Shown: positions 1-64,000 of the stretch, piece after piece | How positions within the stretch are numbered: the stretch's first letter is position 1 | Layout: every line of letters begins with the position of its first letter | Source: Forficula auricularia | Lineage: Eukaryota > Arthropoda > Insecta > Dermaptera > Forficulidae | Reading direction: 5' to 3' | DNA length: 64,000 bases | NCBI GenBank assembly: GCA_024734495.1 | Contig: JALMQS010000085.1 | Location: 16,979,802 to 17,043,801, forward strand | The notes under the pieces: generated by a model | Databases searched by the model: none | Seen by the model: only the letters and a program-made list of their open reading frames with translations | Told to the model about the DNA's origin: nothing | Program-made: the position numbers and the translations under genes

Positions 1-803
1 ACCCAAAAAATTCGAATATGTAAAAGTCGTTGCCGGTTCGGTTAAGATAATATTCAGTTCGGCTCGGTTCAGCTCGTATATCATCATTTCGGGATGGATT
101 TTAGGTGATTAGGTTGGCGTTAGCTGAACCGAGCCGAACTGAATATATCTTAACCGAACCTTCCAAAGTTTGTTCGGGAACCCATTTTTTTTATCTAAAT
201 GAATAGAACCGAACCTATGAAAAGTTGTAAAAGTGAAAATTGCCAACGCCCACTGGGGCTCACTTGAGACAATTTGAGACATCACAGTCCATAAACTCAA
301 TTTCAGTTCAAATTTCTAGTTTAAAATTTTATTTTTACTTTCCTACTTATTTTTTCTAGTTCTAAAAGAATCCGCCATCAGATAGCGGCGCCACATGGAA
401 CCCCCGTGATACTACGGTTTCCGTGGTTTCTATAAAAAACAATTGAAAAATAAAAGAAAATAAATACAAAAAAACAGTATTTTTTAAACTGGATATCTCG
501 AAAATTAAGCGAAATCTCGAAAAATGGTATTCTTCATTTTCGTCTTATTTTGGTGAGTAGGTACTATAAGAATCCATCGTGAGATCGCGGCGCCACAGTT
601 ACCGTAGAATCCCCGGTGTTAGCGATAGGCAATTTATAAAAATTAATTATTTTTAGCCAAAAATAATGATTTTTTTAAACCATGAAGGAAAATCTCTACA
701 TTTGCCCCACCCCTTTTTGACACTGGCTATTAATCAGTATAAATTGAATTTTATAATACAAAAATAATTAAATTAAATTTTTGTGATAATTAAATTATTT
801 TAC
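1..803. repeat. Left-edge intronic sequence with an imperfect palindrome
   Basis: This is presumably EPG5 intron 6. An inverted repeat at 33-73 and 122-160 (arms contain GGTTCGGTTAAGATA and its reverse complement) forms a hairpin of about 40 bp per arm. A short GC-rich motif (GCGGCGCCACA) occurs near 385 and 580. A relative occurs near 10035 (GATCGCGGGGCCACAGTTAC). No coding sequence is seen. Confidence 0.5.
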
Positions 804-979
804 CTCAAGTAGATCTAATGTGGCAGTAACTACAAATGATTCATTTTCTTCAATAGACCGACTAATTGCCATATTAGCAAAAGTTGAAAGTAAATAAAAT
901 ACTTCAGCTTCAGGCATCACTCTTAATTTTTTTCGAAAATTAATTTTTAGATCTTCATCTTGCAATTTTGTCTTTATAT
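804..979 (-). CDS. EPG5: EPG5 coding exon 6
   Basis: The acceptor TTTTTGATATAG precedes ATATAAAGAC and the donor GTAAAA follows CTTGAG. The exon encodes MPEAEVFYLLSTFANMAISR, a recognisable EPG5 block, and ends in phase 0. It is the last coding exon I can find before the left edge. The sequence from 1 to 803 holds only repeats and AT-rich DNA. Confidence 0.82.
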
Positions 980-3900
980 CTATATCAAAAATTGAAAAAA
1001 GAAAAAAATGATAATTATTATTTTTTTTTATTTCATAATAATAATATGTTTTTATAGTTTATTATATATACGAACCAAAACCATTATCATTAATTAGCTC
1101 TAAAAAAAGAGGATCATCTTCTTGTATTTCACAATGAAGTAAATAAAATAACTTCCATAGAGTTCTTTCAGAAACAACAGAATAGGGGATGACAGCAAGA
1201 AATTGCCAAGCTCCTAATCTTTGAGAGGAATAAATACAACAAGTAGCTCGAAGGAAGAAAACATCATATTCAACCTGAAGTCGTTGAATCATTGCATGAT
1301 CCTTTATTGGATGATTAGTTCTATATAAAATATTCAAGAAATTAATAAATCATATATATTTGTAATTAGATTAACAAATTTTTTAGGAACCTGAGATGGA
1401 TAATAATATTCAAAACACTATCTATGTAGTATTATAATGTGTTTATTAAATCATGAAAAGACAGACAGTCCATGGTTATGTTTCGCTTTATATACGAGGA
1501 TAAGTCAAAAATTACTTACACTTTTCGTTTTACAACTTTATTAAACTAAGATAGGTGTACAACAGATACATTATTTTTCGATATAGTCTCCAACTTTAGC
1601 AATGCACTTGGTCCAGCGAGCCACAAGCTTCCGGATGCCTTCCTGGTAGAATGTTTTCGGTTGGTCATGAAGCCACTTTTGCACCGCATCCCGAATGTCC
1701 ATGTCAGGTGTGAGGCAAATCGACGAGCTCTCAAAGCTACCTTGAGCGATCAAAGAGATGAAAGTCTGAGAGAGCGAGATCTGGGCTGTAGGGAGGGTAT
1801 TCCAGGGTCTCAAAGCGTCTCAGAGTTGACGGTCGCCCAGCTGCCTCTTTTTGTGTTACGCTCGTTCGGCCACTTTTAAACATTTCGATCCATAAAAAAA
1901 CGCTTTTAAGAGATAAAGCACTTTCCCCGTATTGTGACAAAAGTCTCCGGTGAATTTCAGCACCTTTCACACCCTGTGACCACTCCTCATTGTTCCTCTT
2001 TGGTGCAATCTGATAGCGGAGCTGACATGTTTATGCTGTTGTAGCTAGACGATAACTGAACTGACGCGATCGTAATTAAATTCCTCACACGTGACCACAG
2101 ACGCGCCAACTCAACGCATGTGCATGCGGCGGCCTCCTATCTTAGTTTAATAAAGTTGTAGAACTTATCTTCCTTAAATGTTCATTGCGGACTCTATCTC
2201 TTAGTGTTTTCCCCTGTATAGTTCTAATTATCCTCATCTCGGTTCTTCTGAGAAGTTGTTGGGTGGAAATTGTTTCTGCAGCATATGTCAACACTGGGCG
2301 CATGCTTGTCTTATAAATGCGAACTTTGCTCTCTGCTGACATTTATCTGTTTCGCCATATTAAATTGTTCAAGCAGCCGGATATTCTGGCCCCTTTAGTC
2401 ACCTGAGTTTTGACCTCTTCTCTCAAATTCCTATTGCTCGAAATGAACAGCCAGACCAAGAAAGATACCCTGGTCCTCCAGGTTGGAGGGTTGGGGCGTA
2501 GGGTGCTCTACGCGTTCCAAACCCTATCTCACTGCTAGAGAATTCCAGGGAACTCGAACGCTCATACAGAACAGAAAACTCTGCCTGCATCTCCTGACAG
2601 CGTCTCCGGGTCTTTTTTGAGTTACCCCGACGAGCTTACTCATAAATGAGTGGGCCCGACAAAGGAAATAAAGCCTGATTGATTTACAACAATAACTAGG
2701 TATGTAATAAATTAAAATAAAAACATGCAAATTATAACTCCAGTTTTCAACTAATAATAACATGTCTCATACAGAATATTTGCTAATTATAATCAATGAG
2801 TTTATTAAAAAAAGAAAATAATTTTTATTTTTATTGTCTGTTAATATCTCTTTTTTGTTCTCAGACGGGCACTGAAGATGCTATTATAAAGCGAAACAGA
2901 ACCATGGACTGTCTGTCTTTTAATGATTTAATAAACACATTATAAGGTAACGGCAGCAGTAGTTGACCGTGCTCCAGTAGTTGACCATTTTGACATAAAT
3001 CTTTAATTAATAAGGATCCAGATGGAAGGATTCCCTTGAAAAATATCTATGGACACTGGACAGCAGGACCTGTCCATAGATTTTTTTCAAGGGAATCCTT
3101 CCATCTGGATCCTTATTAATTAAAGTTTTATGTCGAAATGGTCAACTACTGGTGCACGTTCAGCTACTGCTGCCGTTACCTTAATACTACACAAATAGTG
3201 TTTTGAATATTATTATCCATCTCTGGTTCCTAAAAAATTTGTTAATCTAATTACAAATATATAAAATATAAAGGAACTTGCCATATATAAGTTACAATAA
3301 TGAATAAATCATTTTAAAAAAGTCAAAGTATTTTGACATTACCTGAACAGTATCCAGATATCAGTGACATACTCAATAACTTGACGAATTAAAAGCCCAA
3401 GCCTTTTAGTCAATTGTCTGTAACGAGGAGTATCATATGTTCGAAGTCCCTGTTGGAGGATCCTAACCAGTACAGTTGAAAAAGCTAACAACTTTAGTAG
3501 GTGATGTTGACTGAGAGATTTCAAATTTGGCTGATCCCTATTAATTTCAAATTAATCAGTATAAATTTTACAAAAATAATTTAATTAAATTTTTGTGATA
3601 AAATTACATGTTATCTCTTCGCTCAATAAAAAGAATAAGTCTAAATAAACTATCCATAGACAACTGATTAAGTAGCGATACTAAATCGTTTTCTTTTAGA
3701 ATAGACCAACTCTTTTTGTTTATATCTTCATCTTCTTCTCCTTCAGAATCGACTAATACCCAAACACTATCATGATCTTGACCACAATATTGAACCTAAG
3801 TAATAAAGAAAATGAATTAATTAAATACTTAATAATATTATAATCTCTATGAATAATATACATACTTATAAGTAATTAAATGAAAGGCTTATTTTTCAGC

Positions 3901-6900
3901 AGTTTTATTTATTTATCCAAATATTTCGGAAATTTTGTGCAATATTCCTTCTTCAGTGGACCTATTTCTTGTGCAAATACAATAATAGATTTTTAGGTAT
4001 GGTTGGATTTAAATTAAAAAACTTTTTTTAAATATATTACAAGTTGAGATGTTTGTTTTAAATTACCTCACCCAAAAAAATCACCGTACTTGTTCAGTCT
4101 TCACAAAAATTAGGATACAGGGCCACAAAGACATTTCAATTTATTATTCTTAATTCTGCCCTTAAAACAATAACAATTTTTTTCTTTTCCTTTATACCTT
4201 CAAAACCGGGGTGCATAAACACCTACGTCTCCACCCTCTCACTTAATCAACTTTCCATTCTCTTCGGTAATGCAAGGGTCTTTCGAGATCCATAGGGGCT
4301 GCATCTTTACTGGTACGCCCCTTCTTGCATTCGATTGCATTAAAAAAAAATATATATATAAATTTGTTTTTGATGCTTTAAAGCAGTGTCCCCCTGGGAG
4401 GCCGCGAAGCCTTAGTAATTAATATATCAATACTTTTTTACTGTTTTTGTGTTTTTTACTATATGGTAAAAAAAAATGAAAAATTGTACACAAAGTCACG
4501 AGCCGGTCCTCTCAGCCCAGTGGGCCTGGCAGACCCGGTTCGTGACTTTGTGTAGGTTTATTGATGGTTTATAATACATTTTTCAATAATTATATTTTTT
4601 TATTAATTAATATCAGGATTTATAAAAATGAATAATAAATCAATACTTTTTTACTGTTTTAATATATTTAATATAGAAAAAAAATGAAAAATTGTACTCA
4701 AAGTCACGAGCTGGGCCTCTCAAACAGCGGGGGGTAGGGGGTCGCGAAATTTTTCTTCATACTAAGGGGGGTCGCGTCATGAAAAAAGTTGAAAAACACT
4801 GCTTTAAAGAACAAGTCAATCAATACACTTTTTTTTTTTTTTTAATGCAATCGAATGCAAGAAGGGGTGTACCAGTAAAGATGCAGCCCCTATGGATCTC
4901 AAAAGACCCTTGCATTACCGAAGAGAAAGGAAAGTTGATTAAGTGAGAGGGTGTAGACGTAGGTGTCTATGCACTCCGGTTTTGAAGGTTTGAAGATTAT
5001 AAGTGCTGGGAAAGATGGAGGCTGGGAGGGAGTTCCAGTTCCTTGAAGTCATGGGGATATATGTATTGGCGAATGAAGTGGTCCAGCACTTTTCCAATTT
5101 GACCGCGAAAGAGTGTTGGGAGTCGGCAAAACGCGTGCTACGTGCAAAGCATGCTTTGGGGGGAATTATTGATTTTATCTCATCAGAGCACCTGCCGTGA
5201 TAGTATCTATAGAAAAGGGAAAGGGCAGAGACATTTCTTCGATGAGCCAGTGAGTCGAGGGAGTCGGTGAGGGTAGAATCGTCAATTAGCCTGACGGCTC
5301 GTTTCTGAATTGCATCAAGGGTAGCAAGAGAATATTTTGAGGCTCCTCTCCACAGATGAGAGCCGTATTCGAGACAGGGGCGGATTTGGGCCTTGTAGAT
5401 GGTGAGAAGTTGTGGGGGTTTGTAAAATCGCTTGGACCTGAATAAGAAGCCAATCTTCCTTGCTGCAGATTTCGCAACAGAGGAGATGTGTTCATTCCAA
5501 GACAGGTCAGATGCGACAGAGACGCCCAACATGGATAGGCTGTCACACATTTTCAGGGTATTCGAATCGAAGTGAATATCTGGGAAATCTTTATTTTCGC
5601 GCCTAGAAATTAGACAACATTGGGTCTTGTTTGAATTAAAGTTAACTAAATTTTGAGAGCCCCATTTATTCAGTTTGTCTAGGTCGAGAGTAATTGAGGA
5701 GGCAACATTGATTCGATTATTCGGGAGTGAGGGTTTGCCGTGTAGAGTGCTATCGTCGGCGTAACGTGGGGTTTGCCGTTTGATCAATAAGGTCGTTTAT
5801 ATAAATTAGGAAGAGTGTGGAGGAGATTACGGAGCCTTGGGAAACACCAGAGTTTGTGGAGAACGATTCAGATGATGTTCCATCCACCACAACTTTTATA
5901 CTTCGGTTTGTCAGAAAGCTTTCTATCCATTTGCGAAGTGTTGGTGTGAATCCAAAGGCTGGCAGTTTGGCAAGAAGATTTTTGTGCCAAACCTGGTCAA
6001 AGGCTTTGGAGATATCAAGGGCTTTAGCGAGGGTTTCTTTTCCGGCCTCTAGGGCAGCGCTTCTTAAACTTTGTTCATTCACGAACCCTTTTAATCATCG
6101 AGATTTTTTCGCGACCCCAGAAATTAAATTTAATATCAAGATATAAATATTTTCCCATAGACAATTTATTTTTTTTATATATATTTTATATTTTATAGTA
6201 TACTTACATAATTATGAAACAAAGTAGTTTTAGGATTGGATTCAAGTATACAGAAATTAATGAAAGAAAACCACGTTTTAATAAGATAGGTGTGCGTGTT
6301 TTTGCGGTACAACAAATTTATATGGCAGGTGATTAATTTCATTAAGGTTAATCAAACATGGTTTACAGAAAATGTTATATATTAAATTAAAGATAAATAA
6401 ATTAATACGACTAATTTCTCTTTAAATTCATGTATATGCATTAAATTTTCACGACCCCAACATTTAGCTTTGTGACCCCGTTTGGGGTCGCGGCCCATAG
6501 TTTAAGAATTGCTGCTCTAGGGTATTGTTCCAGGGGCGGGTGAAGGGTGGAATAAGGAAAATTATATTTAAAATTAAATCTTTTATTTTTAAATTAAAGG
6601 AGGTCGTTGACTGAAAGCAAAAAATAGGTAATTAAAAAATGTCTTAATTGAACTGTAGTCTCTTTACCCTGTTTATAGTGGGGTTGGGCTTTTTTGATTG
6701 AGTTTCGAGAATGGAAATTTTTTTTACCAACTTAATAATTGATTTTTTGCTCTCAGTCAACGACCTCCTTTAATTTAAAAGTAAAAGATTTAATTTTAAA
6801 TATGATTTTCCTTATTCCATTAGTGTATTGATTGACTTGTTCTTTAAAGCATCAAAAATAAATTTATATAAAGGAAAAGAAAAAAAATGTTATTGTTTTA

Positions 6901-9676
6901 AGGGCAGAACTAAGAATAACAAATTGAAATGTCTTTGTAGCCCTAATTTTTGTGAAGACTGAACAAGTACGGTGATTTTTTTTGGGTGAAGTAATTTAAA
7001 ACAAACATTACAACTTGTAATATATTTAAAAAAGTTCTTTAATTTAATATCTAACCATACTTAAAAATCTATTATTGTATTTGCACAAGAAACAGGTCCA
7101 CTGAAGAAGGAATATTGCACAAAATTTCCGAAATATTTGGGTAAATAAATAAAAAAACACCATTTAAAATTAAAAAAAATCAACTGGTGTGTTCATCACA
7201 CGACTTTCACATTTTCATTTATTTGAAGTCATCGCGACACTACTAATTTACACCCCCTTCCTTTGTTTCGTTTTTTTTTTTTTGATTTTCTCAAAAACGA
7301 CTCTAACGATTTTTTTAAAAATTAGTGTATTTATCAAGTGTCATGAGTTAATAGTTGTGTCAAATTTTTAATCCGAATTAAAGGAAGGGGTTGTAAATTA
7401 GGAGTGTCGTAAAATAAATATTTTAATCGTTCATATCTCGTCTTCGGAAAGTCGCAGAGCCTTGCAATTTGAAAGTTAAGCTATCTAGAGGCTACAAGAA
7501 GTATAACAAGATTTTGGCTAAAATAGAAAAACCGGAAGTTGATGTTTGCGTATGTAAGAATGTACCCACCTGCGTTACGCAACCATAAGTCTCAGAGATA
7601 GGAAATTTGAAAGTTAAGCTGGATATAGGCTAGAAGCAGTTCAGCAAGCTTTTGGTTGAATTCGGAAGATCGGAAGTGGACATTTACATGAAAGAATTTT
7701 CGTTTTTTTTTTCTCAAAAACGGCTCTAACGATTTTTTTAAAAATTAGTGTATTTATCAAGTGTCATGAGTTATTAGTTGTGTCAAATTTTTAATCCGAT
7801 TGAAATAAAGGAAGGGCGTTAAAGTAGGAGTGTCGTGGCGCGCGGCTAGACACTCCTAAATACACTAATTTTTAAAAAAATCGTTAGAGCCGTTTTTGAG
7901 AAAAATATGAATGAAATAAACGAAGAGGTGTAAGTTAGTAGTGTCGCAATGACTTCAATTAAATGAAAATGTTAAAGTCGTGTGGTGAACACACCAGTTG
8001 ATTAAATTAGTATATTTATCAAGTGTCATGAGTTATTAGCTGTGTCAAATTTTTAATCCGATTGAAATAAAGGAAGGGGGTGTTGCAGTGCGATGAATAT
8101 AATTGTGAAAGTAAAAACTGCTGAAAAATAGGCCTTTCATTTAATATAACTTATAAGAATGCTCAGCACCACCGTGAATCGAAATATACATACTTGTTCC
8201 AAAAATTGTTCTCTTTCTTTAACAGGATATAATATTGTTGCAAGAACAGCAATAAAATGATTTACATATTGTGAAGAAAAGGGTAAGGATCGATCAGATT
8301 CCTGATGAAAATCTGGCATGGGGGTTTGAATAAAACCTGCACCCCATGATCCGATTCCTGCAGGACATCTTAAAATGTGATGTAAAAGAAAAAGATGATC
8401 TTTCCAGGTACCAATCCTTAAAAGAACCGCAACAAGTCTACTTAACCATTCTCTTGAATCAGATACAAATAATTTATCTTTGATATGTCGTCTTTGAAAT
8501 CCAAACAAAATGGATATACAATTTTTAATTTCTTGAATGGAATGTTGAATATGACTAGATGTATTAATATTTAAAATCACTGGAGAATTGTGAGGCAATT
8601 TGGATAATTCTGGGCAGGAGAATGCCACTGTTTGAATATAATTTTCTATTTGAAGGCGAAGAACTTCTGAAGAATAAGAATTTAATGATTGTATATCATT
8701 AACAATTTCTTTAATTGCTGCCAAATTTTTAGTCAGATCTAAAAGTGCGGAGTGATTAAGTTTCGATATTTTATATTCATGAGAAGCAGACACAGGATTT
8801 CCATCTTGGCATTCTCCAGATTCAGAAACCACACTTGTTTCAACAATCCATAAATTATTCTGTTGTTCCTTTAGTTCTTTTTTAAGTGTTTCTAGTTCAA
8901 TACCATTACTTATGAGTTTATTTCTGGATCTTAGATAACTGATAAGTAATTCATGTAATTTATGCTGGCTTTTTCCTGATCTAAGATAGTTTTCAATGAA
9001 TTCAGAAACAACATCATTGTGTTGACTAAGTTCTTCATTGCAGTATAATGCTGACAGTTGAATTTCGGTATATGGTTTAATTTCTTGAACAGCGTGAACA
9101 TGTAGTTTATCTTCTATTGGCTTAGTAAGAGAGTTAATATAAGATGTTTGTAAAGAGGTAACTTCTGAATAGTCAGATTTAACATTGATTCTTAATTCGG
9201 ATTCGACAACTGGAGCTGAAGCCTGAATCAACTTTCTCGGTGTCGTGAAAACGGTGTCTTCTTCTTGTTTCGAAGAGGCTGAATCTGAATATGCTTGTAT
9301 TTCTTGTAATTCAGTTTCACACAAAGAAGATTCAGACAAAGGAATGGGTTTCGATTTATTTGAAAAGGTAGATGGTTCATCATTTAAAAGACTTTTAATC
9401 CCTTCTGTTATATTAACATTGGAGATGTCTTTAACAGCGTCCGATATTTTACATTCAACATTATCACCCTCAAATTCTAATGATTTCGATTCATAACCCT
9501 CAAATTCTTCAATTTTTGGAGGTTTAGGTATATTATTTTCCAAATCATCTTGAGTATGAGCGTGACGTTGTTTTTTACTTATCTGTTGAAAAATTAGTTT
9601 TATTTTATTAAAAAATATTAATATTTTAACCAATTGAAAGTAATACCTTTATTTTATGTCTTTCCATTTCAGCCAT
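804..9676 (-). CDS. EPG5: EPG5 homologue (ectopic P granules protein 5), 5' part of gene, six coding exons, continues past left edge
   Basis: EPG5 is a large (about 2,500 residues in animals) Rab7-binding tether that drives fusion of autophagosomes with late endosomes/lysosomes. Coding exons, in gene order: 9647-9676, 8194-9582, 3608-3795, 3343-3537, 1076-1320, 804-979. All junctions have GT/AG borders and compatible phases (0,0,2,2,1,0), giving one open frame of 774 codons. The N-terminal about 300 residues are acidic and low-complexity, as in the family. Conserved blocks then appear in the family order: LLHHILRCPAGIGSWG, VWVLVDSEGEEDED, LKLLAFSTVLV with RYRQLTKRLG, then AEVFYLLSTFANMA. Recognition is by my memory of vertebrate EPG5. 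The remaining roughly two thirds of the protein should lie to the left. Introns 2 and 4 are filled with transposons; introns 1, 3 and 5 are only 64-96 bp, the likely ancestral intron size. Confidence 0.9.
1076..1320 (-). CDS. EPG5: EPG5 coding exon 5
   Basis: The acceptor TTTTATATAG precedes AACTAATCATCC. The exon encodes LQVEYDVFFLRATCCIY and GAWQFLAVIPYSVVSERTLW, both typical of EPG5. The donor is probably GTTCGT after TTTTG (end 1076). A second GT six bases upstream (GTTTTG) would give the same phase and remove two codons, so the 3' border is uncertain by 6 bp. It joins exon 6 in phase 1. Confidence 0.82.
1441..1490 (-). ncRNA. Truncated hammerhead-like motif (E1, left arm)
   Basis: The minus strand carries the 3' half of the motif: AAAGC, GAAAC, the CCATGGA loop, CTGTC and TGTC. 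The CTGAAGA half is missing because mariner sequence starts at about 1491 in the stem II loop TATA. The mariner insertion, with deletion, therefore destroyed this ribozyme copy. Confidence 0.5.
1491..2160 (-). mobile_element. Internally deleted mariner-like transposon
   Basis: The minus strand encodes broken pieces of a mariner transposase. An N-terminal piece (KGAEIHRRLLSQYG, then KSVFLWIEMFKSG) lies near 1810-1970. It is fused after a deletion to the YPPYSPDLALSDFHLF catalytic-region motif, and a C-terminal piece (WLHDQPKTFYQEGIRKLV) lies at 1580-1690 in another frame. The segment AACTTTATTAAACTAAGATA near 1535-1556 recurs inverted near 2137-2157 and forms the inverted ends. It cannot encode an active protein. 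Confidence 0.75.
2142..2410 (-). pseudogene. LINE reverse-transcriptase C-terminal fragment
   Basis: The minus-strand frame contains KVRIYKTSMRPVLTYAAET followed by MRIIRTIQGKTLRDRVRN. This pattern (K.RIYK....P..TY..E, then EMR.LR.I.G.TL.DR.RN) is typical of the C-terminal region of insect RTE/craniofacial-development-protein-like retroelement ORFs. An in-frame stop separates it from upstream residues (TKGARISGCL). Sequence to about 2680 may belong to the same or another LINE end. Confidence 0.65.
2868..2917 (+). ncRNA. Hammerhead ribozyme-like motif with a complete stem III (E1, right arm)
   Basis: Core CTGAAGA is at 2872-2878, then one extra T. Stem II is 2880-2892 (GCT/AGC) and GAAA is at 2893-2896. 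Stem III is a real hairpin: ACAG 2896-2899 pairs with CTGT 2909-2912 around a 9-nt loop. C2913 is the predicted cleavage nucleotide. Stem I is GGCA 2868-2871 with TGTC 2914-2917. It matches the type I hammerhead layout except for the extra base before stem II, and is the only copy here able to fold as a monomer. Confidence 0.65.
2945..3183. mobile_element. Near-perfect palindromic MITE
   Basis: AAGGTAACGGCAGCAGTAG at the left end is matched inverted by CTACTGCTGCCGTTACCTT at the right end. The arms (about 115 bp each) read through GGATCCAGATGGAAGG and its complement, with only a short centre around 3060-3070. It is inserted in the right arm of E1, so it is younger than E1. Confidence 0.8.
3343..3537 (-). 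CDS. EPG5: EPG5 coding exon 4
   Basis: The acceptor AATTAATAG precedes GGATCAGCC and the donor GTAATG follows TTCAG. The frame reads MDQPNLKSLSQHHLLKLL, then RYRQLTKRLGLLIRQVIEYV. This is a conserved EPG5 segment (family pattern LL..G..TY...RYR...KR). Intron 3 to its left neighbour in the gene is only 70 bp. The phase-2 end joins cleanly to exon 5 and completes an arginine codon. Confidence 0.88.
3608..3795 (-). CDS. EPG5: EPG5 coding exon 3
   Basis: The acceptor TTACTTAG precedes GTTCAATATTG and the donor GTAATT follows AACAT. The exon encodes VQYCGQDHDSVWVLVDSEGE..EDEDINKKSWSILKENDLVSLL. Vertebrate EPG5 has a matching acidic W-x-LVDEGGEEDED segment immediately after the block in exon 2. 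It starts in phase 0 and ends in phase 2. No long open frame starts with ATG here, so it is easily missed without splice analysis. Confidence 0.88.
3916..3960 (-). ncRNA. Hammerhead-like motif (E2, left arm)
   Basis: Minus strand: stem I TCCA (3960-3957), CTGAAGA (3956-3950), one extra A, stem II GGAA..TTCC, GAAA (3927-3924), then the palindromic stem III strand AUAU, U at 3920, and stem I TGGA (3919-3916). Stem I is a perfect 4 bp. The CG of other families is replaced by UA inside stem III, a compensated change. Confidence 0.6.
4199..4350 (+). repeat. 5'-truncated LINE 3' end with A-rich tail
   Basis: This is the reverse complement of 4840-4990, the 3' end of the LINE on the other strand. 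It ends GATTGCATT followed by an A-run and TA repeats. I infer a second, short, oppositely oriented insertion of the same LINE family. Confidence 0.6.
4384..4801. mobile_element. Small non-autonomous hAT element with perfect 8-bp TSD
   Basis: The element starts CAGTGTCCCCC and ends with the inverted CACTG. It is flanked on both sides by CTTTAAAG (4376-4383 and 4802-4809), the 8-bp duplication of the hAT superfamily. The undisturbed site is visible in the other arm of E2 near 6845 (TTCTTTAAAGCATC). It has no coding capacity. Confidence 0.85.
4820..6540 (-). pseudogene. Jockey-like LINE, 5'-truncated, reverse-transcriptase ORF broken
   Basis: Read from high to low coordinates, the RT fragment shows LDISKAFDQVWH, GFTPTLRKWIESFL, SGVSQGSVISSTLFLIYIND, then a frame change near 5755 into YADDSTL (the catalytic YxDD box). 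It continues through NSNKTQCCLISRR, LEYGSHLWRGAS and AIQKRAVRLI to a stop at 4939. A T-run at 4831-4842 is the reverse-strand poly(A). A hAT element (6055-6514) splits it near its 5' end, and the frameshift makes it inactive. Confidence 0.85.
6055..6514. mobile_element. Non-autonomous hAT element inside the LINE, 8-bp TSD
   Basis: CTCTAGGG flanks both sides (6047-6054 and 6515-6522). The terminal inverted repeats are CAGCGCTTCTTAAACT and, at the right end, the complement of CAGCAATTCTTAAACTA. It is 460 bp, AT-rich and has no ORF. It inserted into the jockey-like LINE after that LINE arrived in E2. Confidence 0.88.
7097..7141 (+). ncRNA. Hammerhead-like motif (E2, right arm)
   Basis: Plus-strand mirror copy: TCCA 7097-7100, CTGAAGA 7101-7107, stem II 7109-7129, GAAATATT 7130-7137, then TGGG. 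The core is identical to the left arm. Stem I has one G-U wobble. Predicted cleavage is after 7137. Confidence 0.6.
7156..8105. repeat. Fold-back element in the right arm of E2
   Basis: The segment starting CAACTGGTGTGTTCA (about 7179) recurs inverted near 7985-8000. The inner modules TCAAAAACGGCTCTAACGAT and AGTGTATTTATCAAGTGTC occur several times in both orientations (7280, 7720, 7870, 8010). It separates the hammerhead arm from the outer end of E2 (AACTGCTGAAAAATAGG). Confidence 0.6.
8194..9582 (-). CDS. EPG5: EPG5 coding exon 2
   Basis: This exon has 463 codons in phase 0. It opens with the basic ISKKQRHAH and continues with a long acidic/serine-rich region (about residues 20-200). A predicted helical region precedes the first strongly conserved block near its end, LFLLHHILRCPAGIGSWG, followed by YPVKEREQFLEQ. 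The donor GTATGT follows GAACAA. It lies only 36 bp from the right end of the mobile element that fills intron 2. Confidence 0.88.
9647..9676 (-). CDS. EPG5: EPG5 coding exon 1 (start codon)
   Basis: Ten codons, MAEMERHKIK, ending AAG before the donor GTATTA. The 64-bp intron 1 ends TTTTTCAACAG and joins exon 2 in phase 0. An alternative methionine lies inside the retained intron 1 reading frame at 9633, but using it would mean reading through a good donor/acceptor pair. The MAE start, the basic stretch that follows and the splice signals make this start more likely. Confidence 0.75.
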
Positions 9677-10030
9677 ATTTGTTGATTATCTGCGCTTTAA
9701 TAAAAGATCAGCTGATTAAGCAGACCCCGCTATATTTTAAATTCAAACGAAATATGACAAAAGAATTCCTTAATATTTTTAATAATACAAATATTTAATT
9801 GGATTAGAAAGTTGTAAATTAGCAAAGAACCGACTCAAAAATAATAATAATAACAATAAAAGAGATTTGTGAAAATGCATAATGGACAAGGGTCAGAAAA
9901 TTATGATAAAGATTTGGGTTTCTGGTTTCTGTGATGTAGATTTGAAAATTTAAAAAAAAAATTAAATTAAATTGAAAATTATTGGGTTAAAAAAATGATC
10001 AATAATTTTACAATATATATTAGTCAGTGT
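9677..10030. other. Intergenic/5' flank upstream of EPG5
   Basis: This AT-rich flank lies directly upstream of the EPG5 start and should contain its promoter and 5' UTR. I see no convincing TATA box or initiator. A CAGCTGATTA palindromic motif lies near 9709-9718. Confidence 0.3.
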
Positions 10031-10612
10031 CAGATCGCGGGGCCACAGTTACCGAAGAATCCCCTAATTATTTCATACCTTTTAGTGCATTTTATTTTAT
10101 TTTTGAGTTCTTATTATTTTATTTGTTGTATTTAATTTTTTTTGAAGTCGGTTTTATTTACTTAAAAAAAAATATTTTTATTTTTCTATTTTTAGTGATG
10201 TTATTAATAGTGACTTAATATAATACCTGCATGAATCCGTAAGAGAAAGCGTCGGGCGAATGAATTAGAAAATGATAATAAAATTTAATTCATAAATATA
10301 GAAATTCTCTCGAAACGTTTGCGGGTTTTAAATGAATGTTTTATGTTTTTTATAAAAGATTTTATTTATTATAATATCGATTATTTGCTCATAGGAATTG
10401 GAGATTTACGTTATTTCGTCATTGATCAGAACTTGACTAAATTAATATGGGACCACCCCTAAGGTACCCCTTTCCAATAAAAAAGAATCATCGAAATCGG
10501 TCCATAAACAAAGAAGTTATGCGTGAACATACATAAAATAAATAAATAGTTAGGTATCTTGACTATCTTGGAGCTATACTGATCCAAACGCAGAAAGAAT
10601 CATTAAAATCGG
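10030..10612. repeat. Dispersed GAAGTCGGTT-family repeat (truncated copy)
   Basis: This copy contains the recurring modules CCTTTTAGTGCATTTTATTT, TTTTTTTGAAGTCGGTTTTA (10141-10155 area), ATCGAAATCGGTCCATAAAC and AAAGAAGTTATGCGTGAACA. They appear in the same order in the copies at 20930-21360, 24828-25766, 52905-53390, 56763-57475 and 59530-60175. The boundary AACCGACTTCAAAAAA is widespread in insect genomes. Confidence 0.7.
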
Positions 10613-10760
10613 AAAATAGCCGGTAAACGAGGACCTGGGAGAAGAAGTACATCATGGTTAAAGAATCTGCGGCAATGGTTCGGGAAGACTTCCTTGGAGT
10701 TGTTTAGGGCCGCCGTCAATAAAGCAATCATAGCCAGAATGATAGCCAACATTCGCTGAG
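10612..10760 (+). pseudogene. RTE-type LINE ORF2 C-terminal end
   Basis: The plus-strand frame reads GKRGPGRRSTSWLKNLRQWF, GKTSLELFRAAVNKAIIARM, IANIR, then stop. It matches the typical C-terminus of insect RTE-clade endonuclease/reverse transcriptases. Only the last about 45 codons remain. It is fused directly to a GAAGTCGG-family fragment. Confidence 0.75.
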
Positions 10761-10796
10761 CTGATAGGCACCAAAAGAAGAAGATATCAATACTGT

Positions 10797-12060
10797 GGAC
10801 AATGGAATAATTTAATTCATAACAAATGCCTCGCTCAGACTTGCGACCCAGATTGCGACTCTTGATTAAACAGATTATGGGAAAGAAATCGATCTTATTT
10901 TATCGATTTCATCTATCTGGCGGTTCACAGTAACTTTTTAATATAAGAATATAGCATTTTGATTAAGAAGTTTAAAGTTTAAAAGAAATTTTATGAAAAG
11001 ATTCAATTTCTTCTCTGCCAGGAGCGAATCAACTAGAAATGCCAAAAGGTTTTATTTTTTCTCATTACATATCTAATCAAATCTTTTGAAATTTCATATC
11101 TGTCTGTTATTTCTTTTTATCTTTTATAGAAAATATTTTTATTTTAAAGGGTACTTTATTTGAAGCTTAATTTAAAAAAACTCTAATAACTCCTTTGAAA
11201 TAATTTTTAAAAATATGAAATTAATTAGATATTATAAAACAATTAATTATTAATAATTATATTCAAGTTTGAACGAAATTGATTAAGTACTTTTTGGAGA
11301 AAATGGCCAAAAACCATCTGAACCGTCAAAAAAATGACATTTTTAAAATTACCACCATGTCACAAGTCAATGTTTCATTTCATATGAAATTTTTGATTTT
11401 TTTTTTTTCAAAGCAAATTTCTAGAACGAAATTTCTCACCAAACGTCGTTGTTTGACGGTTCAGATGGTTTTTGACCATTTTCTCAAAAAGTACTTAATC
11501 AATTTCGTTCAAAATTAAATATAATCATTAATAATTAATTGTTTTATGATATCTAATTAATTTCATATTTTTAAAAATTATTTCAAAGGAGTTATTAGCG
11601 TTTTTTCAAATTAAGCTTCAAATAAAGTACCCTTTAAAATTAAAAATATTTTCTATAAAAGATAAAAAGAAATAACAGACAGATATAAAATTTCAAAAGA
11701 TTTGATTAGATATGTAATGAGAAAAAAATAAAACCTTTTGGCATTTCTAGTTGATTCGCTCCCGGCAGAGAGGAATTGAATCTTTTCATAAAATTTCTTT
11801 TAAAGTAAAAAATTCATAATCAAAACGCTATTTTCTTTTTATTAAAAAGGTACTGTGAACCACCAGTTAGATGGAATCGATGAAATAAGATCGACTTCTT
11901 TCTAATTTATAATTCTTTTTGGTCTGTTATATCGAGTGAATGTGTCGCCCGATCAGAGGAGCATTTGTTATTGATTCACTCTACAATAATGGAATATCTT
12001 TTAACTTGTAAACTATTGATTTTAAACTTTTCACTCACATGAACTTTTCCGTTGGAAATT
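10797..12060. mobile_element. Long fold-back element with about 500-bp arms
   Basis: The arms at about 10850-11370 and 11440-11960 are near-complementary. Shared landmarks are CAACTAGAAATGCCAAAAGG, GGGTACTTTATTTGAAGC, GAACGAAATTGATTAAGTAC and GGTTTTTGACCATTTTCTC. The spacer is about 70 bp. A second copy, broken by later insertions, lies at about 33480-36390, with a third fragment at 36370-36690. No transposase ORF is seen, so it is a MITE-like or hairpin-derived element. Confidence 0.75.
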
Positions 12061-12556
12061 AAATATTCTTTATTAATGGTCATTATATAAATTTGTGCAC
12101 CTCAGTATTGGTGAAATTTATGTGGAAAATTATCTAAACACTGCTCAATCGCTTAAGACCTATAAAAAAACTCAGGAAGTATCATTTTGATATTTTAATT
12201 TCCTAAAAGAAAATTAATTATCTTTAATTAGCTCCGATCAGGCGCGGATCCAGGATTTCGTTCAAAGGGTGGGGGGGGGGGCACCTTTTTACTTATTTTA
12301 CCCATATAAAAACATATTTTTTATTTTTAAGTTTTATTGAATCATACACACATTAATTACACTAACAAATTTTTTTATTAATTTTTATTAATTTTTTTCT
12401 TCTTCTACATGTGCCTTTACCGTCACTCCTGTCATTCATAAATATATAGTAATTTATTATTATTAAATGGTACATATATTTTTACAATATTTCATTTTTA
12501 ATTTTAAAGTTTAGGTTCTTTTATTGCCTAACTAATGCTTTAGTTATTTAATATAT

Positions 12557-13438
12557 TGGATTGGCAACTAAGTAATTGCGGATTTTTTTTTTTTTTTTTT
12601 AGAAAATCAAAGACAATTTTTTCATGTAACTAAATAACTTTATTCTGTAATGTATTGCCCATTTTGATCAATGACCTTTTGCCATCTTTCAGGCAGCATC
12701 ATAATCCCACGTTCATAAAACCTTCTGGTTTTTATTAGCAAAAATCTGAATCACGTACGATTTGACATCATCATCATTATTGAAATTTTTACCATTCAAG
12801 GAGTTTTGTAAAGATCGAAATAAAAAGTAATCAGATGGTGCAAGGTCAGGACTATATGGTGGATGTAGCAAACATCCTAACCAAGCTCCAATAATTTTTG
12901 CCGAGTGACCAAAGATGTGTGTGCCTTCAGCTGTCATGATGGAATACAACACCTTTTCGATTTGTCAATTCGGCCCGCTTTTCTTCAATCTGCATTGTTT
13001 AATTTCGTTAGTTGTTCATATGTAGACAACAGAATTGATCGTTCGGTTGGGTGGTAAGAGTTCAAAGTAGACAATTCCTTTGTAATCCCCACCAAACTGA
13101 TAACAAAACCTTCTTTTGATGAATACCAGCTTTGATGTTGTCGAGCTGGTTCACCTGGCCTGCTTCACGATCTTTTCCGCTTGATATTGTTGCAAACAAC
13201 CCATTTTTCATCGCCAAGCAAAATATAGCACGAAAATGTTCCTTTGATTTTCCATTTTTCAACGAACGCCAAACGAAAACTACGCAACCGATCAAAAACT
13301 TTTTCTACTGATTGACAGCTGAATTGCCAACTATCAAGTAACAAAATATGTTTTACATTTGGACTACGCCAGCAAACCTAAAAATTCAACTGAAGCCATC
13401 TATGAGTGAAATGCGCAATTACTTAGTTGCCAACCTTA
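12557..13438 (-). mobile_element. Degenerate mariner element with terminal inverted repeats
   Basis: The inverted ends are GGCAACTAAGTAATTGCG (about 12563-12580) and its complement (about 13414-13433), with TA dinucleotides outside. Minus-strand coding remnants carry HPPYSPDLAPSDYFLFRSLQ, the mariner catalytic-region signature, at 12713-12880. An upstream part with AGIHQKKVLLSVWW lies at 13080-13130. Frameshifts and an internal deletion make it inactive; a mariner transposase is normally about 345 residues. Confidence 0.82.
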
Positions 13439-14611
13439 TATAAATTTTTTTTAATTTTGTTTTTGTTTTTTGTTAAATTAAGTAATATCTACTAATAACT
13501 CTGTATACACTATTTTTATTTTATTTATTTATTTTTCAATCATCTTCATTCACGCATTAAAGCAGACCCTAGATCAGCCTCGAAGATACGAACTTCCGTA
13601 GCTAATGCTTTAGCTACAACCTGGTATTCTTACCACGCTCGCCCTAGAATCAATACAATGTCTTCTAGCCAGTGGTTCTTAACCTTTTAACTCGCGATAT
13701 TTTCATGCCGTGCACCCAAAAATAACCAATTTTTTTAGCTTAAACTTAAGCAATGTTCTGTAAGACCTTTTTTTAACTCATTATAAATTTTTTTAACAAT
13801 TAAGATAAACAAAGGTACTTTTCGATCCAAGAAAAATTTAATGAAAAAGCACGTGTTTTTAATATTTTTACTTAAACTTATTGAAAATTAACGTAGTAAA
13901 ATATTTGTTGTTAACAACTCTGCGCGACCCGAAGAATGTGCTTGCAGCAACCCAATTGTATATAATAAAATCTTAATAAAAAAAATTTTAAAAATTCTTA
14001 ATAATTAATAATTATTATTAATAATAATAATAAAGTTGCCGTAGAATCCCATTTGTACGTTTGCATTCATTGTAGGATCTGGCATTGATTTGTGGAACAG
14101 TCTATTTATTACTACTTACTATACTTATCGTCCTCTGACTTCTATGATTAAATCAATTATAAATTTTGTCAAGTCCTAAAGTCCTAGAGTTGTACAAAAT
14201 TTTATTTAGTTCTCACAAGCAGAGATTAGCTTGAGGTAGAGAGAGGTCATACCATCCATCCTTGTTAAGGTTTTAACCAGGTTTCCTTAACAACTTATAG
14301 CAAATGCCGGGATAACTAATGCGTCGCTTGCTCCTGGTATCGGGTTTCTGCGAGGAATTTTTAAATTACTTTTTGTCTTTTGATGGAAATCTATGGTCAT
14401 GTTATTTGTTAATGAGCATACATTTCTATTTTTTTCTTTTTTTGTACTTCTTTATTATTTGCAAAATTGTTGTAGTTAATTTGTATTAATGTTTGTTAAT
14501 GTAATGTAGCAAGATTTTATTGATATTTGGAGGACCTAGCCACCGAGGACTTGTGCCTCTAAGCAGGTCAAGGAATAAAGATTTATTTATTTATTTAATA
14601 ATAATTACATA
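13439..14611. other. Transposon-derived intergenic DNA, AT-rich
   Basis: No gene is seen. CAGTGGTTCTTAACCTTTT at about 13674 resembles a hAT terminal repeat. Near 14530-14600, GTCAAGGAATAAAGATTTATT followed by TTTA repeats looks like a plus-strand LINE 3' tail. The rest is unclassified. Confidence 0.4.
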
Positions 14612-14970
14612 CAGGGCCGTGGCAAGGGGTTTTGGCGCGAACCAGGCGCGGATCCAGACCTCTGATTTGGGGGTGGCGGTCGCCGGTATATAAGATCTAC
14701 TTTTGATCTCGGAAGTGTGTCGCGATCGAATTGTCCAAGCGGGGGGCGGACGCCCCCCCCCATCAATTTTAAAATTTCATGTTATAAAAAAAATTAAATA
14801 AACATATAAAAAATGTTGATCTCCAATGCTTTGGGGGGGGGGGGGGGGTCGCCAACAAATTTTTGGCGCCTTAATTTTTATAACTCAGTAAAAGTTAGTG
14901 GTTTTAGCGCCTTTTTTCAACCGGCGCCTGGAGCGGTCGCTCCTTCGCGCCGTGCCTTGCCACGGCCCTG
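14612..14970. mobile_element. hAT-type MITE, 359 bp, perfect TIRs and TSD
   Basis: Sixteen-base perfect terminal inverted repeats, CAGGGCCGTGGCAAGG, are flanked by an exact 8-bp duplication ATTACATA (14604-14611 and 14971-14978). The interior is GC-rich with G- and C-homopolymers (14745-14760, 14831-14848) and holds a short GCGCGGATCCAG motif also seen near 12242. It does not code. Confidence 0.92.
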
Positions 14971-15418
14971 ATTACATATATAAATAGAAAGAAAACGAAT
15001 AGAATAGATAGACATGGGCTTGCGAACCGGCCACACCAAACTATGTTTAATGTACCGTATGTGTAATTGTGTACGGTATGTGTTTGGCACATATTTGTAT
15101 TAATAAATACTAATTATTCTCTCCTAGCAACTATTTCTGACAAAATGAGTTGACAAAAGAAATTACATTTATATCTAGTGTTAAGTAGACAACTAAAGTA
15201 TTCAGATATAGACAAGCCCTTATATCTCAGTGTCTGTGTAGTCCACGGAATCGTCGTGTAATTATCTACCAAATGAGTATTCAAAAATCGAAAAGGAAAT
15301 TTTATTGAGTTTAAAAAGAAAACTTCAAAAAGTTTATTTTCGGAACTATCGTCTTATTAATTCACTTTTTTTATATAAATGAAACAAGTATAATTATTAT
15401 GTTAAATTATTTTACTTT

Positions 15419-15424
15419 TTTATT
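15419..15424 (-). terminator. Candidate polyadenylation signal of SLC49A4
   Basis: AATAAA on the minus strand, about 140 bp after the SLC49A4 stop codon. Several weaker AT-rich variants lie nearby, so the choice is tentative. Confidence 0.35.
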
Positions 15425-15563
15425 TTGATATATTTCTTTACAATATTTTTCTAATTTGAGATAATTTTTTCCTTTTTTTAATTTGTCCTTTAATTTTGGG
15501 CTTTACTAAAATTAATTCAAATATTAATTATATTAATAAATAAATAATTAATTTCTAATGTAC

Positions 15564-15664
15564 TTACTCTACAGAAGCTCTAAAATAATTTGCCTCCACA
15601 AAATAAACACATAGCATACATAACAAAGAATAAAATACAAGAGCATAATTCATCCAAAAAGTAT
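15564..15664 (-). CDS. SLC49A4: SLC49A4 terminal coding exon 10
   Basis: Acceptor ATTTTCAG, stop codon TAA at 15564-15566. Encodes helix 12 (NYALVFYSLLCMLCVYFVEA) and a short tail NYFRASVE. The length and phase exactly complete the reading frame. Confidence 0.82.
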
Positions 15665-18600
15665 CTGAAAATTTATTAAAAAAATTTTTAACATCCGATT
15701 ATGTAGTTTATTCAAGAAAAGTATTGCGCATACCCACAATGTCATTTTCCCTTGCCTATGAATATATAAAATTAGATTCAACTGCTGTTGGTGAATACAA
15801 GAATTCAAATGTTTTTAAATGAGAGAATCTACCGTCGAAGAAAAAGAAGGTAAAAATAATATCTAGAAAGCAGTAGCTCTTTTATTTTACGAGCCTAGTT
15901 TTAGTATTTATTAATCTTTTTAAGATTTCTTTTGGACAGCGCTATACAAGTCTTTAAGTACAATATTCCAGGAGACCAGGGTATCATTCTATTACAAGGA
16001 GACAAGGAATTGGGGTTTTCTAGAACAATCACAATTAATTGATAATTTCTCTCCTGGACTAAAACTTGTCAGGACTTGTCTTTTAGATATTTGCACGTTC
16101 TTACATGTCAATAGATAATGAATAGTCAGGGATTATTATATCCGTGACCCTTTTAAAAATAAATTATCATTCCTCATATCCTTCTTTAATCACATTCGAT
16201 TTAAACCAGGGCTGTTCAACCCGTGGCCCAATTCAAAGTCAGAAAATTATTTAAAACATTGAGATTTATATGTAGATACTGGAAAACACACAACAATTTG
16301 GCCTGGTATTTTTTTTTCTCTAAAATAAGAAATCTGAAAATCTACTGTGAAGTTTTTGAAAAATAAAAGTGAATAACAAAAAATCAAAAGAATTATAATA
16401 TTTTATCCGCATGCTGTGGACAATTTTTTCTTCAAATGTGACCCATGTAAGCCAAAAAGTTGGACATCCCTGGTCTAGCCTCAATCCGGATCGCGATGTT
16501 AAAGGCACCTAAATACTCTCTCCACATATTTTTTTCAATTTCTTCGTTTTCTTATTATTATTATGAAGTATTAGATTAAGTCGTTAGTGACAGAATGTAC
16601 TCCAAATCTAGAAGAAATTTAACATGTGGAAAATAACACACTGGCACTTGATCAGCTTTTCATACTCGTAAACTTAGTATAATTTGCTTGTGTTTCTTTC
16701 TCAATATCTCAAGTTTATCGTATACCTTTGACATCAACCCTAGGTGTCTTAAGTTTTATCCAAAAAGAATAAAACTTCTTAAATAAAATAATCATTTATT
16801 TATATAATTTGATAGATAATTTAATTAAGTAATGGAGAGGGATTCAGCCAATGGGTAGCCTCTGCTAAATAAAAACTCCCAATTATAGAAAACGTTTCGG
16901 CTTTAATTAAATAATGCCATCATCAGTTCCTAAGAGCTGAAAAAAGCGATAGAGCACATAGTAAAATTACAATAAAATTTTTTACAAAAATCCAAACTTG
17001 TTAACTATAAAATTATATCTTACAGTATTAGCGACACAATTAATTTTATAAATAAATTTTCCGCAGGCAGAGTTGTTGTGGATTTTATCATAATATACAA
17101 AATTATATGAATTACAAAATGGTACATAAATCTTGGTGTGCTCTCACTTGATATGCGCAACGTCTCAAGTACAAATATAGCAAATTTCAATTTCATTCAA
17201 TTAATAATAATAATAATTATGAGGACATTGATCTAATTAGGATCACTGACCCCTCACAAACATCTCTCAATCAAAAGATTTCTCAAAATAATTAACAAAC
17301 ATTAAGAATAATCAAAAATTGAATTTGAAATGACAATATTTAAAAATAAAAAATAAAAAATAAATTTTTTTCTTTTCTACCTTTTACAATCCTTTCCCCC
17401 CCTTTCTCAGTGTTTATTATACCTGGGCATCAGTATTTGTCAATATTGACAAGCAAGCATTGCTAAGCCCCATTGGGCTATATTTGTACTTGAGACGTTG
17501 CGCACATCAAGTGAGAGCACACCAAGATTTATGTACCATTTTATAATTCATATAATTTTGTATATTATAGATAAAATCCACATAACAACTCTGCCTGTGG
17601 ACAATTTATTTATAAAATTAATTGTGTCGCTAATACTGTAAGATATAATTTTGTAATTAATAAGTTTGGATTTTTTGTAAAAAATTTTATTGTAATTTTA
17701 CATGTGTGCTCTATCGCTTTTTTCAGCTCTTAGGAACTGATGATGGCATTATTTAATTAAAGCCGAAACGTTTTCTATAATTGGGAGTTTTTTATTCAGA
17801 AGAGGCTACCCATTGGCTGAATCCCTCTCCATTACTTAATTATATACATATACAGCCATCAAAATTGTATCAACTTTGATAGATAATTTCTTAAAATTGT
17901 AAAAATAATGAATAAGAAAGAATTTACCTGAATTCGGAGAATAAAGTAAAAAGAAATAGATGACTAAGGTCGAAAAATTACTAAAATATGACATGTATCC
18001 TCCAACAATTCCTTCCTGGACAGGATAACATATTTCAGAAGCAAGTTCCAAAAATAGTGAGGTAGCCCAGGAGAAAGATATTCCCACCATGATTGCGAAT
18101 GTAAATTGAGCTTAAAAAATCCAATTGTTTTGTATAAGAACAACTTCGTTAATATGAAAGATTATATTAAAAAGAAATGAAAAGAATGAAATATATATCT
18201 CGCAGAACTTTATTTATTAACAAAAGTTGCTAATTATTAACAAAAGTTGCTAAAGCAAAATATCTTTTAATTAAAAAACTGAAAAAACATGCTTCTAAAA
18301 AGTACAAAATAATGTAATACTTTTTTTGCTTAGAGAAAGTGTGTAGGTTTTAGGTGAAACATGATATTAATTAATAGTAAAGCGGTGTGTAGTTTCACAG
18401 TGAATGAAATAAAACTCAAAGAGGTTTATACAAACTCAATATATTTCGGATTATTAGTCCATCATCAGGAGTTTACAGATTAAAAACTAATTAATAAAGT
18501 AAAGGGAGTGTAATTTCACAGTGAATGAAATAAACTCAAAGAGTTTTTAATCTGTAAACTCCTGATGATGACTAATAATCCGAAATATATTGAGTTTGTA

Positions 18601-21600
18601 AAACCTCTTTGAGTTTTATTTCATTCACTGTCAAACTACACATCTTTATTTTATTAATTAATGTAATACTTAATCAAAAAGTGTGGAGCGCAGAAACATT
18701 TAATTAATAAAGTAAAGGGAGTGTAGTTTCACAGTGAATGAAATAAAACTCAAAGAGTTTTTAATCTGTAAACTCCTGATGATGAACTAATAATCCGAAT
18801 ATATTGAGTTTGTATAAACCTCTTTGAGTTTTATTTCATTCACTGTGAAACTACACTTCCTTTACTTTATTAATTGATATAATACTTAATCAAAAAGTGT
18901 GGAGCGCAGAAACTTTTAATTAATTTCGACAAAGTGCCTCACGCTTTTTGATTAAGTATCACATTATTTTGTACTTTTTAGCAGCATGTTTTTAGTTTTT
19001 TTTAAATATAATTTATTTTTTACTTTTTAGTCTTAATTATTTTTATAGAGAAAAGTTTGCGGAATTTAACAGAATGCAATGTATTTATTTTTATTATTTT
19101 TACTAGTTGCAAGACCGGCCTTCAGCGGCCCTTCTGCTGGTCAGGGGCTATACCCCTTAGACCCCCACCACCCCACAACCCAACCCGCCCCCATGCAACC
19201 ACCACGACACTGCACTCCCCGCTACGCCCCCTGGACCCTCACCCCAGTACCACACCCGCGCACTACCCCGCTACGCCCCGGACCCCACCCAGCACCCCGC
19301 AAAAATATGCAATATAAGATTTAACCCACAGTATCCCAGGTGCATGATGATCCTGGGTCGTATGTGGCGGCAAACAAAATATGCAATTGCATAGGAATCC
19401 GGTCTTTACTTATTAGCTATTACATTATTAACTATTCAATGGCCAAAAATATTTTGTCATTTAATGATGTTGATCTTTATTACTCAAGTCTCGATATTTT
19501 CAAGGAACTGGGTAAGGCAACTAGGTAAGAAGTAGGCACCTAACTAGGTAAATAAGTAAATAAGTAATTAACTTAACTAAGTACTTAAGTATAAAATAAA
19601 CTTAAAGAAATTTCTCTAATAATAGGAACACTGAAAATTTCCCGCAAATATGAAAAAGTGAATTGCTAAAAAAATGCGGTAAAATTAAAAGCTCTGGGGT
19701 TACATGACCTCTGGCCCAGTCGCCCCACCCCCAGTTACCCCAGTCCTGACCTTACATAAGAAATAAAAAATAGGACCAAGTGACTATACCTAAAGTAGAA
19801 CTAAAAAGAATAAACATTACTTTTTGATAAGAACTCGCAAAAATTTAGGAAATTTGAAAAAGTCGACTTAATCCCAAAAACTTTTTTGTGACTCAAACAA
19901 ATTAAATCCCAACAAAATCACATCGAATAATCATTTATGCGTTTTTCTTTTTCTTATCCCGTAACGGCTACTATAATGATTTAGGGACGCTGAGACTACA
20001 ATCAGGTCAAATTGATAGGCTACATAGGTACTATAAATAATGCATTCTTAATCATTCTAGCAAGTAATTAATTATATCTAAAAGCAAGTAAGTAATTATA
20101 TCTAAAACTTTATTTTACAACCTTTATGGCTTATACTATAACAACACACAAAACTACACTCTAAAATAAGGAAAATGAGAAATCGCAACCCTTCAAACTT
20201 ATATAATTTATTGACGAATCTACTCAAACCTATCACATAAAAAATTAGAAAAGCTCATAAACAAATTCATTCCTTGTAAATACGTCTTGAAAATTGTAAA
20301 AAAACAGGTTGACGGCAAATTATACAACGATAGGTTGTTTTTTTATCTTTCTTAACAGGACAAAAGTAACGATTTTTTTACTAATTTTCCTCAATCATCT
20401 TTAATAGAGCAATTGTAGTTGGAGATACGTTTTAATTCGTCCTATAATAAATCTGTTTTTGAATAGTATTCTTAACTTAGATGACTCAATCTAGTTAAAA
20501 GATTTTTAAGATAGTTGTTTAACCATATGGGTTTTTTTAGGATTTTTTTTTTGAAATTTAGACAGATTATTATTTAAATACTTCTGCATCGATTGGTGGC
20601 AAAACGAAATTTATGAACAATATAGTTCCTGAGATATTAAATTCCAAAGATAGAGTTTTTCAGACTCTTATACATTGCACTATACAGGGTATCGGAAAGT
20701 TTACATAGATATTTAATTATAATTAAGAAACTCTTCTTACCATTCTTTTTAAAAAATAAACCAATATTAATCAATAACTAATACATTTTTCAAGAAAAAT
20801 TTTAATTCCAGAAGCGTTGCAACACAGTTACTGCAGATAGCACTTAATAAACAATCAGAATAGTTTATTACGATAAAAGTTTACGCTGACCAACAAGCTG
20901 GCAACAACGCATTTAAACTTTAGAAATTTAAACGGGTTTTAAATGAACGTTTTAAGATTTTTTATGGGACGACCACCCCTAAGGTACCCCTTTCCAATAA
21001 AAAAAGAATAATAGAAATCGGTCCACGTGGCAAAAAGTTCTCGCTGAACATACATAAAATAAATAAACAAAATAGTTAGATATCTTGACTATCTTGGAGC
21101 CATAATGAACCAAACGCAGAAAGAATAATTAAAATCGGTTCATAAACAAAGAAGTTATACCTAAACAAACATAACAAAAAAGCTCCAATACCAATGAAAA
21201 ATACGGGACTAATCGGAAACTATACTGAACCCAATGCAAAAAATCATCAAAATCGCTAAGAATTGGCGATAGATATCAGGTGACATAAGTTACAAAAAAA
21301 AAAAAAAAAAATCCAGTCGAATTGAGAACCTCCTCCTTTTTTTGAAGTCGGTTAAAAATTATGAACGAATTTGATAACGTAGGTATTTTGGAAGATATAG
21401 GACTTCTCATTAATCCCTGGCAACTATACAATAGAGTTAGCACCTTTGTTCACTGAATGCCTAACCTAAGAGTTGCAGGCGTCGTTTTATCTCATTAAAA
21501 AATCTATTACTAGATTAGATTCATCCAAGTTAAGTAACTGATTTTATTAGATCTCCTAGGTGAAGCAAAATGTAACAAAGTTAATTTTGATATCTATCTG

Positions 21601-24600
21601 CTTCAAGTGCCATACTCGATTCCGAGCGTCAGCGATTACTATCCATTGTAATTTTTCTAGGGAAATGTTTCACAATGGTGGTTTCCCATTACCTCCCCTT
21701 TGATATACGTGATTGTTAATCGGCATATATGTGTGTAAATGTTTCCAAAGTGTAGAAAAATCAGAGCCAAGTCTACACCAGTTGATTCATTATTAAGACG
21801 TTAATAGATATATTAGATAATAATGAATAACATTTATAATTGTTTAAAAAATAAAAATTAGTATTAGTACATGGGTGGGGCATAAAGATCTCCACATTTT
21901 GAAGAGGTATAAAAAAATGAAAAAATATAACTAGAAAAAAAAACTGAATATATTTTTGAAATGAACATAAAATATTTTTTTTAATGTGTTTTAAACATTA
22001 TATCAGACAAAAAAATTCAACCAAATTTTGTATATAAATTCTGTGGACGCCCAGAAAGTTAGAAATGCAAAAACTAACAACCCAAAATGGGGGTGAAATT
22101 CTAGCCCTTTCGACCAAATTCAATCAAATTTTGTGTATATATTCTGTTTGTCCCCAAAAGGCTAAAAATGGAGAAACTAACCACCCAAAATGGGGGGAGT
22201 CAAAAATGAAAATTCTAGCCCTTTTCGACCAAACTCAACCAAATTTTGTATACATAGTTTGGTCGAAAGAGCTAGAATTTTCATTTTTGACCCTCCATTT
22301 TGGGTGGTTAGTTTTTGCATTTCTAGATTTTTGGGAGTCCACAGAATATGTATACTAAGTTTGGTTGAGTTTGGTCGAAAGGGCTAGAATTTTCATTTTT
22401 GACTCCCCTTCCCCCTCCCCTTTTTTTGTCTGATATGATGTTTAAAACATAATAAAAAAATATATTTTATGTTCTTTTCAAAAATACATTCAGTTTTTTT
22501 TCTAGTTAAATTTTTTTCATTTTTTATACCTCTTCAAAATGTGGGAGATTATGCCCCATCCTGTATTATTTTTGTAAATTAAGCATTCGATTTCTTTTGA
22601 TAATAATTCAAAGAATGTTTCTGAGAACAAATTTAATACCTTTACTAAATATAATTGTTCCATTTACCAGCATCAACATCCAAAAAAAACAAAATGTAGA
22701 AGTCATCATCAGAATTTGAATTGCTGTTTTCAAATGACCTCGAACAAGATCAGAACATCGTGTTACAGTCAAAGCTATCACACAGCTCAAAATGATAGTC
22801 CAAAATGAAATTTTATCAGCTTCTGACTAAAGAAAAACATTTAAAAATAATGTAATTATCATACTAAATTGAACTTTACCTGGGTGATATTTGAACAAAC
22901 AATAGTAATCATTGATACCCACGGTCCTGTTATACCCAAACACAATGCAGAAGCAATGGATAAGAGCCACATATCCTTATTTCTAAAAAATTAGATTAAA
23001 TGAGGCAAAGGAATTTCAATTACAATATTAACTAATTTACATGTATAAATATTTCAAAGAATCCCTATATGAGAGTCGTGTACGAGATTGACTTAAAGAA
23101 ACAGGCTTCGAAGGTTTTTCGGGAAAATATGATGTCAATATAGAAAATAATAATAGGTACATACAACTTTCTGAAAAAACAAAACAAAAACCATGGATTA
23201 TTAATCATAGTGTTGGCTAAATGGGGGGGGGGGGATTAGGGTGGTCCTTATTTTGGGTATTTTCGAATTTTTACACGAACAAGGGCTCATATGGTTCGAA
23301 ATAAATAAAAAAATATCCCCCAAGTTTCAAGTCTATCTCAATTATAACTTGTGCCGAACAGCGATGCAAGTTTATCATCTAAATAACATGGGGTTTTTGG
23401 CATTAAAATATCAATTTTTTATTCCGGCTAAAATTATGGTTCAAAAAATTTGAAACTCTGTTTACTTTATCCTTATAATACTAGCTATCCATCAGAACTA
23501 TTACAGATTTTTAGCTATTATAATTTTGGAGTTATAGCTAGATAAAATACTGGTATATCTTAGTGTTACTAAGTTATAGACTCCAAAATTATAATAGTTA
23601 AAAATCTGTAAAAATTCTGCAGGATAGATACTATTATAAGGATAAATTCTACAGAGTTTCAAATTTTTTGAACCATTACTTTGACCGGAATAAAAAATTG
23701 ATCTTTCAATGGCAAAAGCCCCATGTTATTTAGATGAGAAAATTACATCGCTGGGGGAACAGGTTATAATTGAGATAGAAACTTGAAACTTGGGAGATAT
23801 TTTTTTTTTATTTATTTCGAACCCTATGATCCTTGTCCGAAATTCGAAAATACCCAAAATTAGGACCACCTTAGGGGACATGCAAGTGGCTCATCGAATC
23901 CGAGTGCCCCAAAGGATTCGGGCCACTGGTTTGTTCTCCCATATTTATCAGGCTAAATATTTGACTCCAAAAATTTAATATTGGTTTTTAAAATTTAGCG
24001 GTTTAATGAGTGTTTCGAATTTTGAATTTCTTTAGAACTTAACTTGGAATGAATGTAAAATTAAATTGCTGATAAAATAGACTTATAATTTCGAAATAAA
24101 TGACGAGAGAGTGTCTTCTACTAAATCTGACCTAGTTTTATATAATTTTTATTACGTGTTAAAAGGGTTATATTCATTCTTTCAAGAATTAAACCTGAAT
24201 GTCAAAAAAGAATCCGAGCAATGGCTACCTTGTGAATTCAGGGTATGGGCCTTCTGACATGTATACAATTTAGATAACAGGTTGAATTTACTAGAGGACA
24301 AACTCATATGATATCTTTGCCAGTTAAATATGGTGAAAAATTTTAACAAGTTTTAGCCTTGTGTTTTTATAAGTACTTTTTCAAAAATAAAATTTAAAAG
24401 ACCTTACATTGACAAGTTCACGTATAAATAAATATATAAAAAATTATATCGATTGCTATTCTTAAATATTTTCTTTTTGAAAAACATGCCAATAATATAA
24501 GAGTACAAAAAAATGAACACATTATATAGCTTAAGTATAAAGAAAAGTACCAATTAGCATAAGAAAGCCAATTTCATCTTTAATTTGATATACATTATCC

Positions 24601-27600
24601 TCAAGAGATTTTCTTAAATCAAGAGAACTTTGAACAATTTTAGGTCCAATATATGCGCTGCCAGCCATTCCAAATAGACCAAGAACAACACCAACACCTA
24701 GAAATAATTTTATTATTATATAATGAATTTGTATTATATTTTAAGTTCAAATAAATATTAAAAAATTAACTATATATATTAATATATCTCAACAGTTCTA
24801 ATTATGATTTAAGTCAGTGTTAGCTGTTAACCGACTTCAAAAAAGGAGTAGGTTATCAATTCGACTGAATTTTTTGTATCTATGTTATTCGATTACTTTG
24901 CCAATTGTGGACCGATTTCGATTATTTTATTTTTTTGATTAGGTTCAGTCTAGTTCCCGATTGGTCCCGTTTTTTTCATTGCGATTGGACCTTTTTTGTT
25001 ATGTATATTTACCCATAATTTCTTTGTTTATGAACCGATTTAGATGATTTTTTTTATTGGAAAAAAGATACTTTAGTGGTGGCCCCATATTAATTTGGTC
25101 AAGTTCTGATGATAATGACAAAATAACGGAAATCTCCAATTCTTATGAGCAAATAATTGAAATTATAATAAATAAAATCTTTTATAAAAAAAAACAATCT
25201 TAAAACCTTCATTTAAAACCCGCTAACGTTTCGAGATAATTTCTCTATTTATGAATTGAATTTTATTATCAATTTCTGATTCCTTCGCCCGAATCTTTCT
25301 CTTAGGAGATGCATGCAAGGTATTATCATAAGTCACTATTCTTAACATCACTAAAAAGAGAAAAATAAAAATAATTTTTAGAAAAAAAAACCGACTTCAA
25401 AAAAATTAAATGCAACAATTAAAATAATAAGAACTCAAAAATCAAATAAAATGCCCTAAAAAGTATAAAATAATTATCTAATTTAATTACAACTAAACGA
25501 CGAAATATTTACATGAAATCACTTTTTAAAGTCGGTGCCAAAAATATACATTTTATGAATAGAACTCGACGGATCTTACTTAGTACGTTTGGCGGGTACG
25601 CACGCTTATAGGTATAGTTTGTTTAGCACCGACTTCAAAAAGTGATTTCATGTAAATATTTCGTCGTTTAGTTGTAATTAAATTAGATAATTATTTTATA
25701 CCTTTTAGTGCATTGTATTTGATTTTTGAGTTCTTATTATTTTAATTGTTGTATTTAATTTTTTTGAAGTCGGTTTTTTTTCTAAAAATTATCATAGCTC
25801 ATGAAGAGAATATGGGGATGTTGTCCCTTTCTCAATTTTCTAGGACTTGTTCCTTATTGAATTCTTATTATTTTAATTGTTGTATTTAATTTTTTTGAAG
25901 TCGGTTTTTTTTCTAAAAATTATCATAGCTCATGAAGAGAATATGGGGATGTTGTCCCTTTCTCAATTTTCTAGGACTTGTTCCTTATTGAGTTCTTATT
26001 ATTTTAATTGTTGTATTTAATTTTTTTGAAGTCGGTTTTTTTTCTAAAAATTATTTATCATAGCTCATGAAGAGAATATGGGAATGTTGTCCCTTTCTCA
26101 ATTTTCTAGGACTTGTTCCTTATTGAGTTCTTATTATTTTAATTGTTGTATTTAATTTTTTTGAAGTCGGTTTTTTTTCTAAAAATTATTTATCATAGCT
26201 CATGAAGAGAATATGGGGATGTTGTCCCTTTCTCAATTTTCTAGGACTTGTTCCTTATTGAGTTCTTATTATTTTAATTGTTGTATTTAATTTTTTTGAA
26301 GTCGGTTTTTTTTCTAAAAATTATTATCATAGCTCATGAAGAGAATATGGGGATGTTGTCCCTTTCTCAATTTTCTAGGACTTGTTCCTTATTGAGTTCT
26401 TATTATTTTAATTGTTGTATTTAATTTTTTTGAAGTCGGTTTTTTTTCTAAAAATTATTTATCATAGCTCATGAAGAGAATATGGGGATGTTGTCCCTTT
26501 CTCAATTTTCTAGGACTTGTTCCTTATTGAGTTCTTATTATTTTAATTGTTGTATTTAATTTTTTTGAAGTCGGTTTTTTTTCTAAAAATTATTTATCAT
26601 AGCTCATGAAGAGAATATGGGAATGTTGTCCCTTTCTCAATTTTCTAGGACTTGTTCCTTATTGAGTTCTTATTATTTTAATTGTTGTATTTAATTTTTT
26701 TGAAGTCGGTTTTTTTTCTAAAAATTATTTATCATAGCTCATGAAGAGAATATGGGAATGTTGTCCCTTTCTCAATTTTCTAGGACTTGTTCCTTATTGA
26801 GTTCTTATTATTTTAATTGTTGTATTTAATTTTTTTGAAGTCGGTTTTTTTTCTAAAAATTATTTATCATAGCTCATGAAGAGAATATGGGAATGTTGTC
26901 CCTTTCTCAATTTTCTAGGACTTGTTCCTTATTGAGTTCTTATTATTTTAATTGTTGTATTTAATTTTTTTGAAGTCGGTTTTTTTTCTAAAAATTATTT
27001 ATCATAGCTCATGAAGAGAATATGGGAATGTTGTCCCTTTCTCAATTTTCTAGGACTTGTTCCTTATTGAGTTCTTATTATTTTAATTGTTGTATTTAAT
27101 TTTTTTGAAGTCGGTTTTTTTTCTAAAAATTATTTATCATAGCTCATGAAGAGAATATGGGGATGTTGTCCCTTTCTCAATTTTCTAGGACTTGTTCCTT
27201 ATTGAGTTCTTATTATTTTAATTGTTGTATTTAATTTTTTTGAAGTCGGTTTTTTTTCTAAAAATTATTTATCATAGCTCATGAAGAGAATATGGGAATG
27301 TTGTCCCTTTCTCAATTTTCTAGGACTTGTTCCTTATTGAGTTCTTATTATTTTAATTGTTGTATTTAATTTTTTTGAAGTCGGTTTTTTTTCTAAAAAT
27401 TATTTATCATAGCTCATGAAGAGAATATGGGGATGTTGTCCCTTTCTCAATTTTCTAGGACTTGTTCCTTATTGAGTTCTTATTATTTTAATTGTTGTAT
27501 TTAATTTTTTTGAAGTCGGTTTTTTTTCTAAAAAATTATCATAGCTCATGAAGAGAATATGGGGATGTTGTCCCTTTCTCAATTTTCTAGGACTTGTTCC

Positions 27601-30600
27601 TTATTGAATTCTTATTATTTTAATTGTTGTATTTAATTTTTTTGAAGTCGGTTTTTTTTCTAAAAATTATCATAGCTCATGAAGAGAATATGGGGATGTT
27701 GTCCCTTTCTCAATTTTCTAGGACTTGTTCCTTATTGAGTTCTTATTATTTTAATTGTTGTATTTAATTTTTTTGAAGTCGGTTTTTTTTCTAAAAATTA
27801 TTTATCATAGCTCATGAAGAGAATATGGGAATGTTGTCCCTTTCTCAATTTTCTAGGACTTGTTCCTTATTGAGTTCTTATTATTATAATTTGTTGTATT
27901 TAATTTTTTTGAAGTCGGTTTTTTTCTAAAAATTATCATAGCTCATGAAGAGAATATGGGGATGTTGTCCCTTTCTCAATTTTCTAGGACTTGTTCCTTA
28001 AACTTTATACGACTGTTATTCATCAGCCGTAATTCCTTACATACAGTGGCATACGCAGAGAAGTGCGGAAGGGGCGGACCAGGTGTTCCTCAATGGACCT
28101 TTGACAATCATATTAATTTTGATGAAGCCATAGCCATAAAAACAACAGTTTTAGCTTTTTTTAATGACAGAAAAGTAAGAAATTTGGCAGATTAATAAGC
28201 TTTTTAAATATAGCTACCAGTGGCGGTTGGTGACTTTTCAACCAGGGGATGCTTTCCATAAAAGTACTCTTCATTTTTTGAAATTTTATTTTAATCTTTT
28301 CGTTATTTTTCAAATTTAACAGATTTTTAAAAAATATATTTTGCTACCTTCGCCCCAAAAGGATACTTCTTTTTTGTGAGTGAGGGTAGGTGTCAGAAAT
28401 TTAATCTTGTGACTTAAACTCCACAGTCCCTGAGATGGAAATTGACCATCTTCTACGATGAATCAGCCTGTTCTATAAGAAAATCTTAAATTTCTCCTAA
28501 TTCTATTGCTATAAGCAAGCTATGACTTGCTTGTGTATAGAATTCTGAGCTATTTCGGATCTTATATATTGAGAGTTTTTAGAAATCGATTACTCCAAAG
28601 ATTCTCGAATCATCTTTATTTATTCCTTTTTTGTATTATCCATAAATTCTCAGGGTGAATAATTTTTATTCGACTAAAACTAGTCAGAACTTGTCTTTAA
28701 CATGCTTGAACTGGAAAATATACCAGGCAGGGACTTGAAACCTTCTATCCGTGCCCTTTTCGGAAAAATCACTCATTTTAATTTCCCCTTGAAACTATTC
28801 AACAATTTTATTTAATTTCGAGATGCAATATACGTACATACTATGCCTGCTATACCGTAAGTTGTTTTTTCTTTAGTCTTAAAATTGTTTCTTTACCAAA
28901 TCATTTTATTTATTTAATTTTAAGTAAATAAATGTTAATTATATATTTATGTTGACATTTTGTATGGTGATCATTCCAATAAGGAGGTCCCCAGGGAGAT
29001 TTCCGCCCCGGGCCTCGATATGGTTGTATGTACGCCACTGCTTGTATATAATAAATCGTTATTCCAAATAGCTCAATATATTGGTCTATTAAATATTAAC
29101 ATTTTTTTACTTTCGTTTTTTCGAATTATTCTGTAGAATCTGGTTGAAAATTGCTTATATATATAAGCGTTTGTACAAATTGTTTGTAAAACAAACCTAA
29201 ATATAACTGATTTAGAATATTTTGATATAAAACATAAGTTCACTCCGATTAAACAAAATAACCAAAAGAATGGATGCGAGGAAATTGAGAAATAACAAGA
29301 AATATGAAGATTCGAGGATAATTTCAATTATAAACTTTCTCATCATGATATTTTCAATGTTGTATCATTCGCTTCCTTAATAAATTTCTAACAGGAATAT
29401 CAGGAAATTGGACAAAAATTAAAAACACTGAATTTTTATTAAATGGGCCAGACATTTCGTCAACTTATTTTGACTTCCTCACTGGCCCATTTAATCACCC
29501 TTTGTCAAAAAATGATATTTTATCGAATGGTTAAATTGTTTTTTGACAAAGAGTGATTAAATGGGCCACTGAGGAAGTCAAAATAAGTTGACAAAACGTC
29601 TGTCCCATTTAATAAAGACTCTCTCGTGTATTTAATTTTTGCCCAATTCCCTGCTATTCCTTTTACAGATATTTTCAATGTTTACAAACTATAGTCTACC
29701 TGTTGCTGTTGTCCTTTGTTTTCTTGGGAACCATACGGAAGATAACAAAGCTGGTGCTGGACATAAGATAACCCCTCCTAAGCTGTTTAAGATAGCACCA
29801 AAATGAGCTAACCTAAAATAATTATAGGATAAAAGAGTTTCCAAAACGCTTGAATAAATTAATATTAACAATAATTAATGTTTATTTTTTTAATTTTATT
29901 ACCATAATAATTTATATTGATCTCTAGAGAAACATCTAAATACTGATCCTAATAAGGATAAAAAGGTCGAAAATATAAATGCTGGTCTCATCCCTAAAAA
30001 GTTTTAAAAATTAATACTTCTTACTATTAGCTTAAGTGAATCAAAAATTTCAATTAAAATTTTTCTATTTTCTATAGGGAAATGTATGCAATCGTCCAAT
30101 TGAAATTACCCCATCTCTCAGATCTTGGCCTGTCTAAGAATAATGTATGTGGGTCGCTTATTAATATTATTAAATATTCCGATCTCAATTGATTTGCTTG
30201 CACTGGAATAGAATAAGTGAGGCTTAAAGGGTGATACGGAATTGCAACATTTTATCTTTACTAAAATTACAACAACATAAATTTCCCTTAAAAGTACGTT
30301 TTCCTCGGTGCTACTATCACGATGATCCTTCAACAATAATAGTGCAAAGAGGAAAACGTAGCCTACCGGCAGTCGCTCGAAGAAAAACAGCTCCATAAGA
30401 AATACAAAGAAATAGTGCTCAAGGCACGATCATCGTGATAGTCGCACCGAGGAAAACGTACCTTAAGGGTAGATGATATTTTCAGTCATGGGAGAATTTG
30501 TAAAATTTTTATATGAACTCACTTCAGAGAAAACCAATAGGTTGATGAACACTAACAAACTCCACAAGCAGAAGTATTCTGGTGACATAAGCTCTAATTA

Positions 30601-32726
30601 ACGGTTGACTTTCGGATCATTCCGAAGAGGAAAAATACTCAGTATATCAAGAAGAATCGTACCGGTACGATGTCTGAAGATTTGTGCAATTCTTAACACT
30701 ATCAGAAAAATGCAAAGTTTACTTTGGCATCTATTTCAGGTCTTTACAGTCTAAATCATAGCGGTTATTGAAAGAAATATTTCACTTAGGTCAGTATACT
30801 AATAAATTAAAGTGAGTATCAACAATTTGGGTATCGAAAAAAAAATATTAAAACATAAAGTATGGGAGTTTATCACATACAATCTGAAACGAAGCCTTTT
30901 GCAATGATAGTGAGTTAGATTCAATGGACAAGGCTAGTAGGTTCCTATGGACATGAGGGTGGTTTTTATTTTGAGTATTTTTGAATTTTTACGCTGACAG
31001 AGGCTCATATATTTCGAAATAAATAAATAAAAAAATATCCCCTATCTCAATTTTAACCTGTGCCGCACAAATATCATGGGGTTTTTGGCATTGAAAGATC
31101 AATTTTTTATTCCGGCCAAAGTAATAGACGAAAAAAATTTGAAACTTTGTAGACTTTATCCTTAAAATAGTAGCTATCCTCAGAATTTTACAGATTTTAG
31201 CTATAATAATTTTGGAATTACAGCTAGATAAAATACTGCTATATCTTACTGTTAAAATAGTAAGTTATAGACCCAAAAATTATAATAGCTAAAAATCTGT
31301 AAAAGTTCTGAGGTTAGCTACTATTATAAGGATAAAGTTTACAGAGTTTCAAATTTTTTGAACCATTACTTTGGCCGGAATAAAACATTTATCGTTCAAT
31401 GCCAAAAACCCCTATGTTATTTAGATGGGAAACTTGCATCACAGATTAAAATTGAGATAAGGACTTGAAACTTGGGGAATTTTTTTTATTTATTTCGAAA
31501 AATATGAGCCTCTGTCAGCGTAAATACTCGAAAATACCCAAAATAAGGATCACCCTAATGGATATGCCTTTAATATCAGACAGTATGTTTCTTGGCTCCA
31601 TTAAAATTTCACCAAGCAAATTTTTAAGATTTCATCGTGGAAGCAATGTCTACTAGATTATTTTGCAACGAGCTTCGAGGGCGTGCCGAAGGCGCCCTCG
31701 AAGCTGGTGGTGCCCTGGCGGGTAGCGTCTCGGTCCAAAAATGTTATTCCTCTTAAAACACCACACTCCAAATGTATACTTGTAAACTCCCGAAAATACA
31801 TAGTCTCTCAAAAGTTTCGCCTCATTTTCGTCCTAAGAATAACAAAATTTAGATTTTTAAAAAATTATAAAAAAGTGGCAAATTATTAAAAAATAAACAA
31901 ATAATATATAAAATATAAAGCAAATAAGATGTGATTAATTTATTTTTCTGTGCGCAAAGAAAAGCGAATTGAATATTTAATTTTTGAGTGGTGAGGGGGG
32001 GGGAATAATTATCAATATATTTAATGTTTCTTAATTTAAAATCAATTGGAGTCTTTCATTTCAAATTACAATTACAATTATATTTCAAATTTGCCTCAAA
32101 TATACCGCAAATATACCGGCGGCATCAGCGCTCCCTATCGGCAGCATTCTCCGAGCGTTGTTACAAATTAATCTAGGCTCTTATATATATTATATTATAT
32201 GAATAGGCGTTAGGGAGGGTACTATCTTATACATAACAATGAATTGGATTGGAGGACTAAGAAAGTGAATTCAATATTCGGGTAGTTTGATTAGAGTCCA
32301 AAGCATTTTAAACTATTACTTATAGAATAATAAATAGATATAAAAAAATTAAAGAAACTAGTTCTTTAAATTTCTTTTGACATTTCAGATGTTTACCTTT
32401 ACTAGCCAAAAACCAATTACATGGAACTGCGAAAAGTATATAGAGTAAACAACTCCAGTAGCTGAGAAGAGCAATTTGCTTAATAGTCCAATTAGGAAAA
32501 GCAAAAAGTACAGAGCCACTTATAGGAGACCATGTATTCCAAATTAAAGTCTAAATAATTTAGGATTATTTCAATGAATTATGATTTTTTGTTATTGATA
32601 GTATTTTACCTGCATAAATGAGGCAGATCCATATAATAAAAGTGCAAGGAAGCGTCGGTTATCATTAAAAGGAGCTAAAAAATTACTTTCACTAGCAGGC
32701 GAATCATCGTATGGGGATGTGCTCAT
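15564..32726 (-). CDS. SLC49A4: SLC49A4/DIRC2-like major facilitator transporter, complete, ten coding exons
   Basis: Exons, in gene order: 32610-32726, 32397-32550, 29903-29993, 29700-29812, 24551-24697, 23041-23170, 22880-22982, 22640-22826, 17928-18110, 15564-15664. Total 1,326 nt, giving a 441-residue protein; human SLC49A4 is 478. All introns are GT/AG and all phases agree, so the model is internally consistent. Family landmarks in order are LIWNTWSPI in helix 1, LRCF-like GSVFRCF, an NSLGG..LCPAPALLSSVWF block, RLSYR before the central loop, and FLELASEICYPVQEGIVGG near the end. SLC49A4 is a 12-helix lysosomal membrane transporter with an N-terminal cytosolic tail. Mammalian work links it to vitamin B6 export; substrate in this organism is not shown. 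FLVCR-type SLC49 members are the main alternative, but the PVPEG-like motif favours SLC49A4. Confidence 0.9.
15955..16490. repeat. Dispersed repeat shared with 43010-44040 (inverted)
   Basis: Landmarks AAATTATCATTCCTCATATC, CAATTAATTGATAATTTCTC and GAAAATCTACTGTGAA recur in reverse orientation at 43640-44020. It lies just downstream of SLC49A4. Probably an internal part of a hAT-type element (see 42978-45122). Confidence 0.6.
16887..16930 (-). ncRNA. Hammerhead-like motif (E3, left arm)
   Basis: Minus strand: GGAA (16930-16927), CTGATGA (16926-16920), one extra T, stem II GGC/GCC with a 14-nt loop, GAAACGUU (16898-16891), then UUCU. Stem I is GGAA/UUCU with one wobble. Stem III strand ACGU is self-complementary. 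Confidence 0.6.
17733..17776 (+). ncRNA. Hammerhead-like motif (E3, right arm)
   Basis: Plus-strand mirror of the left arm: GGAA 17733-17736, CTGATGA 17737-17743, stem II 17745-17764, GAAACGTT 17765-17772, TTCT 17773-17776. The core is identical, so both arms kept an intact motif. Confidence 0.6.
17928..18110 (-). CDS. SLC49A4: SLC49A4 coding exon 9
   Basis: Acceptor TTTTTTAAG, donor GTAAAT, ends phase 1. Encodes helix 10-11 with SLFLELASEICYPVQEGIVG, which matches the family's FELFVE..YPVPEG..CG block. It is the most diagnostic exon of the gene. The intron before it (18111-22639) holds several repeats. Confidence 0.9.
18432..18474 (-). ncRNA. Hammerhead-like motif (E4, copy 1)
   Basis: Minus strand: stem I AAACTC (18474-18469) with GAGTTT (18437-18432), a perfect 6 bp. 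Then CTGATGA (18468-18462), extra T, stem II GGA/TCC, GAAA (18447-18444). The stem III strand AUAUAU is self-complementary, with U at 18438 as cleavage nucleotide. Confidence 0.62.
18556..18597 (+). ncRNA. Hammerhead-like motif (E4, copy 2, stem II weakened)
   Basis: Same layout on the plus strand: AAACTC 18556-18561, CTGATGA 18562-18568, GAAA 18582-18585, ATATAT, T18591, GAGTTT 18592-18597. One G of stem II is lost. A third copy at about 18770-18813 (plus) has lost one A of GAAA. Confidence 0.5.
19095..19320. repeat. GC-rich, C-rich repeat segment
   Basis: A sharply bounded C-rich block (CCCC-rich, CGCTACGCCCC twice) in AT-rich DNA. It starts near CAAGACCGGCCTTCAGCGG. Two overlapping proline-rich open frames (plus strand) are composition artefacts. 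Resembles the interior of Helitrons such as the one at 50271-50879, but I see no ends. Confidence 0.4.
19320..20930. other. SLC49A4 intron, AT-rich, nothing recognised
   Basis: Part of the intron between exons 8 and 9. No coding exon, RNA gene or clear repeat boundary is seen apart from short AT-rich microrepeats near 19530-19580 (TAGGTAA/TAAGTAA). Confidence 0.4.
20930..21360. repeat. GAAGTCGGTT-family repeat
   Basis: Runs from AACGGGTTTTAAATGAACG to TTTTTGAAGTCGGTTAAAAA (about 21340-21357). It includes CCTAAGGTACCCCTTTCCAA and AGCCATAATGAACCAAACGC modules, in the reverse orientation to 56763-57475. Confidence 0.75.
21867..22565. mobile_element. Fold-back element with internal short inverted repeats
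   Basis: The outer arms (21870-22017 and 22420-22565) contain GGGGCATAAAGATCTCCACA and its diverged complement at 22540-22556. The middle carries four head-to-head copies of a roughly 100-bp unit (AGTTTTTGCATTTCTAGA / CAAATTTTGTATATA). This unit is also dispersed at 36715-36800, 54960-55300, 55620-55740 and 58680-58800. It lies between SLC49A4 exons 8 and 9. Confidence 0.72.
22640..22826 (-). CDS. SLC49A4: SLC49A4 coding exon 8
   Basis: Acceptor TTTTTCTTTAG, donor GTATTA, ends phase 1. Encodes ISFWTIILSCVIALTVTRCS, then DLVRGHLKTAIQILM (the helix 8-9 connection D..RG.LK is conserved in SLC49A4) and helix 9. Confidence 0.88.
22880..22982 (-). CDS. SLC49A4: SLC49A4 coding exon 7
   Basis: Acceptor ATTTTTTAG, donor GTAAAG, ends phase 0. 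Encodes NKDMWLLSIASALCLGITGP and WVSMITIVCSNITQ, i.e. helix 7 and the loop that follows. Confidence 0.86.
23041..23170 (-). CDS. SLC49A4: SLC49A4 coding exon 6
   Basis: Acceptor TTTTTTCAG, donor GTAAAT, ends phase 2. Encodes the end of helix 6 (MYLLLFSILTSYFPEKP), then the central cytosolic loop with SQSRTRLSYRDSL, equivalent to the family's SQRLSYR. Confidence 0.88.
23233..23885. mobile_element. Palindromic MITE, about 650 bp (copy 1)
   Basis: Ends AGGGTGGTCCTTATTTTGGG and its diverged complement near 23862-23881. Near-complementary arms meet near 23550. Copies lie at 30955-31555 and, truncated, at 48985-49690. It sits in the intron between SLC49A4 exons 5 and 6. Confidence 0.78.
23886..24540. 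other. SLC49A4 intron 5, AT-rich, nothing recognised
   Basis: Between the palindromic MITE and exon 5. No gene, repeat boundary or RNA motif is seen. Confidence 0.4.
24551..24697 (-). CDS. SLC49A4: SLC49A4 coding exon 5
   Basis: Acceptor TTATTTCTAG, donor GTACTT, starts with 2 bases of a split codon and ends phase 1. Encodes helix 5 (GVGVVLGLFGMAGSAYIGP), an extra-membrane loop, and the start of helix 6 (IKDEIGFLMLI). Confidence 0.85.
24828..25766. repeat. GAAGTCGGTT-family repeat ending in a large hairpin
   Basis: Begins AACCGACTTCAAAAAAGGAG. A second AACCGACTTC junction lies near 25388. The last part forms an inverted repeat: about 25475-25548 pairs with about 25628-25700 (shared ACGACGAAATATTTACATGA). 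The right arm leads straight into the satellite array, so this is the likely founder of that array. Confidence 0.75.
25728..28000. repeat. Tandem satellite array, 17 copies of a 131-136-bp unit
   Basis: GAAGTCGG occurs at 25766, 25897, 26028, 26163, 26298, 26432, 26567, 26702, 26837, 26972, 27107, 27242, 27377, 27512, 27644, 27775 and 27911, i.e. steps of 131-136 bp. Each unit joins a transposon-like half (TTCTTATTATTTTAATTGTT..GAAGTCGG) to a unique half (CATAGCTCATGAAGAGAATA..TCTAGGACTTGTTCCTTA). Length variants come mainly from ATTATC versus ATTTATC. Copies are nearly identical, so expansion is recent. It lies in SLC49A4 intron 4. Confidence 0.95.
28046..29042. mobile_element. hAT-like element with inverted ends
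   Basis: Starts CAGTGGCATACGCAGAG and ends GTACGCCACTG, with flanks CTTACATA and CTTGTATA (6 of 8 matching), suggesting an aged hAT target duplication. It is itself interrupted by the repeat at 28216. A short plus-strand frame inside is not recognised. Confidence 0.6.
28216..28745. repeat. Dispersed repeat with CAGTGGCGGTTGG end (shared with 60180-60705)
   Basis: CAGTGGCGGTTGGTGACTTT marks the left end. The same sequence, inverted, ends the copy near 60660-60700. Shared internal landmarks are GAAATTGACCATC, GATGAATCAGCCTG and CTTATAGCAATAGAAT-type sequence. A short third piece is at 48000-48120. The CAGTGGCGG start suggests hAT. Confidence 0.65.
29445..29488 (-). ncRNA. Hammerhead-like motif, one core base changed (E5, left arm)
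   Basis: Minus strand: stem I GGGCCA/TGGCCC (perfect 6 bp), stem II GTCAA/TTGAC, GAAAUGUC. The first core base is G instead of C (GTGAGGA), which should abolish cleavage. Stem III strand is AUGU. Confidence 0.5.
29563..29606 (+). ncRNA. Hammerhead-like motif, one core base changed (E5, right arm)
   Basis: Plus strand: GGGCCA, CTGAGGA (29569-29575), stem II GTCAA/TTGAC, then AAAACGTC (G of GAAA changed to A). The left arm is intact at this position and this arm is intact where the left is broken, so the common ancestor had a full core. Confidence 0.5.
29700..29812 (-). CDS. SLC49A4: SLC49A4 coding exon 4
   Basis: Acceptor AATTATTTTAG, donor GTAGAC, ends phase 1. Encodes AHFGAILNSLGGVILCPAPA and LLSSVWFPRKQRTTATG, matching the helix 4 / loop 4-5 signature (LNGLAGP...STTWF..DERATAT) of the family. 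Confidence 0.9.
29903..29993 (-). CDS. SLC49A4: SLC49A4 coding exon 3
   Basis: Acceptor TTTTTAG, donor GTAATA after TTATG. Encodes MRPAFIFSTFLSLLGSVFRC, i.e. the loop and helix 3, ending in phase 2 and completing a tryptophan codon in exon 4. It has no usable ATG-started open frame of its own length. Confidence 0.85.
30285..30475. repeat. Palindromic element
   Basis: CCCTTAAAAGTACGTTTTCC (30288-30307) and CGATGATCCTT pair with the inverted segment at about 30426-30470 (CGATCATCGTGATAG.. GGAAAACGTACC). Short spacer. No coding capacity. Confidence 0.65.
30476..30954. other. SLC49A4 intron, nothing recognised
   Basis: AT-rich intron between exons 2 and 3. No feature is supported. Confidence 0.35.
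30955..31555. mobile_element. Palindromic MITE (copy 2 of the 23233 family)
   Basis: AGGGTGGTTTTTATTTTGAG at the left end and GGATCACCCT at the right. Same internal landmarks as copy 1 (CCATCTAAATAACAT-type, TTGAACCATTACTTTG). Confidence 0.75.
31665..32175. repeat. Dispersed repeat with a strong GC hairpin (shared with 48130-48930)
   Basis: Begins with a 13-bp perfect stem, AGCTTCGAGGGCG / CGCCCTCGAAGCT, around a 9-base loop (about 31672-31706). It continues with TCTCGGTCCAAAAATGTTAT and TTTCGCCTCATTTTCGTCC, and ends near GCTCCCTATCGGCAGCA. The copy at 48130-48930 is inverted and longer. Confidence 0.65.
32397..32550 (-). CDS. SLC49A4: SLC49A4 coding exon 2
   Basis: Acceptor AATTATTTAG, donor GTAAAC, ends phase 1. 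Encodes TLIWNTWSPISGSV, the highly conserved helix-1 exit of the SLC49 family, then helix 2 (LLSYWSCLLYILFAVPCNWF). Confidence 0.88.
32610..32726 (-). CDS. SLC49A4: SLC49A4 coding exon 1
   Basis: Thirty-nine codons beginning MSTSPYDDSP and ending SASFMQ before GTAAAA. The short acidic N-terminal tail precedes RRFLALLLYGSASF, the start of transmembrane helix 1. Ends in phase 0. Confidence 0.85.
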
Positions 32727-32867
32727 TATTTAAAATTATTAGCATTAAATATGTATGCATCTACGATATAATAAGATTAAATAATATATTTTTTTCTATT
32801 TTTTAAGATATAAATTAATAAAACAAATTAAATTTTTAGGAGTGAGAAATTATTATTTTTGTGTGAT

Positions 32868-32998
32868 TTTTTGGGTTAACTCCTTCGTATACAAACTAGT
32901 CATTTAACGTTTTAAACTTGAATAATAAAAATGTTTTAAATATTCATTAATTTGTTTTATAATTTGTATACGAAGGAGTTAACCCGCAAAAAAATACA
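32868..32998. repeat. Small palindrome upstream of SLC49A4
   Basis: GGGTTAACTCCTTCGTATAC (about 32873) pairs with GTATACGAAGGAGTTAACCC (about 32966). It lies about 150 bp upstream of the SLC49A4 start, so it may fall in the promoter region. Confidence 0.65.
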
Positions 32999-33959
32999 TA
33001 AAAATAATATAAATGTTTAAATAGTTCTTTTGTTTAATTTATTAATATATTTATTTGAATATATTGACGGTTCAGCAACCTTTTCTGGAGCCCTTTTCAT
33101 TTGTTTATAGGGACAATATAATAAATCAAATGAGCATGGGCGTATGGTAATGGTAAAGTATAAATAAATAATTGAAAAAAAATCAAATTTTATATAACAA
33201 AAATTCACTTAACTAAGGTTCAAGACATGGACTTGGATTGTCTTTTTCTAATATTTATCAAAAAATTTTAGGGAAAAATAATTTTTTATAAATATTTATA
33301 TTTATTATTTTATAGATATTTTTTGATAAACGGAGGAGCATCGCCTTATCTCATGATGATTCATGATATTTTCACCCTCTTAATTTTGAGTCTATTATCA
33401 ATTAATAATATCTCCTTTTAATTATGAGACAATTTTATTAGAAATATCTGTTTTCTTTCATTTTTGTTTGAAAGATTTTATTTCCAACAGAAAAGTTCTT
33501 ATAAGTGAAATGTAAGATCAATAGTTTACGCATTAAAAAATATTCCAATATTGTAGAGCGAATGGACTTGAATCAATGACAAATAAGGTGTCTGATGGTG
33601 AGACATCCTCTATATATAACAGTCCAAATTAATTATAAATGAAAAAGAAATCGATCTTATTATATCTGAAGGTTCACAGTATGTCTATTATATAAGAAAA
33701 TAGCACTTTGATTAAGAAATTTTTCAGTTTAAAAGAAATTGTATGAAAAAGATTCAATTTCTTCTCTCCGAAAGCGCATCAACTAGAAATGACCAACAGT
33801 TTTATTTTTTTCTCATTAGATATTTATTCAAATCTATTGAAATTTCATACCTATATGTTATTTTCCTTTATTTTTTATATAAAATAATTATTATTACGAA
33901 GCTAAAAAAAATATGGCAAGATAACAGCTTAACCACTAATACAAAAAAATTTAGTCGAA

Positions 33960-34290
33960 TCGCTGGTTTTCCCTGTCATGCTATACGCATCAGAAACATG
34001 GACAGTGAAGCAGGTCAACCGCAGAAAAATAGATGCCTTCGAGCTATGGTGTTGGAGGAGGATGCTACGAGTCCCCTGGACAGCGCGACGAACAAATATC
34101 TCGATTCTTGGTGAAGTCAGGGCTGATCAGCGGCTGTCGAGTATCGTGCTCACAAGGGTCATGAGATATTTCGGACATCTTACCCGTGCCAATGATGGAT
34201 TTGAACGAATCGTGATCCAAGGGAAAAGTGGAGGGTTCACGAAGACGAGGCAGGTCACCGGCCAGATGGACCGATCTGATCGATAGGTGT
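33960..34290 (+). pseudogene. RTE-type LINE reverse-transcriptase C-terminal fragment
   Basis: The plus-strand frame reads MLYASETWTVKQVNRRKIDA, FELWCWRRMLRVPWTARRTN, then LTRVMRYFGHLTRAND. The block FE.WCWRR.LR.PWTA.RTN is diagnostic of RTE/BovB-like insect retroelements. It is 5'-truncated and ends in disrupted sequence. Confidence 0.85.
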
Positions 34291-34639
34291 AGGTGTTGGC
34301 GCTGGTCTCCGGAAGGCTACTGTGGAGGCTCGCGATCGCTCTAGATGGAGAAGGGTGCTCCACAAAATAAAAATTGTGGGAGCATGGAGTTAATTAAGTC
34401 CACGCAACTTCTGATAAGAAGAAGGCGACTACGAAGAAGAAGAATTATTATTAGGAAATTTGTATTTTAAAGTGTAGTTTATTTGAAGTCCAAATTGAAA
34501 AAAACGTTAATAAATCCGTTGAAATTTTTTTAAAAAATGTGAAATTAATAGATATTATAAAAGAATTAATTATGAATCATTTAATACTATTTTGAACGAA
34601 ATTGATTTGGTACTTTCGAGAAAATCGTCAAAATCACCG

Positions 34640-35740
34640 AAACCGTCACGAGGGGGTGGGGGGTTATTAAGGGGCAAGGGGGTTGAATGTAACTTATGTA
34701 CTAGGGAAATTGGGCTTTATTTTATTACGTTATTGTTAAATTAATCTGCTTCGCTATTTGTTTATGGGGTGGGTGTGTCCCTCAGTGTCTGATCCAAGTG
34801 GCACGTCCCTAAAATGGAGAATGAAATTTGAGGTGATGAGTGAAGGATGTAGGGAAATGGGCTTCCTGGTACTAATGCTATAAATAATGTTATACAGACC
34901 AGCGGTTATGATAGACAATGATATAGTTTTATTCCTTAGCAGTACAATTAGTTGAGGTGAGGTAGAGAGTGTCGTACACGGCAAACTCGTTTGGGTCCAG
35001 CGGGATTATTGATAGACTCGTCGCTGCTGAAGAACGGCCGGTGAGAATAATATATATATAATGGGTTTGAGCGCCGACTTCGAAGGTGTGCTTCTCGGGT
35101 CTCAATGTAGATAATTATATATATATCAGCGGTATGCGCCTTGTATGCCGGAAGTCCTGGTATCAGCGATGAACGTGTACCATTAATACTGGGCCTTAGA
35201 TGACGAAGGTTACTCGATGAAGAAAGGAATATAGAACATATATATATATATCAGGAGAAGTTGCAGCTTTTGGCTCTCTCGCTGTGGTAATAATAATAGA
35301 ATGTGTATTGTCAATTCGCCTCACTCATGTCATGTCAATGACTTGCGGAACTTGAATATAACAGTATTTGTGTAGATATATTCTGAGCACTTGATAGCAG
35401 TAGATGCTCACTCTCTCTCCTGACAATGACTGACTTGCGGAACTTGAATATAAAAGTAATTGTAAGTGTATTCAGAGTCACATTGATAGCAATAGATGTG
35501 CTCACTCTCTCTCTCATGACAGATGACAGACTGCCGAACTTGCTCATGTCAATGCTCTTCTATGTTGTTAATCGTTGGTCATTTACTATGCTTTCCCAGA
35601 ACTCATAAGTCTCCCTTGTTTGATGATCAATTGATTGCCTCAATTAGACTTAATGATGAATAAAAATAAGAATTTAATTAATTATTAAAAATAAATTATG
35701 GTTCAATCCACAGGACCATTGCACCGTCTATGAAAGGCCA
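34640..35740. repeat. Unclassified insertion with a roughly 90-bp tandem duplication
   Basis: GC is higher than in the surroundings. The unit GACTTGCGGAACTTGAATAT..CACTCTCTCTC is repeated at about 35341-35428 and 35431-35520, with the start of a third copy at 35527. Several TATATATA tracts occur at 35050-35250. No ORF is recognised; it could be a solo LTR or a retrozyme-like element, but I find neither termini nor a hammerhead. Confidence 0.4.
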
Positions 35741-36699
35741 TTTTAGAAACATTTTAAAATTGACCTCCATGTCACAAGTCAATGTTTTGTTTCATATGAC
35801 TTTTTCAACTTTTTCAAAGGCATCTCGTGCTTTCAAAAAGCATCGTTTTTGAGACGGCTCAGATGGTTTTTGATCATTTTCTCAAAAGTACTAAATCGAT
35901 TTCGTTCAAAATTGAAGTAAATGATTAAGAATTAATTGTTTTATAATATCTATTAATTTCATATTAAAAAAAAATTCAACGGACTTATTACAGTTTATTC
36001 AAATTGGACTTCAAATAAACTACTCTTTAAAATGCAAATTTCCTAATAATAATTAAGTGATATAAAAAATAAATGAAAATAACAGACCGATATGAAATTT
36101 AAATAGATTTGAATAAATATCTAATGAGAAAAAAATAAAACTTTTGGCCATTTCTAGTTGATTCGCTCCCGAGAAGAAGAAATTGAATCTTTTCATACAA
36201 TTTCTTTTAAAATAAAAAATTCTTAATCAAATTGATATTTTCTTATATAATAGACATAGTGTGAACCTTTAGATAGAGGAAATCATTAAAATAAAATCGA
36301 GTTCTTTCTCATTTATAATTATTTTGGTCTATTTTATCAAGAGGATGGGTCGCAAGTCACCGCGTCAGAGAGTCATTTGTTAAGGTTTTCTAGCTTTTTA
36401 CCATTTTCTTAAAAACTAATAAATCAATTCCTTTCAATATTGAATATAATTATTAATAATCGACTTTTTTATAATATTTATCAATTTCAATTATTTCAAA
36501 GTAGTGATTAGCTTTTTTTCAAATTAGACGTCAAATAAACTACCCTTTAAAATGAAAATATTCTAATAAAAACTATTTGAAATAAAAGATAAAAGAAAAT
36601 ATTTAATAGATATGAAATTTCAATAGATTTAATTGAATATGTGATGAGAGAAAAAATTAAACCCTTTTGACATTTCTATAGTCGACTCGCCGGGGCGAA

Positions 36700-38350
36700 A
36701 CTGAATGTACATAATCAGTGAGCCCCCAGAAGACTAAAAGTGCAAAAACTAACCACGGTTTGGTCCAAGGGTCCGGATTTTATTTTTGACCCTCCCTAGT
36801 TTTGTTCAAATAAAAATAAAAAGTTAGTATAAATTATCTTCTTTTTTGGACTGCCTCATCAATATCCACTCAAATCTTTTCGTTATTATAAGATAATTTT
36901 ATAGTATACCATATTTCCTTTTTCTTGTTTTTTAGTCTTAATTTTGAACCCTCCTTAATTTTAATATTGTTGTTTAAGAAAGAAACTTTTTTCACATTTT
37001 ATCTTCAACTTAACGATCGTAATTTTATGTAGCAGTTTTACATAGACGATCTTCATCTCTTTTTTTCGAACGGTATTATATGCCATATGCGGTAAAAAAT
37101 GGATTTAGCAGGTTTACACTCAAAGGCGACGATATAAGTGGTTGATATTGATAACAACGAGGGGTGAACCGCGATTGGAATTATGTGGAATTATTTTGGA
37201 ATTAATTGAATAATCTATTGTCATCTATTGTCTTCTACTTGGAAATGAAAGTGGAAGTGGAAAAAGGTGTACACGATTTTAGGTCGCGGTTCACCCTCGG
37301 ATAACATTATATTAAAACAGCCTCATTAGACACCTGATCATGCAACGGAAACAATTTCTTAGAACATATTTCTGGGGGAAAACACTCTATTAAATATAAA
37401 CGCTTGAAAGGGAATATGTTGTAGAGAAGAAGAAAAATAATAAATTTTTAAAAGGATATTTATTTACTTACCTGCATTTGATATTTAATCATAAAAATCA
37501 CGCTGAGAAACCTTGTTAAGATTTTTTAAACGATGGATTTCTGGTTATATTACTGTATATTAATATCGAGAATGAATCCTTACTCTCTCAAGAATCAAAT
37601 TTCAAGACTAATCTGTGAGGTATCATTTTTCCAACAACCATCTGTCATAAAAATTATTATCACCTCACAAATTAAAGTGAGGAATTTTCTTATTTATTAG
37701 GTTTATGCAAAGTAAGTATTATTTAATTATCGATTAATTAAAATACTTTTGACATTATAAATAAAAAATATATTATTTTGTTTACTTTTGGTAAATGTAA
37801 ATATTATTATATATCTAATATATAATTTATTAAATATAACTTCCCTATTCTTCTTATCAATCTTTCATTATTAAAAAGTAAGAAAAATCTCAATTTTTGA
37901 AAAATGTATTATTATTAATACATGTTTCGGGTCTAGTCGTCCATCTTCAATTAACAGTGTGCGTATATATAATTTAATTAAGTGCATTTAATTTCAATAT
38001 TATTAATACCTACACACAAAAAATGCGGTAATATAATAGGACTATTAACTTGTTTTTGCGACTTTTTGCATTTTCTTCGTGATTTTGCGACACGCTACAG
38101 ATTCTTACGAAGTTAGCAAAAAATAAATCACTAAATATAAGATTGTAATTTTGACATGAGCTTGTAACCAGCTACAATTTCCAATTTCAAATTTAATTTT
38201 TATCTTGTATTTCATTTACTTATAAATAATTGATTCATGTATTCATGTTTTCATTCAACAAATTTCCTTAGGTACGCTCGGGGGCCAGATAAAGACAGCC
38301 GATGAAATATTTTTATAAATTGGCTCAATTTTATTTATTTATTTGCTTAT
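36700..38350. other. Intergenic DNA between SLC49A4 and rough, AT-rich
   Basis: Holds a short CTAACCACGGTTTGG repeat piece at 36715-36800 (family of 21867) and a degenerate hammerhead-like hairpin at 37905-37960. I see no gene. The divergent promoters of SLC49A4 and rough lie at either side of this broad interval (32.7-41.6 kb). Confidence 0.4.
37900..37960 (-). ncRNA. Degenerate hammerhead-like motif
   Basis: Minus strand: TTGAAGA (first core C changed to T), extra T, stem II with GG/CC, GAAAC, then a long stem III hairpin ATGTATTA/TAATACAT. Resembles the other motifs but is probably inactive. Confidence 0.35.
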
Positions 38351-38389
38351 TTTGTTTAAAATTGTTTAAATGTGTAGGAAAATCACGTA

Positions 38390-39320
38390 AGTATGGTCAA
38401 GGTTTGTAATCGTGCATGAAAAAAGTGTTTTTTTGCATAAAATTACATATTTCGAGCCAAATATAGATGTTTTAAAAGTAACTTTTCGGAGAATGAATGA
38501 AAAAAAAACAGAAATAAAACAGGGGGACACTAATTTAAATTCGAAGAAAACAAAAATAGGTCTTAACGACAAGAATGTAGTGTTGGACGAATTACAAAGG
38601 ATGTAAACATAGCTAAAAAACAACAATCCACTTATTTTTCTTATTCATTCAGTTGTACTTTGACTTTTACTCTACTCGTAAATGCCGAAAAGTTTGCAAT
38701 CTTTTTCTTTCAAAATTATTCACATTACAACCAAATTTTAATTATTTTGAGATCCTTTGATAATATATTTTTTTTAATGGCCTTCGGAAACTATTTCTCA
38801 TTTTGGGCATTGAGTGTTCGTGTGTGTGTATGTGTGTGGAAATGTGTGGAAATTAGTGTAGGGATCAGATTATAGCCAGTCAAATTTTGCATTATTTCTT
38901 TATTAGTTTATTATTTGTACGTCAATAGCAAGAGATGGTTAATATAAAAAAGCAATACAATCGTATAAAACTACTCACTCCCCCCCTCGCGTATTTTTTT
39001 CGCTCACATTTTTGAAACACATTTTTTAATTTTTTAGTTGATAAACATTATTTGTTATCTGTTACTGCATATTTTTGCATATTTCAACGTATACAGCATA
39101 TTACTTGCATATTTCAGCATTTTTAATTGCATATTTTATAGCATATTTCAGCAGTTTTTACTGCATAAAAATCTGGTCTCTACTAATAACTAATCATCGA
39201 AAAAATGATATTTTACGAGAAATTAATAATTGTGTCGAAATGTCTGTTAGTAGGTACTGTTTTAGTATGTTACCAAATTTTGTGTATTCTCTAACTCAAA
39301 AACTAGTCTGAATATCAAAA
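38390..39320. repeat. Dispersed family R2 fragments (GTGCATGAAAAAAGTG / GAAAAATATA)
   Basis: Fragments of the family also present at 42480-42835, 55380-56110 and 58440-58680: AATCGTGCATGAAAAAAGTG at about 38408 and TCGAAAAAATGATATTTT near 39195. The complete family contains GACAAAACAATTATTATCTC and GAAATGCCATGGTTTCGCTC. Confidence 0.55.
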
Positions 39321-39608
39321 CGAAATTTCACATGAAGTTTTGGTGCATTGAGATTAAAAGCTGATTATATTTTTGTTGGAATCGAATCCAAAATTAAGGG
39401 AGAGGGGGGCTTAAAAATTAAAATTATAAGATTTTCAAACTAAAAAAACCCAAGAAAAATGAAATATACTATGATAGAAAAGGCACTGATGGCTTGTAAT
39501 AATTAATTTTCTTCTATCTCGGCGAGGTATGTAAAGCCATGTGAGGAGACTTGATTGAACACCTATCTTCCTTATTGTTTAAAATATTATAGGTTGCTGC
39601 AAAGACTT

Positions 39609-39655
39609 AAAAAGACTGATGACGGTGGTGAATGCCCGCCGAAACGTCTCTTTTT
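39609..39655 (+). ncRNA. Hammerhead-like motif, intact core
   Basis: Stem I AAAAAGA 39609-39615 with TCTTTTT 39649-39655 (perfect 7 bp). CTGATGA 39616-39622, extra C, stem II GGTG/CGCC, GAAACGTC 39641-39648. Cleavage is predicted after C39648. The strongest stem I of all copies. Surrounding repeat ends (GAGATAGAAGAAAAT) recur near 41020. Confidence 0.62.
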
Positions 39656-40383
39656 TGTCAAATAATAAACAACAATATACAATAAAGTATGTCTCTATAT
39701 TTCATTTATTTATTTATTTCAACGGCATGAGCCTTTAAAAACATTAGAAAAAGTAATACGAAAGAAACACTACTTAGTAAAAAGTAGAAAAACAATAAAG
39801 TTAAACATACCAATAATAAACAATAATACAGAGTAAATCAGATATAATAATTATGATAGTGAGTATTTAAATATATGAAAGTCTTTGATTTTTAAAATTC
39901 TAAACATTCTGTTGGTATGCATAGTAAAATTCAAAACGCATGTTTTTGAGAAAGGGTTAGTTTCAAAATGACGTGTAAATGGATCTGGTGGATAGAATGG
40001 TTGATTCTGTCATAGTGGGTACGAAGGATTGTTCAGTGGAAAAATAATTCAAGCTCAGGACAACAGAATGGTATCAGACACAATTTTAAAAGAAGAAGAA
40101 GACAATTTTAAAAGTGAATAGGATGTCGGAAGCAATCATAGACGAAAGAATAGTTGACATGTCGAAAGTTTCAGCGATTTTCGAGTAGTCATGATCTTAT
40201 CTAGACATAGGGCTACCAGATAGAGATACGCTAGATGCCTCAAAACTTTATGCTGAATTGATAGAGTTTTTCTTTAGGAGACGGACTGGTATAAATATGC
40301 AATTGGATGTTAATGAAAGCAGTCCACAGTGGTTGTAAAAAAATAAGACTATAGAGGTTTTATTATTTTACATTTATTTGTTA

Positions 40384-40432
40384 AACCGACGTTTCGAATT
40401 TATTCTCTCTTCTTCAGGGTAACAAAAAGTCA
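40384..40432 (-). ncRNA. Hammerhead-like motif (E6, left arm)
   Basis: Minus strand: TTGTTACC, CTGAAGA, shortened stem II (AGAGAGAATAAATTC), GAAACGUC, GGTTTAACAA. Stem I pairs CC/GG and TTGTT/AACAA around a small internal loop. Confidence 0.52.
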
Positions 40433-40471
40433 ATGAAAGTAGTTCAAATCATAATTACTTCCTGTCTCTTT

Positions 40472-40523
40472 TTGTTACCCTGAAGAAGTAGAGAATAGAT
40501 CTCCGAAACGTCGGTTTAACAAA
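40472..40523 (+). ncRNA. Hammerhead-like motif (E6, right arm)
   Basis: Plus strand: TTGTTACC 40472-40479, CTGAAGA 40480-40486, stem II region, GAAACGTC 40505-40512, GGTTTAACAA. The core is intact; stem II is imperfect. Confidence 0.55.
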
Positions 40524-41219
40524 TAAATGTAAAATAATAAAATCTCTATAGTCTTATTTTTTTACAACCACTGTGGACTGCTTTTCAATTGCATATTTAT
40601 GCTGAATTCTTTCAAGTCTAGCTATGTTGGTTTTTTGATTCAGTCTCCAGATTGTTGAAGCATACATTACCACAGATTTAATCAAACTTATGTATAGGTA
40701 TCTGATACAATTGGGGCTCCTAAAAGCTTTACTGTTGCGAAATATGAACCTCCAAGTTCGGTTAGCTTTACTAACCACACGAGTAATATGTTCTATTAAA
40801 CGTGAGCTTTGAGTCAAAGATGACACACCAACGTCTTTGATGGAAGTTACTCTAATGCAATAATAAGAAGTATCGTCCAGATAGTAATTGTATGAGATAA
40901 AATAGTCCTTTTTGAGAATGAAATGGTGAAATATTTGTCAAAATATCAGCATTGAAGATGAATTACTTTATCTTCAACATTGAATTTAATACCTGGTTTT
41001 CACGTGGCTTTACATACACTGCCGAGATAGAAGAAAATGAAATATACTATAAAATGAACCTATAATAAAAAAGTTTTTGGGGGGCGGGGGGAAGGGGGAT
41101 TCAAAAAATAAAACTATCACTATAAGTCCTAATTTAATTATAAGATATTTTCATTATTATAATATATCAGAGGAACAGACTATTAAATGAAAATATAAAT
41201 AAAATGAATGGATATTTAA

Positions 41220-41577
41220 GCGGTCTAATATCACCTTTGAGATGCGATCATGATCATTTATGATAATACCCATTGTGTCAATAAGCTCCTATCAAGACTC
41301 AATGAGGTTGTACAAGCGATTAATCTGGGGGGTAAATTGATTGTATCTGCTGGGTTTAGTCCCCATGTTGTGGGCGACATGTGATCTGTTTCCCGGGTAA
41401 TTAGCATCCCCCGCAGCAACGCATGCGTGAGGGGCAGGCATTCTTGGAAGCCACGCCCCCTTTGCTCGCTACCCTCGGAGATAGTTGGGGGTGCTGGGGG
41501 TTCATCATCGTCATCCCCTTTCTAGTAGGAAGGAAAGTATCCTAATGAATCGGTCGAAAGCCGTCTAGGTAGAAGAG
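41220..41577 (+). promoter_or_regulatory. ro: Putative rough promoter / 5' UTR region
   Basis: A GC-rich, repeat-free stretch just upstream of the rough start codon (CACGCCCCCTTTGCTCGCTA, AACGCATGCGTGAGGGG). An in-frame TAG at 41566-41568, four codons upstream, supports 41578 as the first usable ATG. No clear TATA box; the transcription start is not determined. Confidence 0.45.
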
Positions 41578-41950
41578 ATGATTAAAGAGACCGATTCCAC
41601 CGCGCTTGCCATTTCGAAAAATAAAACGATCGGACATCGGCCTTCTTCACCAAGAAAATTCTTTGCTAGATTGTATGGCAATTTAGATTCAACTGAAGAT
41701 GAACTTGGAGTTTCTTCGCCGGAGACAGCGATGCCTATTGTCTCCTCTTCAGCGATGGTGACCCATTCAGTGACTCGCAGTTCATTGGGAGGCCACGGGT
41801 TCCTTGAGGGTCCTCCACGACTTCCGCTGCCACCATTGCCCATGGCTTTTCCATTCTTGACTTCTTCGGCGCCAACTGGATCAGGCGCAGACGCACTCCT
41901 GAGGCCTCTTCTTGCAGAAGGCAGTTTCCCTGCAGGCCTCTCTGCATTTC
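41578..41950 (+). CDS. ro: rough homeobox gene, coding exon 1
   Basis: Begins MIKETDSTALAISKNKTIGH and has a SPRKFFARLYGNLDS motif at about residues 24-38, which I believe is the conserved N-terminal motif of Rough proteins. A proline-rich PPRLPLPPLPMAFPFL segment lies at about residues 79-94. The exon ends TTTC before the donor GTAAGT in phase 1. That matches the two bases (TG) that open the homeodomain exon at 63765, making a leucine codon. In Drosophila, Rough is a nuclear homeodomain factor needed in R2/R5 photoreceptors and for R8 spacing. The exon's GC content is well above that of its surroundings. The minus-strand frame over it is a shadow. Confidence 0.78.
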
Positions 41951-42011
41951 GTAAGTCATAATTATTTTGATTAATGAAAAATAGCAAATCTGAAAATTTT
42001 ATTCTTGGGAA

Positions 42012-42920
42012 TATACACTATGGTGCAAAAAAATCGACCCACCAATAAAAACTTAATTAAATAAGAAATTATTTTTAAAATTGCTACAAATAACCATATA
42101 ATTTGTTCTGTTAACTCTTAAACTAACATATTCAATAAATATGGGTGATAATTTTTGAATTTCTTAGTTAAATAAGTAAAATTAAATATTTAAGCTCTAT
42201 AATACTCTGAGGTACTAGTATATGACTCAAATCATTGACTAGGATGTAGTTGTCGTTTGCCATAGGGTACTTCTCCCATCAGTTTACTACAATTTTGTTA
42301 TACTGTAATAATAAAGTAAAATTAAATTAAAAGATACAATTACAAATTACCCTTCTTTCTCAATATCACTTTACATTTAAATAAAGTTTTAATAAAAGAT
42401 CAAATTCCATTTGAAATATCAAAAAAATGAATCATTGAATTAAGCATCATTAATAGAAAGATAAAATATACAAAATTGATATTTCTGAAGTTCAACCAGT
42501 TCAAATTGTGTGCCTAATTAATCAAAGTTCAACGACAAGTGGCAAGTACACTTGCAATAAGCCGCTTTTCAGTAAAATGTATGGTTACTTGTAAAAAATT
42601 TGGTAACGCACAGACTAACAGACAACCAGACAGACTAACAGAGATTTTGACAAAACAATTATTATCTCGAAAAATATATTTTTTCGATATTCACATATTA
42701 GGGCTTTTTGTAGACCGAAATGCCATGGTTTCGCTCTATTTTTTAATAAAAATAGTTTCAGCAGATTTTTGAGATATTTCGAAAAAAGAAGGAAAAAAAA
42801 CACTTTTTTCATGCACGATTACAATACTTGACCATACCCTGTATGGTAAAGTAAAATTAAAATGATTTAATATTTAATAAAGTTTTTATTCGTGGTTCGA
42901 TTTTTTGCACTGTAGTGTAT
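42012..42920. mobile_element. Tc1/mariner-like non-autonomous element
   Basis: Inverted ends ACACTATGGTGCAAAAAAAT (left) and its near-complement at about 42901-42920 (GATTTTTTGCACTGTAGTGT), with TA at the borders. CCAATAAAAACTT/AATAAAGTTTTTATT extends the arms. The interior contains an R2-family segment (42480-42835). No transposase. Confidence 0.75.
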
Positions 42921-44189
42921 ATTTATCAGTGGTGTATCAGAGGTGGAGGGGGAATGGGCTCAACGAAATCCTCTAGACCAGTGGTCCCCAACCTTTTTGT
43001 ATCTAAGAGCACATTTTAGAACAGGGTGTCCAACCTTTGGCTTACACGGGCCACATTTGAAGAAAAAACAAATCTTTCGGGCCCTGGATAAAATAGTATA
43101 ATTCTATTTTGATATTTGTTATTCAAAAAAGATGTAGAAATAAGAACTTTATTATTTTTTTAGCTTCTAATTTTACTTTTCCTAAATTTTATATAATTGA
43201 AAAGTTTTTACCGAAGTAGCAGAGTTGTTGATTATGAGAAAACAAAGAGGTTGTCCTATGCTTGATGCAACCTCTTTGTTTCTCTCTGTAAATTTTATAC
43301 TTGAAAATAGCTTCTTGCATATGTAAATACATAGCCTAGATACTTACAGAAAGTGATATTGTATGTATTAGTATTTGTTTAAATTTTTCCTAGCTAGATA
43401 ATTAATATAAAATACTAATAAAAAGACAATATTCAATTGTTCTTTCAGATCAGTATCTAATAATTAGATCAAGAACAACAGATCTAGAACAACAATTATT
43501 GTTGTTCTAGAACATTCATTCAGAAAGTTTCAAGTAGAAAATTCATTTCTAATGAAAATGGAGTTGAAAATAGACCAAAATGATGATTATATTTTTCGGA
43601 AATCTTGAATCTAGTTCCAGATTCAAAATTTAAAATGAGCACTTTTATTTTTCTAAAAATTCACAGTAGATTTTCAGATTTCTTATTTTAGAGAAAAAAA
43701 TCATCAGGCCAAATTGTTGTGTGTTTTCCAGTATCTACATATAAATCTCAATGTTTTAAGGAATTTATTACTTTATATTGGGCCACGGGTTAGGACAACC
43801 CTGGTTTAAATCGAATGGGGCTAATGAAGGATATGAGGAATGATAATTTATTTTTTAAATGAGTCACTGATATAATAATCCCTGACTATCCAATATCTAT
43901 TGACATGTAAGACCGTGCAAAGATCTAAAAGACAAGTCCTGACACGTTTTAGTCCAGGAGAGAAATTATCAATTAATTGTGATTGTTCTAGAAACCCCAA
44001 TTTCTTGTCTCATTGTAATAGAATGATAACTATAGACTTGGTTAGTGCCGTAGCATATAAATGACTAAAATTATAAATATTTTAGAAAATGAAAATATAT
44101 GAGAAGAAGAAGAATTTTTAAATATTCGAATCTTAATTATTTTTTATATTTATATGAGTAGTTGAGCTAATAATATTGCTTTTAGTGAA

Positions 44190-44700
44190 TGTTATTTAAA
44201 TAAACTGCAACGGATCGTTGCTAAACTTTATCAAATTCATTTGAAATATTAATATGTTTATTCCTTTATTATTAATCAGATATCACTTGCAATTTGCAGT
44301 TCATGTTGACTTTAATTCAAAAATAATGATCGATTCTCATTTAACAGTCGAGGAATAACCATTCTACATTGGATTTTTGACATTTCGGTTATTATTGGTA
44401 ACCATTGCTGAAGACATGGAGGAATCGACTTAAAATCAAAAATAGCGATTGATTCACATCTATTACTTCAGGAATAATAATTCTAAGTAAGATTTGACCC
44501 TTAGATTATTATTGGTAACCATTGCTGAAGACATGGAGGAATCGACTTAAAATCAAAAATAACGATCAATTCTTATCTAATACTAGAGAATAATCTTATT
44601 GCATTCCATTTTTGATGTTTTGACTATTAATGGCAACCTCTACTGAAAACGTGGAAGAATCGACTTAAAATCAAAAGTTGTTAAACTAGCTGGTAGGTTT
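44190..44700. repeat. Tandem family 'GCTGAAGACATGG' (copy set 1)
   Basis: About 120-bp units, three in a row, each with TAATAACCATTCTA, TTATTATTGGTAACCATTGC and GAAGACATGGAGGAATCGAC (44402, 44523, diverged at 44640). The same family forms an inverted cluster at 61985-62750. Confidence 0.7.
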
Positions 44701-44761
44701 TCAATTTCATTCAATCGGTGCAACGATTGTGGAAAAAATCGTGGGCAAAAAAAACATTAAC

Positions 44762-44815
44762 ATCCATCCATACATACATCCATCCATCCATACATCCATC
44801 CATCCGCACGCACTA
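44762..44815. repeat. Microsatellite (CATC/CATA)n
   Basis: CATCCATCCATACATACATC and similar tetranucleotide repeats. Confidence 0.85.
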
Positions 44816-45369
44816 AATGATAAAATGGCACTTGTTGGCCTCTCGACGAGACCCCATGTAATTTTTGGCAAAACCGCAACTTGCTAAAATTCAACCTAAT
44901 TGAATACTACAATTTGTGACTTTAATTGAGTCCATGGGTTCCGTAATCTTTACCTGAGGACCCTTTAAAGTCATGCTTTCCTCGAGACCGATTACAATAC
45001 TTTCCACATGCTTCGCATTGGATAAAGTAAAATATTAGTTAAGAATATGAGTTTTTTTCTGGACCTCGATAAAAATTTTCAAAAGTATCCGGACCCCACC
45101 TAAAATTACTTGCCGACCCCTGCTCTAGAATCTAGATGAAAATATATATGAATCATTGATTTTAGAAACAATCTAAGTTCACTTTGATATTAGACCTTCT
45201 GACCCTTGTTGTTGTTACTGCCTGTTATTTATTTCATCGCATTTTATTAGGTAATATGCAAATTAAGTGGGAGATAAATTTAACCGAATTTATCGCGCGG
45301 AGAATTTACCACTGCTCGAAGCCTAAAACCTTAGTAAATTGGATGTCGAGATTGTATCTAAGTTTCTGA

Positions 45370-45507
45370 GATTGGCTCGTGATCCGGCTTCTTTTCCTTC
45401 TACTCTGTTCTTTTCACGATTGAGGGGCCAGCCCATACAGGCCTTTAGGGGATCCACCTTCTGGTGTATCTCCTTCTCACATCAATATCATTAAAAAAAA
45501 AAAAAAA
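45370..45507 (+). repeat. LINE 3' end with poly(A)
   Basis: GGGGCCAGCCCATACAGGCC, then GTGTATCTCCTTCTCACATC and a run of A at 45493-45507. The same 3' end, inverted, is present at 49755-49850. This is a second jockey-like LINE family, related to the one at 4820-6540. Confidence 0.65.
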
Positions 45508-46075
45508 TTATTCGTGCTTTCATTCAAAATTCATTTAAAATAAACTTCAAGGGATCGTTTGCTAGACTTTATCCATTTTGAAATATTAAATATGATTATT
45601 CCTATATTGTTAATCAGATGTCACTGGCTATTTGAAGTCCATGTTGACTTAAAATAAAAAATAGTCGATTCTTATTTAAAAACTAGAGTAATAACCTTAT
45701 CATTCTATTTTTGATGTTTTGACCATGATCTATGTTAAACTGATCAAATGAATAAATTTTAATAAATTAGTACTATTTTACTCTAAGGTAAAGTAGGTAC
45801 TTTAAAAATAAATTATAATTTTACTAAATATGTTATATACACTTATTTGTTGTCCTCAAGGTACTTAATTAGAATATTAAATTTCATCAAAATTGGTTAA
45901 GTAATTTTCAAAATATTTAGTCTGAACTCGTCATTTGTGACTTAGATTGTTCTGAAATCAGTGATTCATATAGATTTAAATTCACAAAAATCTAAAATAA
46001 AATATCTTTTAAGATTTTATTTAATATAAATTTTAATACAATATTTTTATTTCAAAAAATCCCTTTATATATATA
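45508..46075. other. Diverged repeat and AT-rich DNA
   Basis: Near 45530-45730 there is a decayed piece of the 44190 family (ACTAGAGTAATAACC, GATGTTTTGACCA). The rest is AT-rich and unassigned. Confidence 0.4.
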
Positions 46076-46085
46076 TATATATATG

Positions 46086-46272
46086 TCATTAGAGTTTTCC
46101 CGGGTTTCTCCGCGTGGGTTTGAGAGTTTTACTAGACGTTTCGGCTCTCCTTTTGGTTAAGACCACGTAGACCACCCACCCCTTTCTTGAAAATGCCTCC
46201 CAAAAGAGCCGAATCGTCAGTAAAACTCTCAAACCCACGCGGAGAAACCCGAAAAACCTCTAATGACATAGA
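46086..46272. repeat. Inverted repeat with a decayed hammerhead-like centre
   Basis: TCATTAGAGTTTTCCCGGGT at the left pairs with CGAAAAACCTCTAATGA at the right. Both arms have CTCCGCGTGGGTTTGAGAG or its complement. The centre shows GAGAGCCGAAACGTC (minus) and GAGCCGAATCGTC (plus), but the CTGANGA half is mutated in both. Confidence 0.6.
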
Positions 46273-47990
46273 ACCTATCCGCATGAAAACCTCGCCTGAA
46301 CATATGTATATTTTTATATAAAATTTTAATTTTATTATTCGAAAGGGAAATTTGGACCACCTTTTGAGTATGTGTATGGGGTTTATTTAAATTTAAAGAT
46401 CTATAGCTAAAAATTCTAGAGAAAGATCAGCCTTTTCTTTAATGTAATTAATATTACAATTACCCACACAGAAGAACTAATCATGAAGATGATTCAACAA
46501 AGCATTAAATTGATCTGACCACTGAGTATTATTTCTCTGACTTTGATCACGTTATTTCATCTCTTAGATATCTGTGTTAAAAAAGAGATATTAAAAAATA
46601 AATAAAGTTTCATTACAACTAATATTTAGGCATGGTTGATATTAAATATTTTAAAAGGGATTTCATTTAATTTTTAAAAACGCTCATTTAATTACCAACT
46701 ACACAAACCGCTGGCCTGAAATACGCTGGTTCGAGACTGAGTCTCGGCAGATATTTGCAGTCGCCTCCTCTTGGAAATCAATGGCAACCTACCAAGAGTA
46801 TAATGTCCTAGTAACCTCTCCAAACTCGCCGTTCGGAACCGGCGCGGCGTTAAAAAGTAGTCCCGTATATCTATTTAAAAACAGCTAAACACACAGGTAT
46901 ATGTGGAGAGGAGCCGAAACGTCAGGGAGACCTGATATGGCACTTAATGAAGAAGATATGGTATATGGTGCATATGCGAAATTTTATACAAATTGATCAA
47001 AGGGCATAGAACTTATATTGATAGCTGTATTTTTGAACCCCTCCTCAATTTTGTCCCCGAAAAAAATAATGAGTCTTTCTTTATAGGAAAATTTTATAGT
47101 AAATTTCATTTTTCTTGGATTTTTTAGTTTGAAGAATTTATAATTTTAATTTTTTGAGAACCACCCCCCCTCTCCTTAATATTTACCTCCTTATTTTTGG
47201 CGTATTAGCACTTAATCATATATCCTTTTTAATGAGAATTTTCTATAGTAAAAATCAACTTTCTTCTATTTTTATTTTTCCACTTCGTTCATTACTTAAA
47301 ATCACTGAATCCGTTACAATTTCTACATTATTTTAAAGAAAAATTATTAAAAAAATAATCCGAATATTTTTATATATTTATGTCACTGTGTAAAATTATT
47401 TATTTAACTCATATACCTAGATAGTAATTATTTGAGGAATTTTTTTGGTCACCTTCGATGGTCAGTCATCATGAGAAGAAATAAAAAATATTATATTTGC
47501 TTATGTAAAGAAATAAAATATGTATATCCGGATCATCTTATTTATTGTGTACTAAGAAAAGGGCATTATTTGAAAGATGTGGACAGGATTAGACCCACTT
47601 CAAGAAGACCAGTTTTTTTTTTATATCTTTGTTAAATAAACTAAGATTTTTCTATTGTGCTTATGGGGACAAAAAGAATCAGATCTCTTTAATAAAAGGG
47701 GTATCAAAAGCATTTTCGCTCGAAATATTATTTAACAGCAATTGTATTTATACTTGTTATCAAAATTTGTAATTGTAAGGAAAAAAATCTTTTAAGATCT
47801 TTTTATAGGAAATCTCTTAAATAAAAATTAAACAAGCTTAAAAAACAATTTTTTTATTCGCAATCTTTTTAAGTAGGTAATAAAGAAAAAAATAACATCT
47901 CCCATGTTTTTGTTCCCAAAGATAATGTGAAAGATTTAATCGTTTTAATTAAGACAGGTGAGACAGAGGTTCTCAGTCATTTTTATGCAA
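46273..47990. other. rough intron, mostly AT-rich, little recognised
   Basis: A small GC-rich hairpin (CGCCGTTCGGAACCGGCGCGG) lies near 46825-46855, followed by GAGGAGCCGAAACGTCAGGG at 46904. Neither could be assigned. No gene is supported. Confidence 0.35.
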
Positions 47991-48129
47991 CCCAACCAAA
48001 ATCAACTGAGTGAGGGTAGGAGTCAGAAATTAAAACTTGTGACTTTTAAACGCTACAGTCCCTAAGATGGAAATCGACCATCTTCCACAATGAATCAGCC
48101 TGTCCTATACTATATAGAATAGGCCAGAT

Positions 48130-48930
48130 TAATTTGTAACAACGCTGACGTAGTGCTGCCGACAGGGAGCGCCGTCGTTATATTTCCGGCAAATTTGAAA
48201 TATAATCGTAATTTGGACTCGAATTTTGAAATGAAACACTCCAATTGATTTTAAATTAAGAAACATTAAATATATTAATAATTATTCCTCCTCCCCGCCC
48301 CCTCACTACTCAAAAATTAAATATTCAATTTGCTTTTCTTTGCGCACAGAAGAAGAAATTAATCACATCTTATTTGATTTATATTTTATATATTATTTGT
48401 TTATTTTTTAATACCCTTTTTTATAATTTTTTAAAAATCTAAATTTCCTTATTCTTATTTTTTGATTTTTACAAAATTGAACGACTTAAGACACGCATGC
48501 CCGAGTTTCTCATGGCAATACTGGAGCAGCCTGTCATAGAAACAACAACTGATCTCTTTTAAATATTTGGAGCCTTATATCGATTATCGATCCCAAATTA
48601 AAAAAAAATGATATAATATAATTCTCCTCCTCACACGATCCCACTTATTTAAATAAATCTACATATTTCCACACAAAAAATATCACAATGCTGTAGATTA
48701 TAGAAATAAGAAATACTCCCAGATTTATATCTAGATCCTCATTTCTGTAGCTGTGTCAGGACGAAAATGAGGCGAAACTTTTAAGAGAGTATGTATTTTC
48801 GGGAGTTTACAGGTATACATTTGGAGTGTGGTTTTTTAAGAGGAATACAATTTTTGGACCGAGACGCCACCCGTCAGGGCACCTGCCCGGAGGGCCGAGC
48901 TTCGAGTGCGTGCCGAAGGCACGCGAAAAA
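48130..48930. repeat. Longer inverted copy of the 31665-32175 repeat
   Basis: Shares GGAATACAATTTTTGGACCG, CGGGAGTTTACAGGTATAC and TAACAACGCTGACGTAGTGC, in reverse orientation. Ends with CGAGTGCGTGCCGAAGGCACG at about 48905-48925. Confidence 0.65.
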
Positions 48931-48984
48931 CTCGTAAGAAAATATTAAATTACTTCTAATTCTATTGCTATTTATTAGAAAGCT

Positions 48985-49690
48985 AAAATATCCCTCAAGT
49001 TTCAAGTCTCTATCTCAATTTTAACCAGTGTCGCACAACGATTCAAGTTTCCCATCTAAATAACATGGGGTTTTGGGCATTGAAAGATCAATTTTTTTAT
49101 TCCGGCTAAATTAATGGTTCAAAAATTTGAAACTCCGTGAGACTTTATCTTTATAATAGTAGCTATTCATCAGAATTTTTCAGATTTTTAGCTATTATAA
49201 TTATGGAGTCTAGAACTTACTAACACTAAGATATAGCAGTATTTTATTTATATTTTTATAATAGCTAAAAATCTGTAAAAATTCTGAAGGATAACTACTA
49301 TTATACGGATAAAGTCTTATAGAGTTTCAAATTTTTTGAACGATTACTTTGGACGGAATAAAAATATGATCGTTCAATGCCAAAAACCCCATGTTATTTA
49401 GATGGGAAACTTGCATCTCTGTGCGGCACAGATTAAAATTGAGATAGACTTTTTTTTAATTTAAGTTTGACTACGAGGTCATACCAACAATTACATAAAG
49501 TAAATACAAATATTAAATATATACATAAATTAAAAAACTACACTAGAAAAAATATAAAAGTACAAAAAAAAAAACACCATAAAATAGAGAGATAGAGACT
49601 TGAAACTTGACGGATATATTTTTTTTATTTATTTTTCGAACCATATGAGCAGAGCCAGCGTAACAATTCGAAAATACCCAAAATAAGGAT
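48985..49690. mobile_element. Palindromic MITE (copy 3 of the 23233 family), with a small insertion
   Basis: Same internal sequence (ATAACATGGGGTTTTGGGCA, ATTGAACGATTACTTTGG-type). An AT-rich insert lies at about 49450-49590. Left end lost; right end AAAATAAGGATCTC. Confidence 0.7.
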
Positions 49691-49744
49691 CTCTCTATTG
49701 TACATATTTGTTTATGTGGATCAAGCATAGGGCATCCTCATTGA

Positions 49745-50270
49745 TTTCTCTTTTTGTTTAATGATATTGATGAGAGAAGGAGATACACCAAAAAGTTGCA
49801 TCCCCTAAAGTCCTGGGCTGGCCCCTCCATCGTGAAAAGAAGAAGAAGAGGAGACTTTATGGGCTGGGTAGGATTTGAAGGTATCTGTGGATCCGGGTCT
49901 TAAACAGCTGAAGGTTATAAGTTGCGGGGAAGACGGTGGCTGTAAATGAGTTCCAGTCTCTTGAGGTCATAGGGATAAAAGAGTTGGCCAAAGAGTTGGT
50001 TCGGCTTTTATCCAATTTGACAGCGAAGGGGTGCTGAGCTTTCGAAAACCGCTTGTTTCTAGCAAAGAGGGCTCTAGGGGGGGATAATTGATTTCATCTC
50101 TACTGAACAGACACCATAATAGTATCTGTAGTACAGGGAAAGGGCAGAAACGATTCTTCAGTGAGCCAGGAGCCGAGTAGGTTTGTTAGGGCTGGGTCTC
50201 CTATTAGTTTAATTGCCATCCAGTGTGGCAAGAGAATGCTGGAGGCCCCTCTCCACAGATGAGAGCCATA
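49745..50270 (-). pseudogene. Jockey-like LINE fragment, cut by the Helitron
   Basis: Homologous to 4930-5370 on the same strand: the minus-strand frame includes YGSHLWRGAS and LPHWMAIKLIGDPALTNLLG, and the 3' region is GCTGAAGGTTATAAGTTGCG. Interrupted at 50270/50271 by the Helitron. The sequence right of the Helitron does not continue the LINE. Confidence 0.75.
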
Positions 50271-50879
50271 TCCTATACTACTAAAGCGCATTTGTGCCTG
50301 CCTCTGTATGTACCTATCTATCTATGTATCTATAGTCCGTCCCCAACAAAAATAGTCGTCGTTGTTACCAATTTAAATGAAATTATCTATATATATATAG
50401 GGAGAGTCGGGTTAGCCGAGCTGGCTAACGCGCTGGCCCCGCTTCAGCATCGATGATGACGATGTTTAAGCGGGAGACAGGAGTTCGATCCTGGCTAGCA
50501 TATAAAATTTCTACCGGCTAAAACACGGCTCCCTCACTAACCCTACTAACACTTTACTAATGTGCTGTTTAAATAGGCTTTGTTCACGGTGACAATAAAT
50601 AAATTTAAAAAATCCATATATATAAAATTAAGGTTTTGTCTGTGCATTGAGGTTGGTGGTGTGGGTGGGTTTCAGGGGGGTGAGGTTTGAGAGGAGGGGG
50701 TCCAGGGGTCGTTATGGTTTACTAATTTAAATGAGAATCTCTATATATAAAATTAAAGTTTTGTCTGTACTTTTGGGTGGTGGGCTGGGTGGGGGTGCTG
50801 AGTGGGCTTCTGGGCGGGAGTACAGGGGGCGAGCCTCCCGGCTAGCAAGAGGGCCTCCAAAGGCGGGCCTTGCAGCTAG
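50271..50879 (+). mobile_element. Non-autonomous Helitron, 609 bp
   Basis: Begins TCCTATACTACTAAAGCG and ends GGGCCTTGCAGCTAG, inserted between A (50270) and T (50880). This is the Helitron signature (5' TC, 3' CTRR, A^T target). Internally it holds two direct copies of an AAATGA.AAT..CTATATATA module (about 50370 and 50730) and a tRNA-like region. No Rep/helicase. Confidence 0.85.
50405..50610 (+). repeat. tRNA-derived SINE-like module inside the Helitron
   Basis: An A-box-like TTAGCCGAGCTGG (50413-50425) and a B-box-like AGTTCGATCCT (50481-50491) are spaced as in a tRNA-derived pol III promoter. The 3' body ends AATAAATAAATTTAAAAAAT. The T stem is only 4 bp and the anticodon region is oversized, so this is not a working tRNA gene. 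Confidence 0.6.
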
Positions 50880-50939
50880 TTCTTTAATAAGATAATCAAG
50901 ATATACCCCCTCTTCTAAAAAAATTGATTATTTCCCTTC

Positions 50940-51310
50940 TAAATTGAAAAGGTAGATGGTAGAACTAGATTTTGACGGTAGAAGGGGAGCTGGGACTTGG
51001 GTAGATATACATATTTGAGGAAAGAAGTACATATCAGCTGTGAAGGCGTGAGCGTTAAGCTGTTCCGCCGGTTGGGTCCAGAACAAAACGGTAAATTGGC
51101 TAAACAAGTGGAGAGAAGGGCGGCGGGGATTTCCCGTTGCCGGATTGCGCCAGGCGTTAATGACAATGACAATGAGGGAGGCGGCGGGGGCGGCGACGCA
51201 GCCGCGCAGCGCGCATTGATATGAAGCGTGAAACGGGATTGCGCCATTTCCAATGGGCGAGCCTCCACGGAACACAATGGCGCAGGGGGTCGCTAAGAAC
51301 GCGTTTCACG
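50940..51310. promoter_or_regulatory. GC-rich, repeat-free island in the rough intron (candidate enhancer 1)
   Basis: Strong GC and CpG enrichment in AT-rich surroundings, e.g. GAGGCGGCGGGGGCGGCGAC. Candidate binding motifs: E-box TCAGCTGTG at about 51031, TTAATGACAATGACAATG at about 51155-51172. Three overlapping open frames on both strands are composition artefacts. No repeat match elsewhere in the window. Confidence 0.4.
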
Positions 51311-51746
51311 AAATTTTATTATGCGCCTGTATTATGGAAATCAAAATATTATTTACGAAATTCGTCACCGCGGATTAATGAATATAAAATATTGATATAT
51401 ATAACTCTATGTAATAAAACAAATAGAAAAATGATTTAGGAAAAACACATTTCTCTCTTGTAAAATATATATAATAAAAGACATTTAATTGTTATTTCAT
51501 GTCACCCATCTCTATACGCTTTTTATTCTTTAATCAGCTTATATTTATTAATGTAGCCAGAAAAAAAAACAATAAAATTACATATAATATCCAACCAAAT
51601 TTAATCTTTTATTTTTGTCAGTTTCCATAATCTATATTCACTATATTTTATTTTACAACACTCAAAATAGAATATACCCAAATAGAATTGAGACCAAAAT
51701 GTAAAAACTTTTTAAGTCTCGGTACGGCCATTTAGAGTCGCCCTAG

Positions 51747-51940
51747 TACGGTGATGGCGAACCTATGACACGCGTGTCAATGGTGACAAGTTAAGACATT
51801 TTGGGTGACACGCATTTACGAAAGGTCTTTGCTCAAAAAGAGTCAACAGAGGTTGCGCTCAATTCATAAACTTTTTAATGTAAATAATAATTTAGGTTTT
51901 GTTTTTGAATAAATAAATATATCAAAAATATGTTGTTTTT
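51747..51940. repeat. hAT-like terminal fragment
   Basis: CGGTGATGGCGAACCTATGA followed by CACGCGTG resembles a widespread hAT terminal sequence (CAGTGATGGCGAACCT). No partner end found. Confidence 0.4.
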
Positions 51941-51942
51941 AA

Positions 51943-52037
51943 TTAAGTAATGGAGAGGGATTCAGCCAATGGGTAGCCTCTGCTGAATAAAAACTCCCAA
52001 TTATGGAAAACGTTTCGGCTTTAATTAAATAATGCCA
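51943..52037. repeat. Arm fragment of element E3
   Basis: About 95 bp nearly identical to 16827-16920, including the GAAACG half of the hammerhead-like motif on the minus strand. The CTGATGA half is absent. Confidence 0.75.
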
Positions 52038-52904
52038 TGTTGTTTTAAGGTAGATTTCGAAGCAATATACCTATTGCGCTCACTCTCATGGTGCGACTTC
52101 GGAAAATTTCATCACAGTTTTTCCGATCATGGCCCCTAGAGCCCAAAACCACCCTCCATTCATAAGTTTATATATATATATGTGGGGGGGGTATGTGGGG
52201 GGTATCAATCGTAATTTTGTGGGTGCGCTGCAGGCCGCAAAGTTCAACCTATTGCAATAAAATTTGGCTTAAAATTTAGTCTTGTTGTAAACAAGAACTG
52301 ATTAGTTCTTGGTGACTTCAGCCCCAAGGGAGTGTAAATGGTGGGGGTTGAAATCTTAAAAAAATCATATCAACGTTAATATTAATGATACCAGTTTGGA
52401 TGAAAATGGCTAATATTCTACCAATTAACTTCTACAACTTGTGTCTGAAAAGTTTTTGACAGGAGGAGTCTAAAGGGGGGTAGAGCCCTTTCGAAATCTA
52501 CATCTTCCTACGGCCTGCCACAGGGATGTTTTTTACTACGGCTGCAACTATCACCAAATAGATTCAAATGCAATACACTAATAATAACCCCGAAGGTCAT
52601 CCTAGGCAAGGTAAGTTAAATGAAATTTATAAATGCCAGATTCTAAAAATGTTAGAGGATGTAATAAAAACCATATGTACATAAATTTGCTGAATAAACT
52701 AACATTAAAAAACAAAAAAAAAACACTTGAATATTGAGGTGATACCTACACAACGGGGGTCTCTCACTGGTACGGTAGCCTGAAGTCTATCGAACAGTAT
52801 CACCTCTTTCACTATAAGTTCACCTGCGTCCCACTCGCCTTGCGTCGTGTATCAATTTGATATGTGCATTTTTATTTAACCCTAACTCCCCCTGCCTCTC
52901 CTCT
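52038..52904. other. rough intron, unassigned
   Basis: Locally GC-richer (52100-52550), with a G-run near 52182. No ORF, RNA gene or second copy is seen in the window. Confidence 0.35.
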
Positions 52905-53390
52905 CGCTATAGTTTGTTTGGCACCGATTTCAAAAAGTAATTTCATGTTAATATTTCGTCGTTTAGTTGTAACTAAATAAGATAATTATTATTTTATACC
53001 TTTTAGTGTATTTTATTTGTTGCATTTAATTTTTTGAAGTCGGTTTTATTTTTTCTTAAAAATTATTTTTATTTTTCTCTTTTTAGTGATGTTATTAATA
53101 GTGATCATATCATCAGAACTTGACCAAATTAATATGGCACCATCCCTAAGATACCCCTTTCCAATAAAAAAAGAATCATCGAAATCGGTTCATAAACAAA
53201 GAAGTTAGGCCTAAACAAACCTAACAAAGAGGTCTAATACCTAAAAAAAAATGGGATCAATCGGAAGTTAGACTGGACCCAATGCAAAAAAAAATTTCAA
53301 AATCGGTTCACAATATGACGTAACATAGGCACAAAAAAAAAATTCAGTCGAATAGAGAACCTCCTCCTTTTTTTGAAGTCGGTTAAAAAT
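52905..53390. repeat. GAAGTCGGTT-family repeat
   Basis: From TAGTTTGTTTGGCACCGATT to TTTTTTTGAAGTCGGTTAAA. Includes both the ACGAAATATTAACATG-type hairpin part and the AATCGGTTCATAAACAAAG module, in the same orientation as 20930. Confidence 0.78.
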
Positions 53391-54955
53391 GGCATAATTT
53401 GTATAGAAGTTATAGCCCTTTTAAAAGCTCGGTCCATTTACTTCCATGTTAAAAGGACAATTTTCAATCATTTATTTCTCGGAAATGGGAGAGACGATCA
53501 ACTTCAAATTTCGGGAATAAATATTTAATGCATCAATGATTCTATAGTAAAAATTTGACAATTTTCTTATAAAAATTATAAACAGTCGCGAAGCCCCTTA
53601 AGCCACACTCTTCTCAAATACCAAAACATAAATTGGAATGTCGTTTAAGCTTTTTTTAACTAACTTTTTGTAACATCTTTCTCTAGTCTTCAGGATTTAG
53701 AAAGAGTAATAAAGAAAGGAAAACATTTCTTTGAATTCTACAGAAATTATGTGCGTTATAATTGAAAATCAATCACTAAAAATTTTTAGTCTCTCATGGA
53801 ATTAATTTGATACTTTTACTGTGTCATTCAATCAATGATGATTCGATGGTAAATCTTTGAGAATTTTCTTATAAAAATGATAAACAGTCCCGAACCCCTT
53901 AATGGGGCTCAATCAATCTAATTTTAGGTCAGGGTAGTTGGATTTGGCTAAATTAAGAAAAAATCCTAAACCTATAATTAAGAACCACCCTAAGGAGACC
54001 TAAAATTGATTTTTTCTAATAAGGTAAATTTATCACACAAGATTGTTTTAATAAACTCCACTTATGTGCCAAGTTTCAGCTTTCTTAAACGGTTAGCTGC
54101 CAAATCCCTGAAATCTGCAGAAATCGTAGCAAGTCGTCAAAGCAATTTTTAGAATTTCGAAATTAATAAAAGGGTTTTGCGAACGGCTAACCACCAACGC
54201 TACAAAGCGTATAGCATAAGAAGAAGAAGATTATAAAGCTGATACAAATAATAATATTATTTTTATACATAAAATTCGATAAATATTTCTGATAATAGAA
54301 ATTGATTCAATTACTATTTATCATTTACAAAGCTGTATTGAAAAATAATATTCAATGGGTTAATGAGCATCATTCAATTTCTGTTTATTTAATGAGCTTT
54401 CATTTTAATATGATTATAATATAATAGGACAATTCTACATCATATTTGTTATTTAACTAATTCTGCTCTAATAAGGATTAAAATCTAAATTGCCTATATT
54501 AATAAATCTAATAATGGTTATGTATATAGGTAATTATCATGCAATTTACTCAAATTGTAATAATTATTTTACTTTTTAATATTTGATTTGAATAACCCTT
54601 TTAAAGAATCAAATGACAAGAAGAATTAATACATTTTCATAATTTATTTCATATAGCTTTAGCATTTAGATACTTACTTTTTTTAACAAAATAAAATAAT
54701 TTAAAGAAAATATAAATAATATTTAAATAAATATTAAGAGATAAAAAATAACAAATAAATAAATAAAGAAGGTCTTGTGGTGAACATTTTTCCGAGGTCA
54801 ACCAAAAAAAGTGTCCCCCAAATTTTCACCTCAAAACCTTCTATATGAATAAATAAACTGGCACGTTCTGATATGGCCATCCACTTGACTTTACCATACA
54901 ACCAGGCCTCTTCCTTATATTTACATATTTAATAAAATTATTTATAATCATGTAG
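53391..54955. other. rough intron, AT-rich, nothing recognised
   Basis: No supported gene or repeat. A pair of diverged similar segments (GATAAACAGTCCCGAACCCC-type at about 53580 and 53880) suggests an old local duplication. Confidence 0.35.
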
Positions 54956-56115
54956 GGGGGAGGGGGTTAGTTTTTGCATTTCTGGACTTTGTGGAGGCCC
55001 ACTTATTATGTATACAAAATTTGGTTGAATTGGTTCATAAACCTATATTTTCATTTTTTGCCACCTAAACCCCCCTCCCCATTTCAGGTTGTTAGATTTC
55101 GCATTTTTAGTTTTCTGGGGGCCCACCGATTATGTATAGAAAATTTGTTTGAGTTTGGTATAAGGCACTATATTTTCATTTTTTGATCCACCCCCCCCCC
55201 CCCCCATTTGGGCTGTTAGTTTTTCCTATTTTAGACTTCTAGGAGCCCACGGATTATGTACACAAAATTTGGTTGAGTTTGCTCAAATGGCCTAGATTTT
55301 TAATTTTTTAACCCCCTCCGCTCCTTAATTTTGGGTCGATATGCACCAAAATGTAATCAGCTCTTAATATCAATGTACCAAAAATAGATGTGAAATTTGG
55401 TTTTGATATTCACACTAGCATTTGAGCTAGCTCGTCCACAAAAATTTTGTACCGCACAGACTAACAGAATAACTAACTAACAGACATTTTGACAAAACAA
55501 TTATTGTCTCGAAAAATATAATTTTTTCGATCTTCACTTATTACAAAAAGCTGACGTGTTCTGATGTGGGCATATCCTTGAATTTTACCATACAACCTGG
55601 GCCCTAAAATTATTTATGATTCATGTAGGGGAGGGGTGTTAGTTTTTGCATTTTTAGACTTCTGGGATTCCACTAATTATATATACAAAATTTGGTTGAA
55701 TTTGCTCAAATGGCCTAAATTTTTAATTTTTAACCCCCCCTCCACCCTCTTAATTTTTAGGTCGATATGCACCAAAATCTTATCAGCTCTTAATCTCAAT
55801 GGACCAAAACTACGTGTGAAATTTGTTTTCGATATTCACACTAGTTTTTGAGCTAGCTCGCCACAAAAATTTGGTAACGTACAGACTAACGGACAGACAA
55901 CCAGACTAACAGACATTTTGACAAAACAATTATTATCTCGAAAAATATAATTTTTTCGATGTTCACTTATTAGAGCTTTTTTGTAGAGCGAAATGCCATG
56001 GTTTCGCTCAATTTTCTTAATCAAAATAGTTTTAGCCGTTTTTGAGATATTTCGAAAAAAAGAAGCAAAAAAATCACTTTTTTCATGCACGATTACACTC
56101 CTCTTATGCAAAATT
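54956..56115. repeat. Array of dispersed families R1 and R2
   Basis: Four head-to-tail copies of the R1 unit (TTTTTGCATTTCTGGACTT..ATTATGTATACAAAATTTGG, at about 54968, 55085, 55215, 55640), alternating with R2 segments (GACAAAACAATTATTATCTC at about 55490 and 55920). R2 ends in AATCACTTTTTTCATGCACG at about 56071-56090. Confidence 0.7.
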
Positions 56116-56269
56116 TTCATAGAAGATGCCGAGTCTTAAAAAAGTTTTCAATTTTTTCTCGAATTATATATAAATTAAAAAAATAGTGATTCGGGAAGAT
56201 TTTTTAATAAAATAATTTTTTTTTTTAATATAAATATTAGAATAGAATATAATAGTAGCAAAATTTGGG

Positions 56270-56660
56270 AGAAAAGGTGGGTGGTTACCTGAAATCTAAT
56301 TTTTGGGAGTGGTGGGAAGCTGGAAGCGTTGGGCGCTCTGGACGACTTCATTCCCGACGAGTGGGGTAAAATAGGTGGGTCCCCCGGGGAGAGAGACTCT
56401 AATACCATACAATCCCAACACAATGGAGAGATTGTCACTCGAGGCGAACCATTCGCGTCCAACCGACCGAATACAATCTAATCGCATCATTATAATAATA
56501 TTTTCGTCGTGACGAGTATTAGGCAGCCGCAGTATGAGTCGTATTTATTGACACGGCGCTTTAGACTCAGCTCCTCATTCCCCGAGAACACCGACCGATC
56601 CCAGTCAAGTTGCAAATATTGAAACAGTGCAAGATTTCATCCGCAGGAATTAGCGCGAAC
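56270..56660. promoter_or_regulatory. GC-rich, repeat-free island in the rough intron (candidate enhancer 2)
   Basis: Unique, balanced-composition DNA between repeats. Candidate motifs: ACAATGGAGAG (SOX-like) at about 56419, AATCTAATCGCATCATTATA (homeodomain-like) at about 56473. Two minus-strand open frames across it show no recognisable protein. Confidence 0.4.
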
Positions 56661-56762
56661 ACAAAAAGTTGCTACTTGACTGAACATACAATATAAGAAC
56701 CTGCATTTGGTAATTATACAAAGAAAATTAGTGGTCCCTTAAAAGTGAAGAATTTTTGTTTT

Positions 56763-57475
56763 TAACCGACTTCAAAAAAGGAGGAGGTTATCAATTCGAT
56801 TGAATTTTTTTTGTATATATGTTATTCGATTTCTTCGCCAATTGTGAACCGATTTTGATGGGGTTTTTTGCATTGTGTTCAGTCTAGTTCCCGATTGGTC
56901 CCGTTTTTTTTCCATTATTATTGGACCTTTTTTGTTATGTTTGTTTAGGCATAACTTCTTTGCTTATGAACCGATTTTAAATATTATTTCTGCGTTCGGA
57001 TCATTATAGCTCCAAAATAGTCAAGATATCTAACTATTTATTTATTTTATGTACCATATGTTCAGCGAGAACTTTTTGCCAAGTGGACCGATTTCTATTA
57101 GAAAGAGGGTACCTTGGGATTCTGATGATATTATCAATGACAAAATAACGTAAATCTCCAATTCTTATGAGCAAATAATCGAAAATAAATAAAATCTTTT
57201 ATAAAAAAATCTTAAAAAAATCATTTAAAACCCGCAAACGTTTCGAGAGAATTTCTATATTTATGAATTAAATTTTATTTTCATTTTCTGATTCATTCGT
57301 CCGACGCTTTCTCTTACGAGATGCATACAAAATATTATATTAAGCCACTATTAATAAAATCACTAAAAAGAGAAAAATTTTATACCTTTTAGTGCATTTT
57401 ATTTGATTTTTGAGTTCTCATTATTTTTTTGTTGCATTTACTTTTTTTGAAGTCGGTTTTATTTTTTTTTTTATA
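56763..57475. repeat. GAAGTCGGTT-family repeat, near full length
   Basis: Bounded by AACCGACTTCAAAAAA and its inverted counterpart TTTTTTTGAAGTCGGTT (about 57442-57460). Contains CGATTGGTCCCGTTTTTTTT, TCAAGATATCTAACTATTTA and TGCAAACGTTTCGAGAG-type modules. The best reference copy in the window. Confidence 0.8.
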
Positions 57476-57559
57476 AAAATTATAGAATACATTTTCGACT
57501 ATTTAGTTCTTTATCTATTAATAAATTAACATATTTAAAGATAATTATTAAGAAAAAAT

Positions 57560-57840
57560 TGATAGAGTTTTTCTTTAGGAGACGGACTGGTATAAATATG
57601 CAATTGGATGTTGATGAAAGCAGTCCACGGTGGTTGTAAAAAAATAAGATTATAGAGGTTTTATTATTTTACATTTATTTAGTTAAACCGACGTTTCGGA
57701 GAATTATTCTTTCATTGACTTTTTGTTACCCTGAAGAAGGAGAGAATAATTCTCCGAAACGTCGGTTTAACAAATAAATGTAAAATAATAAAACCTCTAT
57801 AGTCTTATTTTTTACAACCACCGTGGACTGCTTTCATCAA
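57560..57840. mobile_element. Element E6, copy 2
   Basis: Nearly identical to 40260-40590: TAGGAGACGGACTGGTATAA, TGGTTGTAAAAAAATAAG and inverted arms. The left arm has lost the CTGAAGA half of its motif. Confidence 0.78.
57723..57773 (+). ncRNA. Hammerhead-like motif, intact core (E6 copy 2)
   Basis: TTGTTACC 57723-57730, CTGAAGA 57731-57737, extra A, stem II GGAGA/TCTCC 57739-57755, GAAACGTC 57756-57763, GGTTTAACAA. Stem I pairs ACC/GGT and TTGTT/AACAA with a two-base bulge. The predicted site follows C57763. The best-preserved short-stem-III copy. Confidence 0.65.
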
Positions 57841-57984
57841 CATCCAATTAAGAAAAAAATCATTTTTGAGACATTTAAACCTTTGCCTTTAAATAGAAGC
57901 GCCGTGGTCCCTGGGAAATGATAATGTGCCCATTTGTAGTGTTCCTTTAAAAAATAAAACTGGACCCTATTTTTGTGGGACTCA

Positions 57985-58425
57985 TAATAGTCCAAAGAGC
58001 TGGTGACACATTTTTGAGTATGGATTTGACCCAACTAGAAATAATGCGTAATAGTACCGTCTATGATAGATGTACAAGGAATGGCCAGTCTGGCTGGTCT
58101 AGCAGGTGGACCAGGTACTGCGCATGGTGTGAGTGCGGTAAAAAATACATATGTGTTAAAAAATATTTTTGACCCACAATAAAATTATAAAAATTATAAT
58201 TTATAGTCAATTATAATGTTTATAATTTCATTGTGGGTCAAAAATATTTTCTAACACATATGTATTTTTTACAGCACTCACTCCATGCGCAGTACCTGGT
58301 CCACCTGCTCAGACCAGCCAGACTGGCCATTCCTTGTACAACTATCATAGACGGTACTATTACGCATTATTTCTAGTTTGGGTCAAATCCGTACTCAAAA
58401 ATGTGTCACCAGCTCTTGGACTAAA
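57985..58425. mobile_element. Near-perfect palindromic MITE, about 440 bp
   Basis: Arms of about 195 bp: AGAGCTGGTGACACATTTTT (left) and AAAATGTGTCACCAGCTCTT (right), through CCAGTCTGGCTGGTCT and ACCTGGTCCACCTGCT to an AT-rich centre at 58190-58210. Absent elsewhere in the window. Confidence 0.85.
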
Positions 58426-58439
58426 ATAACAATTTTTAC

Positions 58440-58800
58440 TTTACCATGGATATGGTCAAGTATTGCAATCGTGCATGGAAAAAGTTTTTTGCTTCGTTTT
58501 TTCGGAACTATTTTGATTAAGAAAATTGGGCGAAAACATGGCATTTCGGTCTACAAAAAAGCCCTAATAAGTGATCATCGAAAAAATTATATTTTTCGAG
58601 ATAGTAACTGTTTTGCCAAAATGTCTGTTAGTTAGTACGTTAGTATGTGTGTTACCAAATTTTTGTGGACGAACTAGCTCAAATGGGCGGTTAGTTTTTT
58701 CACTTATAGACTTCTGGGGGCCCACTGATTATGTATACAAAATTTGTTTGAGTTTGGTACATGGGCCTAGATTTTCATTTTTGGACCCTCCCCCTAATTG
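58440..58800. repeat. R2 and R1 family fragments
   Basis: AATCGTGCATGGAAAAAGTT at 58467, GTCTACAAAAAAGCCCTAAT at 58549, then an R1 unit CTTCTGGGGGCCCACTGATT at 58711. Confidence 0.65.
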
Positions 58801-59525
58801 ATGATAAATGATTTTATTAAATATTAAATATAAGAGAGGGGTCAGGCGTATGGTAAAGTGATGTGGATGGCCACATCAGTTTATTTATTTATTATTATTT
58901 TTTTTGGGGGGGGGGGTAAAAAATAAAAAGCAATTTTTGTCATGGCGTATAAGACACTACTGTAAATATATTTTTAAGTAAAATTAGGCTAATTTTTTTA
59001 ATTTTATTTCACTTTAAAAGAGACCCTCAAAATCTGACCACTTTTAGCTGTCAGCCTTCAGAAGTGACTAATCTATTAAAAATATCCACTAATTTACACA
59101 TTCTCTTCTTATAAGGACAAATAAGAACGAATTTGATAATATTATGGAAAACACAGGAGAGCGTGTCCGACTCGCACTTGGCCGATTATTATGTCACTAA
59201 CTCTCACTATTTCTATCCAAAGTTATCTATTAGTTGTTTTCTACAAACTTACTCTTTAACAATGATCTTCTCAAAACCATTTCTCCGCGCATTATGTGGC
59301 TCACAAGGGAATAAGATCAGATATCGATCGCATTCTCACTTTGAGCATATAGCATGATAGAGATAATCCATGGGTTTTTTAAAAGACTCCTCGAGCATTA
59401 CATTTCAAATGCACGGATGCTGTAGAAGTCTTTTTAGGTGTTTTCATATTCCGGCATGAAGCTGGAAAGTACTTAATATTTACCATCCTTTTTAAGGAAG
59501 AATGGTGTAGGTTGTTGGTGAAACA
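58801..59525. other. rough intron, unassigned
   Basis: AT-rich with a G-run near 58905-58917. The 74-codon open frame at 59133-59357 has no recognisable protein. Nothing else seen. Confidence 0.35.
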
Positions 59526-59529
59526 TATT

Positions 59530-60175
59530 TTTAACCGACGAGGTTATCAATTCGACTGTTTTTTTTTTTTTGTATCTATGTTATTCGATTTCTCCAATTG
59601 TGAACCGATTTTGATGATTATTTTTGCATTGGGTTCAGTCTAGTTTCCGATTGGTCCCGTTTTTTTCATTGTTTTTGGACCTTTTTTGCTAAGTTTGTTT
59701 AGGCATAACTTCTTTGTTTATGAACCGATTTTAATGATTCTTTCCGCGTTTGGATCAGTATAGCTCCAATGATAGTCAAGATATCTATTTATTTATTTTA
59801 TGTATGTTCATCGAGAACTTTTTGCCACGTGGACCGATTTCGATGATTCTTTTTTATTGGAAAGGGGTACTTAGGTGGTCCCATATTAATTTGCTCAAGT
59901 TCTGATGATATGATCAATAACGTAAATCTCCAATTCTTATGAGCAAATAATCAAAATTATAATAAATAAAATCTTTATAGAAAAAAATCTTAAAACATTC
60001 ATTCATCAAATTCGAGAGAATTTCTATATTTATTAATTGAATTTTATTATCATTTTCTGATTCATTCGCCCGAAGCTTTCTCTTACGAGATGCGAACAAA
60101 ATATTATATTAAGTCACTATTAATAACATCACTAAAAAGAGTAAAATAAAAATAATTTTTATAAAAAAAAATAAA
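59530..60175. repeat. GAAGTCGGTT-family repeat, ends decayed
   Basis: Contains TTAACCGACGAGGTTATCAA, CGATTGGTCCCGTTTTTTTC and AATAACATCACTAAAAAGAG in the same orientation as 56763. Confidence 0.72.
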
Positions 60176-60179
60176 ACCT

Positions 60180-60705
60180 ATCATGTCAAAAACAAGTCCA
60201 GACGAGTTTTAGTCGAATAAATTTTTTCTCGCTTAGGAACTATGTATTAAAATAGTAATAATACAAATAAGGAGTAAATAAAGATGATTCGAGAAATTTT
60301 GAACTAATCCATTACTAAAAACTCTCAAATATATAAGATCGGAAATAACTAAGATTGCTATAGACAAGTCAGGGCTTGCTTATAGCAATAGAATTTGGAG
60401 AAATTTAAGGTTTTCTTATAGGACAGGCTGATCATTGTGGAGGATGGTCGATTTCCATCTCAGGAATTGTGGAGTTTAAATCACAAGATTAATTTCTGAC
60501 TCCTACCCTCACTCACACATTGCGTTAATCCGTTTGGGGCGAAAGTCCTAAAATATAATATAAAAAATATAATGTTGAATTTGAAAATGATGCCGTATTC
60601 GATGAAATTTGCAAAAAAAGCGAAAATAAAATAAAATTTCAAAAAAAGAAGGGTACTTTTTGGAAAGCATCCCCTGGTTGAAAAGTCACCAACCGCCACT
60701 GATAG
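60180..60705. repeat. Inverted copy of the 28216-28745 repeat
   Basis: Ends AAGTCACCAACCGCCACTG at about 60684-60702. Shares GGACAGGCTGATCATTGTGG and ACAAGTCCAGACGAGTTTTA. Confidence 0.7.
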
Positions 60706-60939
60706 TCTCCCATTTTACTTTTTAAATGGGACCCTAAAAATCTCAAACTTCAACTTTCTAGCTCAAACCATTCGCAGATAAATATTTGCCAAAACAATTA
60801 AATTCGCAATCGACCCTTTAAAAAGTTTTCACTTTTTCTTCCAATTTCCGGTTTGTTTATACGTAAATACTCAACACGATATTTTACTTAATTATTTTTT
60901 TCATATTTCCCAGTTAAATTAATTAACCTAATTTCATTT

Positions 60940-61145
60940 TCAGTGACCCACTTGAAATGTGGAGAGGGCATCAAAGAGGGGTGCGTTGATTGGTGAGGTA
61001 ATCAGGCAGTTCCTTTAGAACATCAGCTGCTGGGGGTCGTTTGGCATTTCCGGGATATGTCTGGCATGGGGGCAGTTTGTATTAAATGCTTAACTGATAG
61101 GGAGGTGTCAATGTCCTTCCGCAGAGCATATGGTCAATTTCTACT
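60940..61145. promoter_or_regulatory. GC-rich, repeat-free island in the rough intron (candidate enhancer 3)
   Basis: Unique sequence with ordered motifs: GCGTTGATTGGTGAGGTAAT (homeodomain-like sites), an E-box in ACATCAGCTGCTGG at about 61021-61034, and GGCATTTCCGGGATATG. It lies 2.6 kb upstream of the homeodomain exon. Inference only. Confidence 0.4.
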
Positions 61146-61487
61146 TAAGCAAAACATTTTCATTAATTAGTTTTCTAGATTTTTATTTTCGTTCAAGCAT
61201 ATTTATCTTCATTTATTGAATTGAATTTTTTTAATATTTCAAACAATTTAGTTTTTCTCGAATCATAGCCAAACTTATGTTTCAAGACGCTCTAATGATG
61301 AGGTGCTTTTGGAGAATATTTATAAAAAATTTCTTATCACTAATTCTCCAATTAATTTCCTATAGAAAAATAGACTAAAAGTTCCACAAAGAGAAACAAA
61401 GAGGTTGTCCTCTGCTTGATGCAAATAAACATACACACATATATATCGAGATGATATATCTGTATATATATATAATATTTATTTGTT

Positions 61488-61532
61488 TGAGACTATAGTT
61501 TCGAAGACTTGGTCTTCATCATCAGTCTTTTT
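61488..61532 (-). ncRNA. Hammerhead-like motif, intact core (E7, left arm)
   Basis: Minus strand: AAAGA, CTGATGA, extra T, stem II GAAGAC/GTCTTC (perfect 6 bp), GAAA, stem III strand ACUAUAGU (8-base palindrome), C, TC. Stem I is short (3 bp plus mismatch). Confidence 0.58.
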
Positions 61533-61609
61533 TAATTATAAATGTTGTTTTTCGTGGAGTCAATATCCATACGATATTGACTCCATGAAAAACAACATTT
61601 ATAATTAAA

Positions 61610-61655
61610 AAAGACTGATGATGAAGACCAAGTCTTCGAAAATATAGTCTCAAAC
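61610..61655 (+). ncRNA. Hammerhead-like motif (E7, right arm)
   Basis: CTGATGA 61615-61621, stem II GAAGAC/GTCTTC 61623-61637, GAAA 61638-61641, then ATATAGTC. One stem III base differs from the left arm and breaks the palindrome. Confidence 0.52.
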
Positions 61656-61984
61656 AAATAAATAATATACATATACAGATATATCATCTCGATATTAATA
61701 TATGTGTGTATGTTTATTTGCATCAAGCAGAGGACAACCTCTTTGTTTCTCTTTGTGAATCAACAACTCTGCTACTCTCGGCAAAACAAAAACTTTTCAA
61801 TTAGACTAAAAGGTGGTCGGTCTACAGTTTCATCTGGAATGAGCTTTCAGACATAGATATAATAAAAATAGCTACGTTCATGAATCTAATCGTGAACGTA
61901 TTCTGAATCTTAGTGAATAAGGGTCAAGAGTCCCAGTGAGCAGAACCTCTAAAACTTATACCTTTTCAAAATTAAAATAAAAAT

Positions 61985-62750
61985 AAGTAAACTGCAACGG
62001 ATCGTTGCTAAACTTTATCCAGATTCATTTGAAATATTAATATGTTTATTCCTTTATTATTAATCAGATATCACTTGCAATTTGCAGTTAATGTTGACTT
62101 TAATTCAAAAATAATGATCGATTCTCATTTAATACTTGGGGAATAACAATTCTAAATTGGATTTTTGACGTTTCGGTTATTATTGGTAACCATTGCTGAA
62201 GACATGGAGGAATCGACTTAAAATCAAAAATAATGATCGATTCTTATCTACTACTAGAGGAATAACCTTATTGCATTCAATTTTTGATGTTTTGACTATT
62301 AATGGCAACCTCTACTGAAAACGTGGATGAATTCCTCTTCAGCAATAGTTACCAATAATAATCGAAGAGTCAAAAATCTAATGTAGAATTATTATTCCCC
62401 AAGTAATAGATGAGAATCAATCGCTATTTTTGATTTTAAGTCGATTCCTCCATGTCTTCAGCAATGGTTACCAATAAAAACCGAAACGTCAAAAATCCAA
62501 TATAGAATGGTTATTCCTCAAGTACTAGTTGAAAATCAATCGTTATTTTTGATTTTTAAGCCGGATTCCTCCATGTCTTCAGCAATGGTTACCAATAATA
62601 ATCGAAGCGTCAAAAATCTAATATAGAATTGTTATTCCTCAAGTATTAGATGAGAATCAATCGCTATTTTTGATTTTAACTCGATTCCCCCATGTTCTTC
62701 AGCAATGGTTACTACTTCAACTCCATGCTTCGCATTGGATAAAGTAAAAA
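61985..62750. repeat. Inverted cluster of the 44190 tandem family
   Basis: Two units in plus orientation (to about 62335) face three or four in minus orientation (62340-62720), each with ATGTCTTCAGCAATGGTTAC or its complement. The units keep CCGAAACGTC and a stem-II-like GGTTACC/GGTT hairpin but lack the CTGANGA strand. Confidence 0.7.
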
Positions 62751-62829
62751 TAATTGGGATCAATCGAATTTAGAAATAGGATTAATTTTTATTAAAATTG
62801 AAAATTAATTTTTTTTGATTATTTTTACT

Positions 62830-63200
62830 TTGTGACTGGTTATTGCGTACTTGGACTTGAAATAAAATTAGAAGTTAAATTTTCAAAATGTTGCTACGTT
62901 TCGCAGTATATATTTTTTTGCTTTATCTAATATTAATATTATTATCTGTATCAGTTAGGCTTTGTAACGATTGTGTTTTTTAAAAATAGAGTAAAAAAGG
63001 AAAGGACGTCAATGTTTTGGTGAGTCAATTGTTTTAATTGTGATCGATATATGGTGTAATGAGCTATATATAGGTATACTTAGTACGAGAAGGTTAAGTT
63101 TAAATATTGCCCGAGGAAGCAGAAAAATATACTGTGAAACGTAGCATCATTTTGCAAAATTTAACTTGTAATTTTATTTCAAGTCCAAGTACCAAATAAC
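62830..63200. mobile_element. Inverted-repeat element with a hammerhead-like right arm (element E10)
   Basis: GTACTTGGACTTGAAATAAA (left) and TTTATTTC-AAGTCCAAGTAC (right) bound arms that include TGCTACGTTTCGC and GTGAAACGTAGCA. Confidence 0.65.
63107..63147 (+). ncRNA. Hammerhead-like motif, one core base changed (E10)
   Basis: TTGC, CCGAGGA (core U changed to C), extra A, stem II GCAG/CTGT, GAAACGTA 63136-63143, then GCA pairing with TGC. Predicted weak or inactive. Confidence 0.42.
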
Positions 63201-63764
63201 CAGCCACAAAGAAAATTATTCATTATGGACGATAACAACATCAAATTATTTTTTACTTAATAAATTAATATATTTATCCTCCATTTATCATTAAATGTGA
63301 GACAAATAAAATTTTTTCATAGTATCATGAATTATACAGAATTAATTATGTATAAATCTTACAAATAAAATAAAAGAATAAATAATGATATTATTAATTA
63401 TAAATACATTTTTTTTCCACTGTTCGTGTGTGTGAATAATAAATTATAAATGATCACACATTTTTAAAAGGTAAAAACCAATCACATTGGTGCGACCCTA
63501 AACATAGAAAGACACCTGGAAATACTATTTATCATTTCGAAAGGGACCTCATTATGAACGCTTGGAGAAGTAGGAGGATTCGGTAACGATTATAATTAAA
63601 TGAATGTTCTCTATTAATAACAAACCATCATAATATGCTTGTTATATTATAAGCCCATTTGAAAATAATAGAGTAATTAAAATAGATATTAATTTAATAG
63701 GATTTCATAAGATAAATAATTTGTATTTATATTAATTAATAAAATTGTGTTGATTATTTGTTAG
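63201..63764 (+). other. ro: 3' end of the rough intron, AT-rich
   Basis: No repeat family recognised. The acceptor TGATTATTTGTTAG lies at its end. A pyrimidine tract is present but weak. Confidence 0.5.
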
Positions 63765-64000
63765 TGGCAAGACGAAGGCGAAAAGAAGGACGTCCAAGAA
63801 GACAAAGAACTACGTTTAGTGCGGAGCAAACTCTTCGATTGGAGCTTGAATACCAAAGAAGCGAATATATCTCAAGAGGGAGGCGTTTCGAATTAGCAGA
63901 AACACTAAGGCTAACGGAAACTCAAATTAAAATATGGTTTCAGAACCGGAGAGCGAAAGACAAAAGGATAGAAAAGGCACACATAGATCAACAATACAGG
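63765..64000 (+). CDS. ro: rough homeobox gene, homeodomain exon, cut by the window edge
   Basis: Opens with two bases of a split codon, then [18 protein letters not shown]. The homeodomain spans about 63794-63973 (60 residues). Helix 3 is complete with [17 protein letters not shown]; Trp48 is at 63935-63937, Gln50 and Asn51 follow. The pair [12 protein letters not shown] and the [16 protein letters not shown]-terminal extension are distinctive of Rough, rather than Hox, NK or Engrailed proteins. The protein is a nuclear DNA-binding transcription factor; in Drosophila it patterns the eye. The frame is open to the last base, so the rest of the gene is to the right. Confidence 0.95.

What the first reader, a model, noticed from the sequence alone, without database searches (positions are those of the whole stretch)
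2868..63147. Hammerhead-ribozyme-like motifs in about nine unrelated repeat families
The pattern stem I - CUGANGA - N - stem II - GAAA - short stem III - H - stem I occurs at 2868(+), 3960(-), 7097(+), 16930(-), 17733(+), 18474(-), 18556(+), 39609(+), 40432(-), 40472(+), 57723(+), 61532(-) and 61610(+). Decayed versions lie at 29488(-), 29563(+), 37960(-) and 63107(+). The surrounding repeats share no other sequence, and stem I differs in every family yet pairs (GGCA/UGUC, UCCA/UGGA, GGAA/UUCU, AAACUC/GAGUUU, GGGCCA/UGGCCC, AAAAAGA/UCUUUUU). Compensated variation across families is strong evidence for a selected RNA fold. Type I hammerheads are known in Penelope-like retroelements and retrozymes; the diversity packed into one 64-kb window is unusual.
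Basis: partly seen in the sequence, partly recalled or inferred. Interest (0 to 1): 0.93.

Follow-up and report, generated by a model that had tools for sequence, protein, structure and literature searches.

The report
Minimal hammerheads in Penelope-type insertions
A stretch of what looks like an insect genome holds about ten families of short mobile elements that each carry a stripped-down self-cutting RNA motif, and the way one of them sits in the genome suggests that both ends of a broken target site were copied from RNA and then stitched together head to head.

Summary
All 13 listed motifs exist; a structural descriptor finds 10 of them against 0.09 per shuffled window. One extra base sets off stem II (CUGANGA-N-stem II); with none or two extra bases the descriptor finds nothing. 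Helix III is mostly absent and replaced by a short palindrome. A model built from 16 viral-contig hammerheads, none from the window, has nine motif sites in its top ten. Rfam's silence is void: it also missed complete hammerheads.

This fits the published minimal type I hammerheads of Penelope-like elements. Five window palindromes have 11-15-bp target duplications and a 27-46-nt tail on one arm only. In the host genome, 44 of 49 best-scoring loci of one family are head-to-head pairs; all 44 have one long and one short outer end, with 40 distinct inner pairs; an intron is present in 2 of 50 rows and absent in most. Best reading: two-ended target-primed reverse transcription of spliced RNA, then end joining. 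Cleavage was not tested; 0 of 88 inner ends lie at the cleavage site. The endonuclease reading rests on a motif only. New member of a known kind.

The parts
2867..2918 (+). Hammerhead f2872; extra base U; only family with a hairpin stem III (ACAG/CUGU, C17)
   Evidence: E 0.46
3915..3961 (-). Hammerhead f3924, left arm of inverted pair with 7101(+); extra A; linker AUAU
   Evidence: chance level (E 2.4)
7094..7144 (+). Hammerhead f3924, right arm; a LINE-like RT fragment lies between the two arms
16823..17874 (.). f16 head-to-head insertion; hammerheads at 16886-16931(-) and 17732-17777(+); 33-nt tail on right arm only; TSD TTTGATAGATAATTT (15) at 16808 and 17875
   Evidence: E 0.06 each
51938..52038 (-). 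f16 copy with one arm, 5'-truncated in loop II; TSD ATGTTGTTTT (10)
18348..18970 (.). f18 element: hammerheads at 18433-18473(-), 18557-18596(+) and 18771-18810(+); the two + copies are a direct tandem of about 214-bp period; linker AUAUAU, stem I 9 bp; no TSD found
   Evidence: E 2.7e-6, 6e-4, 0.02
29362..29667 (.). f29 head-to-head insertion with decayed hammerheads 29446-29487(-) and 29564-29605(+); 13-bp stem I; 27-nt tail on left arm; TSD GATATTTTCAATGTT (15)
   Evidence: chance level
37914..37955 (-). Decayed hammerhead f37960 (C3 changed), linker ACAUGU, extra U
   Evidence: E 0.002
39611..39653 (+). Hammerhead f39616; 7-bp stem I AAAAAGA/UCUUUUU, 5-bp stem II, linker ACGU, C17, extra C
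   Evidence: E 8e-5
40260..40595 (.). f40 head-to-head insertion; hammerheads 40383-40422(-) and 40480(+); 36-nt tail on left arm; TSD TTTATGCTGAATT (13)
57559..57846 (.). f57 head-to-head insertion, same family as f40; hammerhead 57726-57768(+); left arm cut off in loop II; 46-nt tail on left arm; TSD ATTAAGAAAAAA (12)
   Evidence: (E 0.6)
61382..61801 (.). f61 head-to-head insertion; hammerheads 61499(-) and 61615(+); linker ACUAUAGU in the - copy; 44-nt tail on right arm; TSD TAGACTAAAAG (11)
   Evidence: not among the matches
62816..63222 (.). f63 palindrome with decayed hammerhead at 63111(+); linker ACGU; no clear TSD
1432..1492 (-). f2872 second copy, 5'-truncated in loop II

Best explanation
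The motifs are minimal type I hammerhead ribozymes with one extra core base, sitting in the pseudo-LTRs of several families of Penelope-like retroelements, in this window as non-coding, mostly head-to-head copies. How it works. Shown on DNA, in four window families for the first point and in one family genome-wide for the rest: insertions sit between target duplications of 10-15 bp; each arm starts at one of two preferred points downstream of the hammerhead, one arm at the distal and the other at the proximal point; arms run past the hammerhead to variable inner ends and meet at junctions that often share a few bases; most copies lack an intron precisely. Inferred: the element's reverse transcriptase-endonuclease cuts both target strands in AT-rich DNA, primes from both 3' ends on spliced sense RNA at two internal start sites, and the two cDNAs are joined by end joining. 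Inferred from published work: the hammerhead lacks helix III, so two copies share a palindromic helix III and cleave as a dimer, or with help of the element's protein. The inverted copies would bury it in a long hairpin and are probably dead ends. Its role in the life cycle remains open; cleavage does not appear to define the 5' ends of the inserted copies.
For: Fold: 10 descriptor hits against 0.09 per shuffle; independent model from 16 viral-contig hammerheads, E 2.7e-6 and 8e-5 for its best two and nine motif sites in its top ten. As a control the same model scores five complete hammerheads left out of its making at E 3e-9 or better, and the five two-extra-base loci given to it do not appear at E up to 1. 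Stem I differs and pairs in each family; the A15.1-U16.1 linker is palindromic in 8 of 10 families by the script, plus one arm of f29. Extra base: U or A in 9 of 10 families, never G; in the viroid CChMVd the same extra base works best as U and badly as C or G (PMC3705267, passage). Viral contigs: of complete three-stem hammerheads found, 16 sites have no extra base, 14 have one (U in 13), 0 have two. PLE architecture: TSDs of 10-15 bp for 6 insertions; unaligned tail of 27-46 nt on one arm against 0-3 nt on the other in 5 of 5, as described in PMC3846280 (passages) and PMC11167929 (main text). Genome: 44 of 49 loci head-to-head; 44 of 44 with one long (154-159) and one short (80-138, 42 of them 118-130) outer end; 40 distinct inner pairs; 25 of 44 junctions with overlap; 0 of 88 inner ends at the cleavage site. 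Intron in 2 of 50 rows, intronless string found in 43 of 50. A 2.1-kb copy in L106 carries in both arms an ORF with a GIY-YIG-like motif and a hammerhead towards each end.
Against: No profile confirms the endonuclease: Pfam, NCBIfam and PDB searches gave no such match and the structure model of a relative is unusable (pLDDT 31.7). No reverse transcriptase of PLE type was found; the genome searches that could show it did not complete. Only one family (f40/f57) was studied genome-wide, on its best-scoring copies. TSDs were not found for f18, f3924, f63, f2872 or f39616; for f37960 shared 12-bp words are listed that I did not judge. One family (f39616) has the unfavourable extra base C. Several copies score at chance level in the viral-contig model (E 2.4 to 6.1), the f61 copies do not appear at all, and a non-site (41688) reaches E 0.46, as good as 2867. 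In the host sample nine sites also fit the descriptor with two extra bases, all of the f57 family. The published in vitro work sees no difference in start site between strands, whereas here each insertion shows one of each.
Confidence: 0.85

Rival explanations
1. The inverted copies are DNA transposons (MITEs) with terminal inverted repeats that happen to contain the motif.
For: Inverted arms, short length, no ORF of note in the window copies.
Against: Target duplications vary from 10 to 15 bp; outer ends are unequal in 44 of 44 copies and inner junctions differ in nearly all; a GT-AG intron present in 2 of 50 rows is absent precisely in most; a single-arm 5'-truncated copy with its own target duplication exists.
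Confidence: 0.04
2. The head-to-head form comes from self-priming on an antisense template, as proposed for bdelloid Penelope elements (PMC3846280), not from priming at both ends of the target.
For: Same head-to-head arrangement; published proposal (passages).
Against: That model was linked to intron retention, but most copies here are intronless; by my reasoning a fold-back copy would give equal outer ends, whereas one long and one short end occur in 44 of 44; junctions vary, often with short overlaps.
Confidence: 0.12
3. The motif is a structured RNA signal (for binding the reverse transcriptase or starting translation) that resembles a hammerhead but is not catalytic any more.
For: Helix III missing; extra base in the core; cleavage site never an inner end (0 of 88); in the Anolis element catalytic mutants do not change insertion in vitro.
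Against: Catalytic positions incl. G12, A13, A14, U16.1 and H17 are kept across the seven families with an intact core (for f61 only with a 2-bp stem I); complete viral-contig hammerheads carry the same extra base; protein-assisted cleavage shown for the Anolis PLE and, by title only, cleavage of dimers of PLE hammerheads (Lunse et al. 2017, citation).
Confidence: 0.2

Closest known systems
Minimal type I hammerheads of Penelope-like elements (Cervera & de la Pena 2014; Lunse, Weinberg & Breaker 2017)
   Same: Core, open stem I, lacking helix III, palindromic stem III region, location in pseudo-LTRs (as told in passages of PMC7761336, PMC6466107 and in PMC11167929).
   Different: Here an extra base follows A9 in every family; whether published PLE hammerheads have it I could not read (both papers not held). 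Here the copies are mostly inverted, not tandem.
Poseidon PAc element of Anolis (PMC11167929)
   Same: Two internal start sites for reverse transcription, the tail of 30-40 nt between them; main start in an AC-rich stem loop 111-118 nt into the ORF, against short outer ends at +118..130 from C3 here; both target strands cut and extended.
   Different: In vitro no strand difference in start site; here each insertion pairs one proximal with one distal start.
Adineta vaga Penelope pLTR inserts (PMC3846280, passages)
   Same: Inverted pLTRs, 31-bp tail on one of them, TSDs of 8-10 bp, solo pLTR pairs holding unrelated sequence.
   Different: There very few copies and intron retention stressed; here 476 and 1362 first-look candidates in two searches and mostly intronless copies.
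CChMVd plus-strand hammerhead
   Same: Extra base between A9 and 10.1 (PMC3705267, passage).
   Different: A plant viroid; its helix III was not compared here.
Metazoan non-LTR retrozymes (PMC7229834, passages)
   Same: Type I hammerheads in short repeats; f18 has a tandem of about 214 bp.
   Different: Invertebrate retrozymes are described with a helix III and in tandem arrays; most families here have neither.

Membership tests
Hammerhead ribozyme (any type) | CUGANGA ... GAAA core with stems I and II, U16.1 and H17 | tested here: met
   10 hits without and 8 with the U16.1/H17 demand; shuffles 0.09 and 0.02
Hammerhead ribozyme (any type) | Stem II directly next to A9 (textbook core) | tested here: not met
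   0 of 13 sites pair without an extra base; natural precedents CChMVd and 14 viral-contig sites
Hammerhead ribozyme (any type) | Helix III | tested here: not met
   only f2872 has one; 8 of the 10 families, and one arm of f29, have palindromic linkers fit for a shared helix III in a dimer
Hammerhead ribozyme (any type) | Self-cleavage after H17 | not testable with these tools
   needs transcription assays
Penelope-like element | Inverted pLTRs with a 30-40-nt tail on one of them | tested here: met
   5 of 5 window insertions, 27-46 nt; 44 of 44 genome pairs of one family
Penelope-like element | Short target duplications | tested here: met
   10-15 bp for 6 window insertions, none found for five further families; longest shared flank word 10-15 in 31 of 37 genome rows
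Penelope-like element | GIY-YIG endonuclease with Cys-Cys-His-His signature | tested here: inconclusive
   motif read by eye in L106 ORFs (VYMIEC..C..IYIGQT..RLREHE..H..H); signature recalled; no profile hit, model unusable
Penelope-like element | Telomerase-like reverse transcriptase | not tested
   genome searches not answered
LINE / SINE | Poly(A) or simple-repeat 3' tail, single orientation | tested here: not met
   29 of 30 single-arm-query copies end at CTCTATC before unrelated flanks (the query itself ended there); 44 of 49 loci head-to-head
MITE / DNA transposon | Fixed-length target duplication and equal termini | tested here: not met

The most novel reading that the evidence does not exclude
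Two things together. (1) A hammerhead with one unpaired base (mostly U or A) between A9 and stem II is a widespread natural class, shared by insect Penelope-type elements and viral (probably phage) genomes. (2) Penelope-type elements insert by coordinated two-ended target-primed reverse transcription in which one DNA end starts at the proximal and the other at the distal RNA site, which makes the head-to-head form and the 'tail' one and the same signature.
Probability: 0.5. Interest if true: 0.72.

Novelty: new member of a known kind. Interest (0 to 1): 0.5.

Why it matters
How Penelope-like elements insert is an open question in the papers seen here; proposals are target-primed synthesis at an internal site (PMC11167929) and self-priming on an antisense template (PMC3846280). 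A genome with many copies whose outer ends are one proximal and one distal start, with variable stitched centres and a precisely missing intron, makes these proposals testable by counting ends. The extra core base, shared with viral-contig hammerheads and one viroid, gives a simple change to search patterns that may bring in missed ribozymes.

Tried and rejected
Rfam at gathering score and at E up to 10 on the window: no hammerhead. Rejected as evidence, because the same library also missed complete hammerheads of viral contigs: 12 loci, 10 of them with a complete one, at gathering score, and 5 of 5 at E up to 10; L008, L014 and L015 among these have the textbook core.

A different internal-loop motif (GAUG pairing with CGUC, seen in some minimum-energy folds) was dropped: by hand check the pairing fails in f3924, f18, f29 and f40, while N7 is free as in hammerheads.

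Pfam on 20 window ORFs (of 111 stop-to-stop ORFs of 65 aa or more): above the curated cut-off only RVT_1, which I take for a LINE (5753-6094 -), and a homeodomain (63743-64000 +); no PLE domain.

Idea that the palindrome itself is copied as a unit (noted): rejected, because inner ends differ from copy to copy (40 distinct pairs in 44). An apparent constant sum of inner ends in the first 20 loci was put down to the palindromic query and dropped, without a test.

5' truncation in loop II in three families (f2872 copy, f16 single-arm copy, f57 left arm) was noted but not tested against chance.

AlphaFold on the two database relatives of the endonuclease ORF: mean pLDDT 31.7, not used.

Papers: PMC11167929, whole main-text section; PMC7229834, PMC7761336, PMC6155905, PMC6466107, PMC11014351, PMC3088659, PMC6431247, PMC3846280, PMC4918200 and PMC3705267, passages only; others only as search listings. 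Cervera 2014 and Lunse 2017 were not held and are known from citations and other papers' accounts.


Full report
1. The motif is there. Requiring stem II of at least 3 bp and stem I of at least 3 bp gives 10 sites if exactly one base is allowed between CUGANGA and stem II, 0 if none, 0 if two and 1 if three (40417 again); 100 shuffles give a mean of 0.09 and a maximum of 2 for one extra base. With U16.1 and H17 not G also required, 8 sites remain, against 0.02 per shuffle in 60 shuffles. The listed sites that drop out are 2872, which has a real stem III, and 18562 and 40480, whose stem II is damaged; the two f61 copies drop out as well.

2. Two departures from the textbook hammerhead hold across families. 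First, an extra base follows A9: 0 of 13 sites pair without it, 11 of 13 have at least 3 bp with it. By family it is U in f2872, f16, f18, f61 and f37960, A in f3924, f40/57, f29 and f63, and C in f39616. The same extra base is known in the plus strand of the viroid CChMVd, where A lowers the rate moderately, U raises it 3-4-fold, and C or G are bad (PMC3705267, passage). Second, helix III is missing. The linker from A15.1 to U16.1 is palindromic instead: ACGU in f39616, f40/57, f16, f63 and one arm of f29, AUAU in f3924, AUAUAU in f18, ACAUGU in f37960, ACUAUAGU in one copy of f61 (for f16, f63 and f61 this is not the option with the longest stem I). Only f2872 has a hairpin stem III.

3. Relatives elsewhere show that the extra base is natural. 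Three patterns with the same number of fixed bases were scanned in viral contigs, most of them presumably phage (21, 26 and 14 stretches). Complete three-stem hammerheads were found at 16 sites with no extra base, 14 sites with one (U in 13, C in 1), and none with two; the other sites lack a stem by the script's limits (12 and 10 distinct cores). These counts hold for the chosen pattern (GG..CC at the base of stem II, CGUC after GAAA) and are no survey. A covariance model made from 16 of these sequences (11 without, 5 with the extra base), none from the window, was run over the window without filters. It ranks 18557(+) (E 2.7e-6), 39611(+) (8e-5), 18433(-) (6e-4), 37914(-) (2e-3) and 18771(+) (0.02) first. 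Nine of its top ten matches are motif sites, the tenth (41688, E 0.46) is not; weaker copies (3915, 29446, 40383, 29564) score at chance, and the f61 copies are absent. As a control the model scores five complete hammerheads kept out of its making at E 3e-9 or better, while the five two-extra-base loci given to it do not appear at E up to 1.

4. Rfam is no witness here. It gave no hammerhead in the window, but it gave none in 12 loci of which 10 hold complete hammerheads at gathering score, nor in 5 of 5 such loci at E up to 10, including ones with the textbook core.

5. What the sites sit in. Five palindromic insertions (f16, f29, f40, f57, f61) are bounded by exact target duplications of 11 to 15 bp, and one single-arm, 5'-truncated copy of f16 by 10 bp. 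In random 60-nt flank pairs of the window a shared word of 10 or more occurs in 69 of 3000 cases. In all five palindromes one arm has an unaligned outer extension of 27, 33, 36, 44 or 46 nt, against 0-3 nt on the other. [quoted passage not shown] In the Anolis element the tail is the stretch between two reverse-transcription start sites, and the protein cuts and extends both target strands (PMC11167929, main text). No target duplication was found for f18, f3924, f63, f2872 or f39616; for f37960 the comparison lists 12-bp shared words that were not judged.

6. The host genome. The window lies in a 1.06-Gb assembly. One family, f40/f57, was followed there. Two searches, one with the palindrome (20 loci; 1362 first-look candidates) and one with a single arm (30 loci; 476 candidates), each scored 40 candidates and gave the best-scoring copies, 49 distinct loci in all. 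44 of 49 are adjacent head-to-head pairs. In 44 of 44 one arm ends at +154 to +159 from C3 of the core and the other at +80 to +138 (42 of them +118 to +130); none has two long or two short ends. The single-arm query contained the long tail, so it favours one long arm per locus; the palindrome query did not contain it, and there too 20 of 20 are one long, one short. Inner ends form 40 distinct pairs; 25 of 44 junctions overlap, 3 are flush, 8 have up to 3 added bases and 8 more than 3; 8 of the 88 inner ends lie at -131, the limit of the reference arm, so they may reach further. The five loci not counted are L077 and L105 (single arm), L087 (complex) and L097 and L099 (intron and body).

7. 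Intron and coding copy. L097 and L099 carry a GT-AG intron with TACTAAT near its 3' end, whose 3' end lies 3 nt before the core; the intronless junction string is found in 43 of 50 rows. So the templates were mostly spliced sense RNAs, by inference. L106, around L099, is a head-to-head copy of about 2.1 kb between its two hammerheads, with an ORF in both arms reading ...GVLPCNGIYIGQTKRRAVERLREHE...H...H... or a close match. I read this as the GIY-YIG endonuclease of Penelope-like elements; the signature is recalled, no profile search supports it, a database search found only two unnamed relatives, and a structure model failed.

8. Mechanism. Two-ended target-primed reverse transcription explains unequal outer ends, variable joined centres, target duplications and precise intron absence. 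Self-priming on an antisense template, proposed in PMC3846280, goes with intron retention and, by my reasoning as a fold-back, with equal outer ends; neither is seen here. 0 of 88 inner ends lie within +28 to +38, around the predicted cleavage site, so ribozyme cleavage does not seem to define the inserted 5' ends; this agrees with PMC11167929, where catalytic mutants insert normally. In an inverted copy the sense hammerhead faces its own complement, so these copies are unlikely to act; f18, which keeps two direct copies about 214 bp apart, could form the dimer, but its second copy has lost one A of GAAA.

9. How unusual is the window. In 174 kb of held loci of this genome (51 loci, mostly flanks of the f57 family, two of them within the window), the strict descriptor found 58 sites with one extra base, 54 of them f57-like, one the window's own f39616, and three others (L083, L093, L100); none with no extra base; and nine with two, all f57-like. 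The window is richer than that sample, but the sample is not random and the window was chosen for its motifs.

10. Host. The ORF at 8140-9648(-) resembles ectopic P granules protein 5 (one of 34 relatives bears that name, from an ant, 40% identity) and 63743-64000(+) is a homeodomain; an insect is likely, the species is unknown.

Noticed in passing
L002-L004, L006, L007, L009-L013, L017-L020 (viral contigs): Complete three-stem hammerheads with one extra base, U in 13 of 14; nearly as many sites as with the textbook core within the patterns used.
   Followed up: partly
window 25616-28000: Tandem array of about 131-135-bp units, 16-17 copies.
   Followed up: no
L097 and L099: Intron of 112 and about 117 nt whose 3' splice site lies 3 nt before the hammerhead core, so that stem I has a different 5' strand before and after splicing.
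   Followed up: partly
L106: 610(-) and 1892(+): Another inverted pair of hammerhead-like motifs of a further family, 2.4 kb from the f57-family copy.
   Followed up: no
window 2943-3183: A near-perfect palindromic repeat inserted in the tail of the f2872 element; the tail halves match the second copy near 1380-1432.
   Followed up: partly
window 1432-1492, 51938-52038, 57559-57706: Copies of three families are cut off at their 5' side inside loop II of the hammerhead; not tested against chance.
   Followed up: no
window 44232-44706 and 62020-62695: Repeats of about 118-120 bp present in both direct and inverted orientation.
   Followed up: no
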